In this document: in pieces, positions 1-64,000 of the stretch | Position numbering within the stretch: the stretch's first letter is position 1 | Layout of the letters: every line of letters starts with the position of its first letter | NCBI RefSeq assembly: GCF_963576615.1 | Contig: NC_088717.1 | Span: 50,321,026-50,385,025, forward strand | Origin: Watersipora subatra | Lineage: Eukaryota; Bryozoa; Gymnolaemata; Cheilostomatida; Watersiporidae | Direction: 5' to 3' | DNA: 64,000 nt | Translations under genes and position numbers: made by a program | The notes under the pieces: model-generated | Databases searched by the model: none | Told to the model about the DNA's origin: nothing | The model's input: only the letters and a program-made list of their open reading frames with translations

Positions 1-357
1 AACAGTTGTTTATAAAATCCTTATCTCAACTAAACTGGAAATGTATCATACTCCGCTCTGGGTTGTACTTTCTGCAAGGATTCCTGTGGCTTTGTTTTAC
101 TAGAAATGTTATCATTGTCTGAAGCTACTTCATATACAAAGGGTTTCTGGCATGGAGCAGATGCTTGGTCATACCATTGATTGTTTTTAACCCTTTATGG
201 TAGCTGGAATGGCAAGTTGTGGTATCATATTGAATATATTTAGTTGACTCTTGTCTTGCCAGCAGTACGAGGAAGTGCAAAATGAAGTAATTTATTGATT
301 GAAAATCTCTCGCACGTCAAAACAAGATTACTATATAGAAAGTACATATACTTGCAG

Positions 358-515
358 GTTAGTTAAACAGGATGGCTCTAATGATGAAGTGAGACATGCT
401 AGTGCAGGTGGTTTTGATGCTGTAGTAAGACAAGCTAGTACAGGTGGCTCTGATGCAAAATATTTGATGTTGCCAACAACAACAGAGAAAGCTGAAACTG
501 TTCCACACACCTCAG
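358..515 (+). CDS. Gene X, exon B (12-residue repeat exon), first in window
   Basis: A 158-nt exon follows the acceptor ACTTGCAG and ends at the donor CTCAG|GTATGT. It starts in phase 2 and ends in phase 1, which fits an upstream A exon outside the window and the C exon at 6,869. It encodes RLVKQDGSNDEVRHASAGG followed by one clean repeat, VVRQASTGGSDA, then a Thr-rich tail. Reading through the donor reaches a stop at 571, a possible retained-intron end. Five B exons share the same borders (this one, 9,344, 27,157, 36,075 and, at its donor side, 45,520). Function is unknown. Confidence 0.72.
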
Positions 516-2159
516 GTATGTCTTCTGTTAGCAGCACTGTAGGTGGTTTATACGCTGAAACATCCAATTAGATCTACGTTAGTGGATTTCCTCTTCATTA
601 AAAGTAGTAGTTTAATTATCATTGAAATATTTGATCTTCTTTCTTGAAGTCTGTAGCTGTGTCTTTGGTGAAATCTACAGCTTGTAATCATAATCAGAAG
701 ACCTTTTAAACACCAGAGCTATTGAACATCAGGTTTAAATAAGATAATTTCATCAGCCTTGCGTGACATCTCCCTAGCTTCAGGTTTGCATTGACTATAA
801 AGTATGAAGCAAAAAGCTTGCTTTAGGTTTCAATGTCCTAGTGACACAATTTTTACCACAGAAGTTTTCTTATTGAAAACGAAAGCTGTAATGACTAAAA
901 ACTGACAGCAATGGCAGCTTGCAAAGTTTTTATGACAAAAAAGTGCCCTTCAGTAAGATTTTTTATTGAGTTTTGCGTAAAATTTAGTTAATTTTCAAAG
1001 TTTTTTAAACCTCAAACTTTAGTATGTCATAATATAACATCTTAGCTATCTTAAAGTTTAAATTTCTTAAAAATAGGCCTTGAGGTCCATTATTTATTAA
1101 CGGTTTTGTGACGTCTCTTCAGGATGCAAATGCTTGCGTAAAAAGGACAACACGATAGCCGTAATACCCTAATGTGTATGGTAGGGCAGCATGTTGCAAC
1201 ACACTGTGTTTACTGCCTTTCAAGAATATAGTACGCCATTTCGATGTTCTGTATACTTCATCCTATTCACTAAAACTCAAGTACAAAGGAGACAACTCCT
1301 AATCAAATAAATAGTTTATTTTCAAAGCGTATTTGCATATATAAACACAACTGTAACCATATATACCTTACAATATCGAATCATTACGAAGGAATCTATT
1401 TGTTTTAACGTAAAATGCTCAAATTGAACTTAACTCATCTAAATAAAACTACAGTAAAGTCGTCCAAAATTCATAGTCGACATCCCTATTTCAGTCTTTA
1501 TCATCGGCTTCCTCATCAGTGCTCTATGTTAAAAAAATGTCTCGATCGGCTATTATGGATTCATATCAGTCTTCGTTTATTGAAAGATCTTCATCTCCTC
1601 TAAGATGCTCACGTTCATAGATTTCAAATACTCACCTATGAACAACAAAGGAAATGCTTCATATTTTGAGCAGCAATAGGACAATTATTTGCAGATTACC
1701 AATAATTTTACCTGGATCATTCTCATCGATCAGCGTCAGCTCGAAACCCTTTTCTTCACTGGTCTTCACTCTTCTTCCTGTATCTAAAATACGTGGCTAC
1801 GTTTGTACCTTAGAACCCTGATTACAATTTATTAAGACTCAGTAAATTAGAATGGTATGTCAACTGATTCTGATTATTATGTTAGCTGAATCATAATATA
1901 GTAAGTCATGCAAAAGTGCACACGAATCGAGTAGAATCAGGAAATTGAACATACAAACATAAGAAAACTACACAACAGCGATAAATAACTACGAGCGTGC
2001 ATTGTTAGCTCGCAATAGTGCAACAATTGCAATAGAAATAACTCGCACGAAAGTAACTGCGACCATATACTAACAATTAAAAATACTTATCTCCATATGT
2101 ATATAAGTACAAAATATGTATTTTAAACTGGCCTAATATCTTCTATATATATATATCAA

Positions 2160-2305
2160 AGTTGGTCAAATGTGTGTTTGTCCAACTATAGCTATTAAAA
2201 TCTTGGAATAAAGAATCTGTATCACAGAAGATTTGAGCTCGGGCCCTCCCATTCACTAGTCCAATGCCTTACCAATTCAACCACACAAGCTTGATGAAAT
2301 CATTA
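2160..2305 (-). repeat. tRNA-like segment (SINE head candidate)
   Basis: Read on the minus strand, about 2,235-2,295 contains a good Pol III A-box-like stretch (TGGTTGAATTGGTAAGG) and a weaker B-box-like stretch (GAGCTCAAATC) at roughly tRNA spacing. It has no pairing acceptor stem and no intact cloverleaf, so it is not a tRNA gene. The second duplication copy has it at about 28,960-29,105. Confidence 0.42.
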
Positions 2306-2359
2306 GGCGATATATGTCACTATATGGGAGCAAATCTAGTGTATATATCTATATATATC

Positions 2360-2850
2360 TCATTGTTTGTTGGTCTATATGTACATGTGTCCAATTATAA
2401 TGACAAAGTTTTAACAATGAAAAATTTGCTGTGCACTGGATTTGAACTTGCAAGCCCTAGTTTAGCAGACAGGTATTTATCCAATGCTATGCATTGTCAA
2501 ACTGGCTGTACTATGGAATAAATTGTGCACATACTCATTACACACGCAAATCTTATATGGCTTCAGGCTTGACACTTCAGCTAGCTTTATGCTAGAATTC
2601 TTGACCAGAAGAGAAATGATTGAACTCACATGGGCAGCAAGGCTATTGCAAAGAGATGTGGTAGGCACTGCAGTCGGAACAGTATGAATTACAAAGAAAT
2701 AAACACAGTACACAGGAATAAACATCTTCATTTAAACGTTAACATGAAAAATGTTTTGTGTTGATTAAAAGTAAAATTTTCGTTCAAAATTTTTTTATTA
2801 CTCAAGCAAACCGGCATTTGACTAGTTTATATGTACACATGTGTATATAA
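2360..2850 (-). repeat. Dispersed SINE-like repeat with B-box-like motif
   Basis: This is a repeat of about 490 bp next to TA-rich sequence. Its minus strand contains GTTCAAATCC, a good Pol III B-box match. A diverged copy at about 58,735-59,260 shares the order of blocks: the gaaaaat-tgct-gcactgg-tttgaactt core, the ttgtgcacatact block and the tattact-atgc distal block. The duplicate lies at about 29,150-29,650. No coding capacity is apparent. Confidence 0.5.
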
Positions 2851-2870
2851 ATATTAGCATAGTCATACCT

Positions 2871-3960
2871 TTAACTCATTCGCACCCGACCGATTTCTAG
2901 GCAATTAGCTTCAGATACCGCTACTTTTTCATAAAGTTGCCGTAATTCAAATTACTACTACAGGAGACAGACTTGAGATAATTTACTCATTCAATCTTCA
3001 CAAGAACCAGCCAAGTCTTTTCTTTCAAATTATATTACATTCATATAGACAACTCATATCCCTTTTATGTAGATCCGTGCCTCAAAGAAGGTAGTTTCAG
3101 GAAATTTCCAATTTTAAAAAGATTGTTATTTGCTGAAACAAAGTTAGATTTGCGCCATAAAAATTGCAAAATATACAAAGCCTGACTGAAATTACTCATT
3201 TATTACAGACAATACATAGTTATAAGTATTATTTATACATATGTAGTTAGTCATGAACATGAAAATCATGAAACTCTACCTTCGAACTTTGCCTCACGAG
3301 TATCATTTTTCAAACAAAAGCATAGGTAATCTATATGCCAATATAACTCAAATAAAACGCCATGAAAATAGTTCAAATAATAAAAATAGTTCAATAACTC
3401 TGTCATTAACTCTTGACTTTTCAGAATTCATAGACAGCTCTGAGAATCAATATGATCCTATCGAAACTGAAAGATAACGTTAGTCTGACTACGGCTGGCA
3501 GCGTGAAGAGTGCATTTTTATTCGAGCATAACAATTCAAATTGGCAAAATTAAAAGTTAATAAAAACTTTGAAGCATTAAAAATGATGTTTTAATTTGAT
3601 TTATGCAGTCTTTCAATGTCTTACCACTTTTGAATCTGCATATTTACTGCTGGAGTTGAAAAAAGATTTTCTTGAACTATAAAATTTCAAGTCGGCATGA
3701 TGATTTCCGGTACTGGTAGATATTGAGATGGGTGTACTAGTTTGGTTAGAACTTTTGCAAGATACGTCATGGAGGCATATTTTAAAGTTTGTCTGATTGG
3801 CCAGAAATTTTTCTTTCTAACTAATCAAAAATATTATTTTATAATTTAAAAATAACGATGCAAGGAGTTGGTAAATTTCAGACGCGAGTTGACTCGCATT
3901 GAGTGCCTAGCAACGTTATAAATACGCCAGTTAACTCGCGCCTGGGTGCGAATGAGTTAA
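2871..3960. mobile_element. Non-autonomous TTAA-flanked DNA transposon (piggyBac-like candidate)
   Basis: The ends are TTAACTCATTCGCACCC on the left and the reverse complement GGGTGCGAATGAGTTAA on the right, giving a 13-bp perfect terminal inverted repeat inside TTAA target duplications. The interior of about 1.08 kb has no transposase. A TTAA target is characteristic of piggyBac elements, and that assignment is inferred from the target site alone. The duplicate at 29,669 has lost its right end. Confidence 0.6.
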
Positions 3961-5587
3961 AAGTTTAGCCCTTATAATCATGTGATGGTAACAGGGAAAT
4001 ATCCAACAATAACACCACAAATTTCGAAACGTTACAGATGTAGCTCTAGAGCCTCTTGCTATTTGGTGTAGTTGTCTGGTGCCGGGTAGTTTAGCAACAT
4101 TCGCTGTTACCATTGCTCAATATAACCTTGCCCTATGCAGTAAAAGTGGCAACGACTAACTCCAGCAACGATAGGCTGATCAGACATTGCCAAATGCTCA
4201 TAAATGTCACAAAGCTGTCAATTACAACATCTGGCTTAGCATAAACTTTTAATTCACCTCAAATAAGTTTAACTTGCACTGTACTAAACACACACACTTA
4301 AAGCTAAGTTGCAGTATGTATTTTTAACCATTTTTCTGAAATTCAGCTTTTCATCACTGAAATTTTATCACTTATCAGCTTCTGGCTTCCCTTCCACTAT
4401 AACATTTAGCGAGCCTGTTTAAAATTTTTTTCAAATTAATACGGCAAAAAAATCAAACGATGCTGTTTTCTTAATGAAGTAGGTTTTCATTAGCAGATTA
4501 AGAGAAGTTGCCTGGAATTCTGTTCAAAAGGGATTGCAACTCCAACTTTGCTGCTGGTCTTAAATGGAAAATGTTATCATTTTACACACGAAAATTGTTG
4601 AACTGAGAGAACACGGTCATCGTGTCGCTTTCAGGCGTCGTAAAAATATTTTCGGCGAAGAGGATTTCGGCGTGTATGTTATTTTGACATATGTAATAAG
4701 TACGTCGACTGCCAAATTTGAACTCGTGCAAAAATTTGGTTGAATTCCTATGGTGAGATAATATTTGAATGATGAGGTAAATAATCATCGTTTCACTTCG
4801 TAAGGTGGAAAAATCATATATCAGGGTAAGGTGTATATATCAGGTGTATATGTAAGGTATATCCTGAAGGTGCACTGTATTACTGTATTTAAAAAGAGGT
4901 AAAATCAGCCATTGAAACCAATAGGAAGCAGTCATGATGATTACTTCTGCAATTTTCTGTATAGTCTATTTTGCCAATGAAGTATATAAATATTGTTTCA
5001 TTGTTGAAGATGGAGACTGTGATAGTCTTAAACGGGCGCTGTTGGCATGAATAATCATAGTTCAATTAGAGTGTCTTGTTCGCGATGTGAAATTTTTGCA
5101 GCGACAAAAACTTTGTCCAATTTTACAAAAAAAATTTTGCAATGGTGTTTCAAAATCAATTATTATTGTAAAAATATTGCTGGAAGTGTCAAATTTCCTA
5201 CTTAACTGAAAGTTTGTTTGGATGGAGTAGTGAAGTAATTATAATAATTTTACAAGTAGGCCTATTACCGTATATCCTCATGTATACGCCGATTTTAAAA
5301 GGTAAAAATAAGTTACCAAACTAAGGTGTTCAGCTTGTTCATGCGTAACTCAGATTAAAAGCAAACAAAATGACATTATGCTAACTTCATTTTTGAGAGT
5401 AAAACGCAAATTATGCTAAGCATGCCAGTGTTAGCCTTTTACTTACAGATTTGTAATACAGTAGCGATGGCATACACTTGAAGCAGCTGTTGTTTTATAA
5501 TAGCATGCTATGATGGCATTGATGGTCATGGTTAACTGGGCGTTTGCTTTTTACACTATTTTTTACACTTTTTACACTGCTTTTTGC

Positions 5588-5617
5588 ATTCTATTAATGC
5601 AATTGCATTAATAGAAT
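5588..5617. repeat. 30-bp perfect palindrome
   Basis: The sequence reads ATTCTATTAATGCAA followed by its exact reverse complement, with no spacer. The duplicate at 32,254-32,298 has grown to 45 bp. Confidence 0.9.
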
Positions 5618-6868
5618 CCTGAGTACAGTTAGAAGATTTTACTAAAAAAATGCTCGATTTTACCCATAGAAAAACAAATGTTTTACACGGCTTCTTTAAT
5701 AATGGCTACCCCTATTATTAACTCATTTGCTAGCAAATAGGTCTTTTTGCTGAGACATTAAAGTTAATTGCAACTGAATTAAAATTAAATTAAGGACAGT
5801 TACCGAAACAATTGAATATTCGACAAACCAAATATTTGAGATTGGCTCATATAAGTTGGCATAACATTTGATCAAACTAATTAGCATAAAAGTTTACCTC
5901 ATATGACGCCATAAAAAATCCACAAATGTGTTGCAGAATGAGTTTGGACACCTTTTTTCATCTTCATTCGACTAATTGACAAGTTGATCTTGTTCCGAGT
6001 CAGAAGAGTTAGCACTCTTGCTATAGCTTACGGCATTATTATTACTATTAGAAATTAATACACAGTCATTACTACTATTGCTCAATAGATAATCATCAGA
6101 AGGGGGTTGATCTACAATCTGTAAACCCTACGCAGCTGTAATGCGTCTGATCATCTCGAAAAAGAAATAGCTACTAAAAGTCTTTTGCAAAACCAAACTG
6201 AAGTGAGCGTGAAATGCAAAGATGTTTTCCATTGGCTCAATGCAAACAGATGATTGTTTCCTTTAAATCAGGCGGAGGTACAATAAACTAATTATATTAT
6301 CTTAATACAGAGTAACAAAGCACTGATAAAACTTAATCGTACTCCAGGACACATTACCATCACGGCAACAACGACCAATAACAATTTATTTCATTGTCAG
6401 CTTGATATTCATTATTTTGTACAGTTTATGATAGACTAGCATGTGGATATTATAAAAATAAAGATAAAGTAAATAAACTTACTTGTTGAAAAATGTTTTC
6501 AGTCAAATTTTAGTAGAAGGTTCCGAATTATAGCGATTCTCATAATAAAAAATCACCCATTTGCTCATTTTTACAAAAACCAATTATTTGTGCCAAACTA
6601 GCTAAAGGAATAACTACGCAAACTATTTTTGCCGAAGCTTGCTGTTATTTTTCACATTCGCAATAAGTTTTTTATCTCGTGACTGTTATGTAGTAATAAA
6701 ATTGATATGTATATTATTTGGAGTCATTCGCTCATGGTCTAAGTTTTCAACACCAAATTGGAAGATAATTTATAGGCCGATTACAAATCCTGTCTAACGT
6801 TCGATCAAGGTTATGTAAAATCTCTACAGAACTACGTAGCAGTATAATCTATTACACTCTTTTTGTAG

Positions 6869-8469
6869 GTTTAGATGAGAGTGATTTGAGCAGCACTTCA
6901 GCAATAAACATGATACTATGGCATTGGTGGAAGTGTTTCCGCAAGCTCTGGCCATGCATTTCTGCTATCTCACTCTGTATACTTTCGCTTGAAAAAGTCG
7001 CAAGAACAAGATTAGCCGAATTATTTGCCGACTCCATCTCCGAACGGGATGATTGCATCGAGTTAGCAAAAAAGGTCATCAATAAAGGGTATTATAAGGT
7101 GCAACCAGCAAAGTTAGTTGACTTGTTGACACCGTTTACCCAAAAAGAACTAAAGGAATGGAAACCTCAACAGTTTCCAGATTTTGTAAAAAGAACTTCC
7201 AGAGCTGAAAAGACAATGTTGCTGGAATCACTTGAAAATGTTGAAGGAGGCAGACTCAAAGACGAAGCTCAGAAGCTCCAGAAAAAGCGAAAGAAAGCAG
7301 AATCGGATCTACAAGCGAGTGCAGGCAAAATCTTATCAAGTTGCGAGAAAAACATTTTGATCAGAATCGAACATAAAATGAATGAGATGTATTCGGTTGC
7401 TGACAAATGGAGAGATGGGTTGATCCAAGCTTTTAGCGGGCCGCCAATCGATGAGGACTTTGGGACTTTTTTAGATAAGAAAAGTGAAAGTGAGCTGGGA
7501 GTTTTGTTCAGCGCTCTAATAGAAGCTGTAACTGATAAGGCTTCTCTTCCAAGCAGTCGCAATGATAAGCCTTTTAATGATTTCAAGAGAGAATATGGAC
7601 AAAGAAATCACTTCAAATTGTCTTTGGAAAAGCGAGCTTCAAAAATGTTCTCATCAGATAGAGCCTACTTTGTTGAAAAGATGATGGATCAAGGTCAAAC
7701 CCGAGATGGTGCAAACGCATTTGCAACTTTGGTAGAGCATATCGAAAAATGTGAGGAGGCTGAAAAACATCTGAGAAGTGTTGCTAAAGTTGTAAAAGCT
7801 GGTACTCAAAGTGACGATGAAACAGAGTATTTGAGAGAATGGAAGATGTACTGCAAAGCCCATCAGAGTTCGAAAGAAAATGCCATTCTAATTTTGTCAT
7901 CGTGCAATTCCGAGTTATATAAAACCTTGAACGAGAAACTGGAAGGCGCATTCACTCGCCGTGGTATGATACTGAAAAGATGGCAAAGGTTTTTCGCGAC
8001 ATCTGAGGACGTTGCTGCAGACGACGTTGAAAAACGTTTGAAAGAAGAAGACGAGCCAGGTGATTTATATGAAGTGCTCGATAAGGTTCTTCAGCAATCG
8101 CCTACCCAGGGTTTGGAGGTAACACAATTGCTCCAAGACGCTATGCAAGAGAATAAGTTTGTAGACTCACACTTGGGTGAACTCTTACTACGCTGTAGAA
8201 ACGATTTCCTTGACCAATTCATTAAGGAGCTGAGACAACTGGTAACTTGTAAAGCGATTCTTTCTGCATCCCTGACCATGGGAGATTTCGTACAGGCTAT
8301 GAAAGACCAAAAGGCTAAAATAAAACACGTGGATCTGGAGAAATTGCACGACCTTGTAAAGACTCGCAATGACGTTGTAAAAGTACGATTTGAGTTTAAG
8401 GACAATGAACAGAGAGAAAGGTACATCAAAGGAATAAGAGACTTTGCAGAACAAACTGGTCGGCTAAAG
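6869..8469 (+). CDS. Gene X, exon C (533-codon helical module)
   Basis: The exon starts after TTTTTGTAG in phase 1 and ends at CTAAAG|GTATTT in phase 0. The in-frame stop at 8,485 is intronic, because the AAAG|GTA donor is kept in the paralogs. The product begins LDESDLSS, then a Trp/Cys-rich hydrophobic segment (LWPCISAISLCILSLEK, about residues 26-42), then charged, predicted helical sequence. A motif related to ILSSC recurs three times (about residues 154, 341 and 437, the last as LLLRC), each followed by an amphipathic helix and a F..F-L..L segment. This suggests divergent internal repeats. There is no signal peptide, no catalytic signature and no family I recognise. Confidence 0.78.
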
Positions 8470-8681
8470 GTATTTTTATCAGCATAGTTACAGTAACAAT
8501 CGGAGAGTTATTTTACCGAAAACTTTCAAATAAAGCAAAATCTCTCAACTATTATTTTAATAGTTACAAACTACGCGCTTAGGCTTTTTAGACTGTGTTC
8601 ATAACTTGAGTTTGTGCAAACCTACATATCTTGCATCTTAATCTGTAATTAATATGGCCTTCAGTGACGTGTTTGTTGTAG

Positions 8682-8749
8682 GAGGTCGAGGACATACTTC
8701 TTGTTTTTGGTTCTGAGAAAGCACCAGAATTCATCGAATACGTGATAAG
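8682..8749 (+). CDS. Gene X, exon A (68 nt)
   Basis: The exon follows TTTGTTGTAG and ends at ATAAG|GTATGA, running phase 0 to 2. It encodes EVEDILLVFGSEKAPEFI then EYVI, and the split Arg codon is completed by the next B exon. Five copies in the window (14,185, 26,274, 35,412, 57,150 and this one) keep exactly 68 nt and the EVEDxLxV core. That length and phase conservation is the main evidence that it is a real exon. Confidence 0.75.
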
Positions 8750-9343
8750 GTATGAGTCATTTTTTCTTATCACCACTAAACCTTGACTTTCAATGACGTA
8801 ATTGCATTGCTGTACCAAAGAGCCTGTTCAGGTCATTCATAAAGCCAAAAATAAGCAGGTTCCCTGTAGCTCTACTTATTTTTATTAGCAATGTCCTTTA
8901 GTTTCCACATAGAGTTCAACATTAACACTGCACTCAGCTATTTTAGTAAAATTCACCGTGAAGTTGTTTCTGAAACCCTTCATCCTCCCAACCTGGAATT
9001 GTAACATACTCCTTTCCTTGGTTTACTTGCTGCAAAATGTGCTGTGACCTTGTTTTACTAGAAATTTTATCCTTGTCTGAAGCTACTTTGTATGCGAAGG
9101 GTTTCTGATATGGATTGCTGACACTGATGTAGACTAGATGGAACAGGTGCTTGATCATAACATTGGTTGTTTTTAACCCTTCATGGTAGCAGGAATGGCA
9201 AATTGTAGTATCATATTAAATATATTTTGTTGACTCTTGTCTTGCGAGCAGTATGAGGAAGTGGGGAGTGAAGTAATTTATTGATTGAAAATCTCTCGCA
9301 TAACAAAACAAGATTACTATATAGAAAGTACATATACTTGCAG
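8750..9343 (+). other. Intron between exons A and B of gene X
   Basis: A 594-nt intron runs from GTATGA to ACTTGCAG. Its last 70 nt, including CAAGATTACTATATAGAAAG just before the acceptor, are strongly conserved before every B-type exon. No other feature was seen. Confidence 0.65.
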
Positions 9344-9501
9344 GTTAGTTGAACAGGATGGCTCTATTGATGAAGTGAGACAAACTAGTGCAGGTGGCTG
9401 TGATGCTGTAGTAAGACAAGCTAGTACAGGTGACTCTGATGTAAAATATTTGATGTTGCCAACAACAACAGAGGAAGCTGAAACTGGCCTACACACATCA
9501 G
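9344..9501 (+). CDS. Gene X, second exon B
   Basis: This 158-nt exon has the same acceptor, donor (CATCAG|GTATGT) and phases (2 to 1) as the first. It encodes RLVEQDGSIDEVRQTSAGG, then VVRQASTGDSDV and the Thr-rich tail. The next phase-1 acceptor of the same gene is at 11,739, where a greatly expanded repeat exon begins. Confidence 0.7.
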
Positions 9502-9703
9502 GTATGTCTTCTGTTAGCAGCACTGTAGGTGGTTCATACGCTGAAACATCCAATTAGATCTACGCTAGTGGATTTCCTCTTTATTTACTGTTTGCGTTTG
9601 TCTTTTTTATCTCACACCTTTTTCCTAGAAAGAAGCCTGACTAATAGGCCTCCTTCCTTTTGTACTTTTGGAATGGCACTTTATATCATTATAATTATTA
9701 TGA

Positions 9704-9848
9704 TTAGCGTACAAACACATCTTTAGCCAATGTTTTAATTTCCCCAGGATGACAGTCACACTCATTGCTGGATAGCACTGTCACATACCATGAGCCATCA
9801 TCAAGATACACAAAAGCACAACCGTCGTCATGAAGAATTGTTAAGCGG
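9704..9848 (-). CDS. Possible terminal exon of an unrelated minus-strand gene
   Basis: On the minus strand, CAACGGTTAG looks like an acceptor, and the sequence after it is open for 47 codons to TAA. It includes ILHDDGCAFVYLDDGSWYV and ends KTLAKDVFVR. The peptide has a balanced composition unlike random AT-rich translation. The duplicate (about 36,412-36,560) carries a stop after YLDDGSL and a frameshift near its end, so at least that copy is dead. No partner exon was identified, and it could be a transposon fragment. Confidence 0.3.
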
Positions 9849-10039
9849 CTAACCGTTGCAGCACACAATCAAAGCAACCAATCACTGTTCCAGAGTATTA
9901 CTAAACACTATAGATGCTACCACATCATAGCGCTCATCCAATGAACAAGAATCGTTGCTAAGGATTCCCTCGATGTCGTGCTTCCATAAATAGACAGTAA
10001 GACACTCGCCAAAGATACGTTCATTCTTTGTGTTTTCAA
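9849..10039. other. Short non-coding interval upstream of repeat R
   Basis: It contains CCAATGAACAAG about 55 bp before CCATAAATAGACAG, a CCAAT-plus-TATA-like arrangement that is kept in the duplicate at about 36,650-36,710. A promoter is possible but not supported by any downstream ORF. Confidence 0.25.
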
Positions 10040-11700
10040 CTTATTTGTTATTTATCTATAATATATAATTTTTTTTCATCCATTATATATATTATCATTT
10101 GTACCGGTTTAAACACTCTGTTACGTGTCACCATATCATCTCAGTATAAACATGACTGACCTATAGTACTCCTTAAAGCTGATAAGCTTGCAGTGTCTTC
10201 AGCTAGCAATAGAGTAGTCAGATCCATAGAGATAACCAGTTCAACAAGAGCAAGGTGTATGCACAGTGTAGAACAGCAGTGTAATTGTGTGACAGTTTGA
10301 TTTGGTGTAAATACAACTGACAGTTGACTATTACTAGATGGTGAATACAAAATAAAGTGCTGAATACAAACATATATCATACATTTTGGTGATCGTATCA
10401 ACAACGATCATCTCCCTTGTTTCGTTTTGGATGCAGGCAAAATTGATGATGTGCTCATCAGCATTTGAGTTACAAATACTAAACAAGAGAGAATAGGACT
10501 GGTAGGTAGGATCTCTGAAATCTAAAAAAGTTGCCACATGCAACATCTTGTGGTACATACCAATGATAATTGCTGCACTAGTGAGTTGTAGAACTGTTAA
10601 AGTTAGTTTAGACAGCTCCCTACTATGTAGAGCTCGTCTGAATGTTTGCTAATTATTTATGTAAGCATTTAGTCTAATATAGCATAATGTTTGCTTAGTC
10701 ACAACAAAGGAGTTGTCCTACCCCTGATGTAGTAAGGAACACTAGACAGTCTTCCTTTCAATTGATATTACCACTAGAAATATACGTCTGTCAATAAAAC
10801 CAAAAATACAAGTATTGTATGAACGTAATGATGACAGCAAAAGTTCAAAAATCAGTTGACCTTACTTTGCCTTGGCCTTAGTCAAGAAAGTCAGATTTTA
10901 AAATTACATATGCTGCTTCAACCTTTTTTTTTAATCAGTGAGGTGTCTACATTTCTATTGCATAACCATTACACAATGCAGACTTTAGGAAATGCACCTC
11001 TAAGATGTCAGCTATGAAAACTAACCCTAGTTTTAAAGACATGCCTGCAGGTAGACCGTTAGCTGACATCTGACCTTCACAGGCAAGGTGGATACTGGCA
11101 CTCAATGTACCTACAATTACACACTCAGGCTATTGTTATTAGTTTAACATCAAGCTGTTTGCAATGGGTCTTTTGTTATGAAAAGGTCTTTATTCTAGTA
11201 CCACATAATGCAAGTGTATAGACGCAAGTGGCAGTTGGCTTTTATGAACTTTCCAATATTTGTTTTGTTATTTCAAAGCATTGCAATTATAACATAGTGC
11301 TTGCATGTCCCTAACAGAGGAGTCGTCATACTCTGAACAATGCAGAGGACGCTGATCATTAACGGAAACAACTGCCAGGCAGAAATATTTAGGCTGTATG
11401 GTTGTGCTGTGGTGCAGTATGGGGGTTGGGATGCGTATCGCTCTTAGCATTAGAAGTTGGGCTAGTTTCTATTTTCCTAGCTGTGCTTTTGGTTGAATTC
11501 AGATGAAGCTTCATGGAACCTATTAGTTTATCTTTCATCATTAAAATGTTCTGTAGTTATATGTCTAGGAACTTTACAGCAATGTTGGCTTTATATGTTA
11601 CTACAGTTATTAAACTATCAGCACCCTAGAGCACTGTGTAAATGTTCTGTTTTATGGCTTTGTGATAGTGAATAGAATTAAAAGTTGCCACACTTCTGGA
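10040..11700. repeat. Dispersed repeat R, copy 1
   Basis: R is an unclassified repeat of about 1.6 kb found six times (near 10.0, 15.97, 19.3, 36.8, 38.0 and 40.4 kb). Landmarks in order are TTACGTGTCACC, the TGCACAGTGTAGAACAGCAG block, a GCATTTGAGTTACAAATAC block, the TGACATCTG-CTTCACAGGCAAG block, GGACGCTGATCATTAA and the GAATTCAGATG-AGCTTCAT block near the end. No terminal repeats were found. A minus-strand peptide, DPTYQSYSLLFSICNSNADE, is retained in several copies, so R may derive from a degraded gene or element. Confidence 0.7.
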
Positions 11701-11738
11701 AGAATGGAAAACTGGTAAACATTGTTATAACATTGTAG

Positions 11739-13056
11739 CAGGACAAGCTAGCACTGGTGACTCAGATGTAGTGAGACGATCTATCAAGGTGAATCTTATG
11801 CTGTAGCAAGACAAGCTAGCACAAGTGACTCTTATGTTGTAGCGAGACAAGCTAGCACAGGTGGCTCTTATGCTGTAGCAAGACAAGCTAGCACAGGTGA
11901 CTCGTGCTGTAGCAAGACAAGCTAGCACAGGCTACTCTTATGCTGTAGCAAAACAAGCTAGCACAGGTGACACTTACGCTGTAGCAAGACAAGCTAGCAC
12001 AGGTGACTCTTACACTGTAGCAAGACAAGCTAGCACAGGTGACTCGTGCTGTAGCAAGACAAGCTAGCACAGGCTACTCTTACGCTGTAGCAAAACAAGC
12101 TAGCACAGGTGACACTTACGCTGTAGCAAGACAAGCTAGCACAGGTGACTCTTATGCTGTAGCAAGACAAGCTAGCACAGATGGTTCTTATGCTGTAGCG
12201 AAACAAGTTAGTACAGGTGACTCCTATGTTGTAGCAAGACAAGATAGCACAGGTGACTCTTACGCTGTAGCAGAACAAGCTAACATAGGTGACTCTTACA
12301 CTGTAGCAAGACAAGCTAGCACAGGTGACGCATACGCTGTACCAAGACAAGCTAGCACAGGTGGCTCTTATGCTGTTGCAAAACAAGCTAGCACAGGTGA
12401 CTCAGATGCTGTAGCAAGACAAGCTAGCACAGGTGACTCTTACGCTGTAGCAAGACAAGCTAGCACAGGTGGCTCTTACGTTGTAGCAAGACAAGCTAGC
12501 ACAGGTGACTCTTACGTTGTAGCAAGACAAGCTAGCACAGGTGACTCGTGCTGTAGCAAGACAAGCTAGCACAGGCTACTCTTACGCTGTAGCAAAACAA
12601 GCTAGCACAGGTGACACTTACGCTGTAGCAAGACAAGCTAGCACAGGTGACTCTTATGCTGTAGCAAGACAAGCTAGCACAGATGGTTTTTATGCTGTAG
12701 CGAAACAAGTTAGTACAGGTGACTCCTATGTTGTAGCAAGACAAGATAGCACAGGTGACTCTTACGCTGTAGCAGAACAAGCTAACATAGGTGACTCTTA
12801 CACTGTAGCAAGACAAGCTAGCACAGGTGACGCATACGCTGTACCAAGACAAGCTAGCACAGGTGGCTCTTATGCTGTTGCAAAACAAGCTAGCACAGGT
12901 GACTCAGATGCTGTAGCAAGACAAGCTAGCACAGGTGACTCTTACGCTGTAGCAAGACAAGCTAGCACAGGTGGCTCTTACGTTGTAGCAAGACAAGCTA
13001 GCACAGGTGACTCTTACGTTGTAGCAAGACAAGCTAGCACAGGTGACTCATATGTT
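11739..13056 (+). pseudogene. Gene X, expanded exon B of 36-bp repeats, frame broken
   Basis: After ACATTGTAG, a phase-1 acceptor, come about 36 tandem 36-bp units encoding AVARQASTGDSY variants. The first units already contain a 1-nt loss. Three units (near 11,896, 12,038 and 12,540) are 34 nt instead of 36 and throw the frame into a TAG, so no single ORF spans the exon; open stretches run 12,039-12,569 and 12,541-13,059. The last two blocks are a 502-bp higher-order repeat (13 units of 36 plus one of 34) repeated almost exactly. The array ends GACTCATATGTTTAA and joins directly to C-type sequence. Confidence 0.8.
12039..13042 (+). repeat. Two copies of a 502-bp higher-order repeat
   Basis: Positions 12,039-12,540 and 12,541-13,042 match unit for unit, including rare variants (VPRQAST, EQANIG, KQVSTG, RQDSTG). 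One clear difference is GGTTCT against GGTTTT in the fifth unit. A shorter relative (four units, 142 bp) precedes them at about 11,897-12,038. Confidence 0.9.
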
Positions 13057-13948
13057 TAAAAAAAAGCTTTCAGAAAAGCGTATGAAGAAAGAGAGCAATC
13101 CAAATCACATTTGTAAAAACAAGCTGCGGAGATGTTTTCATCAACTGATGTGTATTTTGTTGAAAAGGTGTGTTATCAAAGTAAAGATGAAAGCATCACC
13201 AAGACAATGATGACTTATCACGTAAAAGGTATTAAAAAAAGTGAAGAACCGGAAAAGCTACTAACTAAAGTTGCGGAAATTTTTGAAAGTGGTACTCAGA
13301 GAAACGATGAAGTCAAGTTTCTGAAGGAAAGAGGTGAGTATGAAAAAGCTCATCAATCTGCAAAAGAGAATGCCATTCTAATTTATTCATTGTGTAAATC
13401 GAAGTTACATGAAAACTTGAGCAAAATTCTGGAGTTCACAATCACTTCCCGGGACAAGCCACTGAAAACGTTTCAAGATCTTTTTTACAGAACCCTATGA
13501 CATCACCACGGACAGTGTTAAAAGCCTTTTGACGAAAGAAGATAAAAAGGATGAGTTTTATGAAGTGTTCTTTGCAACTCTTCACCAATCAGCTCCTCAT
13601 GATAAAGAGATAGAAGGTTTGCTTCAAGAGGCTCAGCAGTTTAAGCAGAATGTAGAGTCAAGCTTGAGTAAAATCTTACTGCTCTGTAAAAATGGTTTCC
13701 TCAATAAGTTTGTTGAGGAGCTGAAAAAACATGTAATTTGTAAAGCCATTTCTGACCATGAGTGCTCTCATTCAGGCTATGAAAGACCAAAATGCTAAAA
13801 TAGAACAGGTGAGTCTGAAGCATTTGCGAGGGCTATCAGCCACTTGCAATAATACAGTATATATGCTATTTGAGTTCAATGGCGATGAATTGAGAGAAAG
13901 TTATATCGGAGGATTAATGGGATTTACAGATTCATTCCATCAAAAAAG
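13057..13948 (+). pseudogene. Gene X, 5'-truncated and frameshifted exon C
   Basis: Sequence equivalent to C-exon residues from about 230 to the end follows the repeat array with no intron, so the N-terminal 40 percent of the module is missing. There is an in-frame TAA at the junction (13,057-13,059) and another near 13,112. An extra T in a T-run near 13,486 shifts frame, and a deletion near 13,756 shifts it again. Recognisable blocks are AAEMFSSTDVYFVEKV, AKENAILIYSLCKSKL, LSKILLLCKNGFLNKF and ALIQAMKDQNAKIEQV. The donor-like AAAAAG|GTAGCT is kept. It is most similar to the C exon at 55,336. Confidence 0.8.
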
Positions 13949-14184
13949 GTAGCTTTATCAGCATAGTCATAGTGACACACAAATAGTCAGTTTACCAAAG
14001 ATTTTAAAATAATTTTAACCTCGTAATCACTCAACTATTATGATAATAATTAATTACATGGCATGGATTTGGGCTTTCCAGATTGTGTTCATAATTTGAG
14101 TTTGTACAAACCTACCTATTTTACATCTTGCATCTTGATTTGTAATTAATATGGACTTTAGTGACATGTTTGTGTATGCTGTAG

Positions 14185-14252
14185 GAAGTCGAGGACACGC
14201 TTGTTGTTGCTGGTTCTACGGAAGCAGCAAAATACATCAAATACTGCATTGG
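14185..14252 (+). pseudogene. Gene X, exon A with a mutated donor
   Basis: The exon encodes EVEDTLVVAGSTEAAKYI then KYCIG after TATGCTGTAG. The paralog at 57,150 has GG|GTATGT, and here the same place reads GG|ATATGT, so the canonical GT donor is lost. This fits decay of the downstream half of gene X. Confidence 0.65.
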
Positions 14253-14830
14253 ATATGTTTATTTAATGTATGGCATTTAGTAAAATATTTTCTTATCACC
14301 ACCAAACACTGACTTTCAGTGATGTAATTGCATTCCTTTACCGAAGAGCTCAAGTCATTCTGTAAAGCCATAAATGAGCAGGCTCCCTGTAGCTCCGTCT
14401 ATTTTTATTAACGATGTCCTTTAGTTTCCACATGAAGATTAACAATAACACTGTACTCAGCTTTTGTAATAAAATTCACAGTGAAGTTGTTTCTGAAACC
14501 CTTCATCCTCCTGACCTGGAATTGTAGCATACTCCTTTCCACGGTTTATTTTCTGGTTTACCCTTCATGGTTTACTAGAAATGTTATTATTGTCTGAAGT
14601 TATTTTATATACAGAGGGTTTCTGGTATGGATTGCTGACACTGATGTAGACTGCACAGAGCAGGTGCTTGGTCACAGCATTGATTGTTTTTAATCTTACA
14701 TGGTTATTATTGTCACTATTATTATTCACTGTTTATTGCCATGTTACTTGCTTGAATTTGTTCAGAGAACTAAAACAATTGCCTAAATATACTAAAACAA
14801 GTTACTATATAAAAATGTGTATACTTTTAG
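14253..14830 (+). other. Intron between exon A and the short B exon of gene X
   Basis: This 578-nt interval resembles the other A-to-B introns in its first two thirds. It ends ATACTTTTAG. No further feature was seen. Confidence 0.5.
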
Positions 14831-14869
14831 GTTAGTTGAAGAGGATGACAAAGATAAAGAAGAAATTAG
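14831..14869 (+). CDS. Gene X, short B-type exon (39 nt)
   Basis: The exon follows ATACTTTTAG and ends at ATTAG|GTAAGA, phase 2 to 2. It encodes RLVEEDDKDKEEIR. The opening RLV and the conserved upstream intron show that it derives from exon B, but the 12-residue repeat is absent and the charged peptide leads straight into the coiled-coil exon. The gene Z counterpart (57,690-57,728) has the same length, phases and donor. Confidence 0.62.
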
Positions 14870-15500
14870 GTAAGATTTCTACTAGCCAGCTAACTTCCTT
14901 CACATATCATCTCGTCAGCTAATTTAACTTGATTGTACATTGGACTGTACAAATCCTCCGTCAAGGTCTTGATACACTTTGACACTCCATATTTCAAACT
15001 TGTGTATACAAGGTTAGGCTTCAAAGGTTTAAACAATTGAGAAATTTGAGTAAGGCGATTGCAGAGATGAATACAGCAGCTGTAAATCTGTAGTTGTCAT
15101 TAGTTACCTTGAAAAAAGAGGCTGCATATGCTGACAGTTTGAGGTCTAGTATAACTGGTTTCAATTTTAGCTGTCAGTCTTCGCAGTTTCAGTTGAAACT
15201 CTTTGTACATATTTGGAGAGTAAGAAAAGTTCGATTTTAACTAACCTCATGGTCAGAATTATCTGCTTTCACGAATGAATTTATTATTGTGTACATGAAT
15301 TTTGTAAGAATTGTTTTGTAGCAAATTCACAATGACTGTTAATCTCAGTTTAGAACCCATTTTTAGCTACAACAAAAGCTGTCACAAAAGGATAACTGCC
15401 ATCATAAAGTATCTACCACTTGTACCCTCTTTTTATTAGGAAACAGCCAGTAATTATGGTTTAAAAACTTTAGCAACGCATTTAGGATTTTTAATTCTAG
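14870..15500 (+). other. Intron before the terminal coiled-coil exon
   Basis: The interval is 631 nt. Its distal part (from about 15,170) is repeated at 18,510-18,840 and 39,620-39,950, ahead of each decayed copy of the next exon. No coding sequence was seen. Confidence 0.55.
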
Positions 15501-15678
15501 AGAACTTAGAGCAAAGGTGGATGAATTGAAAGACCAAAAGTCATATCAAGACAACATTATTGATGAAAGACATAACCACATGTAAAAACTGGAACGCCGT
15601 GAGGCAGAGAGATTGCAAACTATTGATTAGCTTGAAGATATGGCTAAAGAGATGTTACAAATGCGTCAAAACCTCTAA
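15501..15678 (+). CDS. Gene X, terminal coiled-coil exon
   Basis: After TTAATTCTAG the exon opens in phase 2, completing the Arg codon of the 39-nt exon. It encodes ELRAKVDELKDQKSYQDN, then IIDERHNHM and a TAA at 15,583. In the same frame, reading on gives KLERREAERLQTID, a TAG, then LEDMAKEMLQMRQNL and TAA at 15,676. The continuation is strongly heptad-like, and a paralog at 18,849 keeps it in another frame, so the two internal stops are probably disabling mutations in a longer coiled-coil tail. A natural short ending at 15,585 is the alternative. Confidence 0.55.
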
Positions 15679-15964
15679 TCAGCTCAACACAACTAAAACA
15701 CAACTAATAAAATATTTTGGTTGGCTTGAGAGTTATCATACCCTTATTCACGATTGGCAAGAAAAGATAACTTCATCTAGTAACCATCCACTGTCATTAC
15801 AATATTTAATAGCGTGATTTTTATTAACTCCTTCTGTTTAAGTTTTCTTTCTTATTCTTATTGACTTCTTATCGTGTTTTATATTAATTATAGACCGGTA
15901 GAGGAGCGCTCTTTCTTTCCTGACTATGTAACTTATTTATGTAACTATGTAACTTTCTTTTCTG
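15679..15964. other. Interval downstream of gene X
   Basis: The interval is AT-rich, with no ORF or splice context. The block TAGAGGAGCGCTCTTTCTTT near 15,900 is repeated near 19,215 and 40,320, marking the junction between the coiled-coil region and repeat R. Confidence 0.45.
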
Positions 15965-18505
15965 TGTGTGCTTGTTCATCAATAATATAATATATATTAT
16001 CATTTGAACTGACATAAACACTCTGTTACGTGTCACCTTATCAGCACATTATAAACCCGAACTACAGTGCTCATTAAAACTAATAAGCTTCGGGGCGAAT
16101 CTAGGAAAAAAAGTGTGTGGTACAAAATTTGTGTAACATATCTAGGGTGAAAGGGGTGCACCGGACCACCGCCTTGCCTGGCCAGGCGCTAGAAGAACTT
16201 TTTGAAATTTAGGCATCTTAGAATGAAGGAGAGAAGGGTTTGAGCCCCAAAGAGTGTAATCATCTGTTTGCCGTAAATCACAAGTTTAGAGGTAAAGATT
16301 GACATTAGATATGATTAATTAAATTGGTGTTTTATAATGTTTATTATACTATGTATATCAAAGTTATATGTAAACAGAAAGTTAACAAACAATTGTGCAA
16401 TAAAATAAACTCAAGAAAAAATCAATCCCAAAACCTCAGCAGCTATTTGGTTTGGCTTTGCAGAAATAGGCCATCATTTCTGCAAACTACCATGGAGAAT
16501 GTTTTGTAGTGTTAGCTACACAATGATGCTCTTATAAAACAGACATAGTAGGGCATACTTTATGGAATTGTTGTTTTGTTGTTGAAAAAAATGATCCATA
16601 GTTCGTTTTTTGCCTTTCTTCTGAAAAATTTTGCTTTTAAAATTGCTTGTAGTACTTCTTTCAAAAAAGTTGTGGCTCAATTGGGAATGTCTATTGGGAC
16701 GACCCTCATTTGTTTATGAGATAAACAAATTCAGATCAAGGTTATTAAAACTTTATCATTATAACGAGCCCTATTAGGCAGTTTTTGCTCATTTCCTCCC
16801 AAAGTAAGTTTTAAATGAAATGTAACTCACTCAATTCTTGATGCATTTTAAATATTTTTATTTTTTTTTTTTGCCAAATTTTGGGTGGTGTATTTACACC
16901 ATATGCACCACAGTAGATCCGCCCCAGAGCTTCTAATGGATCTAGATAGCAATAGAGTATTCAGTTCCATAGAGATAACCAGTCTAATAAGAGCAAAGTG
17001 TATGCACAGTGTAGAACAGCAGTGTAATTGTGTGACAGTTTGATTTGATGTAAATACAACTGACAGTTGACTATTATTATAGATGGTGAATACAAGATAC
17101 AAGTTGCATACAAGTTACTGACAAATGACTATTTATAGAAAATGTTTAAAAGATAAGGTGTTGAATGCAAATGTACAGCATACATTTTGATGATCATGTC
17201 AACAACAATTGCCTCCCTTTTTTGTCTTAAAAAGATGCAGGCAATATTGATGATATGCTCATCAGCATTTGAGTTACAAATACTAAACAAGAGAAAATAG
17301 GACTGATAGGTAGGCTCTGTGAAATCTAAAAAGTTGTCACATGCAACAGCTTGTGGTACATACCAGTGATAATTGCTACACAAGTGAGTTGTAGAACTTT
17401 CAAAGTTAGTTTTGACAGCTTGCTACTACATAGAGCTCGTCTGGAAGGTTGCCAAATATTTATGTAAACATCTAGTATAATATAGCATGTTTGCTTTGTC
17501 ACAACAAAGAGGGGGTCATTCTACACAGGATGAGAGGCACTATAAAGAACACCAAACAGTTGTATTTTCAAGTCCTTCCAATTAAAAATATGTTCATCAA
17601 TAGAACAAACCAAACATAGAAATATAGTGTGAACCTGATGATGACAGAAAAAGTTAACAAAACAGTTGACCTTATTTCAACTTGAACTTATTCGAAAAAT
17701 CCCAATTCCAAAATTACAATATGTAGCTTCAACCTCTTTAAAAATTTATCTCATAGCTATTACAAAATGCTAAGTTTATGAAATGCATATCTTAGATGTC
17801 AGTTATGAAGACTTCAATTCCAATGTAATGACCTGCCAGTAAGTAGACTGCTAGCTGACATCTGGTCTTCACAGGCAAGGTTGATACTGAAGCTCTGCAT
17901 ACCTGCAATCACACACTCAGGCTATTGTTATTGGTTTATCATCAAGCTGTTTGCTATTGGTCTTTTGTCATCAAAAGCTCCTTATTATAGGACCAGATAA
18001 TAGAACTGTATGGACACAAGTGGCAGTTGGCTTTTATGGACCTTCGAAAATTGGTTTTGTTATTATAATGGCCAGGCAAATATTTATGTCAATATCTAAT
18101 CAATTATAACACAATGCTTGCATGTCCTCAACAAAGGAGGCGTCCTACTAGGAATGCTGCAGAGGACGCTGATCATTAATGGAAAGGATTGCCAAGTCAG
18201 CATATTTAGACTATATGGTTATACTATTGTGCAATATGTATGTATGGGGGGGGGGTGCGTATCGCTCTTAGTATTAGAAGTTATGCTAGTTTCTATTTTC
18301 CGAGCTGTGCTTTTGGTTGAATTCAGATGAAGCTTCATGGAACACTTACTGTTAGTTTATCTTTTATTATTAAATCGTTCAATAATTATATGTCTAGGAA
18401 TTATACAGTAATGTTGGCTTTACTTGTTACTACAGCTATTAAACTATTACCACCCAAGAGCATCGTGTAAATGTTCTGTTTTATGGCTTTGTCATAGCAA
18501 ATAGA
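15965..18505. repeat. Dispersed repeat R, copy 2, split by a MITE-like insertion
   Basis: R sequence (TTACGTGTCACC at about 16,026) is interrupted at 16,091 by an element of about 840 bp, and resumes at about 16,928 through the usual landmarks to about 18,505. A G-run at 18,246-18,255 varies in length between R copies. Confidence 0.7.
16091..16927. mobile_element. MITE-like element with GGGGCG-GATCTA termini
   Basis: The left end is CGGGGCGAATCTAGG, and the right end read inwards is CTGGGGCGGATCTAC, an imperfect terminal inverted repeat of about 13 bp. AGCTT lies on both sides. Other R copies are continuous at this point (AAGCTTGCAGTG), which defines the insertion. There is no transposase. 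The termini resemble some hAT-type MITEs, but the direct repeat is too short to be sure. Confidence 0.55.
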
Positions 18506-19299
18506 ATTACAAGCTTTGCTGTCTTCCCAGCTTCAGTTGAAATTCTGTGTACATATTTAGAGAGCGAGAAAAGTCTGATTTTAACCCACTGAACCTCATG
18601 GTCAGAATTATCTGCTTGCATGAGTAAATTTATTATTGTGTACATGAATTCTTTATGACTAGTTTTGTAGCAAAATCGCAATGACTGGTAATCTCAGTTT
18701 AGAACCCATTTTTAGCGGCAACAAAAGTTGTCAAAAAGAGATATCTGTCAATATAAAGTATTTACCACTTGTGCCCTTTTCTATTAGCAAACAGTGAGTA
18801 ATTATGGTTTGAAAACTTCAGCAACGCGTGTGAGATTTTTAATTTCAAAGAACTTACAGCAGAGGTAGATGAATTAAAAGATCAAAAGTCATATCAAGAC
18901 AACATTATTGATGAAAGACATAACCGCATACCGACTGGAACATCGTGAGGCAGAAAGGTTACAAACTATTGATTACCTTAAAGAGATGACTAAAGAGATG
19001 TTACAAATGTGTCAATCAGCTTAACACAACTAAACTCAACTAATAAAATAAAATAAATAGTCTCATACCTTTATTCATGATTGCCGAGGAAAGATAACTT
19101 CATCTAGTAATTATCCACTGTCATTACAATATTTAATAGAGTGATTTTGATTAACTACTGCTGTTCTTATTGACTTCTTATCTTGTTTTATATTTTATAT
19201 TAATTATAGACCAGTAGAGGAGCGCTTTTTCTTTTCTGACTACGCTATTTCTTTATGTAATTACGCAACTTTCTGTATTGTGTGGTTGCTTATTTATCT
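18506..19299 (+). pseudogene. Decayed duplicate of the terminal coiled-coil exon
   Basis: Positions 18,849-19,024 match the exon at 15,501. The acceptor has changed from CTAG to TCAA, and a frame break after DERHNRI separates VDELKDQKSYQDNIIDERH from LEHREAERLQTIDYLKEMTK. No short B exon precedes it. It appears to be a non-functional copy carried with repeat R. Confidence 0.6.
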
Positions 19300-21025
19300 A
19301 TAATATAATTTATAATTTGTATTGCAGTAAACAATCCGCTACGTGTCACCCTAACATCACATTATTTATAAACCCGACCTACAGTGCTCATTAAAGCTGA
19401 TTAAAGCTTGCAGTGTCTTCAGCTAGTAATAGAGTATTCATAATCATAGAGATAACCAGTCAAACAAGAGCGAGGTGTATGCACAGTGTAGAACAGCAGT
19501 TTAATTGTGTGACAGTTTGATTTGGTGTGAATACAACTGACAGTTGACTATTACTAGATGGTGAATGGAAGATAAAGTGTTGAATACAAACATATATCAT
19601 ACGTTTTGGTGATCGGGTCAACAAAAATTGTCTCTTTTGATTTGTCTTAAAAGGATGCAGGCAAAATTGATGATGTGCTCATCAGCATTTGAGTTACAAA
19701 TACTAAACAAGAGAGAATAGGACTAGTAGGTAGGATCACTGAAATCTAAAAAGGTTGTCACGTGCATCAGCTTGTGGTACATACCAGTGATAATTGCTGC
19801 ACATGTGAGCTGTAGAACTTTCAAAGTTAGTTTTGACAGCTTGCTACTACATAGAGCTTTTGTGGAGGTTTGCTAATAATTTATGTAAACATTTGGTCTA
19901 ATATAGCATAATGTTTGCTTAGTCACAACAAAGGAATCGTCCTACCCCGGGTGTTGTAAGAAACACTTGACAGTCTTCCTTTCAATTGCTATTACCAATT
20001 AAAGATATGCCTGTCAGTAACACAAAACATGAAATGCAAATATAGTATGAACCTGATGATGACAGAAAAGTTTCAAAAATCAGTTGATTTTATTTCTGCT
20101 TGAAATTGGTTGAAAAAGTCAAATTTTTAAATTACAGTGTGCAGCTTCAACATCTTTGAAATCAATGAGGTGTGTGTATCTCTATTCTATAATTGTTACA
20201 CAATGCAAAGTTACACAATGAAATGCACCTTTAAGATGCCAGTTATAAAAACTTCAACTCGAGTCGTCATTACATGCCGGCAGGTAAACAGTTAGCTGAC
20301 ATCTGACCTTCACAGGCAAGGTTGATACTTGATGCTTTGGGTACCTGCAATTACACACTCAGGCTATTGTTATTAGTTTTTTATCAAGCTGTTTACTATT
20401 GGTCTTTTGTCATGAAAAGGTCTTTATTCAAATGCCAGATAACATAGGTAGCTCTTACACATATAAGATTTCATTAAAGTAAATTTCTCTATAGACACAA
20501 GTGGCAGCTGGCTTTTGTGAACCTTTGAAAAAAAATTTTTGTAATTTTAAAAGCAAGCCAATTGTTTACATCAATATCTAGTCAATTATAACATAATGCT
20601 TGCATGTCCGCAACAAAGGAGTCGTCCTACTAGGAACGCTGCAGAAGATGCTGATCATTAATGGAAAGGATTGCCTGGTTCAAATATTTAGGCTATATGG
20701 TTATACTATGGTTATACTATTGTCTAATATGTATGGGGGGGTGCGTATCGTTCTTAGTATTAAAAGTGATGTGAGTTTTTATTTTCCTAGCTGTGCTTCT
20801 GGTTGAATTCAGATGCAGCTTCATAGAACCTGTTGGTTTATCTTTCATCATTAAATCGTTCAGTAATTATATGTTTGGAAATTCTACAGTAATGTTGGCT
20901 ATACTTGTCACTACAGCTATTAAACTATTACCACCTACAAGCACTGCGTAAATGTTCTGTTTTATAGCTTTGTCATAGCAAATAAAATTAGAAGTTGCTG
21001 CTCTTCTGGAAGAATAGAAAATTTG
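19300..21025. repeat. Dispersed repeat R, copy 3
   Basis: All R landmarks are present in order, uninterrupted by the MITE. It ends in the CTTCTGGAAGAATAGAAAA block, the same sequence that lies just upstream of the repeat exon at 11,739. Confidence 0.7.
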
Positions 21026-22929
21026 TGAACACTGCAACAGATGTATTTAGTACTCTACATGGCTACAACTATTTCTGTACAAGCACTACTTGTCTTTTTA
21101 ATGTAAATAGTTCAATTGCTGTTGAATATTGCGTGAACATGTTAAATGAAGGCTAAAGCTGATGAGATGTCTACTAACATATGCTTTTCATGTCTAGAAA
21201 ATAGACTTGCTGTATTTACAGAAAATCTTTTGTGTTTTCAAGTTGAGCTTTCATGATAGGTAGGTGTACAGTATTTAGGATATACAATACACACATCATG
21301 CACTACAACATAGGCCGACTTTGAATATTATAGTAGACATCATGGTAGTTAAAAAGTTAGTAGAGTCACACTCAACCATGATTGGTCGAATAAAAAGGTT
21401 GAGAGGCAACCAAACACGCAAATGATGGCTGATAATTAGCAATGAATCATTCTATTGTCCCACACTAAGCAATCACAAGCGCATCTGAGAATCGTTCACT
21501 CATTTCTCTGTCAGCCAACTCAAGCACTGGAAGATAAACAAGTTTACTACAGAAGTCGTCTACCTTGTGTCTTTCCCATGCTGTTTAGAGACCTTACGAA
21601 TAGAGAACTGAGTACATTACAGCAGGTAAAGTTGGATCTGACTTTAAGGTAGGTCATTTGGATAGAGCCAAAGTTCATAGGAGCTGTAATTTAGTTCTTA
21701 TCTCCTCCTCACAACTTATTACTTGTAATTTTTACTAGTGACAGAAAACTGTACGAACGTAGAAAGTAATTTTGTTTATTTTCTTCTCCTTACAAATGTA
21801 TGTAACATGTAGCCATATTGTGAGTGGTTGTTGTCTATTTTCAACTAGCTGCTATGTTATAAACAACTTCTGTACCTTGTATGTGCATCATAGTGATCTC
21901 TTTGTAAATTATTGTACAAATTATAGTGAATGGTTGTTGTCTATTTTGGTGATTACAAGCTCTTAAAAGCTTTCAGAATAGGGCGTTTTTTTTGCGATCG
22001 CTGCGATTAACTGTTCGTTTTTTAGCTTTTAAAAGCTTGTAATCACATTTCCACATGTTTTGCACCTACAACACAGCAAAGTAAGACATGGGGAATTTTT
22101 GATACCAAATAACTGTAATGTGAATTTTGTTGCAAGTCAACCTTTGTTGTAAATTCCGCTTATTGTGAGCCGTTTAAATAAAGTTTTTGTTTGTGACAAC
22201 ATAAAAATTCCGTATCAAGCAAAGCGTCATGTTGGCGCTGACTCTTTGATTTGAATGACGGCAATCTAATAGCTAACCTTAAAAGTGTCATTTTTTCTTT
22301 TGCCCCTTTCGAGAGAGATTATGACATCTAGGGTTACTTCTATTGTATACACTAGTACCTTCTCAGTCTAGCATGCCGTGAGAGATCGTCACATTTGCTG
22401 ATAAATTACAGAGAATAAGTAGCTGCACAAGTATTCAGAAATATCCAAGGGCAGTTGATTAGTGCAGGTGTTTGAAAGACCACCCACTGAGGTGAGCTTG
22501 AAAAAATCTTGGAACAGATTAAGCAATTTACATTTACTTCCTTGTTTGTATAGGGTAGAATCTCTATAAAGAAAACCTTCTCAAAACAGATTATTTATGT
22601 TTTGTTTCATGTACAAAACCTGATATATAAACATATTTAAACATGCATATGCTAGACAGTATGTAACACACAATTCATAAAATTGAACACAGACCCAAAT
22701 GTAGACTACATTTCAAAATTTCAACTCTAAAGTCAACTTATTCTGCAATGAGTTGAATTGCTTAAAATTAACTGGTTGTTAAGGCTTATGCCAAACATTG
22801 TTCATCACCTCCAAAGTCACAGTGGTTTTGGGGATGTCATGCTCATAAACTATGCCATCAAAATACTTCTGTTTACAGAAGAGTCATATGAGCTACGGCC
22901 AAATTTTATGACTAATTAAAATCAAAAAG
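21026..22929. other. Region upstream of gene Y
   Basis: The interval has no supported coding exon. A 65-codon ORF at 21,455-21,652 ends just before AAGGTAGGT, a possible donor, so it could be part of a 5' untranslated exon. It is conserved at 42,565-42,762 only as expected for a recent duplication. A hairpin lies at 21,949-22,046. The promoter of gene Y is presumably here, but no clear TATA/Inr pair stood out. Confidence 0.4.
21949..22046. repeat. Inverted repeat, about 23-bp arms
   Basis: GTGATTACAAGCTCTTAAAA on the left pairs with TTTTAAAAGCTTGTAATCAC on the right, around a loop of about 50 nt that contains GCGATCGC. The duplicate is at 43,059-43,154. It could be a tiny foldback element. 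Confidence 0.7.
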
Positions 22930-22987
22930 ATGGATCCACCAGAACATATTCCAGCAACACAGTCCCTGAGCAGCTCCAAGTCTCCAA
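22930..22987 (+). CDS. Gene Y, start exon
   Basis: AAAAAGATGG opens a 58-nt coding exon, MDPPEHIPATQSLSSSKSP, ending at CCAA|GTGAGT in phase 1. The gene Z copy at 44,037-44,094 is identical in protein and donor. No upstream in-frame extension is needed, and the A at -3 and G at +4 suit an initiator. It has no signal-peptide character, so the product is likely cytoplasmic or nuclear. Confidence 0.72.
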
Positions 22988-23366
22988 GTGAGTGTTACTT
23001 TTTCATTCAAATAGTTAGCTAAATCTTTCTACTTTACTGTCAAGTAGGAAGATGGTCTGATAGGAATTGTTGAATGCATATTGTGTTCTGTAACTATCTG
23101 TCTGTTTTAGCATTCAGTGTTATTATAAATAAGTGATCAGTGTAACATAATTCACACTGGAGAAGGAAATAATGCCAATGGTATTGCATTGAAACCATGA
23201 TGTTCTCTTTAATTCCCTGCAATAAGCCTATTGTTGTTTTTCTTTCTCTTTTCTCAGAACTTTGCCCTACAACCAATCATCTGTTTCATATCTTGTCATA
23301 TTTTCAAAAGTAACTGAAGCACATTCAGGGAAATCTAACCTATCATTTATATTTATGGTTCTCTAG
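22988..23366 (+). other. First intron of gene Y
   Basis: A 379-nt intron runs from GTGAGT to GGTTCTCTAG. No other feature was seen. Confidence 0.65.
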
Positions 23367-23555
23367 GTAGTCAATCTTGCCAAGATGACTCAGATGTTGA
23401 AGGAGAGATGGATTTACCAAAACTGGAGTCTGAGACTGACCCATATGTTGAAAAAGTGATGGATTTACCAAAACTGGAGTCTGAGAGTGACCCATATGTT
23501 GAAAAAGTGATGGATTTACCAAAACTGGAGTCTGAGACTGACTCAAAGTCTACAG
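23367..23555 (+). CDS. Gene Y, exon 2 with three 17-residue repeats
   Basis: A 189-nt exon, phase 1 to 1, follows TTCTCTAG and ends at CTACAG|GTTCGT. It encodes SSQSCQDDSDVEGE, then MDLPKLESETDPYVEKV three times (the last one cut short), then DSKST. The acidic Ser/Asp/Glu-rich repeat is probably disordered. Gene Z has only two repeats in its equivalent exon, so copy number is changing. Confidence 0.72.
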
Positions 23556-24490
23556 GTTCGTTTTCATTTATTGTTGATCATTTACTTGATTTCTAAATAT
23601 ATCAGGAGTTGTCTGCTCAGCTACAAAGTTCTGTAAGTTGTATAACATACAACATATCATGCAAGTATTTATTTTAAACTTCAAACAAAGTTTGATGTTG
23701 TCAACAACAACAGAGAAAGCTGTAACTGTCCCACACACTTCACTTCAGGTATCTCTCCTGCTAGCAGCACTCTAGGTTTATGTGCTGAAACACCCAATTA
23801 GATCTACGTTAGGGAATTTCCTCATCATTAGAAGTATCCTAATTATATTGTCGCTGAGATATTTGAGCTTGCTTTGTTGAAGTCTGTAGTTGTGTCATTG
23901 ATGAAATCTTCAGCTTGTTGTAGTCATAATCAGAACAACTATTAAACACCAGAGCTATTCAACACAAATTGATTATCAGGTTTAAATAAAATAATTTCAT
24001 CAGCCTTGCATGACATCTACCTGGCTTCAGGTTTACATTGAACATAAAGTATGAAGCAGAGAGCTTGCTTTAACCTACAATGTCCTAGTGACACAATTTA
24101 CCACTTATTTTAAAGACACAAGTCTCACAGACAGAAAACTGACAGTGATTGTGACGGGTAAAATCCTAATGACAGAAAGGGATCATTTTCATGTTTATCA
24201 TACAAAAACAATCATTTTCGCTTCACTAGCTAAAGAAAGCACTGTTCAAACTATCTCTAAAATTTGTTAGCATTGTAACATCTGTAATTTTATTATTCTC
24301 TTACAACTTAGACATTTACTAGTTTATATGACTTGGGGTTGTTTACTCCTGGTGTATGGTTTTGACACGAAACTAGAAAATCATTTATAGGTTGACTACA
24401 AATTTTGTCTACTATTTGGTCAGCCATGTGGTTATGTGCAACCTCTCCACAGAACTGAATAGTGGTATAATCTTTTACACCATTTTGTAG
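23556..24490 (+). other. Gene Y intron containing a dead B exon
   Basis: This intron fuses two ancestral introns. Positions 23,691-24,105 match the end of exon B and the start of the B-to-C intron, and 24,300-24,490 match the last part of that intron ahead of exon C. The middle part is lost relative to the 6.3-kb versions. Confidence 0.6.
23691..23748 (+). pseudogene. Remnant of exon B
   Basis: The 3' half of exon B (the LMLPTTTEKAETVPHTS equivalent) survives with a 5-bp duplication, CTTCACTTCAG, just before the donor. The acceptor half and the 12-residue repeats are gone. In gene Z the same position is occupied by the intact 525-nt B exon. Confidence 0.65.
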
Positions 24491-26139
24491 GTTCAGATGA
24501 GGGTGGTTTGAGCAGCATGTCAAAAATAGAAATGCCAACCCTTCAATGGTTGGAGGGTTTTCCCGCGTTGTTGCCATTCATTTGCGCTATCTCACTCTGT
24601 GTATTTTCGCTCGAGAAAATCTTCAAACCAAAAGTAGTAAAATTATTTGCTGATTGCGTTTCTGAAAAGGATGATTGTTTACAGCAAGTACGGCAAGTCG
24701 TCAAGAGAGGGCGTGAAAAGAAACAACCAGCATGTCTAGTTGACTTTTTGGAAACCTGTACCCAAAAAAAACTACAAGAATGGGAACTTCAACAGTTTTT
24801 AGATTTTGTAAAAGGAACTTCCAGAGCTGAGAAGACAATGTTGCTGGAATCACTTGAAAATGTTGAAGGAGGCAGTCTCAAAGACGAAGCTCAGAGGCTC
24901 CAGAAAAGGCGAAAGAAAGCAGAATCAAATCTGCGAGTGAGTGCAAGCAAAGTCTTGCAAAGTTGCAAGAAAAACATTTTGACCAGAATCCAACATGAAA
25001 TGAGCAGGATGTATTCGGATGCTGACAAATGGAGAGATGAGTTCATCGAATTTTTTAGCGGGCCGCCAATCGATGAGGCTACTATTAGGACTTTTCTAAA
25101 CAAGAAAAGTGAAAGTGAGCTGGGGGTTTTGTTCAGCGCTCTAAATAAAGCTGTAATTTGTATGACTTCTCCTTCAAGCACTCACAATGATAAGCCTTTT
25201 AATGATTTCAAGAAAGAATATGGACAAAGAAATCGATTCAAATTGTCTTTGAAAAAACAAGCTTCAAAAATGTTCTCATCAGATAGAACCTATCTTGTTG
25301 GTAAGATGGTGGATGAGCGTCTAACCCAAGATGGTGTTCTTGTTGAAAAGATGGATGAACGTCAAATCCGAGATGATGCAAACGCATTTGCAACTTACAT
25401 TGTAGAGCATATTGAAAAATGTGAAGAGGCTGAGAACCATCTGAAAAGGGTTGCTAACGTTGTACAAGCTGGTACTCGGCTTGACACTGAAACAGAGTAT
25501 TTGAGAGAATGGAAGACGTACTGCAAAGCTCATCGGGGTTCAAAAAAATGTGCCATTCTAATTTTGTCATCGTGCAATTACGAGTTATATCAAACCTTGA
25601 ACGAGAAACTGGAAGGCGCATTCACTCGCCGTGGCGTGATACTGAAAAGATGGCAACAGTTTTTCGCGACATCTGAGGACGTTGCTGCAGACGATGTTGA
25701 AAAACGTTTGAAAGAAGAAGACGAGACAGGCGATTTATATCAAGTGCTCGATAAGGTTCTTCAGCGATCGCCTACCCAGGGTTTGGAGGTAACACAATTG
25801 TTCCAAGACGCTATGCAAGAGAATAAGTTTGTAGACTCAGACTTGGGTCAACTCTTACTACGCTGTAGAAACGATTTCCTTGACCAATTCATTAAGGAGC
25901 TGAGACAACGGGTAACTAGTAAAGCGATTCTTTCTGCATCCCTGACCATTGGATGTTTCATACAGGCTGTTAAAACTCAAGCTGTTAAAATAGAACAGGT
26001 GGATCTGAACAACATGAAGAAGCTAGTAGACATTCAAAGTGAAATCCTCCACCTCCTCTTTGAGCTCAAACACCCTGAAGAGAGAGAAAGTTTAATCAAA
26101 AGTATAAATGACTTTGCGGAGCAAACTGGTCAAAAAGAG
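24491..26139 (+). CDS. Gene Y, first exon C (549 codons)
   Basis: The exon starts after CATTTTGTAG in phase 1 and ends at AAAGAG|GTAGCT in phase 0. It encodes GSDEGGLSSMSKIEM, a hydrophobic stretch (ALLPFICAISLCVFSLEKI), then the helical module with three ILSSC-type motifs (LQSC, LSSC, LLRC). The block from about 24,825 to 25,950 is close to the C exons at 6,869 and 33,544, and the two ends are strongly diverged, which makes this a mosaic. It carries a 16-residue insertion relative to 6,869, with VGKMVDERLTQDG and VEKMDERQIRDD as a near-duplicate pair. Function is unknown. Confidence 0.78.
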
Positions 26140-26273
26140 GTAGCTTTATCAGCATACCTACAAAATTAGTTTATCAGAAAGTTCTAAGTAAATTTTATGA
26201 ATTTATTTAAATAATAATTTGAATAACTCGATTGATTTAACTTAGTTTTTAGTGAAATGTTTGTATGCTGTAG

Positions 26274-26341
26274 GAAGTCGAGGACATCCTTTTTGTTGCT
26301 GATTTTGAGAGAGCATCAGAAGTCATCGAATATTCGATAAG
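26274..26341 (+). CDS. Gene Y, first exon A
   Basis: The 68-nt exon follows TATGCTGTAG and ends at ATAAG|GTATGT, phase 0 to 2, encoding EVEDILFVADFERASEVI then EYSI. Acceptor, length and donor match the other A exons. It links the C exon to the B exon at 27,157. Confidence 0.74.
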
Positions 26342-27156
26342 GTATGTTTGGGAAGTGTATAGTTGATAGATATTTCATAGTTTTTTGTAAAAAAATTTTG
26401 GTCATCATCGTAAATTGATGTTCAATAATGTAAATAAATTTTTATGGGCCCACTACAGACAGATGATTGTATCCTTTCGTCCAAGGGATGACATGATAGG
26501 CTAATTACTTTACCATTAAATCAGAGATGTGTATCCGGAATATACAAAAGATTTACTTTTTGGCCATACGCAAATGTTGTGCCGAACTGCACTACACAGC
26601 TCGTGGTATGCAATGATTTAATTATTATCTGCAACCTTTTGCTAAGATAGGTGCATACAGCATGTTACGATTTGTAAAGCTGGCTCATGCAAACTTTTGT
26701 AAAATCCACCTTTTTACGGCTGTTTTTCTAAGGTCAACTTATGTAGTTCACATAAAGTTTAACCATAACACTATAGCCGTTTTTGCTTAATAGTCAGCTA
26801 ACAGTTGTTTATAAAATCCTTATCTCAACTAAACTGGAAATGTATCATACTCCGCTCTGGGTTGTACTTTCTGCAAGGATTCCTGTGGCTTTGTTTTACT
26901 AGAAATGTTATCATTGTCTGAAGCTACTTCATATACAAAGGGTTTCTGGCATGGAGCAGATGCTTGGTCATACCATTGATTGTTTTTAACCCTTTATGGT
27001 AGCTGGAATGGCAAGTTGTGGTATCATATTGAATATATTTAGTTGACTCTTGTCTTGCCAGCAGTACGAGGAAGTGCAAAATGAAGTAATTTATTGATTG
27101 AAAATCTCTCGCACGTCAAAACAAGATTACTATATAGAAAGTACATATACTTGCAG
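26342..27156 (+). other. Gene Y intron across the duplication junction
   Basis: The 815-nt intron contains the start of duplication copy 2 at 26,800. No feature was seen beyond the conserved sequence before the B acceptor. Confidence 0.6.
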
Positions 27157-27314
27157 GTTAGTTAAACAGGATGGCTCTAATGATGAAGTGAGACATGCTA
27201 GTGCAGGTGGTTTTGATGCTGTAGTAAGACAAGCTAGTACAGGTGGCTCTGATGCAAAATATTTGATGTTGCCAACAACAACAGAGAAAGCTGAAACTGT
27301 TCCACACACCTCAG
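27157..27314 (+). CDS. Gene Y, first exon B
   Basis: It appears identical in protein to the B exon at 358-515, with the same acceptor, donor and phases (2 to 1), and encodes RLVKQDGSNDEVRHASAGG and VVRQASTGGSDA. Its position after an A exon in matching phase confirms the A-to-B order that is cut off at the window start for gene X. Confidence 0.72.
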
Positions 27315-28959
27315 GTATGTCTTCTGTTAGCAGCACTGTAGGTGGTTTATACGCTGAAACATCCAATTAGATCTACGTTAGTGGATTTCCTCTTCATTAA
27401 AAGTAGTAGTTTAATTATCATTGAAATATTTGATCTTCTTTCTTGAAGTCTGTAGCTGTGTCTTTGGTGAAATCTACAGCTTGTAATCATAATCAGAAGA
27501 CCTTTTAAACACCAGAGCTATTGAACATCAGGTTTAAATAAGATAATTTCATCAGCCTTGCGTGACATCTCCCTAGCTTCAGGTTTGCATTGACTATAAA
27601 GTATGAAGCAAAAAGCTTGCTTTAGGTTTCAATGTCCTAGTGACACAATTTTTACCACAGAAGTTTTCTTATTGAAAACGAAAGCTGTAATGACTAAAAA
27701 CTGACAGCAATGGCAGCTTGCAAAGTTTTTATGACAAAAAAGTGCCCTTCAGTAAGATTTTTTATTGAGTTTTGCGTAAAATTTAGTTAATTTTCAAAGT
27801 TTTTTAAACCTCAAACTTTAGTATGTCATAATATAACATCTTAGCTATCTTAAAGTTTAAATTTCTTAAAAATAGGCCTTGAGGTCCATTATTTATTAAC
27901 GGTTTTGTGACGTCTCTTCAGGATGCAAATGCTTGCGTAAAAAGGACAACACGATAGCCGTAATACCCTAATGTGTATGGTAGGGCAGCATGTTGCAACA
28001 CACTGTGTTTACTGCCTTTCAAGAATATAGTACGCCATTTCGATGTTCTGTATACTTCATCCTATTCACTAAAACTCAAGTACAAAGGAGACAACTCCTA
28101 ATCAAATAAATAGTTCATTTTCAAAGCGTATTTGCATATATAAACACAACTGTAACCATATATACCTTACAATATCGAATCATTACGAAGGAATCTATTT
28201 GTTTTAACGTAAAATGCTCAAATTGAACTTAACTTATTTAAATAAAACTACAGTAAAGTCGTCCAAAATTCATAGTCGACATCCCTATTTCAGTCTTTAT
28301 CATCGGCTTCCTCATCAGTGCTCTATGTTAAAAAAATGTCTCGATCGGCTATTATGGATTCATATCAGTCTTCGTTTATTGAAAGATCTTCATCTCCTCT
28401 AAGATGCTCACATTCATAGATTCCAAATACTCACCTATGAACAACAAAGGAAATGCTTCATATTTTGAGCAGCAATAGGACAATTATTTGCAGATTACCA
28501 ATAATTTTACCTGGATCAATCTTATCGATCAGCCTCAGCTCGAAATCCTTTTCTTCACTGGTCTTCACTCTTCTTCCTGTATCTAAAATACGTGGCTACA
28601 TTTGTACCTTAGAACCCTGATTACAATTTATTAAGACTCAGTAAATTAGAATGGTATGTCAACTGATTCTGATTATTATGTTAGCTGAATCATAATATAG
28701 TAAGTCATGCAAAAGTGCACACAGAATCGAGTAGAATCAGGAAATTGAACATACAAACATAAGAAAACTACACAACAGCAATAAATAACTACGAGCGTGC
28801 AGTGTTAGCTCGCAATAGTGCAACAATTACAATAGAAATAACTCGCACGAAAGTAACTGCGACCATATACTAACAGTTAAAAATACTTATCTCCATATGT
28901 ATATAAGTACAAAATATGTATTTTAAACTGGCCTAATATCTTCTATATATATATCAAAG

Positions 28960-29650
28960 TTGGTCAAATGTGTGTTTGTCCAACTATAGCTATTAAAATC
29001 TTCTAATAAAGAATCTGTATCACAGAAGATTTGAGCTCGGGCCCTCCTATTCACTAGTCCAATGCCTTACCAATTCAGCCACACAAGCTTGATGAAATCA
29101 TTAGGCGATATATGTCACCATATGGGAGCAAATCTAGTGTATATGTCTATATATATCTCATTGTTTGTTGGTCTATATGTACATGTGTCCAATTATAATG
29201 ACAAAGTTTTAACAATGAAAAATTTGCTGTGCACTGGATTTGAACTTGCAAGCCCTAGTTTAGCAGACAGGTATTTATCCAATGCTATGCATTGTCAAAC
29301 TGGCTGTACTATGGAATAAATTGTGCACATACTCATTACACACGCAAATCTTATATGGCTTCAGGCTTGACACTTCAGCTAGCTTTATGCTAGAATTCTT
29401 GACCAGAAGAAAAATGCTTGAACTCACATGGGCAGCAAGGCTATTGCAAAGAGACGTGGTAGGCACTGCAGTCGGAACAGTATGAATTACAAAGAAATAA
29501 ACACAGTATACAGGAATAAACATCTTCATTTAAACGTTAACTTGAAAAATGTTTTGTGTTGATTAAAAGTAAATTTTTCGTTCAAAATTTTTTTATTACT
29601 CAAGCAAACCGGCATTTGACTAGTTTATATGTACACATGTGTATATAAAT
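28960..29650 (-). repeat. tRNA-like / SINE-like segments, duplicate
   Basis: This is the counterpart of 2,160-2,850, with a few substitutions and TA-repeat length changes. It preserves the A-box-like and B-box-like motifs on the minus strand. Confidence 0.45.
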
Positions 29651-29668
29651 ATTAGCATAGTCATACCT

Positions 29669-30733
29669 TTAACTCATTCGCACCCGACTGATTTCTAGGC
29701 AATTAGCTTCAGATACCGCTACTTTTTCAGAAAGTTGCCGTAATTCAAATTACTACTACAGGAGACAGACTTGAGATAATTTACTCATTCAATCTTCACA
29801 AGAACCAGCCAAGTCTTTTCTTTCAAATTATATTACATTCATATAGACAACTCATATCCCTTTTATGTAGATCCGTGCCTCAAAGAAGGTAGTTTCAGGA
29901 AATTTCCAATTTTAAAAAGATTGTTATTTGCTGAAACAAAGTTAGATTTGCGCCATAAAAATTGCAAAATATACAAAGCCTGACTGAAATTACTCATTTA
30001 TTACAGACAATACATAGTTATAAGTATTATTTATACATATGTAGTTAGTCATGAACATGAAAATTCTGAAACTCTACCTTCGAACTTTGCCTCACGAGTA
30101 TCATCCTTCAAACAAAAGCATAGGTAATCTATATGCCAATATAACTCAAATAAAACGCCATGAAAATAGTTCAAATAATAAAAATAGTTCAATAACTCTG
30201 TCATTAACTCTTGACTTTTCAGAATTCATAGACAGCTCTAAGAATCAATATGATCCTATCGAAACTGAAAGATAACGTTAGTTTGACTACGGCTGGCAGC
30301 GTGAAGAGTGCATTTTTATTCGAGCATAACAATTCAAATTGGCAAAATTAAAAGTTAATAAAAACTTTGAAACATTAAAAATTATGTTTTAATTTGATTT
30401 ATGCAGTCTTTCAATGTCTTACCACTTTTGAATCTGCATATTTACTGCTGGAGTTGAAAAAAGATTTTCTTGAACTATAAAATTTCAAGTCGGCATAATG
30501 ATTTCCGGTACTGGTAGATATTGAGATGGGTGTACTAGTTTGGTTATAACTTTTGCCAGAGACGTCATGGAGGCATATTTTAAAGTTTGTCTGATTGGCC
30601 AGAAATTTTTCTTTCTAACTAATCAAAAATATTATTTTATAATTTAAAAATAATGATGCAAGGAGTTGGTAAATTTCAGACGCGAGTTGACTCGCATTGA
30701 GTGCCTAGCAACGTTATAAATACGCGAGTTAGT
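29669..30733. mobile_element. TTAA-flanked DNA transposon, right end deleted
   Basis: The left end TTAACTCATTCGCACCC is intact. The sequence follows the copy at 2,871 to AATACGCGAGTTAG, then jumps to GTGTAGTTGTCTGG, which lies about 130 bp beyond the right terminus in copy 1. This copy can no longer be mobilised. Confidence 0.6.
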
Positions 30734-32253
30734 GTAGTTGTCTGGTGCCGGGTAGTTTAGCAACATTCGCTGTTACCATTGCTCAATATAACCTTGCCCT
30801 ATGCGGTAAAAGTGGCAACGACTAACTCCAGCAACGATAGGCTGATCAGACATTGCCAAATGATCATAAATGTCACAAAGCTGTCAATTACAACATCTGG
30901 CTTAGCATAAACTTTTAATTCACCTCAAATAAGTTTAACTTGCACTGTACTAAACACACACACTTAAAGCTAAGTTGCAGTATGTATTTTTAACCATTTT
31001 TCTGAAATTCAGCTTTTCATCACTGAAATTTTATCACTTATCAGCTTCTGGCTTCCCTTCCACTATAACATTTAGCGAGCCTGTTTAAAACTTTTTTCAA
31101 ATTAATACGGCAAAAAATCAAACGATGCTGTTTTCTTAATGAAGTAGGTTTTCGTTAGCAGATTAAGAGAAGTTGCCTGGAGTTCTGTTCAAAAGGGATT
31201 GCAACTCAAACTTTGCTGCTGGTCTTAAATGGAAAATGTTATCATTTTACACACGAAAATTGTTGAACTGACAGAACACGGTCATCGAGTCGCTTTCAGG
31301 CGTCGTAAAAATATTTTCGGCGAAGAGGATTTCGGCGTGTATGTTATTTTTGACATACGTAATAAGTACGTCGACTGCCAAATTTGAACTCGTGCAAAAG
31401 ATTTGGTTGAATTCGTATGGTGAGATAATATTTGAATGCTGAGCTAAATAATCATCGTTTCACTTCGTAAGGTGGAAAAATCATATATCAGGGTAAGGTG
31501 TATATATCAGGTGTGTATGTAAGGTATATCCTGAAGGTGCACTGTATTACTGTATTTAAAAAGAGGTAAAATCAGCCATTGAAACCAATAGGAAGCAGTC
31601 ATGATGATTACTTCTGCAATTTTCTGTATAGTCTATTTTGCCAATGAAGTATATAAATATTGTTTCATTGTTGAAGATGGAGACTGTGATAGTCTTAAAC
31701 GGGCGCTGTTGGCATGAATAATCATAGTTCAATTAAAGTGTCTTGTTCGCGATGTGAATTTTTTGCAGCGGCAAAAACTTTGTCAAATTTTACAACAAAA
31801 ATTTTGCAATGGTGTTTCAAAATCAATTATTATTGTAAAAATATTGCTGGAAGTGTCAAATTCCTACTTAACTGAAAGTTTGTTTGGATGGAGTAGTGAA
31901 GTAATTAAAATAATTTTACAAGTAGGCCTATTACCGTATATCCTCATGTATACGCCGATTTTAAAAGGTAAAAATAAATTACCAAACTAAGGTGTTCAGC
32001 TTGTTCATGCGTAACTCAGATTAAAAGCAAACAAAATGACATTATGCTAACTTCATTTTTGAGACTAAAACGCAAATTATGCTAAGCATGCCAGTGTTAG
32101 CCTTTTACTTACAGATTTTTAATACAGTAGCGATGGCATACACTTGAAGCAGCTGTTGTTTTATAATAGCATGCTATGATGGCATTGATGGTCATGGTTA
32201 ACTGGGCGTTTGCTTTTTACACTATTTTTTACACTTTTTACACTGCTTTTTGC

Positions 32254-32298
32254 ATTCTATTAATGCAATTGCATTACATGCAATTGCATTAATAGAAT
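32254..32298. repeat. 45-bp palindrome, enlarged from the 30-bp form
   Basis: The outer arms ATTCTATTAATGCAATTGCA match those of 5,588-5,617. The centre has gained 15 bp that repeat the ATGCAATTGCA core, so the structure is still nearly palindromic. Confidence 0.85.
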
Positions 32299-33543
32299 CC
32301 GAGTACAGTTAGAAGATTTTACTAAAAAAATGCTTGATTTTACCCATAGAAAAACAAATGTTTTACACGGCTTCTTTAATAATGGCTACCCCTATTATTA
32401 ACTCGTTTGCTAGCAAATAGGTCTTTTTGCTGAGACATTAAAGTTAATTGCAACTGAATTAAAATAAAGACAGTGTCCGAAACAATTGAATATTCGACAA
32501 ACCAAATATTTGAGATTGGCTCATATAAGTTGGCATAACATTTGATCAAACTGATTAGCATAAAAGTTTACCTCATATGACGCCATAAAAAATCCACAAA
32601 TATGTTGCAGAATGAGTTTGGACACCCTTTTTCATCTTCATTTGACTAATTGACAAGTTGATCTTGTTCCGAGTCAGAAGAGTTAGCACTCTTGCTATAG
32701 CTTACGGCATTATTATTACTATTAGAAATTAATACACAGTCATTACTACTATTGCTCAATAGATAATCATCAGAAGGGGGTTGATCTACAATCTGTAAAC
32801 CCTACGCAGCTGTAATGCGTCTGATCATCTCGAAAAAGAAATAGCTACTAAAAGTGTTTTTGCAAAGCCAAACTGAAATGAGCGTGAAATGCAAAGATGT
32901 TTTCCATTGGCTCAATGCAAACAGATGATTGTTTCCTTTAAATCAGGCGGAGGTACAATAAACTAATTATATTATCTTAATACAGAGTAACAAAGCACTG
33001 ATAAAACTTAATCGTATTCCAGGACCCGTTACCATCACGGCAACGACGACCAATAACAATTTATTTCATTGTCAACTTGAGATTCATTATTTTGTACAGT
33101 TTATGATAGAATAGCATGTGGATATTATAAAAATAAAGATAAAGTAAATAAACTTACTTGTTGAAAAATGTTTTCACTCAAATTTTAGTAGAAGGTTCCG
33201 AATTATAGCGATTCTCAAAATAAAAAATCACCCATTTGCTCATTTTTACAAAAACCAATTATTTGTGCCAAACTAGCTAAAGGAATAACTACGCAAACTA
33301 TTTTTTCCGAAGCTTGTTGTTATTTCTCACATTCGCAATCAGTTTTTTATTTCGTGACTCTTATGTAGTAATAAAATCGATAAGTATATTATTTGGAGTC
33401 ATTCGCTCATGGTCTAAGTTTTCAACACTAAATTGGAAGATAATTTATAGGCCGATTACAAATTCTGTCTAACGTTCGATCAAGGTTATGTAAAATCTCC
33501 ACAGAACTAAACAGCAGTGTAATCTATTACACTCTTTTTGTAG

Positions 33544-35192
33544 GTTTAGATGAGAGTGATTTGAGCAGCATTTCAACAATAAACATGATAGCATGGCAAT
33601 GGTGGAGGCGTTTCCTCAAGCTCTGGCCATGCATTTCTGCTATCTCACTCTGTATACCTTTGCTTGAAAAAGTCGCAAGAACAAGATTAGCCGAATTATT
33701 TGCCGACTCCATCTCCGAACGGGATGATTGCATCGAGTTAGCAAAAAGGTTCATCAATAAAGGGTATTATAAGGTGCAACCAGCAAAGTTAGTTGACTTT
33801 TTGACACTGTTTACCCAAAAAGAACTAAAGGAATGGAAACCTCAACAGTTTCCAGATTTTGTAAAAAGAACTTCCAGCGCTGAAAAGACAATGTTGCTGG
33901 AATCACTTGAAAATGTTGAAGGAGGCAGTCTCAAAGACGAAGCTCAGAAGCTTCAGAAAAAGCGAAAGAAAGCAGAATCGGATCTACAAGCGAGTGCAGG
34001 CAAAATCTTATCAAGTTGCGGGAAAGACATTTTGAAAGGAATCCGACATGAAATGAGCAGGATGTATTCGGATGCTGACAAATGGAGAGATGAGTTCATC
34101 AAATTTTTTAGCGGGCCGCCAATCGATGAGGCTACTATTAGGACTTTTCTAAACAAGAAAAGTGAAAGTGAGCTGGGGGTTTTGTTCAGCGCTCTAAATA
34201 AAGCTGTAATTTGTAAGACTTCTCCTTCAAGCACTCACAATGATGAGCCTTTTAATGATTTCAAGAAAGAATATGGACAAAGAAATCGATTCAAATTGTC
34301 TTTGAAAAAACAAGCTTCAAAAATGTTCTCATCAGATAGAACCTATCTTGTTGGTAAGATGGTGGATGAGCGTCTAACCCAAGATGGTGCTCTTGTTGAA
34401 AAGATGGATGAACGTCAAATCCGAGATGATGCAAACGCATTTGCAACTTACATTGTAGAGCATATTGAAAAATGTGAAGAGGCTGAGAACCATCTGAAAA
34501 GGGTTGCTAACGTTGTACAAGCTGGTACTCGGCTTGACACTGAAACAGAGTATTTGATAGAATGGAAGACGTATTGCAAAGCTCATCGGGGTTCCAAAAA
34601 AAGTGCCATTCTAATTTTGTCATCGTGCAATTACGAGTTATATCAAACCTTGAACGAGAAACTGGAAGGCGCATTCACTCGCCGTGGCGTGATACTGAAA
34701 AGATGGCGAAGGTTTTTCGCGACATCTGAGGACGTTGCTGCAGACGATGTTGAAAAACGTTTGAAAGAAGAAGACGAGATGGGTGATGTATATCAAGTGC
34801 TCGATAAGGTTCTTCAGCGATCGCCTACCCAGGATTTGGAGGTAACACAATTGTTCCAAGACGCTATGCAAGAGAATAAGTTTGTAGACTCACACTTGGG
34901 TCAACTCTTACTACGCTGTAGAAACGATTTCCTTGACCAATTCATTAAGGAGCTGAGACAACTGGTAACTTGTAAAGCGATTCTTTCTGCATCCCTGGTC
35001 ATGGGAGATTTCCTGTCAGCTATAGAAAGCGAAAAGACTAAAATAGAACCTGTGGATCTGGAGAAATTGCGTGACCTTGTAAAGACTCGCAATGACATTG
35101 TGAAGGTGCGATTTGAATTCGAACACAATAAACAGAAAGAAAGGTTCATCAAAGGAATAAAAGACTTTGCAGAACAAACTGGTCGGCTAAAG
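33544..35192 (+). CDS. Gene Y, second exon C (549 codons)
   Basis: The exon starts after TTTTTGTAG in phase 1 and ends at CTAAAG|GTATTT in phase 0. It is the positional duplicate of the C exon at 6,869, and its first ~145 and last ~80 residues match that exon (for example SISERDDCIEL, DLVKTRNDIVKVRFEF, FAEQTGRLK). The middle (from about HEMSRMYSDADKWRDE to LGQLLLRCRND) instead follows the C exon at 24,491, including its 16-residue insertion VEKMDERQIRDD. A gene-conversion or unequal-exchange patch is the simplest explanation. Module features are as described for 6,869. Confidence 0.78.
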
Positions 35193-35411
35193 GTATTTTT
35201 ATCAGCATAGTTACAGTAACAATCGGAGAGTTATTTTACCGAAAACTTTTAAATAAGGCAAAATCTCTCAACTATTATTTTAATAGTTACAAACTATGCG
35301 CTTAGGCTTTTTAGACTGTGTTCATAACTTGAGTTTGTGCAAACCTACATATCTTGCATCTTAATCTGTTAATTAATATGGACTTTAGTGACATGTTTGT
35401 GTTTGCTGTAG

Positions 35412-35479
35412 GAAGTCGAGGACATACTTCGTGTTGTTGGTTCTGAGAAAGCTCCAGAATTCATCGAATACGTGATAAG
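35412..35479 (+). CDS. Gene Y, second exon A
   Basis: The 68-nt exon follows TTTGCTGTAG and ends at ATAAG|GTATGA, encoding EVEDILRVVGSEKAPEFI then EYVI, phase 0 to 2. It is closest to the A exon at 8,682, as expected for its duplicate. Confidence 0.74.
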
Positions 35480-36074
35480 GTATGAGTCATTTTTTCTTAA
35501 TACCACCAAACCTTGACTTTCAATGGCGTAATTGCATTGCTGTACCAAAGAGCCTGTTCAGGTCATTCATAAAGCCAAAAATAAGCAGGTTCCCTGTAGC
35601 TCTACTTATTTTTATTAGCAATGTCCTTTAGTTTCCACATATAGTTCAACAATAACACTGTACTCAGCTATTCTAGTGAAATTCGCCGTGAAATTGTTTC
35701 TGAAACCCTTTATCTTGCTAACATGGAATTGTAGCATACTCCTTTCCATGGTTTACTTGCTGCAAAATGTGCTGTGACCTTGTTTTACTAGAAATGTTAT
35801 TCTTGTCTGAAGCTACTTTATATAGGAAGAGTTTCTGATATGGATTGCTGACAATGATGTAGACTGGCATGGAGCAGGTGCTTGGTCATAACATTGGTTG
35901 TTTTTAACCCTTCATGGTAGCAGGAATGGCAAGTTGTGGTATCATATTAAATATATTTTGTTGACTCTTGTCTTGCCAGCAGTATGAGCAAGTGGGGAGT
36001 GAAGTAATTTATTTATTGAAAATCTCTCGCATGTCAAAACAAGATTACTATATAGAAAGTACATATACTTGCAG
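35480..36074 (+). other. Intron between exons A and B of gene Y
   Basis: The 595-nt intron is the duplicate of 8,750-9,343. No additional feature was seen. Confidence 0.6.
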
Positions 36075-36196
36075 GTTAGTTGAACAGGATGGCTCTGATG
36101 CTGTAGTGAGACAAGCTAGTACAGGTGACTCTGATGTAAAATATGTGATGTTGCCAACAACAACAGCGAAAGCTGTAACTGTCCTACACACATCAG
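36075..36196 (+). CDS. Gene Y, second exon B (shortened)
   Basis: At 122 nt this is 36 nt shorter than the other B exons. It encodes RLVEQDGSDAVVRQASTGD then SDVKYVMLP and the Thr-rich tail, phase 2 to 1. One 12-residue unit has been lost cleanly. No phase-1 exon C follows before gene Z, so either the gene ends by reading through the donor to TAG at 36,250-36,252 (adding GMSSVSSTVGGSYAETSN) or its 3' end was removed by the deletion near 37,450. Confidence 0.65.
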
Positions 36197-36769
36197 GTAT
36201 GTCTTCCGTTAGCAGCACTGTAGGTGGTTCATATGCTGAAACATCCAATTAGATCTACGCTAGTCGATTTCCTCTTTATTTACTTTTTGCGTTTGTCTCT
36301 TTTATCTTATACGTTTGTTCCTAGACAGAAGCCTGAATAGTAGGGAAGGGCTTTCTTTCTTTTGTACTTTTGGGGTGTCCCTTTATATTATTATAAATAT
36401 TATAATTATTATGATTAGCGTACAAACAAATGTTTAGCTAATGTTTTAATTCTCATTCTCAGGATGACAGTCACACTCATTGCTGGATAGCACTGCCACT
36501 CACAATGAGCCATCATCAAGATACACAAAAGCACAACCGTTGTCATGTAAAATTGGGAAGCGGCTATCCATTCCAGCACACAATCAAAGCAACCAATCAC
36601 TGTTCCAGACTATTACTAAACACTATAAATGCTACCACATCATAGTGATCATCCAATGAACAAGAATCGTTGCTAAGGATTCCCTCGATGTCGTGCTTCC
36701 ATAAATAGACAGTAAGACACTCGCCAAAGATACGTTCATTCTTTGTGTTTTTAACTTATTTGTTATTTA
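36197..36769. other. Interval downstream of gene Y exon B
   Basis: This is the duplicate of 9,502-10,039. It contains the dead copy of the minus-strand exon candidate (stop after VYLDDGSL, near 36,505) and the CCAAT/TATA-like block at about 36,650-36,710. Nothing else was seen. Confidence 0.45.
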
Positions 36770-37476
36770 CCTATATGTTTTTTTCATTCATAATATATAT
36801 TATCATTTGTACTGGTTTAAACACTCTGCTACGTGTCACCATATCATCACATTATAAACATGACCTATAGTACTCACTAAAGCTGATAAGCTTGCAGTGT
36901 CTTCAGCTAGCAATAGATTATTCAGATCCATAGAGATAACCAGTTCAACAAGAGCAAGGTGTATGCACAGTGTAGAACAGCAGTGTAATTGTGTGACAGT
37001 TTGATTTGGTGTAAATACAACTGACGGTTGACTATTACTAGATGGGGAATGGAAGATAAAGTGCCGAATACAAACATATATCATACATTTTGGTGAAGTG
37101 TCAACAACAATCATCTCCCTTGATTTGTCTTAAAATGATGCTTGCAAAATTGATGATGTGCTCATCAGCATTTGAGTTACAAATACTAAACAAAAGAGAA
37201 TAGGATTGGTAGGTAGGATCTGTGAAATTTAAAAGGTTGCCACATGCAACAGCTTGTGGTACATACCAGTGATAATTGCTGCACTAGTGAGTCATAGAAC
37301 TGTTAGAGTTAGTTTTGACAGCTTGCTACTACATAGAGCTCGTCTGGAAGGTTGCCAATTATTTATGTAAACATCTAGTATAATATAGCATGTTTGCTTT
37401 GTCACAACAAAGAGGGGGTCATTCTACACAGGATGAGAGGCACTACCTACAGCTCCCTACTTTGTAGAGTCCAAAG
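36770..37476. repeat. Dispersed repeat R, truncated chimeric copy
   Basis: The first part follows R copy 1. From about 37,300 it follows R copy 2 (AACAAAGAGGGGGTCATT), and it stops at GAGAGGCACTACCTACAG. A CTCCCTACTTTGTAGAG fragment then joins the interior of the MITE-like element. This is the deletion breakpoint of duplication copy 2. Confidence 0.6.
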
Positions 37477-38043
37477 TATATCAAAGTTATATGTAAACAG
37501 AAAGTTAACAAACAATTATGCAATAAAATAAAATCAATCACAAAACCTCAGCAGCTATTTGGTTTGGCTTTGCAGAAATAGGCCATCATTTCTGCAAACT
37601 ACCATGCAAAATGTTTTGTAGTGTTAGCTATACAATGATGCTCTTATAAAACAGACATAGTAGGGCATACTTTTTGGAATTGTTGTTTTCTTGATGAAAA
37701 AATTGATCCATAGTTCGTTTTTGGCCTTTCTGAGAAATTTTGCTTTTAAAATTGCTTGTAGTACTTCTTTCAAAAAAGTTGTGGCTCAATTTGGAATGCC
37801 TATTGGGACGACCCTCATTTGTTTACGAGATAAACAAATTCAGGCCAAGGTTATCAAAACTTTATCATTATAACGAGCCCTACTAGGCCGTTTTTGCTCA
37901 TTTCCTCCCAAAGTAAGTTTTAAGTGAAATGAAATGTAACTCACTCAATTCTTGATGCATTTTAAATCTTTTTATTTTTATTTTTTTTGCCAAATTTTGG
38001 GTGGTGCATTTGCACCATATGCACCACAGTAGATCCGCCCCAG
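37477..38043. mobile_element. MITE-like element, left end missing
   Basis: It matches 16,353-16,927 and ends with GTAGATCCGCCCCAG followed by AGCTT, as in copy 1. The left terminus was lost at the deletion junction. Confidence 0.55.
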
Positions 38044-39605
38044 AGCTTCTAGTGGCTCTAGCTAGCAATAGAGTATTCAGATCCATAGAGATAACCAGTC
38101 TAATAAGAGCAAAGTGTATGTACAGTGTAGAACAGCAGTGTAACTATTAACTAGTAACTATTAATTAGTAACTATTTGACTATTACTAGATGGTGAATAC
38201 AAGATACAAGTTACTGACAAGTTACTGACAAGTGACTATAAATAAATGTTTAAAAGATAAGGTGTTGAATGCAAATGTACAGCATACATTTTGATGATCA
38301 TGTCAACAACAATCGTCTCCCTTGATTTGTCTTGAAAGGATGCAGGCAAAATTGATGATGTGCTCATCTGCATTTGAGTTACAAATACTAAACAAGAGAA
38401 AATAGGACTGATAGGTAGGATCTGTGAAATCTAAAAAGTTGTCACATGCAACAGTTTGTGGTACATACCAGTGATAATTGCTACACAAGTGAGTTGTAGA
38501 ACTTTTAAAGTTAGTTTTGACAGCTTGCTACTACATAGAGCTCATCTGGAAGGTTGCCAATTATTTATGTAAACATCTAGTATAATATAGCATGTTTGCT
38601 TTGTCACAACAAAGAGGGGGTCATTCTACACAGGATGAGAGCCACTATAAAGAACACCCAACAGTTTCCCTTTCAAGTCTTTCCAATTAAAAATATGTTC
38701 ATCAATAGAACAAAACTAAAAATAGAAATATAGTGTGAACCTGATGATGACAGAAAAAGTTAACAAAACAGTTGACCTTATTTCAACTTGAACTTATTCG
38801 AAAAATCCCAATTCCAAAATTACAATATGTAGCTTCAACCTCTTTAAAAATTTATCTCATAGCTATTACAAAATGCTAAGTTTATGAAATGCATATCTAA
38901 GATGTCAGTTATGAAAACTTCAATTCCAATGTAATGACCTGCCAGTAAGTAGACTGCTAGCTGACATCTGGTCTTCACAGGCAAGGTTGATACTGAAGCT
39001 CTGCATACCTGCAATCACACACTCAGGCTATTGTTATTGGTTTATCATCAAGCTGTTTGCTATTGGTCTTCTGTCATCAAAAGCTCCTTATTATAGGACC
39101 AGATAATAGAACTGTATGGACACAAGTGGCAGTTGGCTTTTATGGACCTTCGAAAATTGGTTTTGTTATTATAATGGCCAGGCAAATATTTATGTCAATA
39201 TCTAATCAATTATAACACAATGCTTGCATGTCCTCAACAAAGGAGGCGTCCTACTAGGAATGCTGCAGAGGACGCTGATCATTAATGGAAAGGATTGCCA
39301 AGTCAGCATATTTAGACTATATGGTTATACTATTGTGCAATATGTATGTATGGGGGGGGTGCGTATCGCTCTTAGTATTAGAAGTTATGCTAGTTTCTAT
39401 TTTCCGAGCTGTGCTTTTGGTTGAATTCAGATGAAGCTTCATGGAACACTTACTGTTAGTTTATCTTTTATTATTAAATCGTTCAATAATTATATGTCTA
39501 GGAATTCTACAGTAATGTTGGCTTTACTTGTTACTACAGCTATTAAACTATTACCACCCAAGAGCATCGTGTAAATGTTCTGTCTTTTAGCTTTGTCATA
39601 GCAAA
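38044..39605. repeat. Dispersed repeat R, duplicate of copy 2
   Basis: It contains the R landmarks from TAGCAATAGAGTATTCAG to the end. The block TGTGTGACAGTTTGATTTGG is replaced near 38,150 by short ACTAGTAACTATTAATTAGT repeats, and a GTTACTGACAA duplication follows at about 38,210. Confidence 0.68.
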
Positions 39606-40404
39606 TAGAATTACAAGCTTTGCTGTCTTCCCAGCTTCAGTTGAAATTCTGTGTACATATTTAGAGAGCGAGAAAAGTCTGATTTTAACCCACTGAACCT
39701 CATGGTCAGAATTATCTGCTTGCATGAGTAAATTTATTATTGTGTACATGAATTCTTTATGACTAGTTTTGTAGCAAAATCGCAATGACTGGTAATCTCA
39801 GTTTAGAACCCATTTTTAGCGGCAACAAAAGTTGTCAAAAAGAGATATCTGTCAATATAAAGTATTTACCACTTGTGCCCTTTTCTATTAGCAAACAGTG
39901 AGTAATTATGGTTTGAAAACTTCAGCAACGCGTGTGAGATTTTTAATTTCAAAGAACTTACAGCAGAGGTAGATGAATTAAAAGATCAAAAGTCATATCA
40001 AGACAACATTATTGATGAAAGACATAACCGCATACCAACTGGAACATCGTGAGGCAGAAAGGTTACAAACTATTGATTACCTTAAAGAGATGACTAAAGA
40101 GATGTTACAAATGTGTCAATCAGCTTAACACAACTAAACTCAACTAATAAAATAAAATAAATAGTCTCATACCTTTATTCATGATTGCCGAGGAAAGATA
40201 ACTTCATCTAGTAATTATCCACTGTCATTACAATATTTAATAGAGTGATTTTGATTAACTACTGCTGTTCTTATTGACTTCTTATCTTGTTTTATATTTT
40301 ATATTAATTATAGACCAGTAGAGGAGCGCTTTTTCTTTTCTGACTACGCTATTTCTTTATGTAATTACGCAACTTTCTGTATTGTGTGGTTGCTTATTTA
40401 TCTA
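39606..40404 (+). pseudogene. Decayed coiled-coil exon, second duplicate
   Basis: Counterpart of 18,506-19,299. The exon remnant is at about 39,953-40,128, with the same lost acceptor (TTCAA) and the same frame break after DERHNRI. It cannot serve as the 3' end of gene Y as it stands. Confidence 0.6.
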
Positions 40405-42130
40405 TAATATAATTTATAATTTGTATTGCAGTAAACAATCCGCTACGTGTCACCCTAACATCACATTATTTATAAACCCGACCTACAGTGCTCATTAAAG
40501 CTGATTAAAGCTTGCAGTGTCTTCAGCTAGTAATAGAGTATTCATAATCATAGAGATAACCAGTCAAACAAGAGCGAGGTGTATGCACAGTGTAGAACAG
40601 CAGTTTAATTGTGTGACAGTTTGATTTGGTGTGAATACAACTGACAGTTGACTATTACTAGATGGTGAATGGAAGATAAAGTGTTGAATACAAACATATA
40701 TCATACGTTTTGGTGATCGGGTCAACAAAAATTGTCTCTTTTGATTTGTCTTAAAAGGATGCAGGCAAAATTGATGATGTGCTCATCAGCATTTGAGTTA
40801 CAAATACTAAACAAGAGAGAATAGGACTAGTAGGTAGGATCACTGAAATCTAAAAAGGTTGTCACGTGCATCAGCTTGTGGTACATACCAGTGATAATTG
40901 CTGCACATGTGAGCTGTAGAACTTTCAAAGTTAGTTTTGACAGCTTGCTACTACATAGAGCTTTTGTGGAGGTTTGCTAATAATTTATGTAAACATTTGG
41001 TCTAATATAGCATAATGTTTGCTTAGTCACAACAAAGGAATCGTCCTACCCCGGGTGTTGTAAGAAACACTTGACAGTCTTCCTTTCAATTGCTATTACC
41101 AATTAAAGATATGCCTGTCAGTAACACAAAACATGAAATGCAAATATAGTATGAACCTGATGATGACAGAAAAGTTTCAAAAATCAGTTGATTTTATTTC
41201 TGCTTGAAATTGGTTGAAAAAGTCAAATTTTTAAATTACAGTGTGCAGCTTCAACATCTTTGAAATCAATGAGGTGTGTGTATCTCTATTCTATAATTGT
41301 TACACAATGCAAAGTTACACAATGAAATGCACCTTTAAGATGCCAGTTATAAAAACTTCAACTCGAGTCGTCATTACATGCCGGCAGGTAAACAGTTAGC
41401 TGACATCTGACCTTCACAGGCAAGGTTGATACTTGATGCTTTGGGTACCTGCAATTACACACTCAGGCTATTGTTATTAGTTTTTTATCAAGCTGTTTAC
41501 TATTGGTCTTTTGTCATGAAAAGGTCTCTATTCAAATGCCAGATAACATAGGTAGCTCTTACACATATAAGATTTCATTAAAGTAAATTTCTCTATAGAC
41601 ACAAGTGGCAGCTGGCTTTTGTGAACCTTTGAAAAAATTTTTTTGTAATTTTAAAAGCAAGCCAATTGTTTACATCAATATCTAGTCAATTATAACATAA
41701 TGCTTGCATGTCCGCAACAAAGGAGTCGTCCTACTAGGAACGCTGCAGAAGATGCTGATCATTAATGGAAAGGATTGCCTGGTTCAAATATTTAGGCTAT
41801 ATGGTTATACTATGGTTATACTATTGTCTAACATGTATAGGGGGGGGGGGGTGCGTATCGTTCTTAGTATTAAAAGTGATGTGAGTTTTTATTTTCCTAG
41901 CTGTGCTTCTGGTTGAATTCAGATGCAGCTTCATAGAACCTGTTGGTTTATCTTTTATCATTAAATCGTTCAGTAATTATATGTTTGGAAATTCTACAGT
42001 AATGTTGGCTATACTTGTCACTACAGCTATTAAACTATTACCACCTACAAGCACTGCGTAAATGTTCTGTTTTATAGCTTTGTCATAGCAAATAAAATTA
42101 GAAGTTGCTGCTCTTCTGGAAGAATAGAAA
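40405..42130. repeat. Dispersed repeat R, duplicate of copy 3
   Basis: Nearly identical to 19,300-21,025. The G-run at 41,840 is longer here, as expected for homopolymer slippage. Confidence 0.7.
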
Positions 42131-44036
42131 ATTTGTGAACACTGCAACAGATGTATTTAGTACTCTACATGGCTACAACTATTTCTGTACAAGCACTACT
42201 TGTCTTTTTAATGTAAATAGTTCAATTGCTGTTGAATATTGCGTGAACATGTTAAATGAAGGCTAAAGCTGATGAGATGTCTACTAACATATGCTTTTCA
42301 TGTCTAGAAAATAGACTTGCTGTATTTACAGAAAATCTTTTGTGTTTTCAAGTTGAGCTTTCATGATAGGTAGGTGTACAGTATTTAAGATATACAATAC
42401 ACACATCATGCACTACAACATAGGCCGACTTTGAATATTATAGTAGACATCATGGTAGTTAAAAAGTTAGTAGAGTCACACTCAACCATGATTGGTCGAA
42501 TAAAAAGGTTGAGAGGCAACCAAACACGCAAATGATGGCTGATAATTAGCAATGAATCATTCTATTGTCCCATACTAAGCAATCACAAGCGCATCTGAGA
42601 ATCGTTCACTCATTTCTCTGTCAGCCAACTCAAGCACTGGAAGATAAACAAGTTTACTACAGAAGTCGTCTACCTTGTGTCTTTCCCATGCTGTTTAGAG
42701 ACCTTACGAATAGAGAACTGAGTACATTACAGCAGGTAAAGTTGGATCTGACTTTAAGGTAGGTCATTTGGATAGAGCCAAAGTTCATAGGAGCTGTAAT
42801 TTAGTTCTTATCTCCTTCTCACAACTTATTACTTGTAATTTTTACTAGTGACAGAAAACTGTACGAACGTAGAAAGTAATTTTGTTTATTTTCCTCTCCT
42901 TACAAATGTATGTAACATGTAGCCATATTGTGAGTGGTTGTTGTCTATTTTCAACTAGCTGCTATGTTATAAACAACTTCTGTACCTTGTATGTGCATCA
43001 TAGTGATCTCTTTGTATATTATTGTACAAATTATAGTGAATGGTTGTTGTCTATTTTGGTGATTACAAGCTCTTAAAAGCTTTCAGAATAGGGCGTTTTT
43101 TTGCGATCGCTGCGATTAACTGTTCGTTTTTTAGCTTTTAAAAGCTTGTAATCCCATTTCCACATGTTTTGCACCTACAACACAGCAAAGTAAGACATGG
43201 GGAATTTTTGATACCAAATAACTGTAATGTGAATTTTGTTGCAAGTCAACCTTTGTTGTAAATTCCGCTTATTGTGAGCCGTTTAAATAAAGTTTTTGTT
43301 TGTGACAACATAAAAATTCCGTATCAAGCAAAGCGTCATGTTGGCGCTGACTCTTTGATTTGAATGACGGCAATCTAATAGCTAACCTTAAAAGTGTCAT
43401 TTTTTCTTTTGCCCCTTTCGAGAGAGATTATGACATCTAGGGTTACTTCTATTGTATACACTAGTACCTTCTCAGTCTAGCATGCCGTGAGAGATGGTCA
43501 CATCTGCTGATAAATTACAGAGAATAAGTAGCTGCACAAGTATTCAGAAATATCCAAGGGCAGTTGATTAGTGCAGGTGTTTGACAGACCACCCACTGAG
43601 GTGAGCTTGAAAAAATCTTGGAACAAATTAAGCAATTTACATTTACTTCCTTGTTTGTATAGGGTAGAATCTCTATAAAGAAAACCTTCTCAAAACAGAT
43701 TATTTATGTTTTGTTTCATGTACAAAACCTGATATATAAACATATTTAAACATGCATATGCTAGACAGTATGTAACACACAATTCATAAAATTGAACACA
43801 GACCCAAATGTAGACTACATTTCAACATTTCAACCCTAAAGTCAACTTATTCTGCAATGAGTTGAATTGCTTAAAGTTAACTGGTTGTTGAGGCTCATGA
43901 AACATCGTTCATCACCTCCAAAGTCACAGTGGTTTTGGGGATGTCATGCTCATAAACTATGCCATCAAAATACTTCTGTTTACAGAAGAGTCATATGAGC
44001 TACGGCCAAATTTTATGACTAATTAAAATCAAAAAG
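42131..44036. other. Region upstream of gene Z
   Basis: This is the duplicate of 21,026-22,929, with the inverted repeat at 43,059-43,154. No supported coding exon was found. Confidence 0.4.
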
Positions 44037-44094
44037 ATGGATCCACCAGAACATATTCCAGCAACACAGTCCCTGAGCAGCTCCAAGTCTCCAA
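44037..44094 (+). CDS. Gene Z, start exon
   Basis: ATG in AAAAAGATGG opens MDPPEHIPATQSLSSSKSP, ending at CCAA|GTGAGT in phase 1. It is identical to the gene Y start exon. Here the gene continues into an intact B exon. Confidence 0.72.
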
Positions 44095-44473
44095 GTGAGT
44101 GTTACTTTTTCATTCAAATAGTTAGCTAAATCTTCCTACTTTACTGTCAAGTAGGAAGATGGTCTGATAGGAATTGTTGAATGCATATTGTGTTCTGTAA
44201 CTATCTGTCTGTTTTAGCATTCAGTGTTATTATAAATAAGTGATCAGTGTAACATAATTCACACTGGAGAAGGAAATAATGCCAATGGTATTGCATTGAA
44301 ACCATGATGTTCTCTTTAATTCCCTGCAATAAGCCTATTGTTGTTTTTCTTTCTCTTTTCTCAGAACTTTGCCCTACAACCAATCATCTGTTTCATATCT
44401 TGTCATATTTTCAAAAGTAACTGAAGCACATTCAGGGAAATCTAACCTACCATTTATATTTATGGTTCTCTAG
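44095..44473 (+). other. First intron of gene Z
   Basis: A 379-nt intron ends GGTTCTCTAG and is nearly identical to the gene Y intron. No other feature was seen. Confidence 0.65.
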
Positions 44474-44611
44474 TTAGTCAACCTTGTCAAGAGGACTCAG
44501 ATGTTGAAGGAGAGATGGATTCACCAAAACTGGAGTCTGCGAGTGACCCATATGTTGAAAAAGTGATGGTTTTACCAAAACTGGAGTCTGAGAGTAACTC
44601 AAAGTCTACAG
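44474..44611 (+). CDS. Gene Z, exon 2 with two 17-residue repeats
   Basis: The exon is 138 nt, phase 1 to 1, donor CTACAG|GTTCGT. It encodes ISQPCQEDSDVEGE, then MDSPKLESASDPYVEKV and MVLPKLESESNSKST. It is 51 nt shorter than the gene Y exon, exactly one repeat. Several amino-acid changes are packed into a short stretch compared with the near-identical introns on either side. Confidence 0.72.
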
Positions 44612-45519
44612 GTTCGTTTTCATTTATTGTTGATCATTTACTTGATTTCTAAATATATCAGGAGTTGTCTGCTCAGCTACAAAGTTCTGTAAGTTGTATA
44701 ACATACAACATATCATGCAAGTATTTATTTTAAACTTCAAACAATCTCAATGTAATTCCAATGCTTTGATAAAGCTGGTTTGGTTTAATCTGAATAACTC
44801 CCTATTTATTTATTATCTTAAAAACTTGGTAAACTTAGTGAACTGGCAGTCCAGTTATGTGTAATAAACATGTGCACAGTTATTCTAGTTGTCAAAAATG
44901 GTTGAGTGGCACAGATATTAGTGGTTAGCTGGAAAGATAATTATTCTGATTTAACTCTTGTGTGAAATAATCCTTTTTCCGTAATGCTCCTAGAGTGTCT
45001 TCAGACAGACTCACTCAGACAGATGGCTCTTACCACTATGTAGAACTGCACAATAGTAGTGATAATAGCTATCTATATTATTGAGAACAACTTTGATGCC
45101 TATGTAGTTTGAATATTATTATTTTGTCAAAGTCAAGGAGATCAGGTTAAATATATGTTAGAAATTATGTTTCAAGTATCTTTTAATACGAACTTGATTC
45201 AGTCATTGCCAATAATAATTTACATTTAGCAGTTGAAATACAAAACTTGTTACAGAGGTAAAATACAGAGGTTGTCTGTATTTTTACAAATGTCTTTTTG
45301 TTTATTAAGGGTGCAGATGTTTATACCATTATAGCATTATAGCAGTCATTATTAAAGAAATCAGAAGTTACTGAATGATTTTATTTTGTTCTTACTCGTC
45401 TTGCACTTTTTTGTACTGCTCACTTACAAATATTGTTACTTCTGACCAACTGCTCAAAACTTATCTCCTTGGTAAACTTTTCTTAACAAATGAAAAATGT
45501 TAGCCAGTTTCTATTTTAG
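44612..45519 (+). other. Second intron of gene Z
   Basis: The intron is 908 nt. Its first 130 nt match gene Y, and from about 44,745 it is unique in the window. It ends TTTCTATTTTAG. No other feature was seen. Confidence 0.6.
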
Positions 45520-46044
45520 ATCATGTTGCAAAAGAAGCTAGTACAGATGACTTAGACATTAAAGAAAAGCAAACTAGCGCAGTACCAGGTGACTCAGGTG
45601 CTGTGGCAAGACAAGCTAGCACCAGTGACTTAGATGCTGTAACAAGACACGCTAGCACAGGTGACTCAGACGATGTAGCAAAACAAGCTAGCACAAGTGA
45701 CTCAGATGCCGTAGAAAAACAAACTAGCACAAATGACTCAGCTGCTGTAGCAGAACAACCTAGCACAGATGGCTCAAGGGATGTAGTACGACAAGCTAGC
45801 ACAGGTGACTCTGATGCTGTAGCCAAACAAACTAGTATAGGTGACTCAGACGATGTAGCAAGAAAAGCTAGCAATGGTGACGCAGATATTGTAGCCAAAC
45901 AAGCTAGCACAGGTGACTCAAATGCTGTAGCAAAAGCAGATAGCACAAGTTCCTCAGATGCTGTAGCAAGACAAGTCAGCTCAGGCGGCTCTGATGTGAC
46001 AGATTCAACAATGGAGGAAGCTGAAGCTATCTCGGACACCTCAA
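45520..46044 (+). CDS. Gene Z, long exon B of 12-residue repeats, frame intact
   Basis: A 525-nt exon, phase 1 to 1, follows CTATTTTAG and ends at CCTCAA|GTATGT. It encodes about 13-14 degenerate copies of the DAVARQASTGDS unit (for example DVAKQASTSDSD, DAVEKQTSTNDS, DIVAKQASTGDS), then MEEAEAISDTS. It has no stops or frameshifts, unlike the array at 11,739. Each unit carries an R/K-Q-A-S-T core next to an acidic S-D, so it is a regular low-complexity array of RxxS/T-type sites. A linker or multisite phosphorylation region is an inference only. Confidence 0.75.
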
Positions 46045-46869
46045 GTATGTTTTCTTTTGCTTACAGCAGAGCAAATAATTGAGATGTGAAACATCTGTAA
46101 TCACAAACTAGCTTTTTTATCCCCTTATAAAAACATGAAGTCAAATAATGGTTCTTTCTGTTTGGAGTTGCTCCCTCATGATCTAGGTTTTCAGCATTAA
46201 CTCGGAAGATCATTTATAGGTTGGCTACAACTTTCCTCTACCAGTCCATCAAACATGTGGTTATGTACAATCTGGTGCTGGAACGATATCAAAAATTTGT
46301 TTCGGTACGATATGATGGCGTATTCAACCGATATATCGAAATATCGGTTAGGTTATTCGGAGTTGTCTTACTTGTGAGAAAAACTGCCATGGGAAAACAA
46401 CTATTTAACGAATCCATGTACTAGTATAATTCCTTTGAAAAATCGGGTATCGAATTGAGTAGAATATCTTTCGTTTTTTTCGTGACGTCGTTCTATCGTT
46501 GTCTACCATCTATATGGACAACTTTTACCGTTAAAAACACGAAGGTTCTGCTATTAATTATTGCAAACAATGCTTGTGTTTGCAATTTTTTTTTATTTTA
46601 GTATCAAAACAACACCGAAAAATACTATTAATCAAGAGAATGACGATCGTTTTATACAAAGATGGCGGCTTTTTCGTAGACGAGCGCATGTGCAAACAGA
46701 ACGATGACAAAAACCAATGGATCTATATCAGTGGTTCCCAACTACTTTGGAGCCATGGACCCCCTGAGCTCCTTATCTAAAAGTCATGGACCCCTTTATA
46801 AACATCATAATATATGGTGTTTATAACAATGTATTGTAAATTGGCATACATTATAAATTAGAATAATAT

Positions 46870-47315
46870 TGTGGTGGAAAACGTAACTTCCACCTCTCTT
46901 GAATAGTTATGATACTTTTCTAAAAGGGTTATGCTCTCTTTCTTTAATAATTGTTTAGCCACGCCCTGAGGGAGGCTGGCTTATTATACCTAAGTTACAT
47001 AACTTCGTGTATATAAGATAGGGTCTCGGCCCTTTTGTTCATTCAATACAGTCTTTGCGATTGAATCACACACCTTCTGCTATCTCAGCAACATAAGGAT
47101 CACCACGGCATATAGCTATCTCCAAAGACTTGGTCTATGGACTGTGCTGTTGGAAAATACTCTTGAAAACACTGTCGACCCTTGTCGTCCCCTGTCGACC
47201 CCTGTCGACCCTGTCGACTCCTGTCGACCCTGTCGAAGTTGAAGTGGTTAATGCTTGACCGGTAGAGTAAGCCGACCTAGTCGCCTCTACGTGTTGGTCA
47301 CCGAGAACTAACACA
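46870..47315 (+). repeat. 5' LTR
   Basis: It begins TGTGGTGGAAAACG and ends CTAACACA. TATATAAG at 47,010-47,017 is a promoter TATA candidate. A run of CTGTCGACCC-type units lies at about 47,172-47,236. Confidence 0.88.
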
Positions 47316-47316
47316 T

Positions 47317-47334
47317 TGGTGGCAGCGGTGGGAT
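47317..47334 (+). promoter_or_regulatory. Primer-binding site, tRNA-Leu type
   Basis: TGGTGGCAGCGGTGGGAT starts one base after the LTR. Its complement ends CCGCTGCCACCA, the 3' end of animal tRNA-Leu(AAG)-type molecules including CCA. The tRNA identity comes from general knowledge and was not searched. Confidence 0.7.
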
Positions 47335-47373
47335 CTGCCGAAAAAGGGACCCCACTCGGACAATTATGCGACC

Positions 47374-48287
47374 ATGCCTGGCAGTCGGCGATCAGCTACC
47401 AGAGAGCTGGCAGGAGCTGAACTGCAGCAAGCTGACCAAATGAGTCGACTGACCGAGGCCATTACACAGGCACTACAAATACCTCGTCGAGAAGGGAATT
47501 TTAAGCCCCCTAAGTTCGACGGAGGAGAAGATGTCGAACTTTTCATTACCCAATTCCAAGAGGTTGCTGATGCTAACGAATGGAATCAAAAGGCTACACT
47601 CTTACACCTTTGTGAAGTACTGAAGGATGGAGCGAAAAATGTAGCCAAGGAGACTCCCCTGAAGCCATATTCTTGTCACTAAGGACCAAATATGGGCTGT
47701 CTCCTAGGGAGGCGAAGGCTCGACTCAATGCTAAACGTGATGGCAAGGTCAGTTTACAAGACCATGCCACCGAAATCCAGCGGCTGGTGAAGATTGACTA
47801 CGGAGAACTACCGGAGAATTACCAGGCTACCATGGTTATGGATGCATTTTCTATGACATTGGGAAACACCTATTTGCAGAGGCATCTATTAGCCGTTAAA
47901 GCACAGACATTGGAAGAGGCTGTCCAGGCGGGAAACGAATTCCTTCAAATTCAGCCTACTTCCCAACGGTCTAACCCTCAACCTCTGATCATGACCCTGG
48001 AGGAGGAACCAAAACTCGATCATACAGCCGCTCCAGTGACTCCTGAACCTCCATCCGTCACATTAAATGATGTCTTAGCCGTCATAAAAGGGCTGGCAGA
48101 AGGGCTGCAAGGCACCTCTAAGGTAGAAGGCAGACGAGCCAACCACACACCTCTAGCGAGGGAACTCAGTTGCTGGGGGTGCGGACAAAGTGGACATACT
48201 CGCCGCCAATGCACCCAGCCTCTTCCTTCTAGACGAGCCAACCCTCGGCAGCAGATGCCGAGAAACGGCCATCATCCACAGCAGTAG
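47374..48287 (+). pseudogene. gag: gag, frameshifted
   Basis: The N-terminal part (47,374-47,682) contains FKPPKFDGGEDVELFITQFQ, a typical gag capsid start. The C-terminal part (47,673-48,287) contains YLQRHLLAVKAQTLEEAV and AGNEFLQIQ, then a CCHC zinc knuckle, CWGCGQSGHTRRQC (48,171-48,212). The two halves are in different frames and meet in a run of Cs near 47,658. Nucleocapsid function would be RNA packaging. Gag ends at a TAG at 48,285 and pol-like sequence follows in the same frame. Confidence 0.82.
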
Positions 48288-48326
48288 GGGAAGGTACTGA
48301 CTGTGGATCACAGGCGTTAAAGCAAG

Positions 48327-48710
48327 ATGTTTGGCGACGGCCATGACGGACCGGTCGACCCAGGCCCCCCCTGGTCGACTCCAGTCCCCTTGCAGAATGC
48401 CTTTGAGACATTAACTGACCTAATGACAGCCCCAGAACCAGAGGTAAATGGGAAGTTGTATACCTGGCCAAAAAGACGAAGGCACAACCGGAGAACACTA
48501 GTCAAGCCAAAATTGACAGATGAGATCGAGGTAGACAACCTCTGGAAGCCATATAACAGCAGCTATTTTCTGCCTGGCCGTATAAGTGGACAGCCAGTCC
48601 AGTTCTTAATAGATACCGGGTGCACGTCAAACCTCTTGAGCCATCATGTATTTGACCGCCTCCCCAAGGATGTTAGAGCAAGGCTGGAAACAAGGGAAGA
48701 TTACGGATGA
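48327..48710 (+). pseudogene. pol: pol: aspartic protease region
   Basis: VQFLIDTGCTSNLLSHHVF contains the DTG catalytic triplet (48,612-48,620), the signature of retroelement aspartic proteases. A TGA at 48,708-48,710 interrupts the reading frame inside the domain, and the same frame continues directly afterwards (AILGMPFLVDHRC at about 48,822), so this is a nonsense mutation. Confidence 0.8.
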
Positions 48711-49676
48711 ATGGCCGATGGAACAAGACTCCGCTTCCATGGATTAATCACCCTCCCCCTGCGAGTCCGGAGTGTACAGGTCACCACATCCTTGGTGGTA
48801 TGTGCACTGAAAGAGGATGCTATTTTGGGCATGCCCTTCCTTGTAGACCATCGCTGCGAGATGGACTTTCAGCAGCCAACCCTGGTGGTGAATGGCCAAC
48901 GCCTAGTATGCACTGACCGAGAGGGTCGACCCTTGGTGAGCAAAATGCAGATACTAAGAACTACAACACTTCCCCCACAATCAGAGATCTTGGTGGGAGG
49001 ACGGCTGACCACCACATCCTACCAACCTGTAGGACTCATAGAAGGTGCCAACCAGAAATACATGGTGGCAGCCAGCCTACTCCAGCCGGATGAGCGGGGA
49101 AGGGTGGCAGTACGCTGTATGAACCCTACTGATCACCCTGTGGATGTGACAGCTGGATCTATACTAGGCCATTGCACCGGAGTAAAGCAGGATGATATCG
49201 GGACTCCCTGGACGGACACTGACCCCGTAGGGAGTCCCCATCCAGCAAAAGTCACAGAAGGCCCCAGGGTACCTACCCACTTACATGACTTGTACCAACA
49301 GGCTGTGACGCACTGTTCAGGCCAGATGGAACGTCAGAAAGTGGAAGAACTCCTCTGTCGGTTTGCAGATGTTTTTAGCCGTGGGAGCGAGGACATGGGA
49401 TGCACCACCCTAGTGCGACATGAGATTCCAGTCTCCACTGATGCCCAGCCTATTCGCCAGCCACCGTACAGAGTGGGCCCTGAAAAAGAGGCTGAAATAG
49501 AACACCAAGTGGCGGCCTTAGCCAAGCCAGGAATGATTGAGCCTGCCCATGAGGCTTGGAGTTCGTCGGTAGTGCTAGTGAGAAAGAAAGATGGGGCCTG
49601 GCGGTTGTGCCGCACAACCGCCAGGCCCCATCCTTCACAACTAGACTCTAGTTGTGCGTCGACTACCGGAAGTTGA
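48711..49676 (+). pseudogene. pol: pol: protease end to start of reverse transcriptase
   Basis: The protease tail ILGMPFL is followed by a linker, then the RT fingers start: HEIPVSTDAQPIRQPPYRV, IEHQVAALAKPGMIEPA and SSVVLVRKKDGAWRLC. Right after WRLC the sequence folds back on itself (49,590-49,632), destroying the next RT motif and ending in a stop at 49,674. Confidence 0.82.
49590..49658. repeat. Fold-back insertion in the RT gene (two nested hairpins)
   Basis: A 21-nt stretch starting GATGGGGCCTGG is followed, after one base, by its exact reverse complement ending CCAGGCCCCATC. Immediately downstream CACAACTAGA-C-TCTAGTTGTG forms a second 10-bp hairpin. The normal coding sequence resumes at GTCGACTACCGG. 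About 47 bp have been added. Confidence 0.85.
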
Positions 49677-51270
49677 ATGCAATCACTAGGCAAGATGCCT
49701 ACCCCCTACCCGGATCGACGACAGCCTAGATGCCCTGTCAGGCAAAAAATTCTTCAGCACTCTCGATATGATGAGTGGCTATTGGCAAGTACCACTGTCA
49801 GCCGGGGCACAAGAAAAATCCGCCTTTGCCACTCGTAGTGGGCTGTGGCGATGGAAAGTGCTACCCTTTGGGCTGACCTCCGCCCCAGCCATCTTCCAAC
49901 GCCTGATGGAGCGGGTACTCCAAGGACTTCATTGGAAGACCCTACTTTTGTACTTGGATGACATTATTGTTATGTCTGCTGACCTCCCTAGTCACCTTTT
50001 ACGACTCGGCGAAGTTTTGGAGAGGCTCCGAGAGGCTGGACTTAAGCTAAAGCCCTCTAAGTGTAGCCTGCTACAGACCAAAGTCAAGTATTTGGGACAC
50101 ATAGTCACTGAGGCAGGGGTTGCCACAAATCCAGGAAAAATTAAGGCTATTGGCGAGTGGGCAGAGCCACGGGATGTCACCTAGTTGGCATACCTTGGGA
50201 CTAGCGGGTACTACCATCGGTATGTCCCCGACTACGCATATATTGCTAAACCCTTGACCCTGTTGACCGGAGAAAGGACCAACTGGAGCTGGGGAGGCGT
50301 GGAACGAGAAGCCTTTGAGAAGTTGAAGTGGGCACTGACTCACGCCCCCGTGTTGGCCTACCCAGACCTTACCCTGCTGTACATACTCGACACGGATGCG
50401 AGTAACGTGGGAACGGGGACGGTACTATCACAGATCCAACAGAAAAAGGAGCAACCCATCGCCTATCAAAGCAAGACACTCTCCCCAGCTGAGCGGAACT
50501 ATTGTGTGACCAGGAAGGAGCTCTTAGCAGTGGTCCTTGCGGTAAAACACTTTCGGCCTTATTTGTATGGAAGGGAGTTTACGATCCGCACGGACCATGC
50601 CTCCCTGGTATGGTTGCACCGGCGCAAGGAACCGTCCTGCCAGATAGCCCGGCAGTTAGAGGGCCTGGCAGAGTACAAGTACAAGATTATCCATCGGAAG
50701 GGGGCTCGACATGGCAATGCGGATGGACTGAGCCGGCAGCAATGCACAGACTGTCGCCAGTGTGCCACGATAAAAAGGCGCGATGGTGGGCCCACAAGGT
50801 CTGAGGTCTACGACTCGCTGAATCTTCCTCAGCCAGTCACCCCACCCTCACCCTCAGAATTGCCTGCTGTAGGGAAAGAGGAGCCGGGCCTACGGTCGTC
50901 TGGAAGGAGTGGATGGGAACCAAGGCCATGGAGCCCTGTGCCAGCCGGCCAAGTTTCAGTACGGCTGCCACGAGGTACAGGGACTCCTGACGAGGTTCGC
51001 ACCACTCCCCCTACGTCCGGACCCCTTGAATTGAATGAGTATAATTGGCCCCAACTAAATCACAGCAGTCACTCACCAGGACCCGGTCTCCAGAGCCCTA
51101 CACCAGCCGGCCAAGTCTCAGTACGGCCGCCATGCAGTGTAAGGTCCCTCGAGTGTCGGAAAACCCTCTCAAACCCTCTAGGGCAAGGACTGGACCCGAT
51201 GGTCCTCTGGCAGCGATGGAGCCTGGTCTTCCCGTGGAAGATGGCCAAATTACAGTACGGCCATCACTAA
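49677..51270 (+). pseudogene. pol: pol: reverse transcriptase palm and RNase H
   Basis: After a second frame break near 49,711, RT palm sequence continues (DMMSGYWQVPL, FGLTSAPAIFQRLM) with the catalytic YLDD at 49,951-49,962 and TKVKYLGHIV. An in-frame TAG at 50,182-50,184 interrupts the thumb. RNase H follows with its acidic residues in LDTDASNVGTG, RKELLAVV and IRTDHASL. The linker repeats a PAGQVSVR-type motif three times (about 50,940, 51,105, 51,230), and a frame change occurs inside it. Confidence 0.82.
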
Positions 51271-53219
51271 GCACGGAGGAAGCGGGACCTCTGCCTGTGG
51301 AACAGTCATCTCTGGTCGCCATCCAGACGCCCCTGGACGAGATCCGGGCTCTCCAGCAGAGGTCTGAAACCGATCTGGGACGGATCTATCGAGCTATAAG
51401 AGAGCGACGAAAAGTCGAGGAAGTGGTGGTACACCTGTGGAGCCCCGAGCTACGTAGACTTGCTCAAATGTACCATCAGCTACAGATCGACGAGTCTGGG
51501 GTCGTGACTCTCCACCTAGTACAGAATGAACGGGAAAAGGTTGTAATTGTGTGCCCCCAGAGCCTACGCCAAGAGATTTTATGGAGGACCCATGAACAAG
51601 CCCACAGTGGAGTGGAACGAAGCATGAAGAGGGTGCAGATGGACTGGTATTGGCCGAGAATGGCCGTCGATGTAAGGCAGGCTGTGTTGTCCTGCGAAAT
51701 CTGCCAGCGAGCTAAACCCGGCGCCTCTCGACACTCTGGTAACCGCCAAGCTCAGTTCGAGTCTACCTTGTTTCAAGAACTGTGCGAGCTCTGGGGGGTA
51801 GACAAAACGAGGACAACCCCATACCACCCAAAAGGAAATGGAGTTGTCGAGAGGAACAACCGGGTGCTAGGGGACTCATTGCGAGCATTGCTGCTCGGCC
51901 GAGAGCAAGAAGATTGGGACCTCCTGTTACCACAGCTCATGCGTACGCTTCGAGGGTTGCCCCACTCAGCCACCAGGGAAACTCCGAATTTCCTAATGCT
52001 TGGGCGAGAGTTACGCCTCCCCGATCAATTGCACTATGGAAGATTGGTGGATTCATTTACCAGTACACATGAGTATGTACAAATCATGCATGACAGACTC
52101 GTGCAAGCACACACCCTCTTGCAAGAAAAACAGAGAGAAATTGTGACTACGGATGCCACCAAACCTCCTCTCTTCAATGAAGGTGACTTGGTGTGGTTAG
52201 TCAGCAAGCGACGTCGAAAAGGAGAGAATCCAAAACTAGCCGCAAAATACGTTGGCCCCTACCGAGTACTAAAGAGTCATGACAACCACACTTACGAGAT
52301 TGAAAGGTATGGGCAAAGGTCGGTGCAAGCAGAAGGAAGGTTGAGGCTTTGCCGACCGAGCGAAGTACAACAAGGGAGGGCCCCAGCTCAGATCGAGCCG
52401 ACCAAAAGGCCAAACATGAGAGGGTACCCTCGAAGATTAAGACACATAAACAACCAGTCACCAGCACTCCCAGATGTATATATGGAGTCACTACCCCTTG
52501 TCCCACCTATGACAAGGTCGAAAGTGGATACACAACCTCTCTATAACCATCCAGAAAGTCATCGGCATACCAGTCCCGAAAGAAATATAACTACACCCCA
52601 AACCCGTAACCAACTTGACCTTGAGCACACTCCCGACCTTAATCCAGGTGCTGGGACCAAAAAAATGAGTACTTCCCTTCCGGACGAGCCAGAGACAAGT
52701 ACTACAGATAGTGGAACCTCAGCTCGGCTCCCGCGAATTAGAAAGCCCCCTTCGTATCTAGCGGATTACGACACGAATATAGTCCAATCAGGAAAGGTTA
52801 AAAAGAGTCAAGGCCAAAGGTCGGCCATATTGGAAAATAGAGAAAGCCATCTTTCCGTTTGCTATCAACTTGACGCACACGCACACCTCCGCCCTCCAGC
52901 CATGGAAGTAACTAAAGAGACTATTAAAGGAGCTTCCCCAATTGCCGGAGCTCTACCCTTATTACCGGACCTAGGAACTCTGTTAGAGCTGCACCCTGCT
53001 CCTAATGAGACCTTATATGATATGAACCCCGAAACAGAAAAGGAAAATCTTCCCCCAAGCTCTCCAATACCAATTAAGTGGATCTCAGAGGGAACGACCC
53101 AGAAGATAGGTAAGCTGTGTGAGAAAGATGGTGATCACTGTTCCTTGTGCCACCAAACCTTTTCCACCCCCAAAGGCGTCGAATACACATTACGCAGCAC
53201 TTCACGAGGTTTTCTGTAA
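51045..53219 (+). pseudogene. pol: pol: integrase with internal deletion, plus C-terminal extension
   Basis: The integrase zinc-binding domain is present (HEQAHSGVERSMKRV, then CEICQRAKP). The catalytic core is cut: GASRHSGNRQ joins directly to AQFESTLFQEL near 51,745. The first two acidic residues of the DDE triad are therefore missing, and only the distal GNGVVERNNR with its Glu remains. The end of the domain (LVWLVSKRRRKGENPKL, KYVGPYRVL) is intact. The tail ends with CSLCHQTFSTPKG and a frameshift-created stop at 53,217. Confidence 0.82.
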
Positions 53220-53688
53220 ATGTAGAAGGAATTCTACCTCGAGAGACACCATAGCTAAACATCAGTCAAGAATGAGGGGCAGTGAAAGAGGGAAAAATCA
53301 CGGCGGAGGGAGCATCCGAATATACGAGGTCGACCGTACTAACTATCCCGCATGGATAAAAAAGGTCAAGCTGAATAATCCACCGGCCTTCGAGAGGCCT
53401 GTGCCTCATGGTCCTGTCAGAGCAAAACCCCCTGTGAGGAGAGGGCCTCAGACACCTCCTCCCTCACCCCCAAAGGTAAAGCGGGTAGATAGAAAACGGA
53501 GTCCACCCAAGAAGGGAAAACCTATACCTGCCCCCAGAAAATCATTGACTACAGTGGGAACCATCCAGAGTCGACTGGGGGATGTCCGACCCCGTACCGC
53601 TATAAACGCCCTCCGAGAGGAGGCCTCCAACCTCAGAAGAACGGCCCACCACCTGGAAGAATTGGCCAACCAGATGCTAACCAAGTAA
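53119..53688 (+). CDS. Extra 3' ORF of the LTR element (basic, Pro-rich)
   Basis: Overlapping the pol tail in another frame, this stretch continues the Cys/His region (THYAALHEVFCKCRR, then KHQSRM). It then becomes Lys/Arg/Pro-rich (RRGPQTPPPSPPKVKR, PPKKGKPIPAPRKS) and ends with a heptad-like LREEASNLRRTAHHLEELAN. The Cys/His pairs straddle the frame change at about 53,180, so one zinc-finger-like unit was probably split. Nucleic-acid binding is likely from composition only. No family was recognised. Confidence 0.55.
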   Translation: MRKMVITVPCATKPFPPPKASNTHYAALHEVFCKCRRNSTSRDTIAKHQSRMRGSERGKNHGGGSIRIYEVDRTNYPAWIKKVKLNNPPAFERPVPHGPVRAKPPVRRGPQTPPPSPPKVKRVDRKRSPPKKGKPIPAPRKSLTTVGTIQSRLGDVRPRTAINALREEASNLRRTAHHLEELANQMLTK

Positions 53689-53831
53689 AAGGATTACACC
53701 AAGGATGCTGCTAAAACATTGACTATTCATATAAACTTATTATTTACTCACCTTGTTGTCTTGTATCGCAGTAATAGTCCGGCTTGTTTACCTTTTATTT
53801 ATAGTCGTTTGCCGTCTATAGGGGCGGCGTG

Positions 53832-54289
53832 TGTGGTGGAAAATGTAACTTCCACCTCTCTTGAATAGTTATTATACTTTTCTAAAAGGGTTATGCTCTC
53901 TTTATTTTATAATTGTTTAGCCACGCCCTGAGGGAGGCTGGCTTATTATACCTAATTTGCATAACTTCGTGTATATAAGATAGGGTCTCGGCCCTTTTTG
54001 TTCATTCAATACAGTCTTTGCGATTTAATCACACTCCTTCTGCTATCTCAGCAACATAAGGATCACCACGGCATATAGCTATCTCCAAAGACTTGGTCTA
54101 TGGACTGTGCTGTTGGAAAAGACTCTTAAAAACACTGTCGACCCCTGTCGACCCCTGTCGACCCTGTCGACCCCTGTCGACCTAGTGCAAACCCTTTTGT
54201 GCAATCTCTTGTGTGAAGTGGTTAATGCTTGACCGGTAGAGTAAGCCGACCTAGTCGCCTCTACGTGTTGGTCACCGGGAACTAACACA
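53832..54289 (+). repeat. 3' LTR
   Basis: It begins TGTGGTGGAAAATG and ends CTAACACA, preceded by the purine-rich AGGGGCGGCG stretch expected of a polypurine tract. TATATAAG is at 53,972-53,979. It contains a different arrangement of CTGTCGACCC units (about 54,137-54,182) and an extra segment, GTGCAAACCCTTTTGTGCAA, absent from the 5' LTR. Confidence 0.88.
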
Positions 54290-55335
54290 ATATAAGAGTC
54301 AGCAGATTTCACCCGTTTCTATTTATTTACTGATATAAAGCAATGCTATACTAAATTGCTTTGACTTTTTAACTTTCATTAGCCAGTCTATTAATGGGGT
54401 GGATTGTACTTCTTGTTTTTCAATTTTTTTCCATAATAATAGTCGCCATTGTGAAATGACCCAAGTTTGGGTTTAGATTAAAATTTTGAGTGTGAAAACT
54501 ACACTGTACAGCTTTGCCCGCTGTCCCATTTTATTGGCCAGGTCAAAAAATGTGGCAACAACAAAAGACTTTGTCATTTTATATTAGAAGTGGCAAAATA
54601 TTAACTAAAAACTGAAAAAAAGGTTGTTGTTCGAGTGATTTCGGCTAAATTATATTTAACTTTGAGCATATACTAAAACCCCTACCAATCTTAAAATTGT
54701 TAAAAATAGGTAAGTTGTAATGTTTTATATTCCATGGATTGTAGTATATTGCTGAAATTGAAGAGGGAGAGAGGGAGAATTACGTGTTTGCTGGTTACAG
54801 GTCTTGTTGTTTTGTACTACTAACCGGAAATCAAGTACTATCCAGCGATTGACGCACATACGTGATAAAAGTCTAGAACCACAAACCTAACAAAACAACA
54901 AGACTACCTCAGGAAAATTACATTAGCCCCGAAATCTAGGCGAGCACAATCACAGCAGAGCCCAATCATTAAAGCCTGCCCATATGATAGCCGATTCTTT
55001 TGAGGTTTTATATCATTGATCCAACCACTATAAGACAGAAATAGCTGTAACTAGCTAGAAAAAAACGATACTGGTACCAGCCTGTGGACCTCCTCAAAAC
55101 TTCCTGTAGACCCCTAAGGGTCCATGGACCACCAGTTGGGAACCACTGATCTATATTATCATTGATATCGTCAAATATCGACGATATCCGATATTTCGAT
55201 ATGGGCAGAAAGCACTCGGTACGGCCGGTATCAGAAAGTGATATTGACGGTATACCGAAATATCGTAATATCGTCCCAGCACTACAGTACAATCTGTACA
55301 TAAGTAGAGGTATAGTCCATTACACTTATTTGTAG

Positions 55336-56951
55336 GTTCAGATGAGAGTAACTCGAGCGATGAGTCAAACAAAAAGTTGCTGGAATGGTTGCGATCACTC
55401 ATCGGGTTCTGGTCTTGCATTTCTGCTATTTCACTATGTGTAATTTCGGTTGACAAAACCTTTGCCCCAAAATTAGTAAAATTACTCGCTGGTTTCATTT
55501 CTGAAAAGGAAAAATTGGATGACTGTATGGATGCAGCAGAACAAGTCATTAAAATGGGGCATTATAAGGTGCTACCAGCAAAGTTAGTTGACTTTTTGAA
55601 GGTTTTTACCCAAAAGAAACTCGAGGAATGGGATGATGAGAAGTGTCTGAAACTTGTGAAGGGAACTTCTAGCACTGAAAAAAAAATGTTGCTAAATTCG
55701 CTAAAGAATGTTTTTGCATCACCGGACCAAAGAATAACAAGAAATCTCAAAAAAAAATTTCAGAAGCTGCAGAAGAAGAGCCTGAAAGTAGAATCCAATT
55801 TGCAACAGAGCGCAATCGAAATCTTGCCGAATTGTAGTGAAGTGTTTTTGACAAAAATTGAAACTGAACTCGACAGCAGGTATCCTGATGCAGACAAATG
55901 GAGAGATGATTTGATAAAATTTTTTGGTGGACAGCTACTCAATCAAACTGACATTAAAAAATTTTTAGCCGATAAAACTGAAAGTGACCTGGCCATTTTG
56001 TTTGATGCTCTGTACAAAGCCATAAACTTGAAAACCACTCATCAATACATGGAAATTAAGGAGAATATAAAAAGTTTCAGGAAATCGCATGAAAAAAGAC
56101 AGCAACTTAAACGGTTTTTAGAAAAAAAAACCAAAGAAATGTATAAAGGCATATTAGAATCTCAACATTTACTTGTGAAGATGACTGATGAAGGTTATCT
56201 CAACGCAATAGTAGAAGCTATTACAAACGATAATATAACTGATGAGCTACTAAGAAAAGTTGCTGATGTTTCAAAAAAAGGTGAGAAGCGTCAGGATGAA
56301 AAAGAGTTTATGCAAAAATGGAAAGTGTACGACGACGCTCATGAGGAATCGAAAAAGAATGCCATTCACATTTTGTCATCGTGTGATGTGAAGTTATACA
56401 AATCTTTGATCAAGAAACTGGATGGCGCAATCACTCTCCGTGGCAGGTCAATAAAAACATTTCAAGATTTGTTTGCGGAACAAGATGTTATTGCTCGAGA
56501 CAGCGTTCGAACGCTTCTGAGTGAAGCAGATGAAAAAGATGATTTTTATGAAGTGCTTAATGGAGTTCTTCGCCAGTCGCCTTCTGAGGGTTTGGCTGCA
56601 GAACAACCGTTTCTAGATAATATGCAAGAACTGAAGTCGGTTGACTCGGAATTGAGTAAAATCTTACTGAGCTGCAAAAATAGTTTCCTCGACAAGTTCA
56701 TTGAAGAGCTGAAAAAACATGTAATTGGTAAAGCCATCTCTGATGCATCTCTGACTACGGGTGATCTCATACAGGCTATAAAAAACCAAAATGCTAAAAC
56801 AGTTGAGCAGATTGATCTGGGTGACATGCAGCAACTAGTATTCACTCGCAATAGAGTCGTCCACTCACTTGTCCAATTTACTAGCCATGAACAGAAAGAA
56901 AGTTTTACCAAAAGGTTAAGGAGAATTTCATGGCAAACTAAACAAATAAAG
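55336..56951 (+). CDS. Gene Z, exon C (538 codons)
   Basis: The exon starts after TTATTTGTAG in phase 1, joining the A left by the B exon, and ends at ATAAAG|GTACAC in phase 0. It encodes SSDESNSSDESNKKLLEW, then a hydrophobic stretch (FWSCISAISLCVISVDK) and the helical module. ILSSC-type motifs are ILPNC, ILSSC and ILLSC. The sequence is the most diverged of the full-length C exons and has an additional ASPDQRITRNLKKKF segment. There are no internal stops. The truncated C at 13,057 is its nearest relative here. Confidence 0.78.
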
Positions 56952-57149
56952 GTACACAGAGAGTCATTTTATGAGAAATTTTAAATAAGGCCAAGCCCTA
57001 CTATCACTCAACTATTACTTTAATAGATGCATGCTACGTACTTGGGCTTTTAGACTGTGTTCATAACTCGAGTTTGTACAAACCTACACATCTTGTATCC
57101 TGATCTGTAATTAATATGGGCTTTAGTAACATGTTTGTGTATGCTGTAG

Positions 57150-57217
57150 GAAGTAGATGACATACTGTTTGTTGCTGATTCTAAAGAGGGAGCAGAATGC
57201 ATTAAGTCCTGCATTGG
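57150..57217 (+). CDS. Gene Z, exon A
   Basis: The 68-nt exon follows TATGCTGTAG and ends at ATTGG|GTATGT, phase 0 to 2, encoding EVDDILFVADSKEGAECI then KSCIG. Length and phases are conserved with the other A exons. Confidence 0.73.
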
Positions 57218-57689
57218 GTATGTGTCTTTAATGTATAAATAACTGGTGATTTATAGCTTTTAGTAAATTTTTTGTCACGCACACAAATTAAGATTCAATG
57301 AAGAAGCCGTACTATTGCACTCATGCACCAAGGAGCCTACTGAAAATGTAGCATACTCCTTTCCATGGTTTACTTGCTGCAAAATATTCTGTTACCTTCT
57401 TATACTAGAAATTTTGTTCTTGTCTAAAGCTACTTTGTATAGGGAGGGTTTCGGGTATGAATTGCGAAAACTGATGTTGACTGCATGGAGCAGGTGCTTG
57501 GCCACACAATAGATTTTTTTAACCTGTTATGGTAGCTGGAATATCAAATTGTGGTGCCATATTAAATATATTTGGTGGAGTCTTGCCTTGCAAGCAATTT
57601 GTGGAAGTGAAGAGTAAAATAATTTGTTTATTCAAAATCTTTCGTATGTCAAAAAAAGATTACTATATAGAAAGTACATATACTTGTAG
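57218..57689 (+). other. Intron between exon A and the short B exon of gene Z
   Basis: The 472-nt intron keeps the conserved CAAATTGTGG and ATTACTATATAGAAAG blocks before the acceptor TACTTGTAG. No other feature was seen. Confidence 0.55.
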
Positions 57690-57728
57690 GTTAGTAAAAG
57701 AAAATGACAGAAATAAAGAAGAAATTAG
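57690..57728 (+). CDS. Gene Z, short B-type exon (39 nt)
   Basis: The exon encodes RLVKENDRNKEEIR, phase 2 to 2, donor ATTAG|GTAAGA, parallel to 14,831-14,869. The expected terminal coiled-coil exon is not found between here and the window end. The intron appears to contain the TA microsatellites, the SINE-like repeat and the inverted Penelope pair, so the last exon probably lies beyond 64,000. Confidence 0.62.
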
Positions 57729-57819
57729 GTAAGATTTCTAATAGCCAGCTAACTTCCTTTTAACATATTGTTTCATCAGCTAATTAAACATGATTGTACA
57801 TTGGATTACCCATATTCTT

Positions 57820-57822
57820 TGT

Positions 57823-57855
<33 letters not shown>

Positions 57856-57877
57856 GTTATTTGCGGTATATATATGT

Positions 57878-57946
<69 letters not shown>

Positions 57947-57972
57947 TATATACTAATATTTTCATATATAGA
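57820..57972. repeat. (TA)n microsatellite
   Basis: TA/TATG dinucleotide tracts of up to about 65 bp without interruption. ORFs reading YIYIYI across it are artefacts. Confidence 0.95.
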
Positions 57973-58734
57973 TATATATTTAAACTTAGCTTTAAGTATG
58001 TGTTTAGTAAGCTAAATTCACTCAAGTTAAATCCAACATTTATGTTATATGTCTGTTCCGAAGGTAAGTACTCTCACGGTACGTACTGCCTGCGGTGCAA
58101 TGTGATGTCACATTTTTTGCAGATCATAATCACTAAATACATTAAAGTTACCGTAAGCAACAATAGTTACTAAGATTAACATATTGTTCTGATACTAATC
58201 TTTAATATGTACAGTACATATATAAGATTTTGATGATTTTTACTAGGAGGCATTAGCATTAGATACTTGGTATGGGTCTCTATACTGCTCTATACGAGAT
58301 TTTTGCTACAACATTAAAACGAGTTAAACTCATATAACTTTTTACCAAATACTAAATAATTTTTTAATTGTAACTATAGCAAAACAGACTTTATTCAGCT
58401 ATTGCTTGCTAATTATTTCACATTTACTGTTGTTTTATTGTTTCTCTTAATATATTTCAACAAAAAAACCTTTTTCACGATATGAAATTTAAACGTTAGT
58501 TGTTTGAAAAAGTTTAAAAACCTTTACAGTTTTGTTTTTTCTTTTAATTTATTTTAACTGCAAAACACACTTTTTTTACAATATGAAGTTTGAAATTTAG
58601 AATTGTAACTGTTGTTATATCATAAATAAAAATAATCTTTATTATTTACTGATTAAAAATAATTTTTTAATAAACAAATAATATAAAAAATATATATATA
58701 TATATATGTATATACAGTAGAATTCTATGTATAT
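57973..58734. other. Unannotated AT-rich interval
   Basis: The sequence is AT-rich with poly-A/T runs and ends in a further TA tract (about 58,690-58,713). No ORF, splice context or repeat relationship was found. Confidence 0.4.
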
Positions 58735-59260
58735 GAATCTATATATACAAATTTCAGTGTTTGTGATGTGTTAGTCTACCATTCGTGTGCCTAGTTATAG
58801 CAGTAAAGTGCTAAGGACGAAAAATCTGCTTGGCACTGGCTTTGAACTTTGAACCTTCAGTACTGCAGACAAATGTGTTATTCATTAAACTACGCCCCTA
58901 GCTGGTGTTACTATGAAATAGTTGTGCACATACTTATGGTACTTACCAATCTTAAATGCAAAGTGGGTAAAATAGCAAGCTTCTCACGCTTCAGCCATCA
59001 CGCTTGAAGATCATGGTTGCATGAGAGATCATGACGCAATATTTTTTCCTTATGCTAGCTTTAGAGGGATGGACACGACTCTTATAACAGTAAAGATTTA
59101 AAATTGCTCAATTTACTCAATTTAATTGGGCAAAAAGCTTAACCGATAAAAAACAAATTTAAAGTGGTAACTGTAATTATATGTTAATTAAAAACAAATT
59201 TTCTATGCATAAACGTTTGTATTACTCATGCAATACTGGGCATTTAGCAGAATATATATA
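58735..59260 (-). repeat. Dispersed SINE-like repeat, diverged copy
   Basis: This is homologous to 2,360-2,850, sharing AAAAATCTGCTTGGCACTGG-type, TTGTGCACATACT and TATTACTCATGCAA blocks in the same order. It is also bracketed by TA repeats. On the minus strand GGTTCAAAGTTCAAAG is B-box-like. Confidence 0.48.
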
Positions 59261-59268
59261 TATATAAA

Positions 59269-59304
<36 letters not shown>
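59256..59304. repeat. (TA)n microsatellite at the Penelope boundary
   Basis: A TATATA tract directly abuts the left end of the inverted Penelope pair. A similar tract (63,969-64,000) follows the right end. Confidence 0.9.
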
Positions 59305-59370
59305 ACTAACTAGAGTGTGGAATAGGTTAATGTTACTTATCTTTGTTCCAGATTGATGTTTTATTCTGGG

Positions 59371-59413
59371 GTCACGACAGGTCTGTTTCGTGCTGGTGCA
59401 CTCTTCAGGTGAC
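59371..59413 (-). ncRNA. Type I hammerhead ribozyme motif, minus copy
   Basis: The exact mirror of 63,795-63,837 lies in the left arm, with stems, core and cleavage-site C unchanged. It overlaps the last codons and stop (59,405-59,407) of the minus-strand ORF. Confidence 0.85.
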
Positions 59414-61597
59414 TTGTGTTGAATGGCGGGTGGAGTTGCCTCTCCTGATGTTGTTGGTGGTGTCTGTAGCTCCGCCTCTGCCTGGATCGTATTGGCTGAG
59501 TAGGTATTTCTTGGAGTGTCTGCATGTATTGTTTATTTCATTTCTTTTGTTTAAGGTGGCTGTTTCTGGCCTGCAAATGATGTAATATTTTTCACTAAGG
59601 CACAGATGACATTTCTTTGTTTGGTTTGAATAAGGTCTAGCTTTCTGCATAATTTTCCATTTAATCCTGTAGCTTGCATTGTCATTCTTAAGTTTCCAGA
59701 TGTGTTTACTAAGTTCTGTGCTGTTTTGCTTGTCACTGTGTGTGAAAGAGGCTGTGTGGTTTCTAAATCTGGATTTGAAGTCGGTTGTGCATAGTCCTAT
59801 GTAGGTGCTCTCGGTGCCCGTATCTTCTCTAGTCACTATGGCCTGGTATATTATGTTTGTGGTTAAGCAGTTTCCATCTAGTGGGCAGTTGTTCCTTACT
59901 CTACAATTGCAGGCCCTGTTTGTAGTTGTGCTCTGCTGGCTGCTCAGCAGGCGTCTGTTGTGTGAATCTATGTGCTGTTTCATGTTCGGCATGCAAGAGT
60001 AGCTGAGTTTTAGTGTGTGTCTGTTAAATACTTTGTGCAGTGAATGGGTAGGCGGGAAACATGTATCTATAATGTTTATAAATTTTCTGCCTATATTTGT
60101 CTGTACGTCGGCGTTAAAAGGGGGGTTGTACCATGTTACGGGTCGCGTACGCTGTCTCTTGTTAGTCGCTGGCTGGGTCGGGATGTGTTTATATTTAAGT
60201 GTATGGTTATAACCACTGTCATTGAGTGCTTTTTGGTAAGGGGGTGCTGCTTTGCTAAATTCATGCTCATTACTGGACAGTGTAGTTAGTCGCAAATTAA
60301 TGTTGTGTGGTAGATTTTTTATTACAGTAGGTGGGTGGTTACTGTTTTTGTGGACATAGAGTGTTGTATTGCTAGGTTTGGCATAGGGTGAGTAAGTGTT
60401 TGCATTAAGGTTAAAGGTTACGTCAAGGAAATTTACAGACTTTTTATTAGCTTCGATGGTTAATTTCAGTTTGTGCTGGTTAAATATTTTGCATATCAGT
60501 TTCTTGAGTCGTTCAATATTTTGTGGGCAGGCTGTACTGATGGCTAGTCCATCGTCTCTGTATAGTCCTATGTTTTCTCGAAGCTGTCTGGGTAGCAGCG
60601 ACAACATGTATGTGCCAACTAATTCGCATGTTTCCGCTCCATCAAAGCTGCCCATTGTTACGTCAAAGGTTTTGTTGCTAGAAGATTTTTTTACCCAAGT
60701 TTGGTCGTTGTGTACTAGTATGGAGTTTTTGGCATGAAGAATTATTTGCTTGTCTTGGTCAGTAATTTTGACATAGTTGCCAGCGAAGTCTAGTGCATGT
60801 TCGAGTAATTCTTGCGTTATAGATGGGTAAAAGTCTATTACGTCGAAAGTTAGGAATGAGCAAGAATGTTTATTTTTAATACATTTAAACCAATCAATTA
60901 CGTCGGCTGTTTTCCGCCATAGATTAATATTAGTTTTTACTGTCAGGGTTTTGTTGATCTTCTCAAGAATTCTCTTGCTGATTTTGCCTATTTCTGATTT
61001 AGTGGGATTTATCAGTCTGCAAGTGGGTTTGTTTTGGAAGTTAGGTTTGTGGTCCTTTAGTGTAATGAAAGCTGTTTTCTCTGCCAATTTCTCAATTCTA
61101 CTATCTAAGTCTAGCGAAGTGGCAATGTTTTTGTCTATATTAGTAATCTTGTCAGTGTGGCTATCTGGTGCGAGTTTGTAGGATTTGGTCACATTACTGT
61201 GTGTTAGTGAGGTGTACTGGTCTGGCTTAAGTTTGTAGTAGTTTGTAGTCTTGTCGGCTTTGACTAATAAGTCAGTGCAGGTTTTGGTTTGTTTAATGTC
61301 AGTTTTCAATTTAGTCTGGAAGCTGTTGCTGTAAGGTTTGAATTTTATGTTATGTATTAGGTCTATAATTTTCTTCTCAAAGTCAGTTAGCTCATGTATG
61401 TGTGGTGCTGGTTTAGTTGACCTAAAGCCAAAGGTTTCAGTAGTATTATTCTTAGCTGCAGGATTAAGATGAAAGAAAGCACGCCACCGCATTCTCTTTA
61501 TGAGTTGCTCAGTCATTTCAATAAGCCTAAGTCGGTATTGGCTGTGGCTAGCTACAGGTATGTTTTTAGTCGAGTAACCAAAGTTAATCTGTTCCAT
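59405..61597 (-). CDS. Penelope-like element RT/GIY-YIG protein, minus copy
   Basis: A 730-residue ORF starts at ATG 61,597 (MEQINFGYSTKNIPV), rather than at the further upstream in-frame start, which lies in antisense of the other arm. Domains: an N-terminal helical region; RT with motif A-like SFLTFDVIDFYPSI, the VTMGSFDGAE block and the catalytic LYRDDGLAI; NFLDVTFNLNANTYSPYAKP; a Cys-rich linker (CNCRVRNNCPLDGNC); then GIY-YIG endonuclease with TYIGLCTTDFKSRFRNH and TELSKHIW. RT with a C-terminal GIY-YIG defines canonical Penelope-like elements. The frame is intact. The protein would prime cDNA synthesis on nicked DNA. Confidence 0.9.
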   Translation of the reverse strand: MEQINFGYSTKNIPVASHSQYRLRLIEMTEQLIKRMRWRAFFHLNPAAKNNTTETFGFRSTKPAPHIHELTDFEKKIIDLIHNIKFKPYSNSFQTKLKTDIKQTKTCTDLLVKADKTTNYYKLKPDQYTSLTHSNVTKSYKLAPDSHTDKITNIDKNIATSLDLDSRIEKLAEKTAFITLKDHKPNFQNKPTCRLINPTKSEIGKISKRILEKINKTLTVKTNINLWRKTADVIDWFKCIKNKHSCSFLTFDVIDFYPSITQELLEHALDFAGNYVKITDQDKQIILHAKNSILVHNDQTWVKKSSSNKTFDVTMGSFDGAETCELVGTYMLSLLPRQLRENIGLYRDDGLAISTACPQNIERLKKLICKIFNQHKLKLTIEANKKSVNFLDVTFNLNANTYSPYAKPSNTTLYVHKNSNHPPTVIKNLPHNINLRLTTLSSNEHEFSKAAPPYQKALNDSGYNHTLKYKHIPTQPATNKRQRTRPVTWYNPPFNADVQTNIGRKFINIIDTCFPPTHSLHKVFNRHTLKLSYSCMPNMKQHIDSHNRRLLSSQQSTTTNRACNCRVRNNCPLDGNCLTTNIIYQAIVTREDTGTESTYIGLCTTDFKSRFRNHTASFTHSDKQNSTELSKHIWKLKNDNASYRIKWKIMQKARPYSNQTKKCHLCLSEKYYIICRPETATLNKRNEINNTCRHSKKYLLSQYDPGRGGATDTTNNIRRGNSTRHSTQVT

Positions 61598-61636
61598 GGT
61601 TGGACTGATAAAGCGCTCAACGGTAAACGGAGCAAG

Positions 61637-61654
61637 TATAATAGATAAGTTGTC
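61637..61654. repeat. 18-bp sequence repeated inverted at 63,954
   Basis: TATAATAGATAAGTTGTC here is the exact reverse complement of GACAACTTATCTATTATA at 63,954-63,971. On the minus strand it lies just upstream of the full-length Penelope ORF, and at 63,954 it follows the 3' region of the plus copy. This is consistent with a Penelope-type terminal repeat occurring at both ends. Confidence 0.75.
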
Positions 61655-63803
61655 AGCTAGCCACAGCCAATACCGACTTAGGCTTATTGAAATGACTGAG
61701 CAACTCATAAAGAGAATGCGGTGGCGTGCTTTCTTTCATCTTAATCCTGCAGCTAAGAATAATACTACTGAAACCTTTGGCTTTAGGTCAACTAAACCAG
61801 CACCACACATACATGAGCTAACTGACTTTGAGAAGAAAATTATAGACCTAATACATAACATAAAATTCAAACCTTACAGCAACAGCTTCCAGACTAAATT
61901 GAAAACTGACATTAAACAAACCAAAACCTGCACTGACTTATTAGTCAAAGCCGACAAGACTACAAACTACTACAAACTTTAGCCAGACCAGTACACCTCA
62001 CTAACACACAGTAATGTGACCAAATCCTACAAACTCGCACCAGATAGCCACACTGACAAGATTACTAATATAGACAAAAACATTGCCACTTCGCTAGACT
62101 TAGATAGTAGAATTGAGAAATTGGCAGAGAAAACAGCTTTCATTACACTAAAGGACCACAAACCTAACTTCCAAAACAAACCCACTTGCAGACTGATAAA
62201 TCCCACTAAATCAGAAATAGGCAAAATCAGCAAGAGAATTCTTGAGAAGATCAACAAAACCCTGACAGTAAAAACTAATATTAATCTATGGCGGAAAACA
62301 GCCGACGTAATTGATTGGTTTAAATGTATTAAAAATAAACATTCTTGCTCATTCCTAACTTTCGACGTAATAGACTTTTACCCATCTATAACGCAAGAAT
62401 TACTCGAACATGCACTAGACTTCGCTGGCAACTATGTCAAAATTACTGACCAAGACAAGCAAATAATTCTTCATGCCAAAAACTCCATACTAGTACACAA
62501 CGACCAAACTTGGGTAAAAAAATCTTCTAGCAACAAAACCTTTGACGTAACAATGGGCAGCTTTGATGGAGCGGAAACATGCGAATTAGTTGGCACATAC
62601 ATGTTGTCGCTGCTACCCAGACAGCTTCGAGAAAACATAGGACTATACAGAGACGATGGACTAGCCATCAGTACAGCCTGCCCACAAAATATTGAACGAC
62701 TCAAGAAACTGATATGCAAAATATTTAACCAGCACAAACTGAAATTAACCATCGAAGCTAATAAAAAGTCTGTAAATTTCCTTGACGTAACCTTTAACCT
62801 TAATGCAAACACTTACTCACCCTATGCCAAACCTAGCAATACAACACTCTATGTCCACAAAAACAGTAACCACCCACCTACTGTAATAAAAAATCTACCA
62901 CACAACATTAATTTGCGACTAACTACACTGTCCAGTAATGAGCATGAATTTAGCAAAGCAGCACCCCCTTACCAAAAAGCACTCAATGACAGTGGTTATA
63001 ACCATACACTTAAATATAAACACATCCCGACCCAGCCAGCGACTAACAAGAGACAGCGTACGCGACCCGTAACATGGTACAACCCCCCTTTTAACGCCGA
63101 CGTACAGACAAATATAGGCAGAAAATTTATAAACATTATAGATACATGTTTCCCGCCTACCCATTCACTGCACAAAGTATTTAACAGACACACACTAAAA
63201 CTCAGCTACTCTTGCATGCCGAACATGAAACAGCACATAGATTCACACAACAGACGCCTGCTGAGCAGCCAGCAGAGCACAACTACAAACAGGGCCTGCA
63301 ATTGTAGAGTAAGGAACAACTGCCCACTAGATGGAAACTGCTTAACCACAAACATAATATACCAGGCCATAGTGACTAGAGAAGATACGGGCACCGAGAG
63401 CACCTACATAGGACTATGCACAACCGACTTCAAATCCAGATTTAGAAACCACACAGCCTCTTTCACACACAGTGACAAGCAAAACAGCACAGAACTTAGT
63501 AAACACATCTGGAAACTTAAGAATGACAATGCAAGCTACAGGATTAAATGGAAAATTATGCAGAAAGCTAGACCTTATTCAAACCAAACAAAGAAATGTC
63601 ATCTGTGCCTTAGTGAAAAATATTACATCATTTGCAGGCCAGAAACAGCCACCTTAAACAAAAGAAATGAAATAAACAATACATGCAGACACTCCAAGAA
63701 ATACCTACTCAGCCAATACGATCCAGGCAGAGGCGGAGCTACAGACACCACCAACAACATCAGGAGAGGCAACTCCACCCGCCATTCAACACAAGTCACC
63801 TGA
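61655..63803 (+). pseudogene. Penelope-like element RT/GIY-YIG protein, plus copy
   Basis: This has the same protein sequence as the minus copy from SHSQYRLRLIEMTEQ onward. It lacks the first ~15 codons, which are replaced by inverted spacer sequence, and it carries one nonsense change: AAG in the minus copy is TAG here (61,981-61,983), splitting the ORF before the RT core. The rest (62,016-63,803) is open and ends with the same TGA. It is therefore 5'-truncated and disabled by one substitution. Confidence 0.88.
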
Positions 63804-63837
63804 AGAGTGCACCAGCACGAAACAGACCTGTCGTGAC
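63795..63837 (+). ncRNA. Type I hammerhead ribozyme motif, plus copy
   Basis: Every conserved hammerhead element is present in order: stem I strand GTCAC; core CTGAAGA (consensus CUGANGA); stem II GTGC-ACCA-GCAC; GAAA; a very short stem III, CAG-AC-CTG, closed by the A15.1-U16.1 pair; C17 at 63,832; then stem I strand GTGAC, exactly complementary to the first. Predicted cleavage follows C63832. Hammerheads with minimal stem III are known from Penelope-like elements. The TGA stop of the ORF (63,801-63,803) lies inside the CTGAAGA core. Confidence 0.85.
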
Positions 63838-63907
63838 CCCAGAATAAAACATCAATCTGGAACAAAGATAAGTAACATTAACCTATTCCACACTCTAGTT
63901 AGTTATA

Positions 63908-63964
63908 ACACTCCGCACTTTTTAGAGCGTAGAGTGCTGTTAGCAGTAGGCCTGACAACTTATC

Positions 63965-64000
<36 letters not shown>
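63908..64000. other. Remaining 3' terminal region of the Penelope plus copy and TA repeat
   Basis: Sequence from CACTCCGCAC to AGTAGGCCT is absent from the left arm, then comes the 18-bp GACAACTTATCTATTATA and a TA microsatellite to the window end. It is probably the rest of the element's terminal repeat. Confidence 0.5.

Follow-up and report, generated by a model that had tools for sequence, protein, structure and literature searches.

The question raised by this locus is how a gene family came to carry a three-exon cassette, C-A-B, twice in frame, and how far that cassette has been multiplied. The window, by which we mean the whole 64,000-nt stretch that was analysed, corresponds to C10:50321026-50385025, C10 being a chromosome-scale record of Watersipora subatra. 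The phylum, Bryozoa, is called understudied in the available text of one paper (PMC13326412). Overall, the family forms a single 260-kb tandem array on the plus strand (C10 50.295-50.551 Mb). A genome search gave at least 18 matches with the C exon of gene 3 and at least 27 with that of gene 9, all in the array; with these two queries, both C exons, and a search that scores just the best candidates, no C match was found outside it. With its paralogues co-located and on the same strand, the family is a tandem one. A search with the start-exon sequence returned eight good matches along the array. A ninth candidate (57% over 14 residues) was left out of the count. By their start exons, genes 2 and 3 hold two cassettes each, with no start-exon match in between in either gene. 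Gene 1 likewise has two, although its start exon was not found in this search. In gene 4 a single C precedes a broken C piece at C10:50394286, and from gene 5 onward each of five start exons leads to one C region.

Exon assembly covered genes 2, 3, 4 and part of gene 9 (Table 1). The spliced models of genes 2 and 3 each comprise nine exons and eight GT-AG introns, with open frames of 1,348 and 1,352 codons, respectively, that contain only the final stop. The start exon, exon 2, first C and first A of gene 2 lie left of the window. The last exon is predicted: in genes 1-3 the ancestral acceptor has changed, and the model uses the next AG, 2 nt on. The initial annotation had read gene 3 (its gene Y) as start, exon 2, C, A, B, C, A, B, an order that the model bears out with GT-AG at every intron; the B, C, A, B that it had read in its gene X proved to be the right part of the two-cassette gene 2. 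Repeated use of the cassette in one transcript is allowed by the open frames and splice sites, and a database protein, P0002, shows it as a model.

Table 1. Exons and remnant pieces in the window (position 1 is the first letter of the window)
Feature	Positions	Strand	Remarks
Exon B, first of gene 2	358..515	+	158 nt, phase 2 to 1
Exon C, second cassette of gene 2	6869..8469	+	1601 nt, phase 1 to 0; border matches P0002
Exon A, second cassette of gene 2	8682..8749	+	68 nt, phase 0 to 2; spliced model and P0002
Exon B, second of gene 2	9344..9501	+	158 nt, phase 2 to 1
Remnant, looks like a dead single-cassette gene	11734..15700	+	outer end approximate
Remnant 36-nt repeat array	11734-13049	+	part of the dead single-cassette-like copy
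Remnant broken C	13063-13946	+	part of the dead single-cassette-like copy
Remnant A, without GT donor	14185-14252	+	part of the dead single-cassette-like copy
Remnant B'	14831-14869	+	39 nt, phase 2 to 2
Remnant last-exon-like piece, early stop	from about 15500	+	part of the dead single-cassette-like copy
Predicted last exon of gene 2	18851..18948	+	coiled-coil-like, phase 1 in, stop
Start exon of gene 3	22930..22987	+	encodes MDPPEHIPATQS..., phase 0 to 1
Exon 2 of gene 3	23367..23555	+	17-residue repeats, phase 1 to 1
Exon C, first cassette of gene 3	24491..26139	+	copy-by-copy check and spliced model
Exon A, first cassette of gene 3	26274..26341	+	copy-by-copy check and spliced model
Exon B, first of gene 3	27157..27314	+	158 nt; spliced model
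Exon C, second cassette of gene 3	33544..35192	+	mosaic; middle tract matches first cassette
Exon A, second cassette of gene 3	35412..35479	+	copy-by-copy check and spliced model
Exon B, second of gene 3	36075..36196	+	122 nt, one 36-nt unit shorter
Predicted last exon of gene 3	39955..40052	+	spliced model
Start exon of gene 4	44037..44094	+	one intact cassette; start-exon search and model
Exon 2 of gene 4	44474..44611	+	phase 1 to 1
Exon 3 of gene 4	45520..46044	+	12-residue repeats (ARQASTGDSDAV-like), phase 1 to 1
Exon C of gene 4	55336..56951	+	carries RNRVVH
Exon A of gene 4	57150..57217	+	copy-by-copy check and model
Exon B' of gene 4	57690..57728	+	39 nt, phase 2 to 2

Exon C runs from phase 1 to phase 0, with the acceptor TTTGTAG and a GT donor in all four full copies of the window, which from left to right measure 1601, 1649, 1649 and 1616 nt. 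All five window copies of exon A have 68 nt and a GTAG acceptor; four keep the GT donor and phase 0 to 2, the donor being lost in the copy at 14185-14252, which belongs to a dead gene copy. Exon B runs from phase 2 to phase 1 in its four window copies (158 nt in three, 122 nt in one), each with the acceptor TGCAG and the donor TCAG/GTATGT. The phases proposed in the initial annotation thus hold copy by copy in the intact copies of the window. Its conserved splice borders hold as GT-AG throughout genes 2 and 3 but not to the letter: the C donor is AAAG/GTA in three of four copies and AGAG/GTA at 26139, the B donor reads CTCAG in two of four, and the acceptor of B is TGCAG, not GTAG. Exon A, said to be always 68 nt, is so in the window but has 61 nt, out of frame, in gene 5 outside it (C10:50410093, counted by hand); among 13 copies compared, 11 have 68 nt and AG-GT borders, the exceptions being gene 5 and the remnant.

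Since the copies share their phases by descent, agreement between them is not independent evidence. At the level of sequence, the independent fact that supports the symmetry is that C+A+B adds up to a multiple of three (1,827 nt with the 1601-nt C). The C acceptor and the B donor of genes 2 and 3 are both in phase 1, as in a 1-1 module. Stop-free runs span 558, 568, 572 and 588 codons, against a longest run of 156 codons in 20 single-base shuffles of the window read in three frames.

The single-cassette genes run start, exon 2, exon 3 (12-residue repeats), C, A, a 39-nt exon B' and a coiled-coil-like last exon. Their phases are 0 to 1 for the start exon, 1 to 1 for exons 2 and 3, 1 to 0 for C, 0 to 2 for A and 2 to 2 for B', the last exon being entered in phase 2. 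The B-like starts at 14831 (remnant) and 57690 (gene 4) belong to this separate exon B', whose phases do not allow splicing onward into another C. We located B' in genes 4, 6, 8 and 9 and in the remnant; the patterns used did not find it in genes 5 and 7. Six exons of gene 4 read without a stop in the spliced model, and a sequence search did not find its last exon. The assembled part of gene 9 (C, A, B' and the last exon) reads in frame to the final stop without an earlier one.

Exon B appears to be a chimera of two exons of this layout, its 5' end and upstream intron resembling B' and its 3' end resembling exon 3. In all seven intact hybrid-type copies compared, B is preceded by an intron that matches the one before gene 4 B' at 73-88%, one copy offering only 62 nt of intron for the comparison. 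Similarity to B' extends to position 6-10 of B when compared with gene 4, or to position 17 with the remnant's B'. From position 10-14 onward the exon 3 repeats match B in the seven copies, and in six of them the match continues 14 nt past the B donor. The junction letters CAGGATGGCTCT are present in eight of eight copies. The B' and exon 3 kinds seen in gene 4 are therefore the putative parents of the 5' and 3' parts, and B would seem to be a fusion of two other exons of the family rather than an old member of the cassette. A phase-2 acceptor from B' and a phase-1 donor from exon 3 would explain why the cassette is symmetric.

The mechanism that we propose starts with a recombination, through fusion of neighbouring paralogues or unequal crossing-over, that would join B' after one A to exon 3 ahead of the next C. 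With the junction about 6-19 nt into B', this would create exon B and yield an in-frame C-A-B-C-A-B gene. That gene would then have been duplicated whole to three copies, and gene conversion would have homogenised the middle of exon C. A tree built on the 5' part of C separates the cassettes of genes 1-3 by position, all first cassettes grouping together and all second cassettes likewise, suggesting that the cassette probably doubled once and that whole genes were duplicated later. The second C of gene 3 carries 226 informative sites in three blocks, of second-, first- and second-cassette type, with scattered exceptions; the middle tract has its left edge between 34020 and 34044 and its right edge between about 34689 and 34893. 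Trees place the 5' part of this exon with the second cassettes (100/99) and its middle with the first (97/98), so one clear conversion tract lies between cassettes. Of the serial duplication put forward in the initial annotation, the modular family and the symmetric 1-1 cassette, present twice in a gene model, stand, but open-ended serial addition is not seen; after the probable single doubling, whole genes would have been duplicated in tandem, with gene conversion in exon C. From the sequences compared, we consider this account of the anatomy and origin of the two-cassette genes, by B'/exon 3 fusion, whole-gene duplication and conversion, to be likely.

A different picture could be drawn from P0002 ('uncharacterized protein [Watersipora subatra]'; NCBI/UniRef entry, 1,839 aa), which models this locus and was retrieved with the spliced gene 3 protein in a protein-database search that scored about 8,000 candidates. 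It splits into nine segments on the same C, A and B borders as our models: the first C-A-B of gene 2, its second C-A, B at 27157, C at 33544, A, and B at 36075. Several copies fitted the first A and both first B segments equally well, and order decided their placement. P0002 thus strings together three cassettes from genes 2 and 3, and gene limits could accordingly differ from the present models. Because the exon phases permit such joining too, the array might be one multi-cassette transcription unit, with variable transcripts that cross gene borders, skip start exons and include at least three C-A-B units. We regard this as unlikely: P0002 opens with a Met inside C, without the conserved start exon or last exon, it omits the second B of gene 2 plus the start exon, exon 2 and first C of gene 3, and it uses B copies (358 and 27157) that encode identical peptides. 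Because gene 3's start exon and first cassette are skipped, we do not count it as a three-cassette gene, and we take it for a set of recent tandem copies merged automatically. P0002 also links C to A to B, which argues against C being a terminal exon that is read through to a nearby stop (e.g. VFLSA-stop) to give single-cassette products, with A and B as decaying remnants. An in-frame stop does lie 5 to 10 codons past the donor in all four window copies, and an AATAAA occurs near 8529. Nevertheless, the retained length and borders of A in most copies, the in-frame continuation of gene 9 through A, B' and the last exon to its stop, and the absence of a start exon between the cassettes of genes 2 and 3 make a terminal C quite improbable.

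The dN/dS ratio was 0.44 for genes 4-5 and 0.52-0.76 for deeper pairs. It reached 0.87-0.95 when first cassettes were compared with second ones, and spanned 0.60-1.20 within the second cassettes. Substitutions between cassettes fell about equally on the three codon positions (97, 79 and 82). Ratios near or above 0.9, together with this evenness, suggest that part of the array may be drifting. The two-cassette loci could even be mostly non-functional, recent duplications under relaxed selection: the second C of gene 1 has an in-frame stop, the last-exon frames of genes 1-3 are shortened, and an R-N-x3-H motif is missing from all six of their C exons. We lean against this possibility, since an open frame of 533-549 codons survives in five of these six C exons, genes 2 and 3 have intact splice sites, and the between-cassette gaps (3, 42 and 3 nt) are all multiples of three. 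A DNA-only alignment of the first C of gene 3 with the C of gene 4 has eight gaps, two of which (29 and 7 nt) are not divisible by three.

The domain that exon C encodes evolves fast and is predicted to be all-helical. No characterised relative emerged when Pfam, the PDB, viral structures, prokaryote and viral contigs and 5.8 billion proteins were searched; the yield was just P0002 and P0001, both unnamed or uncharacterised. P0001, a 485-aa protein on a 3,354-base ENA contig, was found with the C profile (about 8,000 candidates scored); it shares 85% identity over 475 residues with the C of gene 4 and 82% with that of gene 5, and resembles the translation of a C exon that runs on into a stop. 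C alone retrieved nothing at 0.01 from the protein database, where about 8,000 candidates were scored and other bryozoan relatives are possible. Pfam matches of C were weak and inconsistent. PF12552 reached 3.4e-6, above the cut-off only for the C of gene 9 (one of eight members), and was judged a chance match of helical repeats; PF09336, PF01906 and PF02413, which the P0002 entry lists, all scored below the cut-offs in our own scans. Four PHROGs families appeared at 0.01, each in just one of 11 members, and the best PDB sequence match had an E of 0.19 with one C and 0.039 with the profile. In viral and prokaryote contigs, 173 and 157 stretches matched two peptide patterns each, with no relative by tblastn; one exact DNA pattern of B' had no match in viral contigs, and Rfam none at gathering scores. 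A first structure model of C, from 4 sequences, was poor (pLDDT 40). A second, from 11, reached a mean pLDDT of 67 and a pTM of 0.53, better in residues 81-470, and fold searches with it gave no credible match. In the available text of the literature on symmetric exons, chimeric exons, HEPN expansions, orphan genes and bryozoans, we found no paper on the family. The initial annotation's suspicion of an undescribed family thus agrees with the profile and structure-based searches, and as far as these show, this is an undescribed family with a rapidly changing protein. The evolutionary mode of the array is ordinary; the protein is without a characterised relative in the searches.

One lead, unproven, is a HEPN-like motif that single-cassette genes retain and two-cassette genes have lost. 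The available text of PMC3710099 gives the HEPN superfamily motif as Rx4-6H, with a polar residue after R. C resembles it in the R-N-x3-H near its C-terminal end in genes 4, 5, 6 and 9 (four of 11 copies) and in P0001, a motif short enough to occur by chance; gene 8 lacks it, as do genes 1-3. C differs in that no HEPN family is among its Pfam matches, no HEPN-named entry is among the fold matches listed, and the model has no confident part around the motif (residues 484-514, pLDDT under 50). Defence or self-recognition would be in keeping with the fast protein evolution, the gene turnover and the dead copies. That C is a new all-helical family in such an array, with single-cassette HEPN-like RNases and motif-less two-cassette proteins as dead bivalent partners or regulators, seems highly improbable. 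Tentatively, the protein may be an intracellular, mainly helical scaffold or adaptor, a role that the moderate structure model leaves a guess. Globular C modules would be separated by Ser/Thr/Asp-rich, probably disordered linkers (exons 2, 3 and B) and followed by a coiled-coil-like tail, and two-cassette proteins would be bivalent versions.

The locus offers a readable case of how a symmetric cassette may originate. A phase-2-acceptor exon and a phase-1-donor exon appear to have fused, apparently turning a one-domain gene into a two-domain gene in frame, and both parent exon kinds, the chimera, the single-cassette layout and the conversion tract coexist in one array. Exon shuffling in animals works with symmetric (class 1-1) exon modules. 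The present unit is like them in being bounded by phase-1 introns and occurring twice in frame; it differs in having three exons, in being seen in a single orphan family and in containing one exon that is itself the recombination junction. Tandem multigene families with gene conversion are also a known kind, and our family shares with them the single array, the birth and death of copies and a conversion tract in C. By contrast with them, the tract here runs between two cassettes of the same gene.

The exon borders and phases of the cassette were inspected individually, copy by copy. In the window, the large-domain exon C ran from phase 1 to 0 in all four full copies and the short exon B from phase 2 to 1 in four copies. 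The other short exon, A, measured 68 nt in five of five copies, with its donor gone in one, which belongs to a dead copy. Two further exons that start like B are 39 nt long and run from phase 2 to 2; we call them B'. This border-by-border check confirmed, with small corrections, the anatomy proposed in the initial annotation (C 1 to 0, A 0 to 2, B 2 to 1). Its statement that A is always 68 nt held within the window and failed outside it, in gene 5. There, A has only 61 nt, which puts it out of frame; despite this, the C exon of gene 5 is open over 537 codons. The agreement in phase among copies is a consequence of descent, and supports a common origin rather than providing a repeated test of the frame.

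The order start, exon 2, C, A, B, C, A, B that had been proposed for gene 3, the gene Y of the initial annotation, was borne out, and a predicted last exon follows. The spliced model has 4,059 nt, eight introns that are all GT-AG and a single, terminal stop. Gene 2, formerly gene X, has the same nine-exon layout, with its first four exons outside the window, to its left. P0002, a database model of the same locus ('uncharacterized protein [Watersipora subatra]'), consists of nine segments whose C, A and B borders are identical to those of our gene models. It joins portions of two genes, 2 and 3, into one protein, and several copies fit its first A and its first two B segments equally well.

The family forms one array, part of which fills the window, C10:50321026-50385025 (+). 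In the assembly of 783,720,542 bases, the C of gene 3 gave at least 18 matches and that of gene 9 at least 27, all of them on a single strand of C10 at 50.295-50.551 Mb. The published genome of W. subatra, a cheilostome bryozoan, has a span of 783.70 Mb (PMC12902671). Eight start exons resembling MDPPEHIPATQ were found. Gene models were assembled for genes 2, 3 and 4 and for part of gene 9. The three two-cassette genes occupy the left end of the array; gene 1 has a stop in its second C, and a search for its start exon found none. The layout with one cassette consists of a start exon, exon 2, an exon 3 built of 12-residue repeats, then C, A and B', and finally the last exon. Gene 4 is open without a stop from its start through B', and in gene 9 C, A, B' and the last exon splice in frame and end in a stop. 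What looks like a dead single-cassette gene, the remnant, lies between the second B of gene 2 and the predicted last exon of that gene. A broken C copy with several stops and no start exon of its own lies between genes 4 and 5. Exon 3 varies in length among genes, which may be a length polymorphism.

Exons, copies and repeats of the array; bare positions are those of the window, and L numbers are stretches of C10
Feature	Position	Strand	Remarks
Gene 3 start exon	22930-22987		
Gene 3 exon 2	23367-23555		
Gene 3 predicted last exon	39955-40052		
Remnant	~11734-15700		
Broken C copy	C10:50394286-50394989		
Gene 5 exon A	L015:5093-5153 (C10:50410093)		
36-nt repeat exon 3	45520-46044		others in L015, L024, L026-L027
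Near-perfect palindrome	59301-63907		~2.3-kb inverted arms, 98.6% alike over a 4.6-kb self-match
Gypsy-type LTR retrotransposon	46870-54289		reverse transcriptase, RNase H and integrase zinc-binding domains
Unit of up to ~1.6 kb, six copies	10072-11724, 16944-18526, 19290-21034, 36790-37445, 38044-39630, 40394-42144		
Tandem repeat	L016:1-2589 (C10:50415001)		open for 863, 858 and 612 codons in the three forward frames
Transposase piece, HTH_Tnp_Tc3_2/DDE_3	L033:6925-8025	-	adjoins array
Transposase piece, DDE_Tnp_4	L019:2034-2495	-	inside array

Exon B appears to be a chimera. The intron 5' of B matches that of gene 4 B' at 73-88%, and the match extends 6-10 nt into the exon, or 17 nt when the B' of the remnant is used. 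From exon position 10-14 onward, B resembles the exon 3 repeats; this resemblance continues 14 nt past the donor in six of seven intact copies compared, the exception being the 122-nt B of gene 3. The junction carries CAGGATGGCTCT in all eight hybrid copies, including one remnant. B' occurs in genes 4, 6, 8 and 9 and in the dead gene. Since both parents are present in divergent single-cassette genes and the hybrid is seen in genes 1-3 only, we infer from the sequences that B' and exon 3 gave rise to B. The chimera would have inherited its phase-2 acceptor from one parent and its phase-1 donor from the other, a combination that would explain the symmetry of C-A-B. The last exon of gene 9 is entered in phase 2, as B' requires. 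In genes 1-3, the ancestral acceptor of this exon is altered; use of the AG that follows 2 nt later is predicted to shift entry to phase 1, as B requires.

In a tree of the 5' part of C, the first cassettes of genes 1-3 grouped together (100/99), as did the second cassettes (100/99), and the two groups were sisters (98/97), with genes 4 and 5 and gene 8 falling outside them. This grouping by cassette position suggests that the cassette probably doubled once and that whole genes were duplicated afterwards. Positions 1-3933 and 26800-30731 are 98.9% identical, and 16353-23688 and 37476-44744 are 97.2% identical. The earlier picture of a family growing by serial cassette duplication is partly supported: a symmetric cassette is present twice in the gene models, and open-ended addition of cassettes was not seen.

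The second C of gene 3 is a mosaic (226 informative sites): mainly of second-cassette type up to 34020, of first-cassette type from 34044 to ~34689-34893, and of second-cassette type again thereafter. In a tree of the middle part, it moved among the first cassettes (97/98). Between genes 2 and 3, the whole exon is merely 88.9% identical, whereas the adjoining introns are 94.0-98.7% identical, the pattern expected from a converted tract. With 90 columns per bin, the first and second C of gene 2 were 63-74% identical in the five bins at the ends and 83-98% identical in the 14 that separate them, which suggests older conversions besides.

Repeats lie in and around the array. A long retroelement-like ORF is shared by the two arms of the palindrome (776 aa on the - strand, 606 aa on the + strand); it had no significant Pfam match and, by eye only, we take it to be Penelope-like. 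The Gypsy-type element, with end repeats 92.6% identical, sits in the gene 4 intron separating exon 3 from C. The unit of up to ~1.6 kb, without a long ORF and partial in one of its six copies, is located between the last B of one gene and the start of the next. The tandem repeat is probably a satellite array.

Exon C is coding, and either evolves fast or is weakly constrained. For genes 4-5, dN/dS was 0.44, and deeper pairs gave 0.52-0.76. Comparison of first with second cassettes gave 0.87-0.95, and values among second cassettes ranged from 0.60 to 1.20. In a DNA-only alignment of the first C of gene 3 with that of gene 4, six of eight gaps were multiples of three, the remaining two being 29 and 7 nt. 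C is ~460-549 residues long; in gene 9, where it contains an internal duplication, 743 were compared. It is predicted to be all-helical; in the structure model from 11 sequences, ten-residue pLDDT means were 52-93 over residues 81-470 and lower at both ends. Profile self-comparison aligned columns 105-322 with 302-541 (P 4e-5, probability 71%), suggesting two related stretches within C. A hydrophobic stretch near its start, with a Kyte-Doolittle mean of at least 1.6 in eight of 11 copies, may correspond to either a buried helix or a membrane helix; the latter, if true, would count against a soluble scaffold.

Four of the 11 C copies (genes 4, 5, 6 and 9) carry an R-N-x3-H motif near their C-terminal end, as does P0001, an unnamed 485-aa protein from an ENA contig; none of the six copies of genes 1-3 has it. 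According to a review of HEPN proteins, a motif of this type is the chief signature of a novel RNase site (PMC3710099). Profile and fold searches gave it no support, and we treat the motif as a lead towards a possible HEPN-like RNase. No credible relative of C was found in Pfam, PHROGs, PDB sequences, PDB and viral folds, or prokaryote and viral contigs, and literature and database searches returned no description of the family, in keeping with the initial view of an unrecognised, possibly undescribed protein. Evolution of this kind is itself already known.
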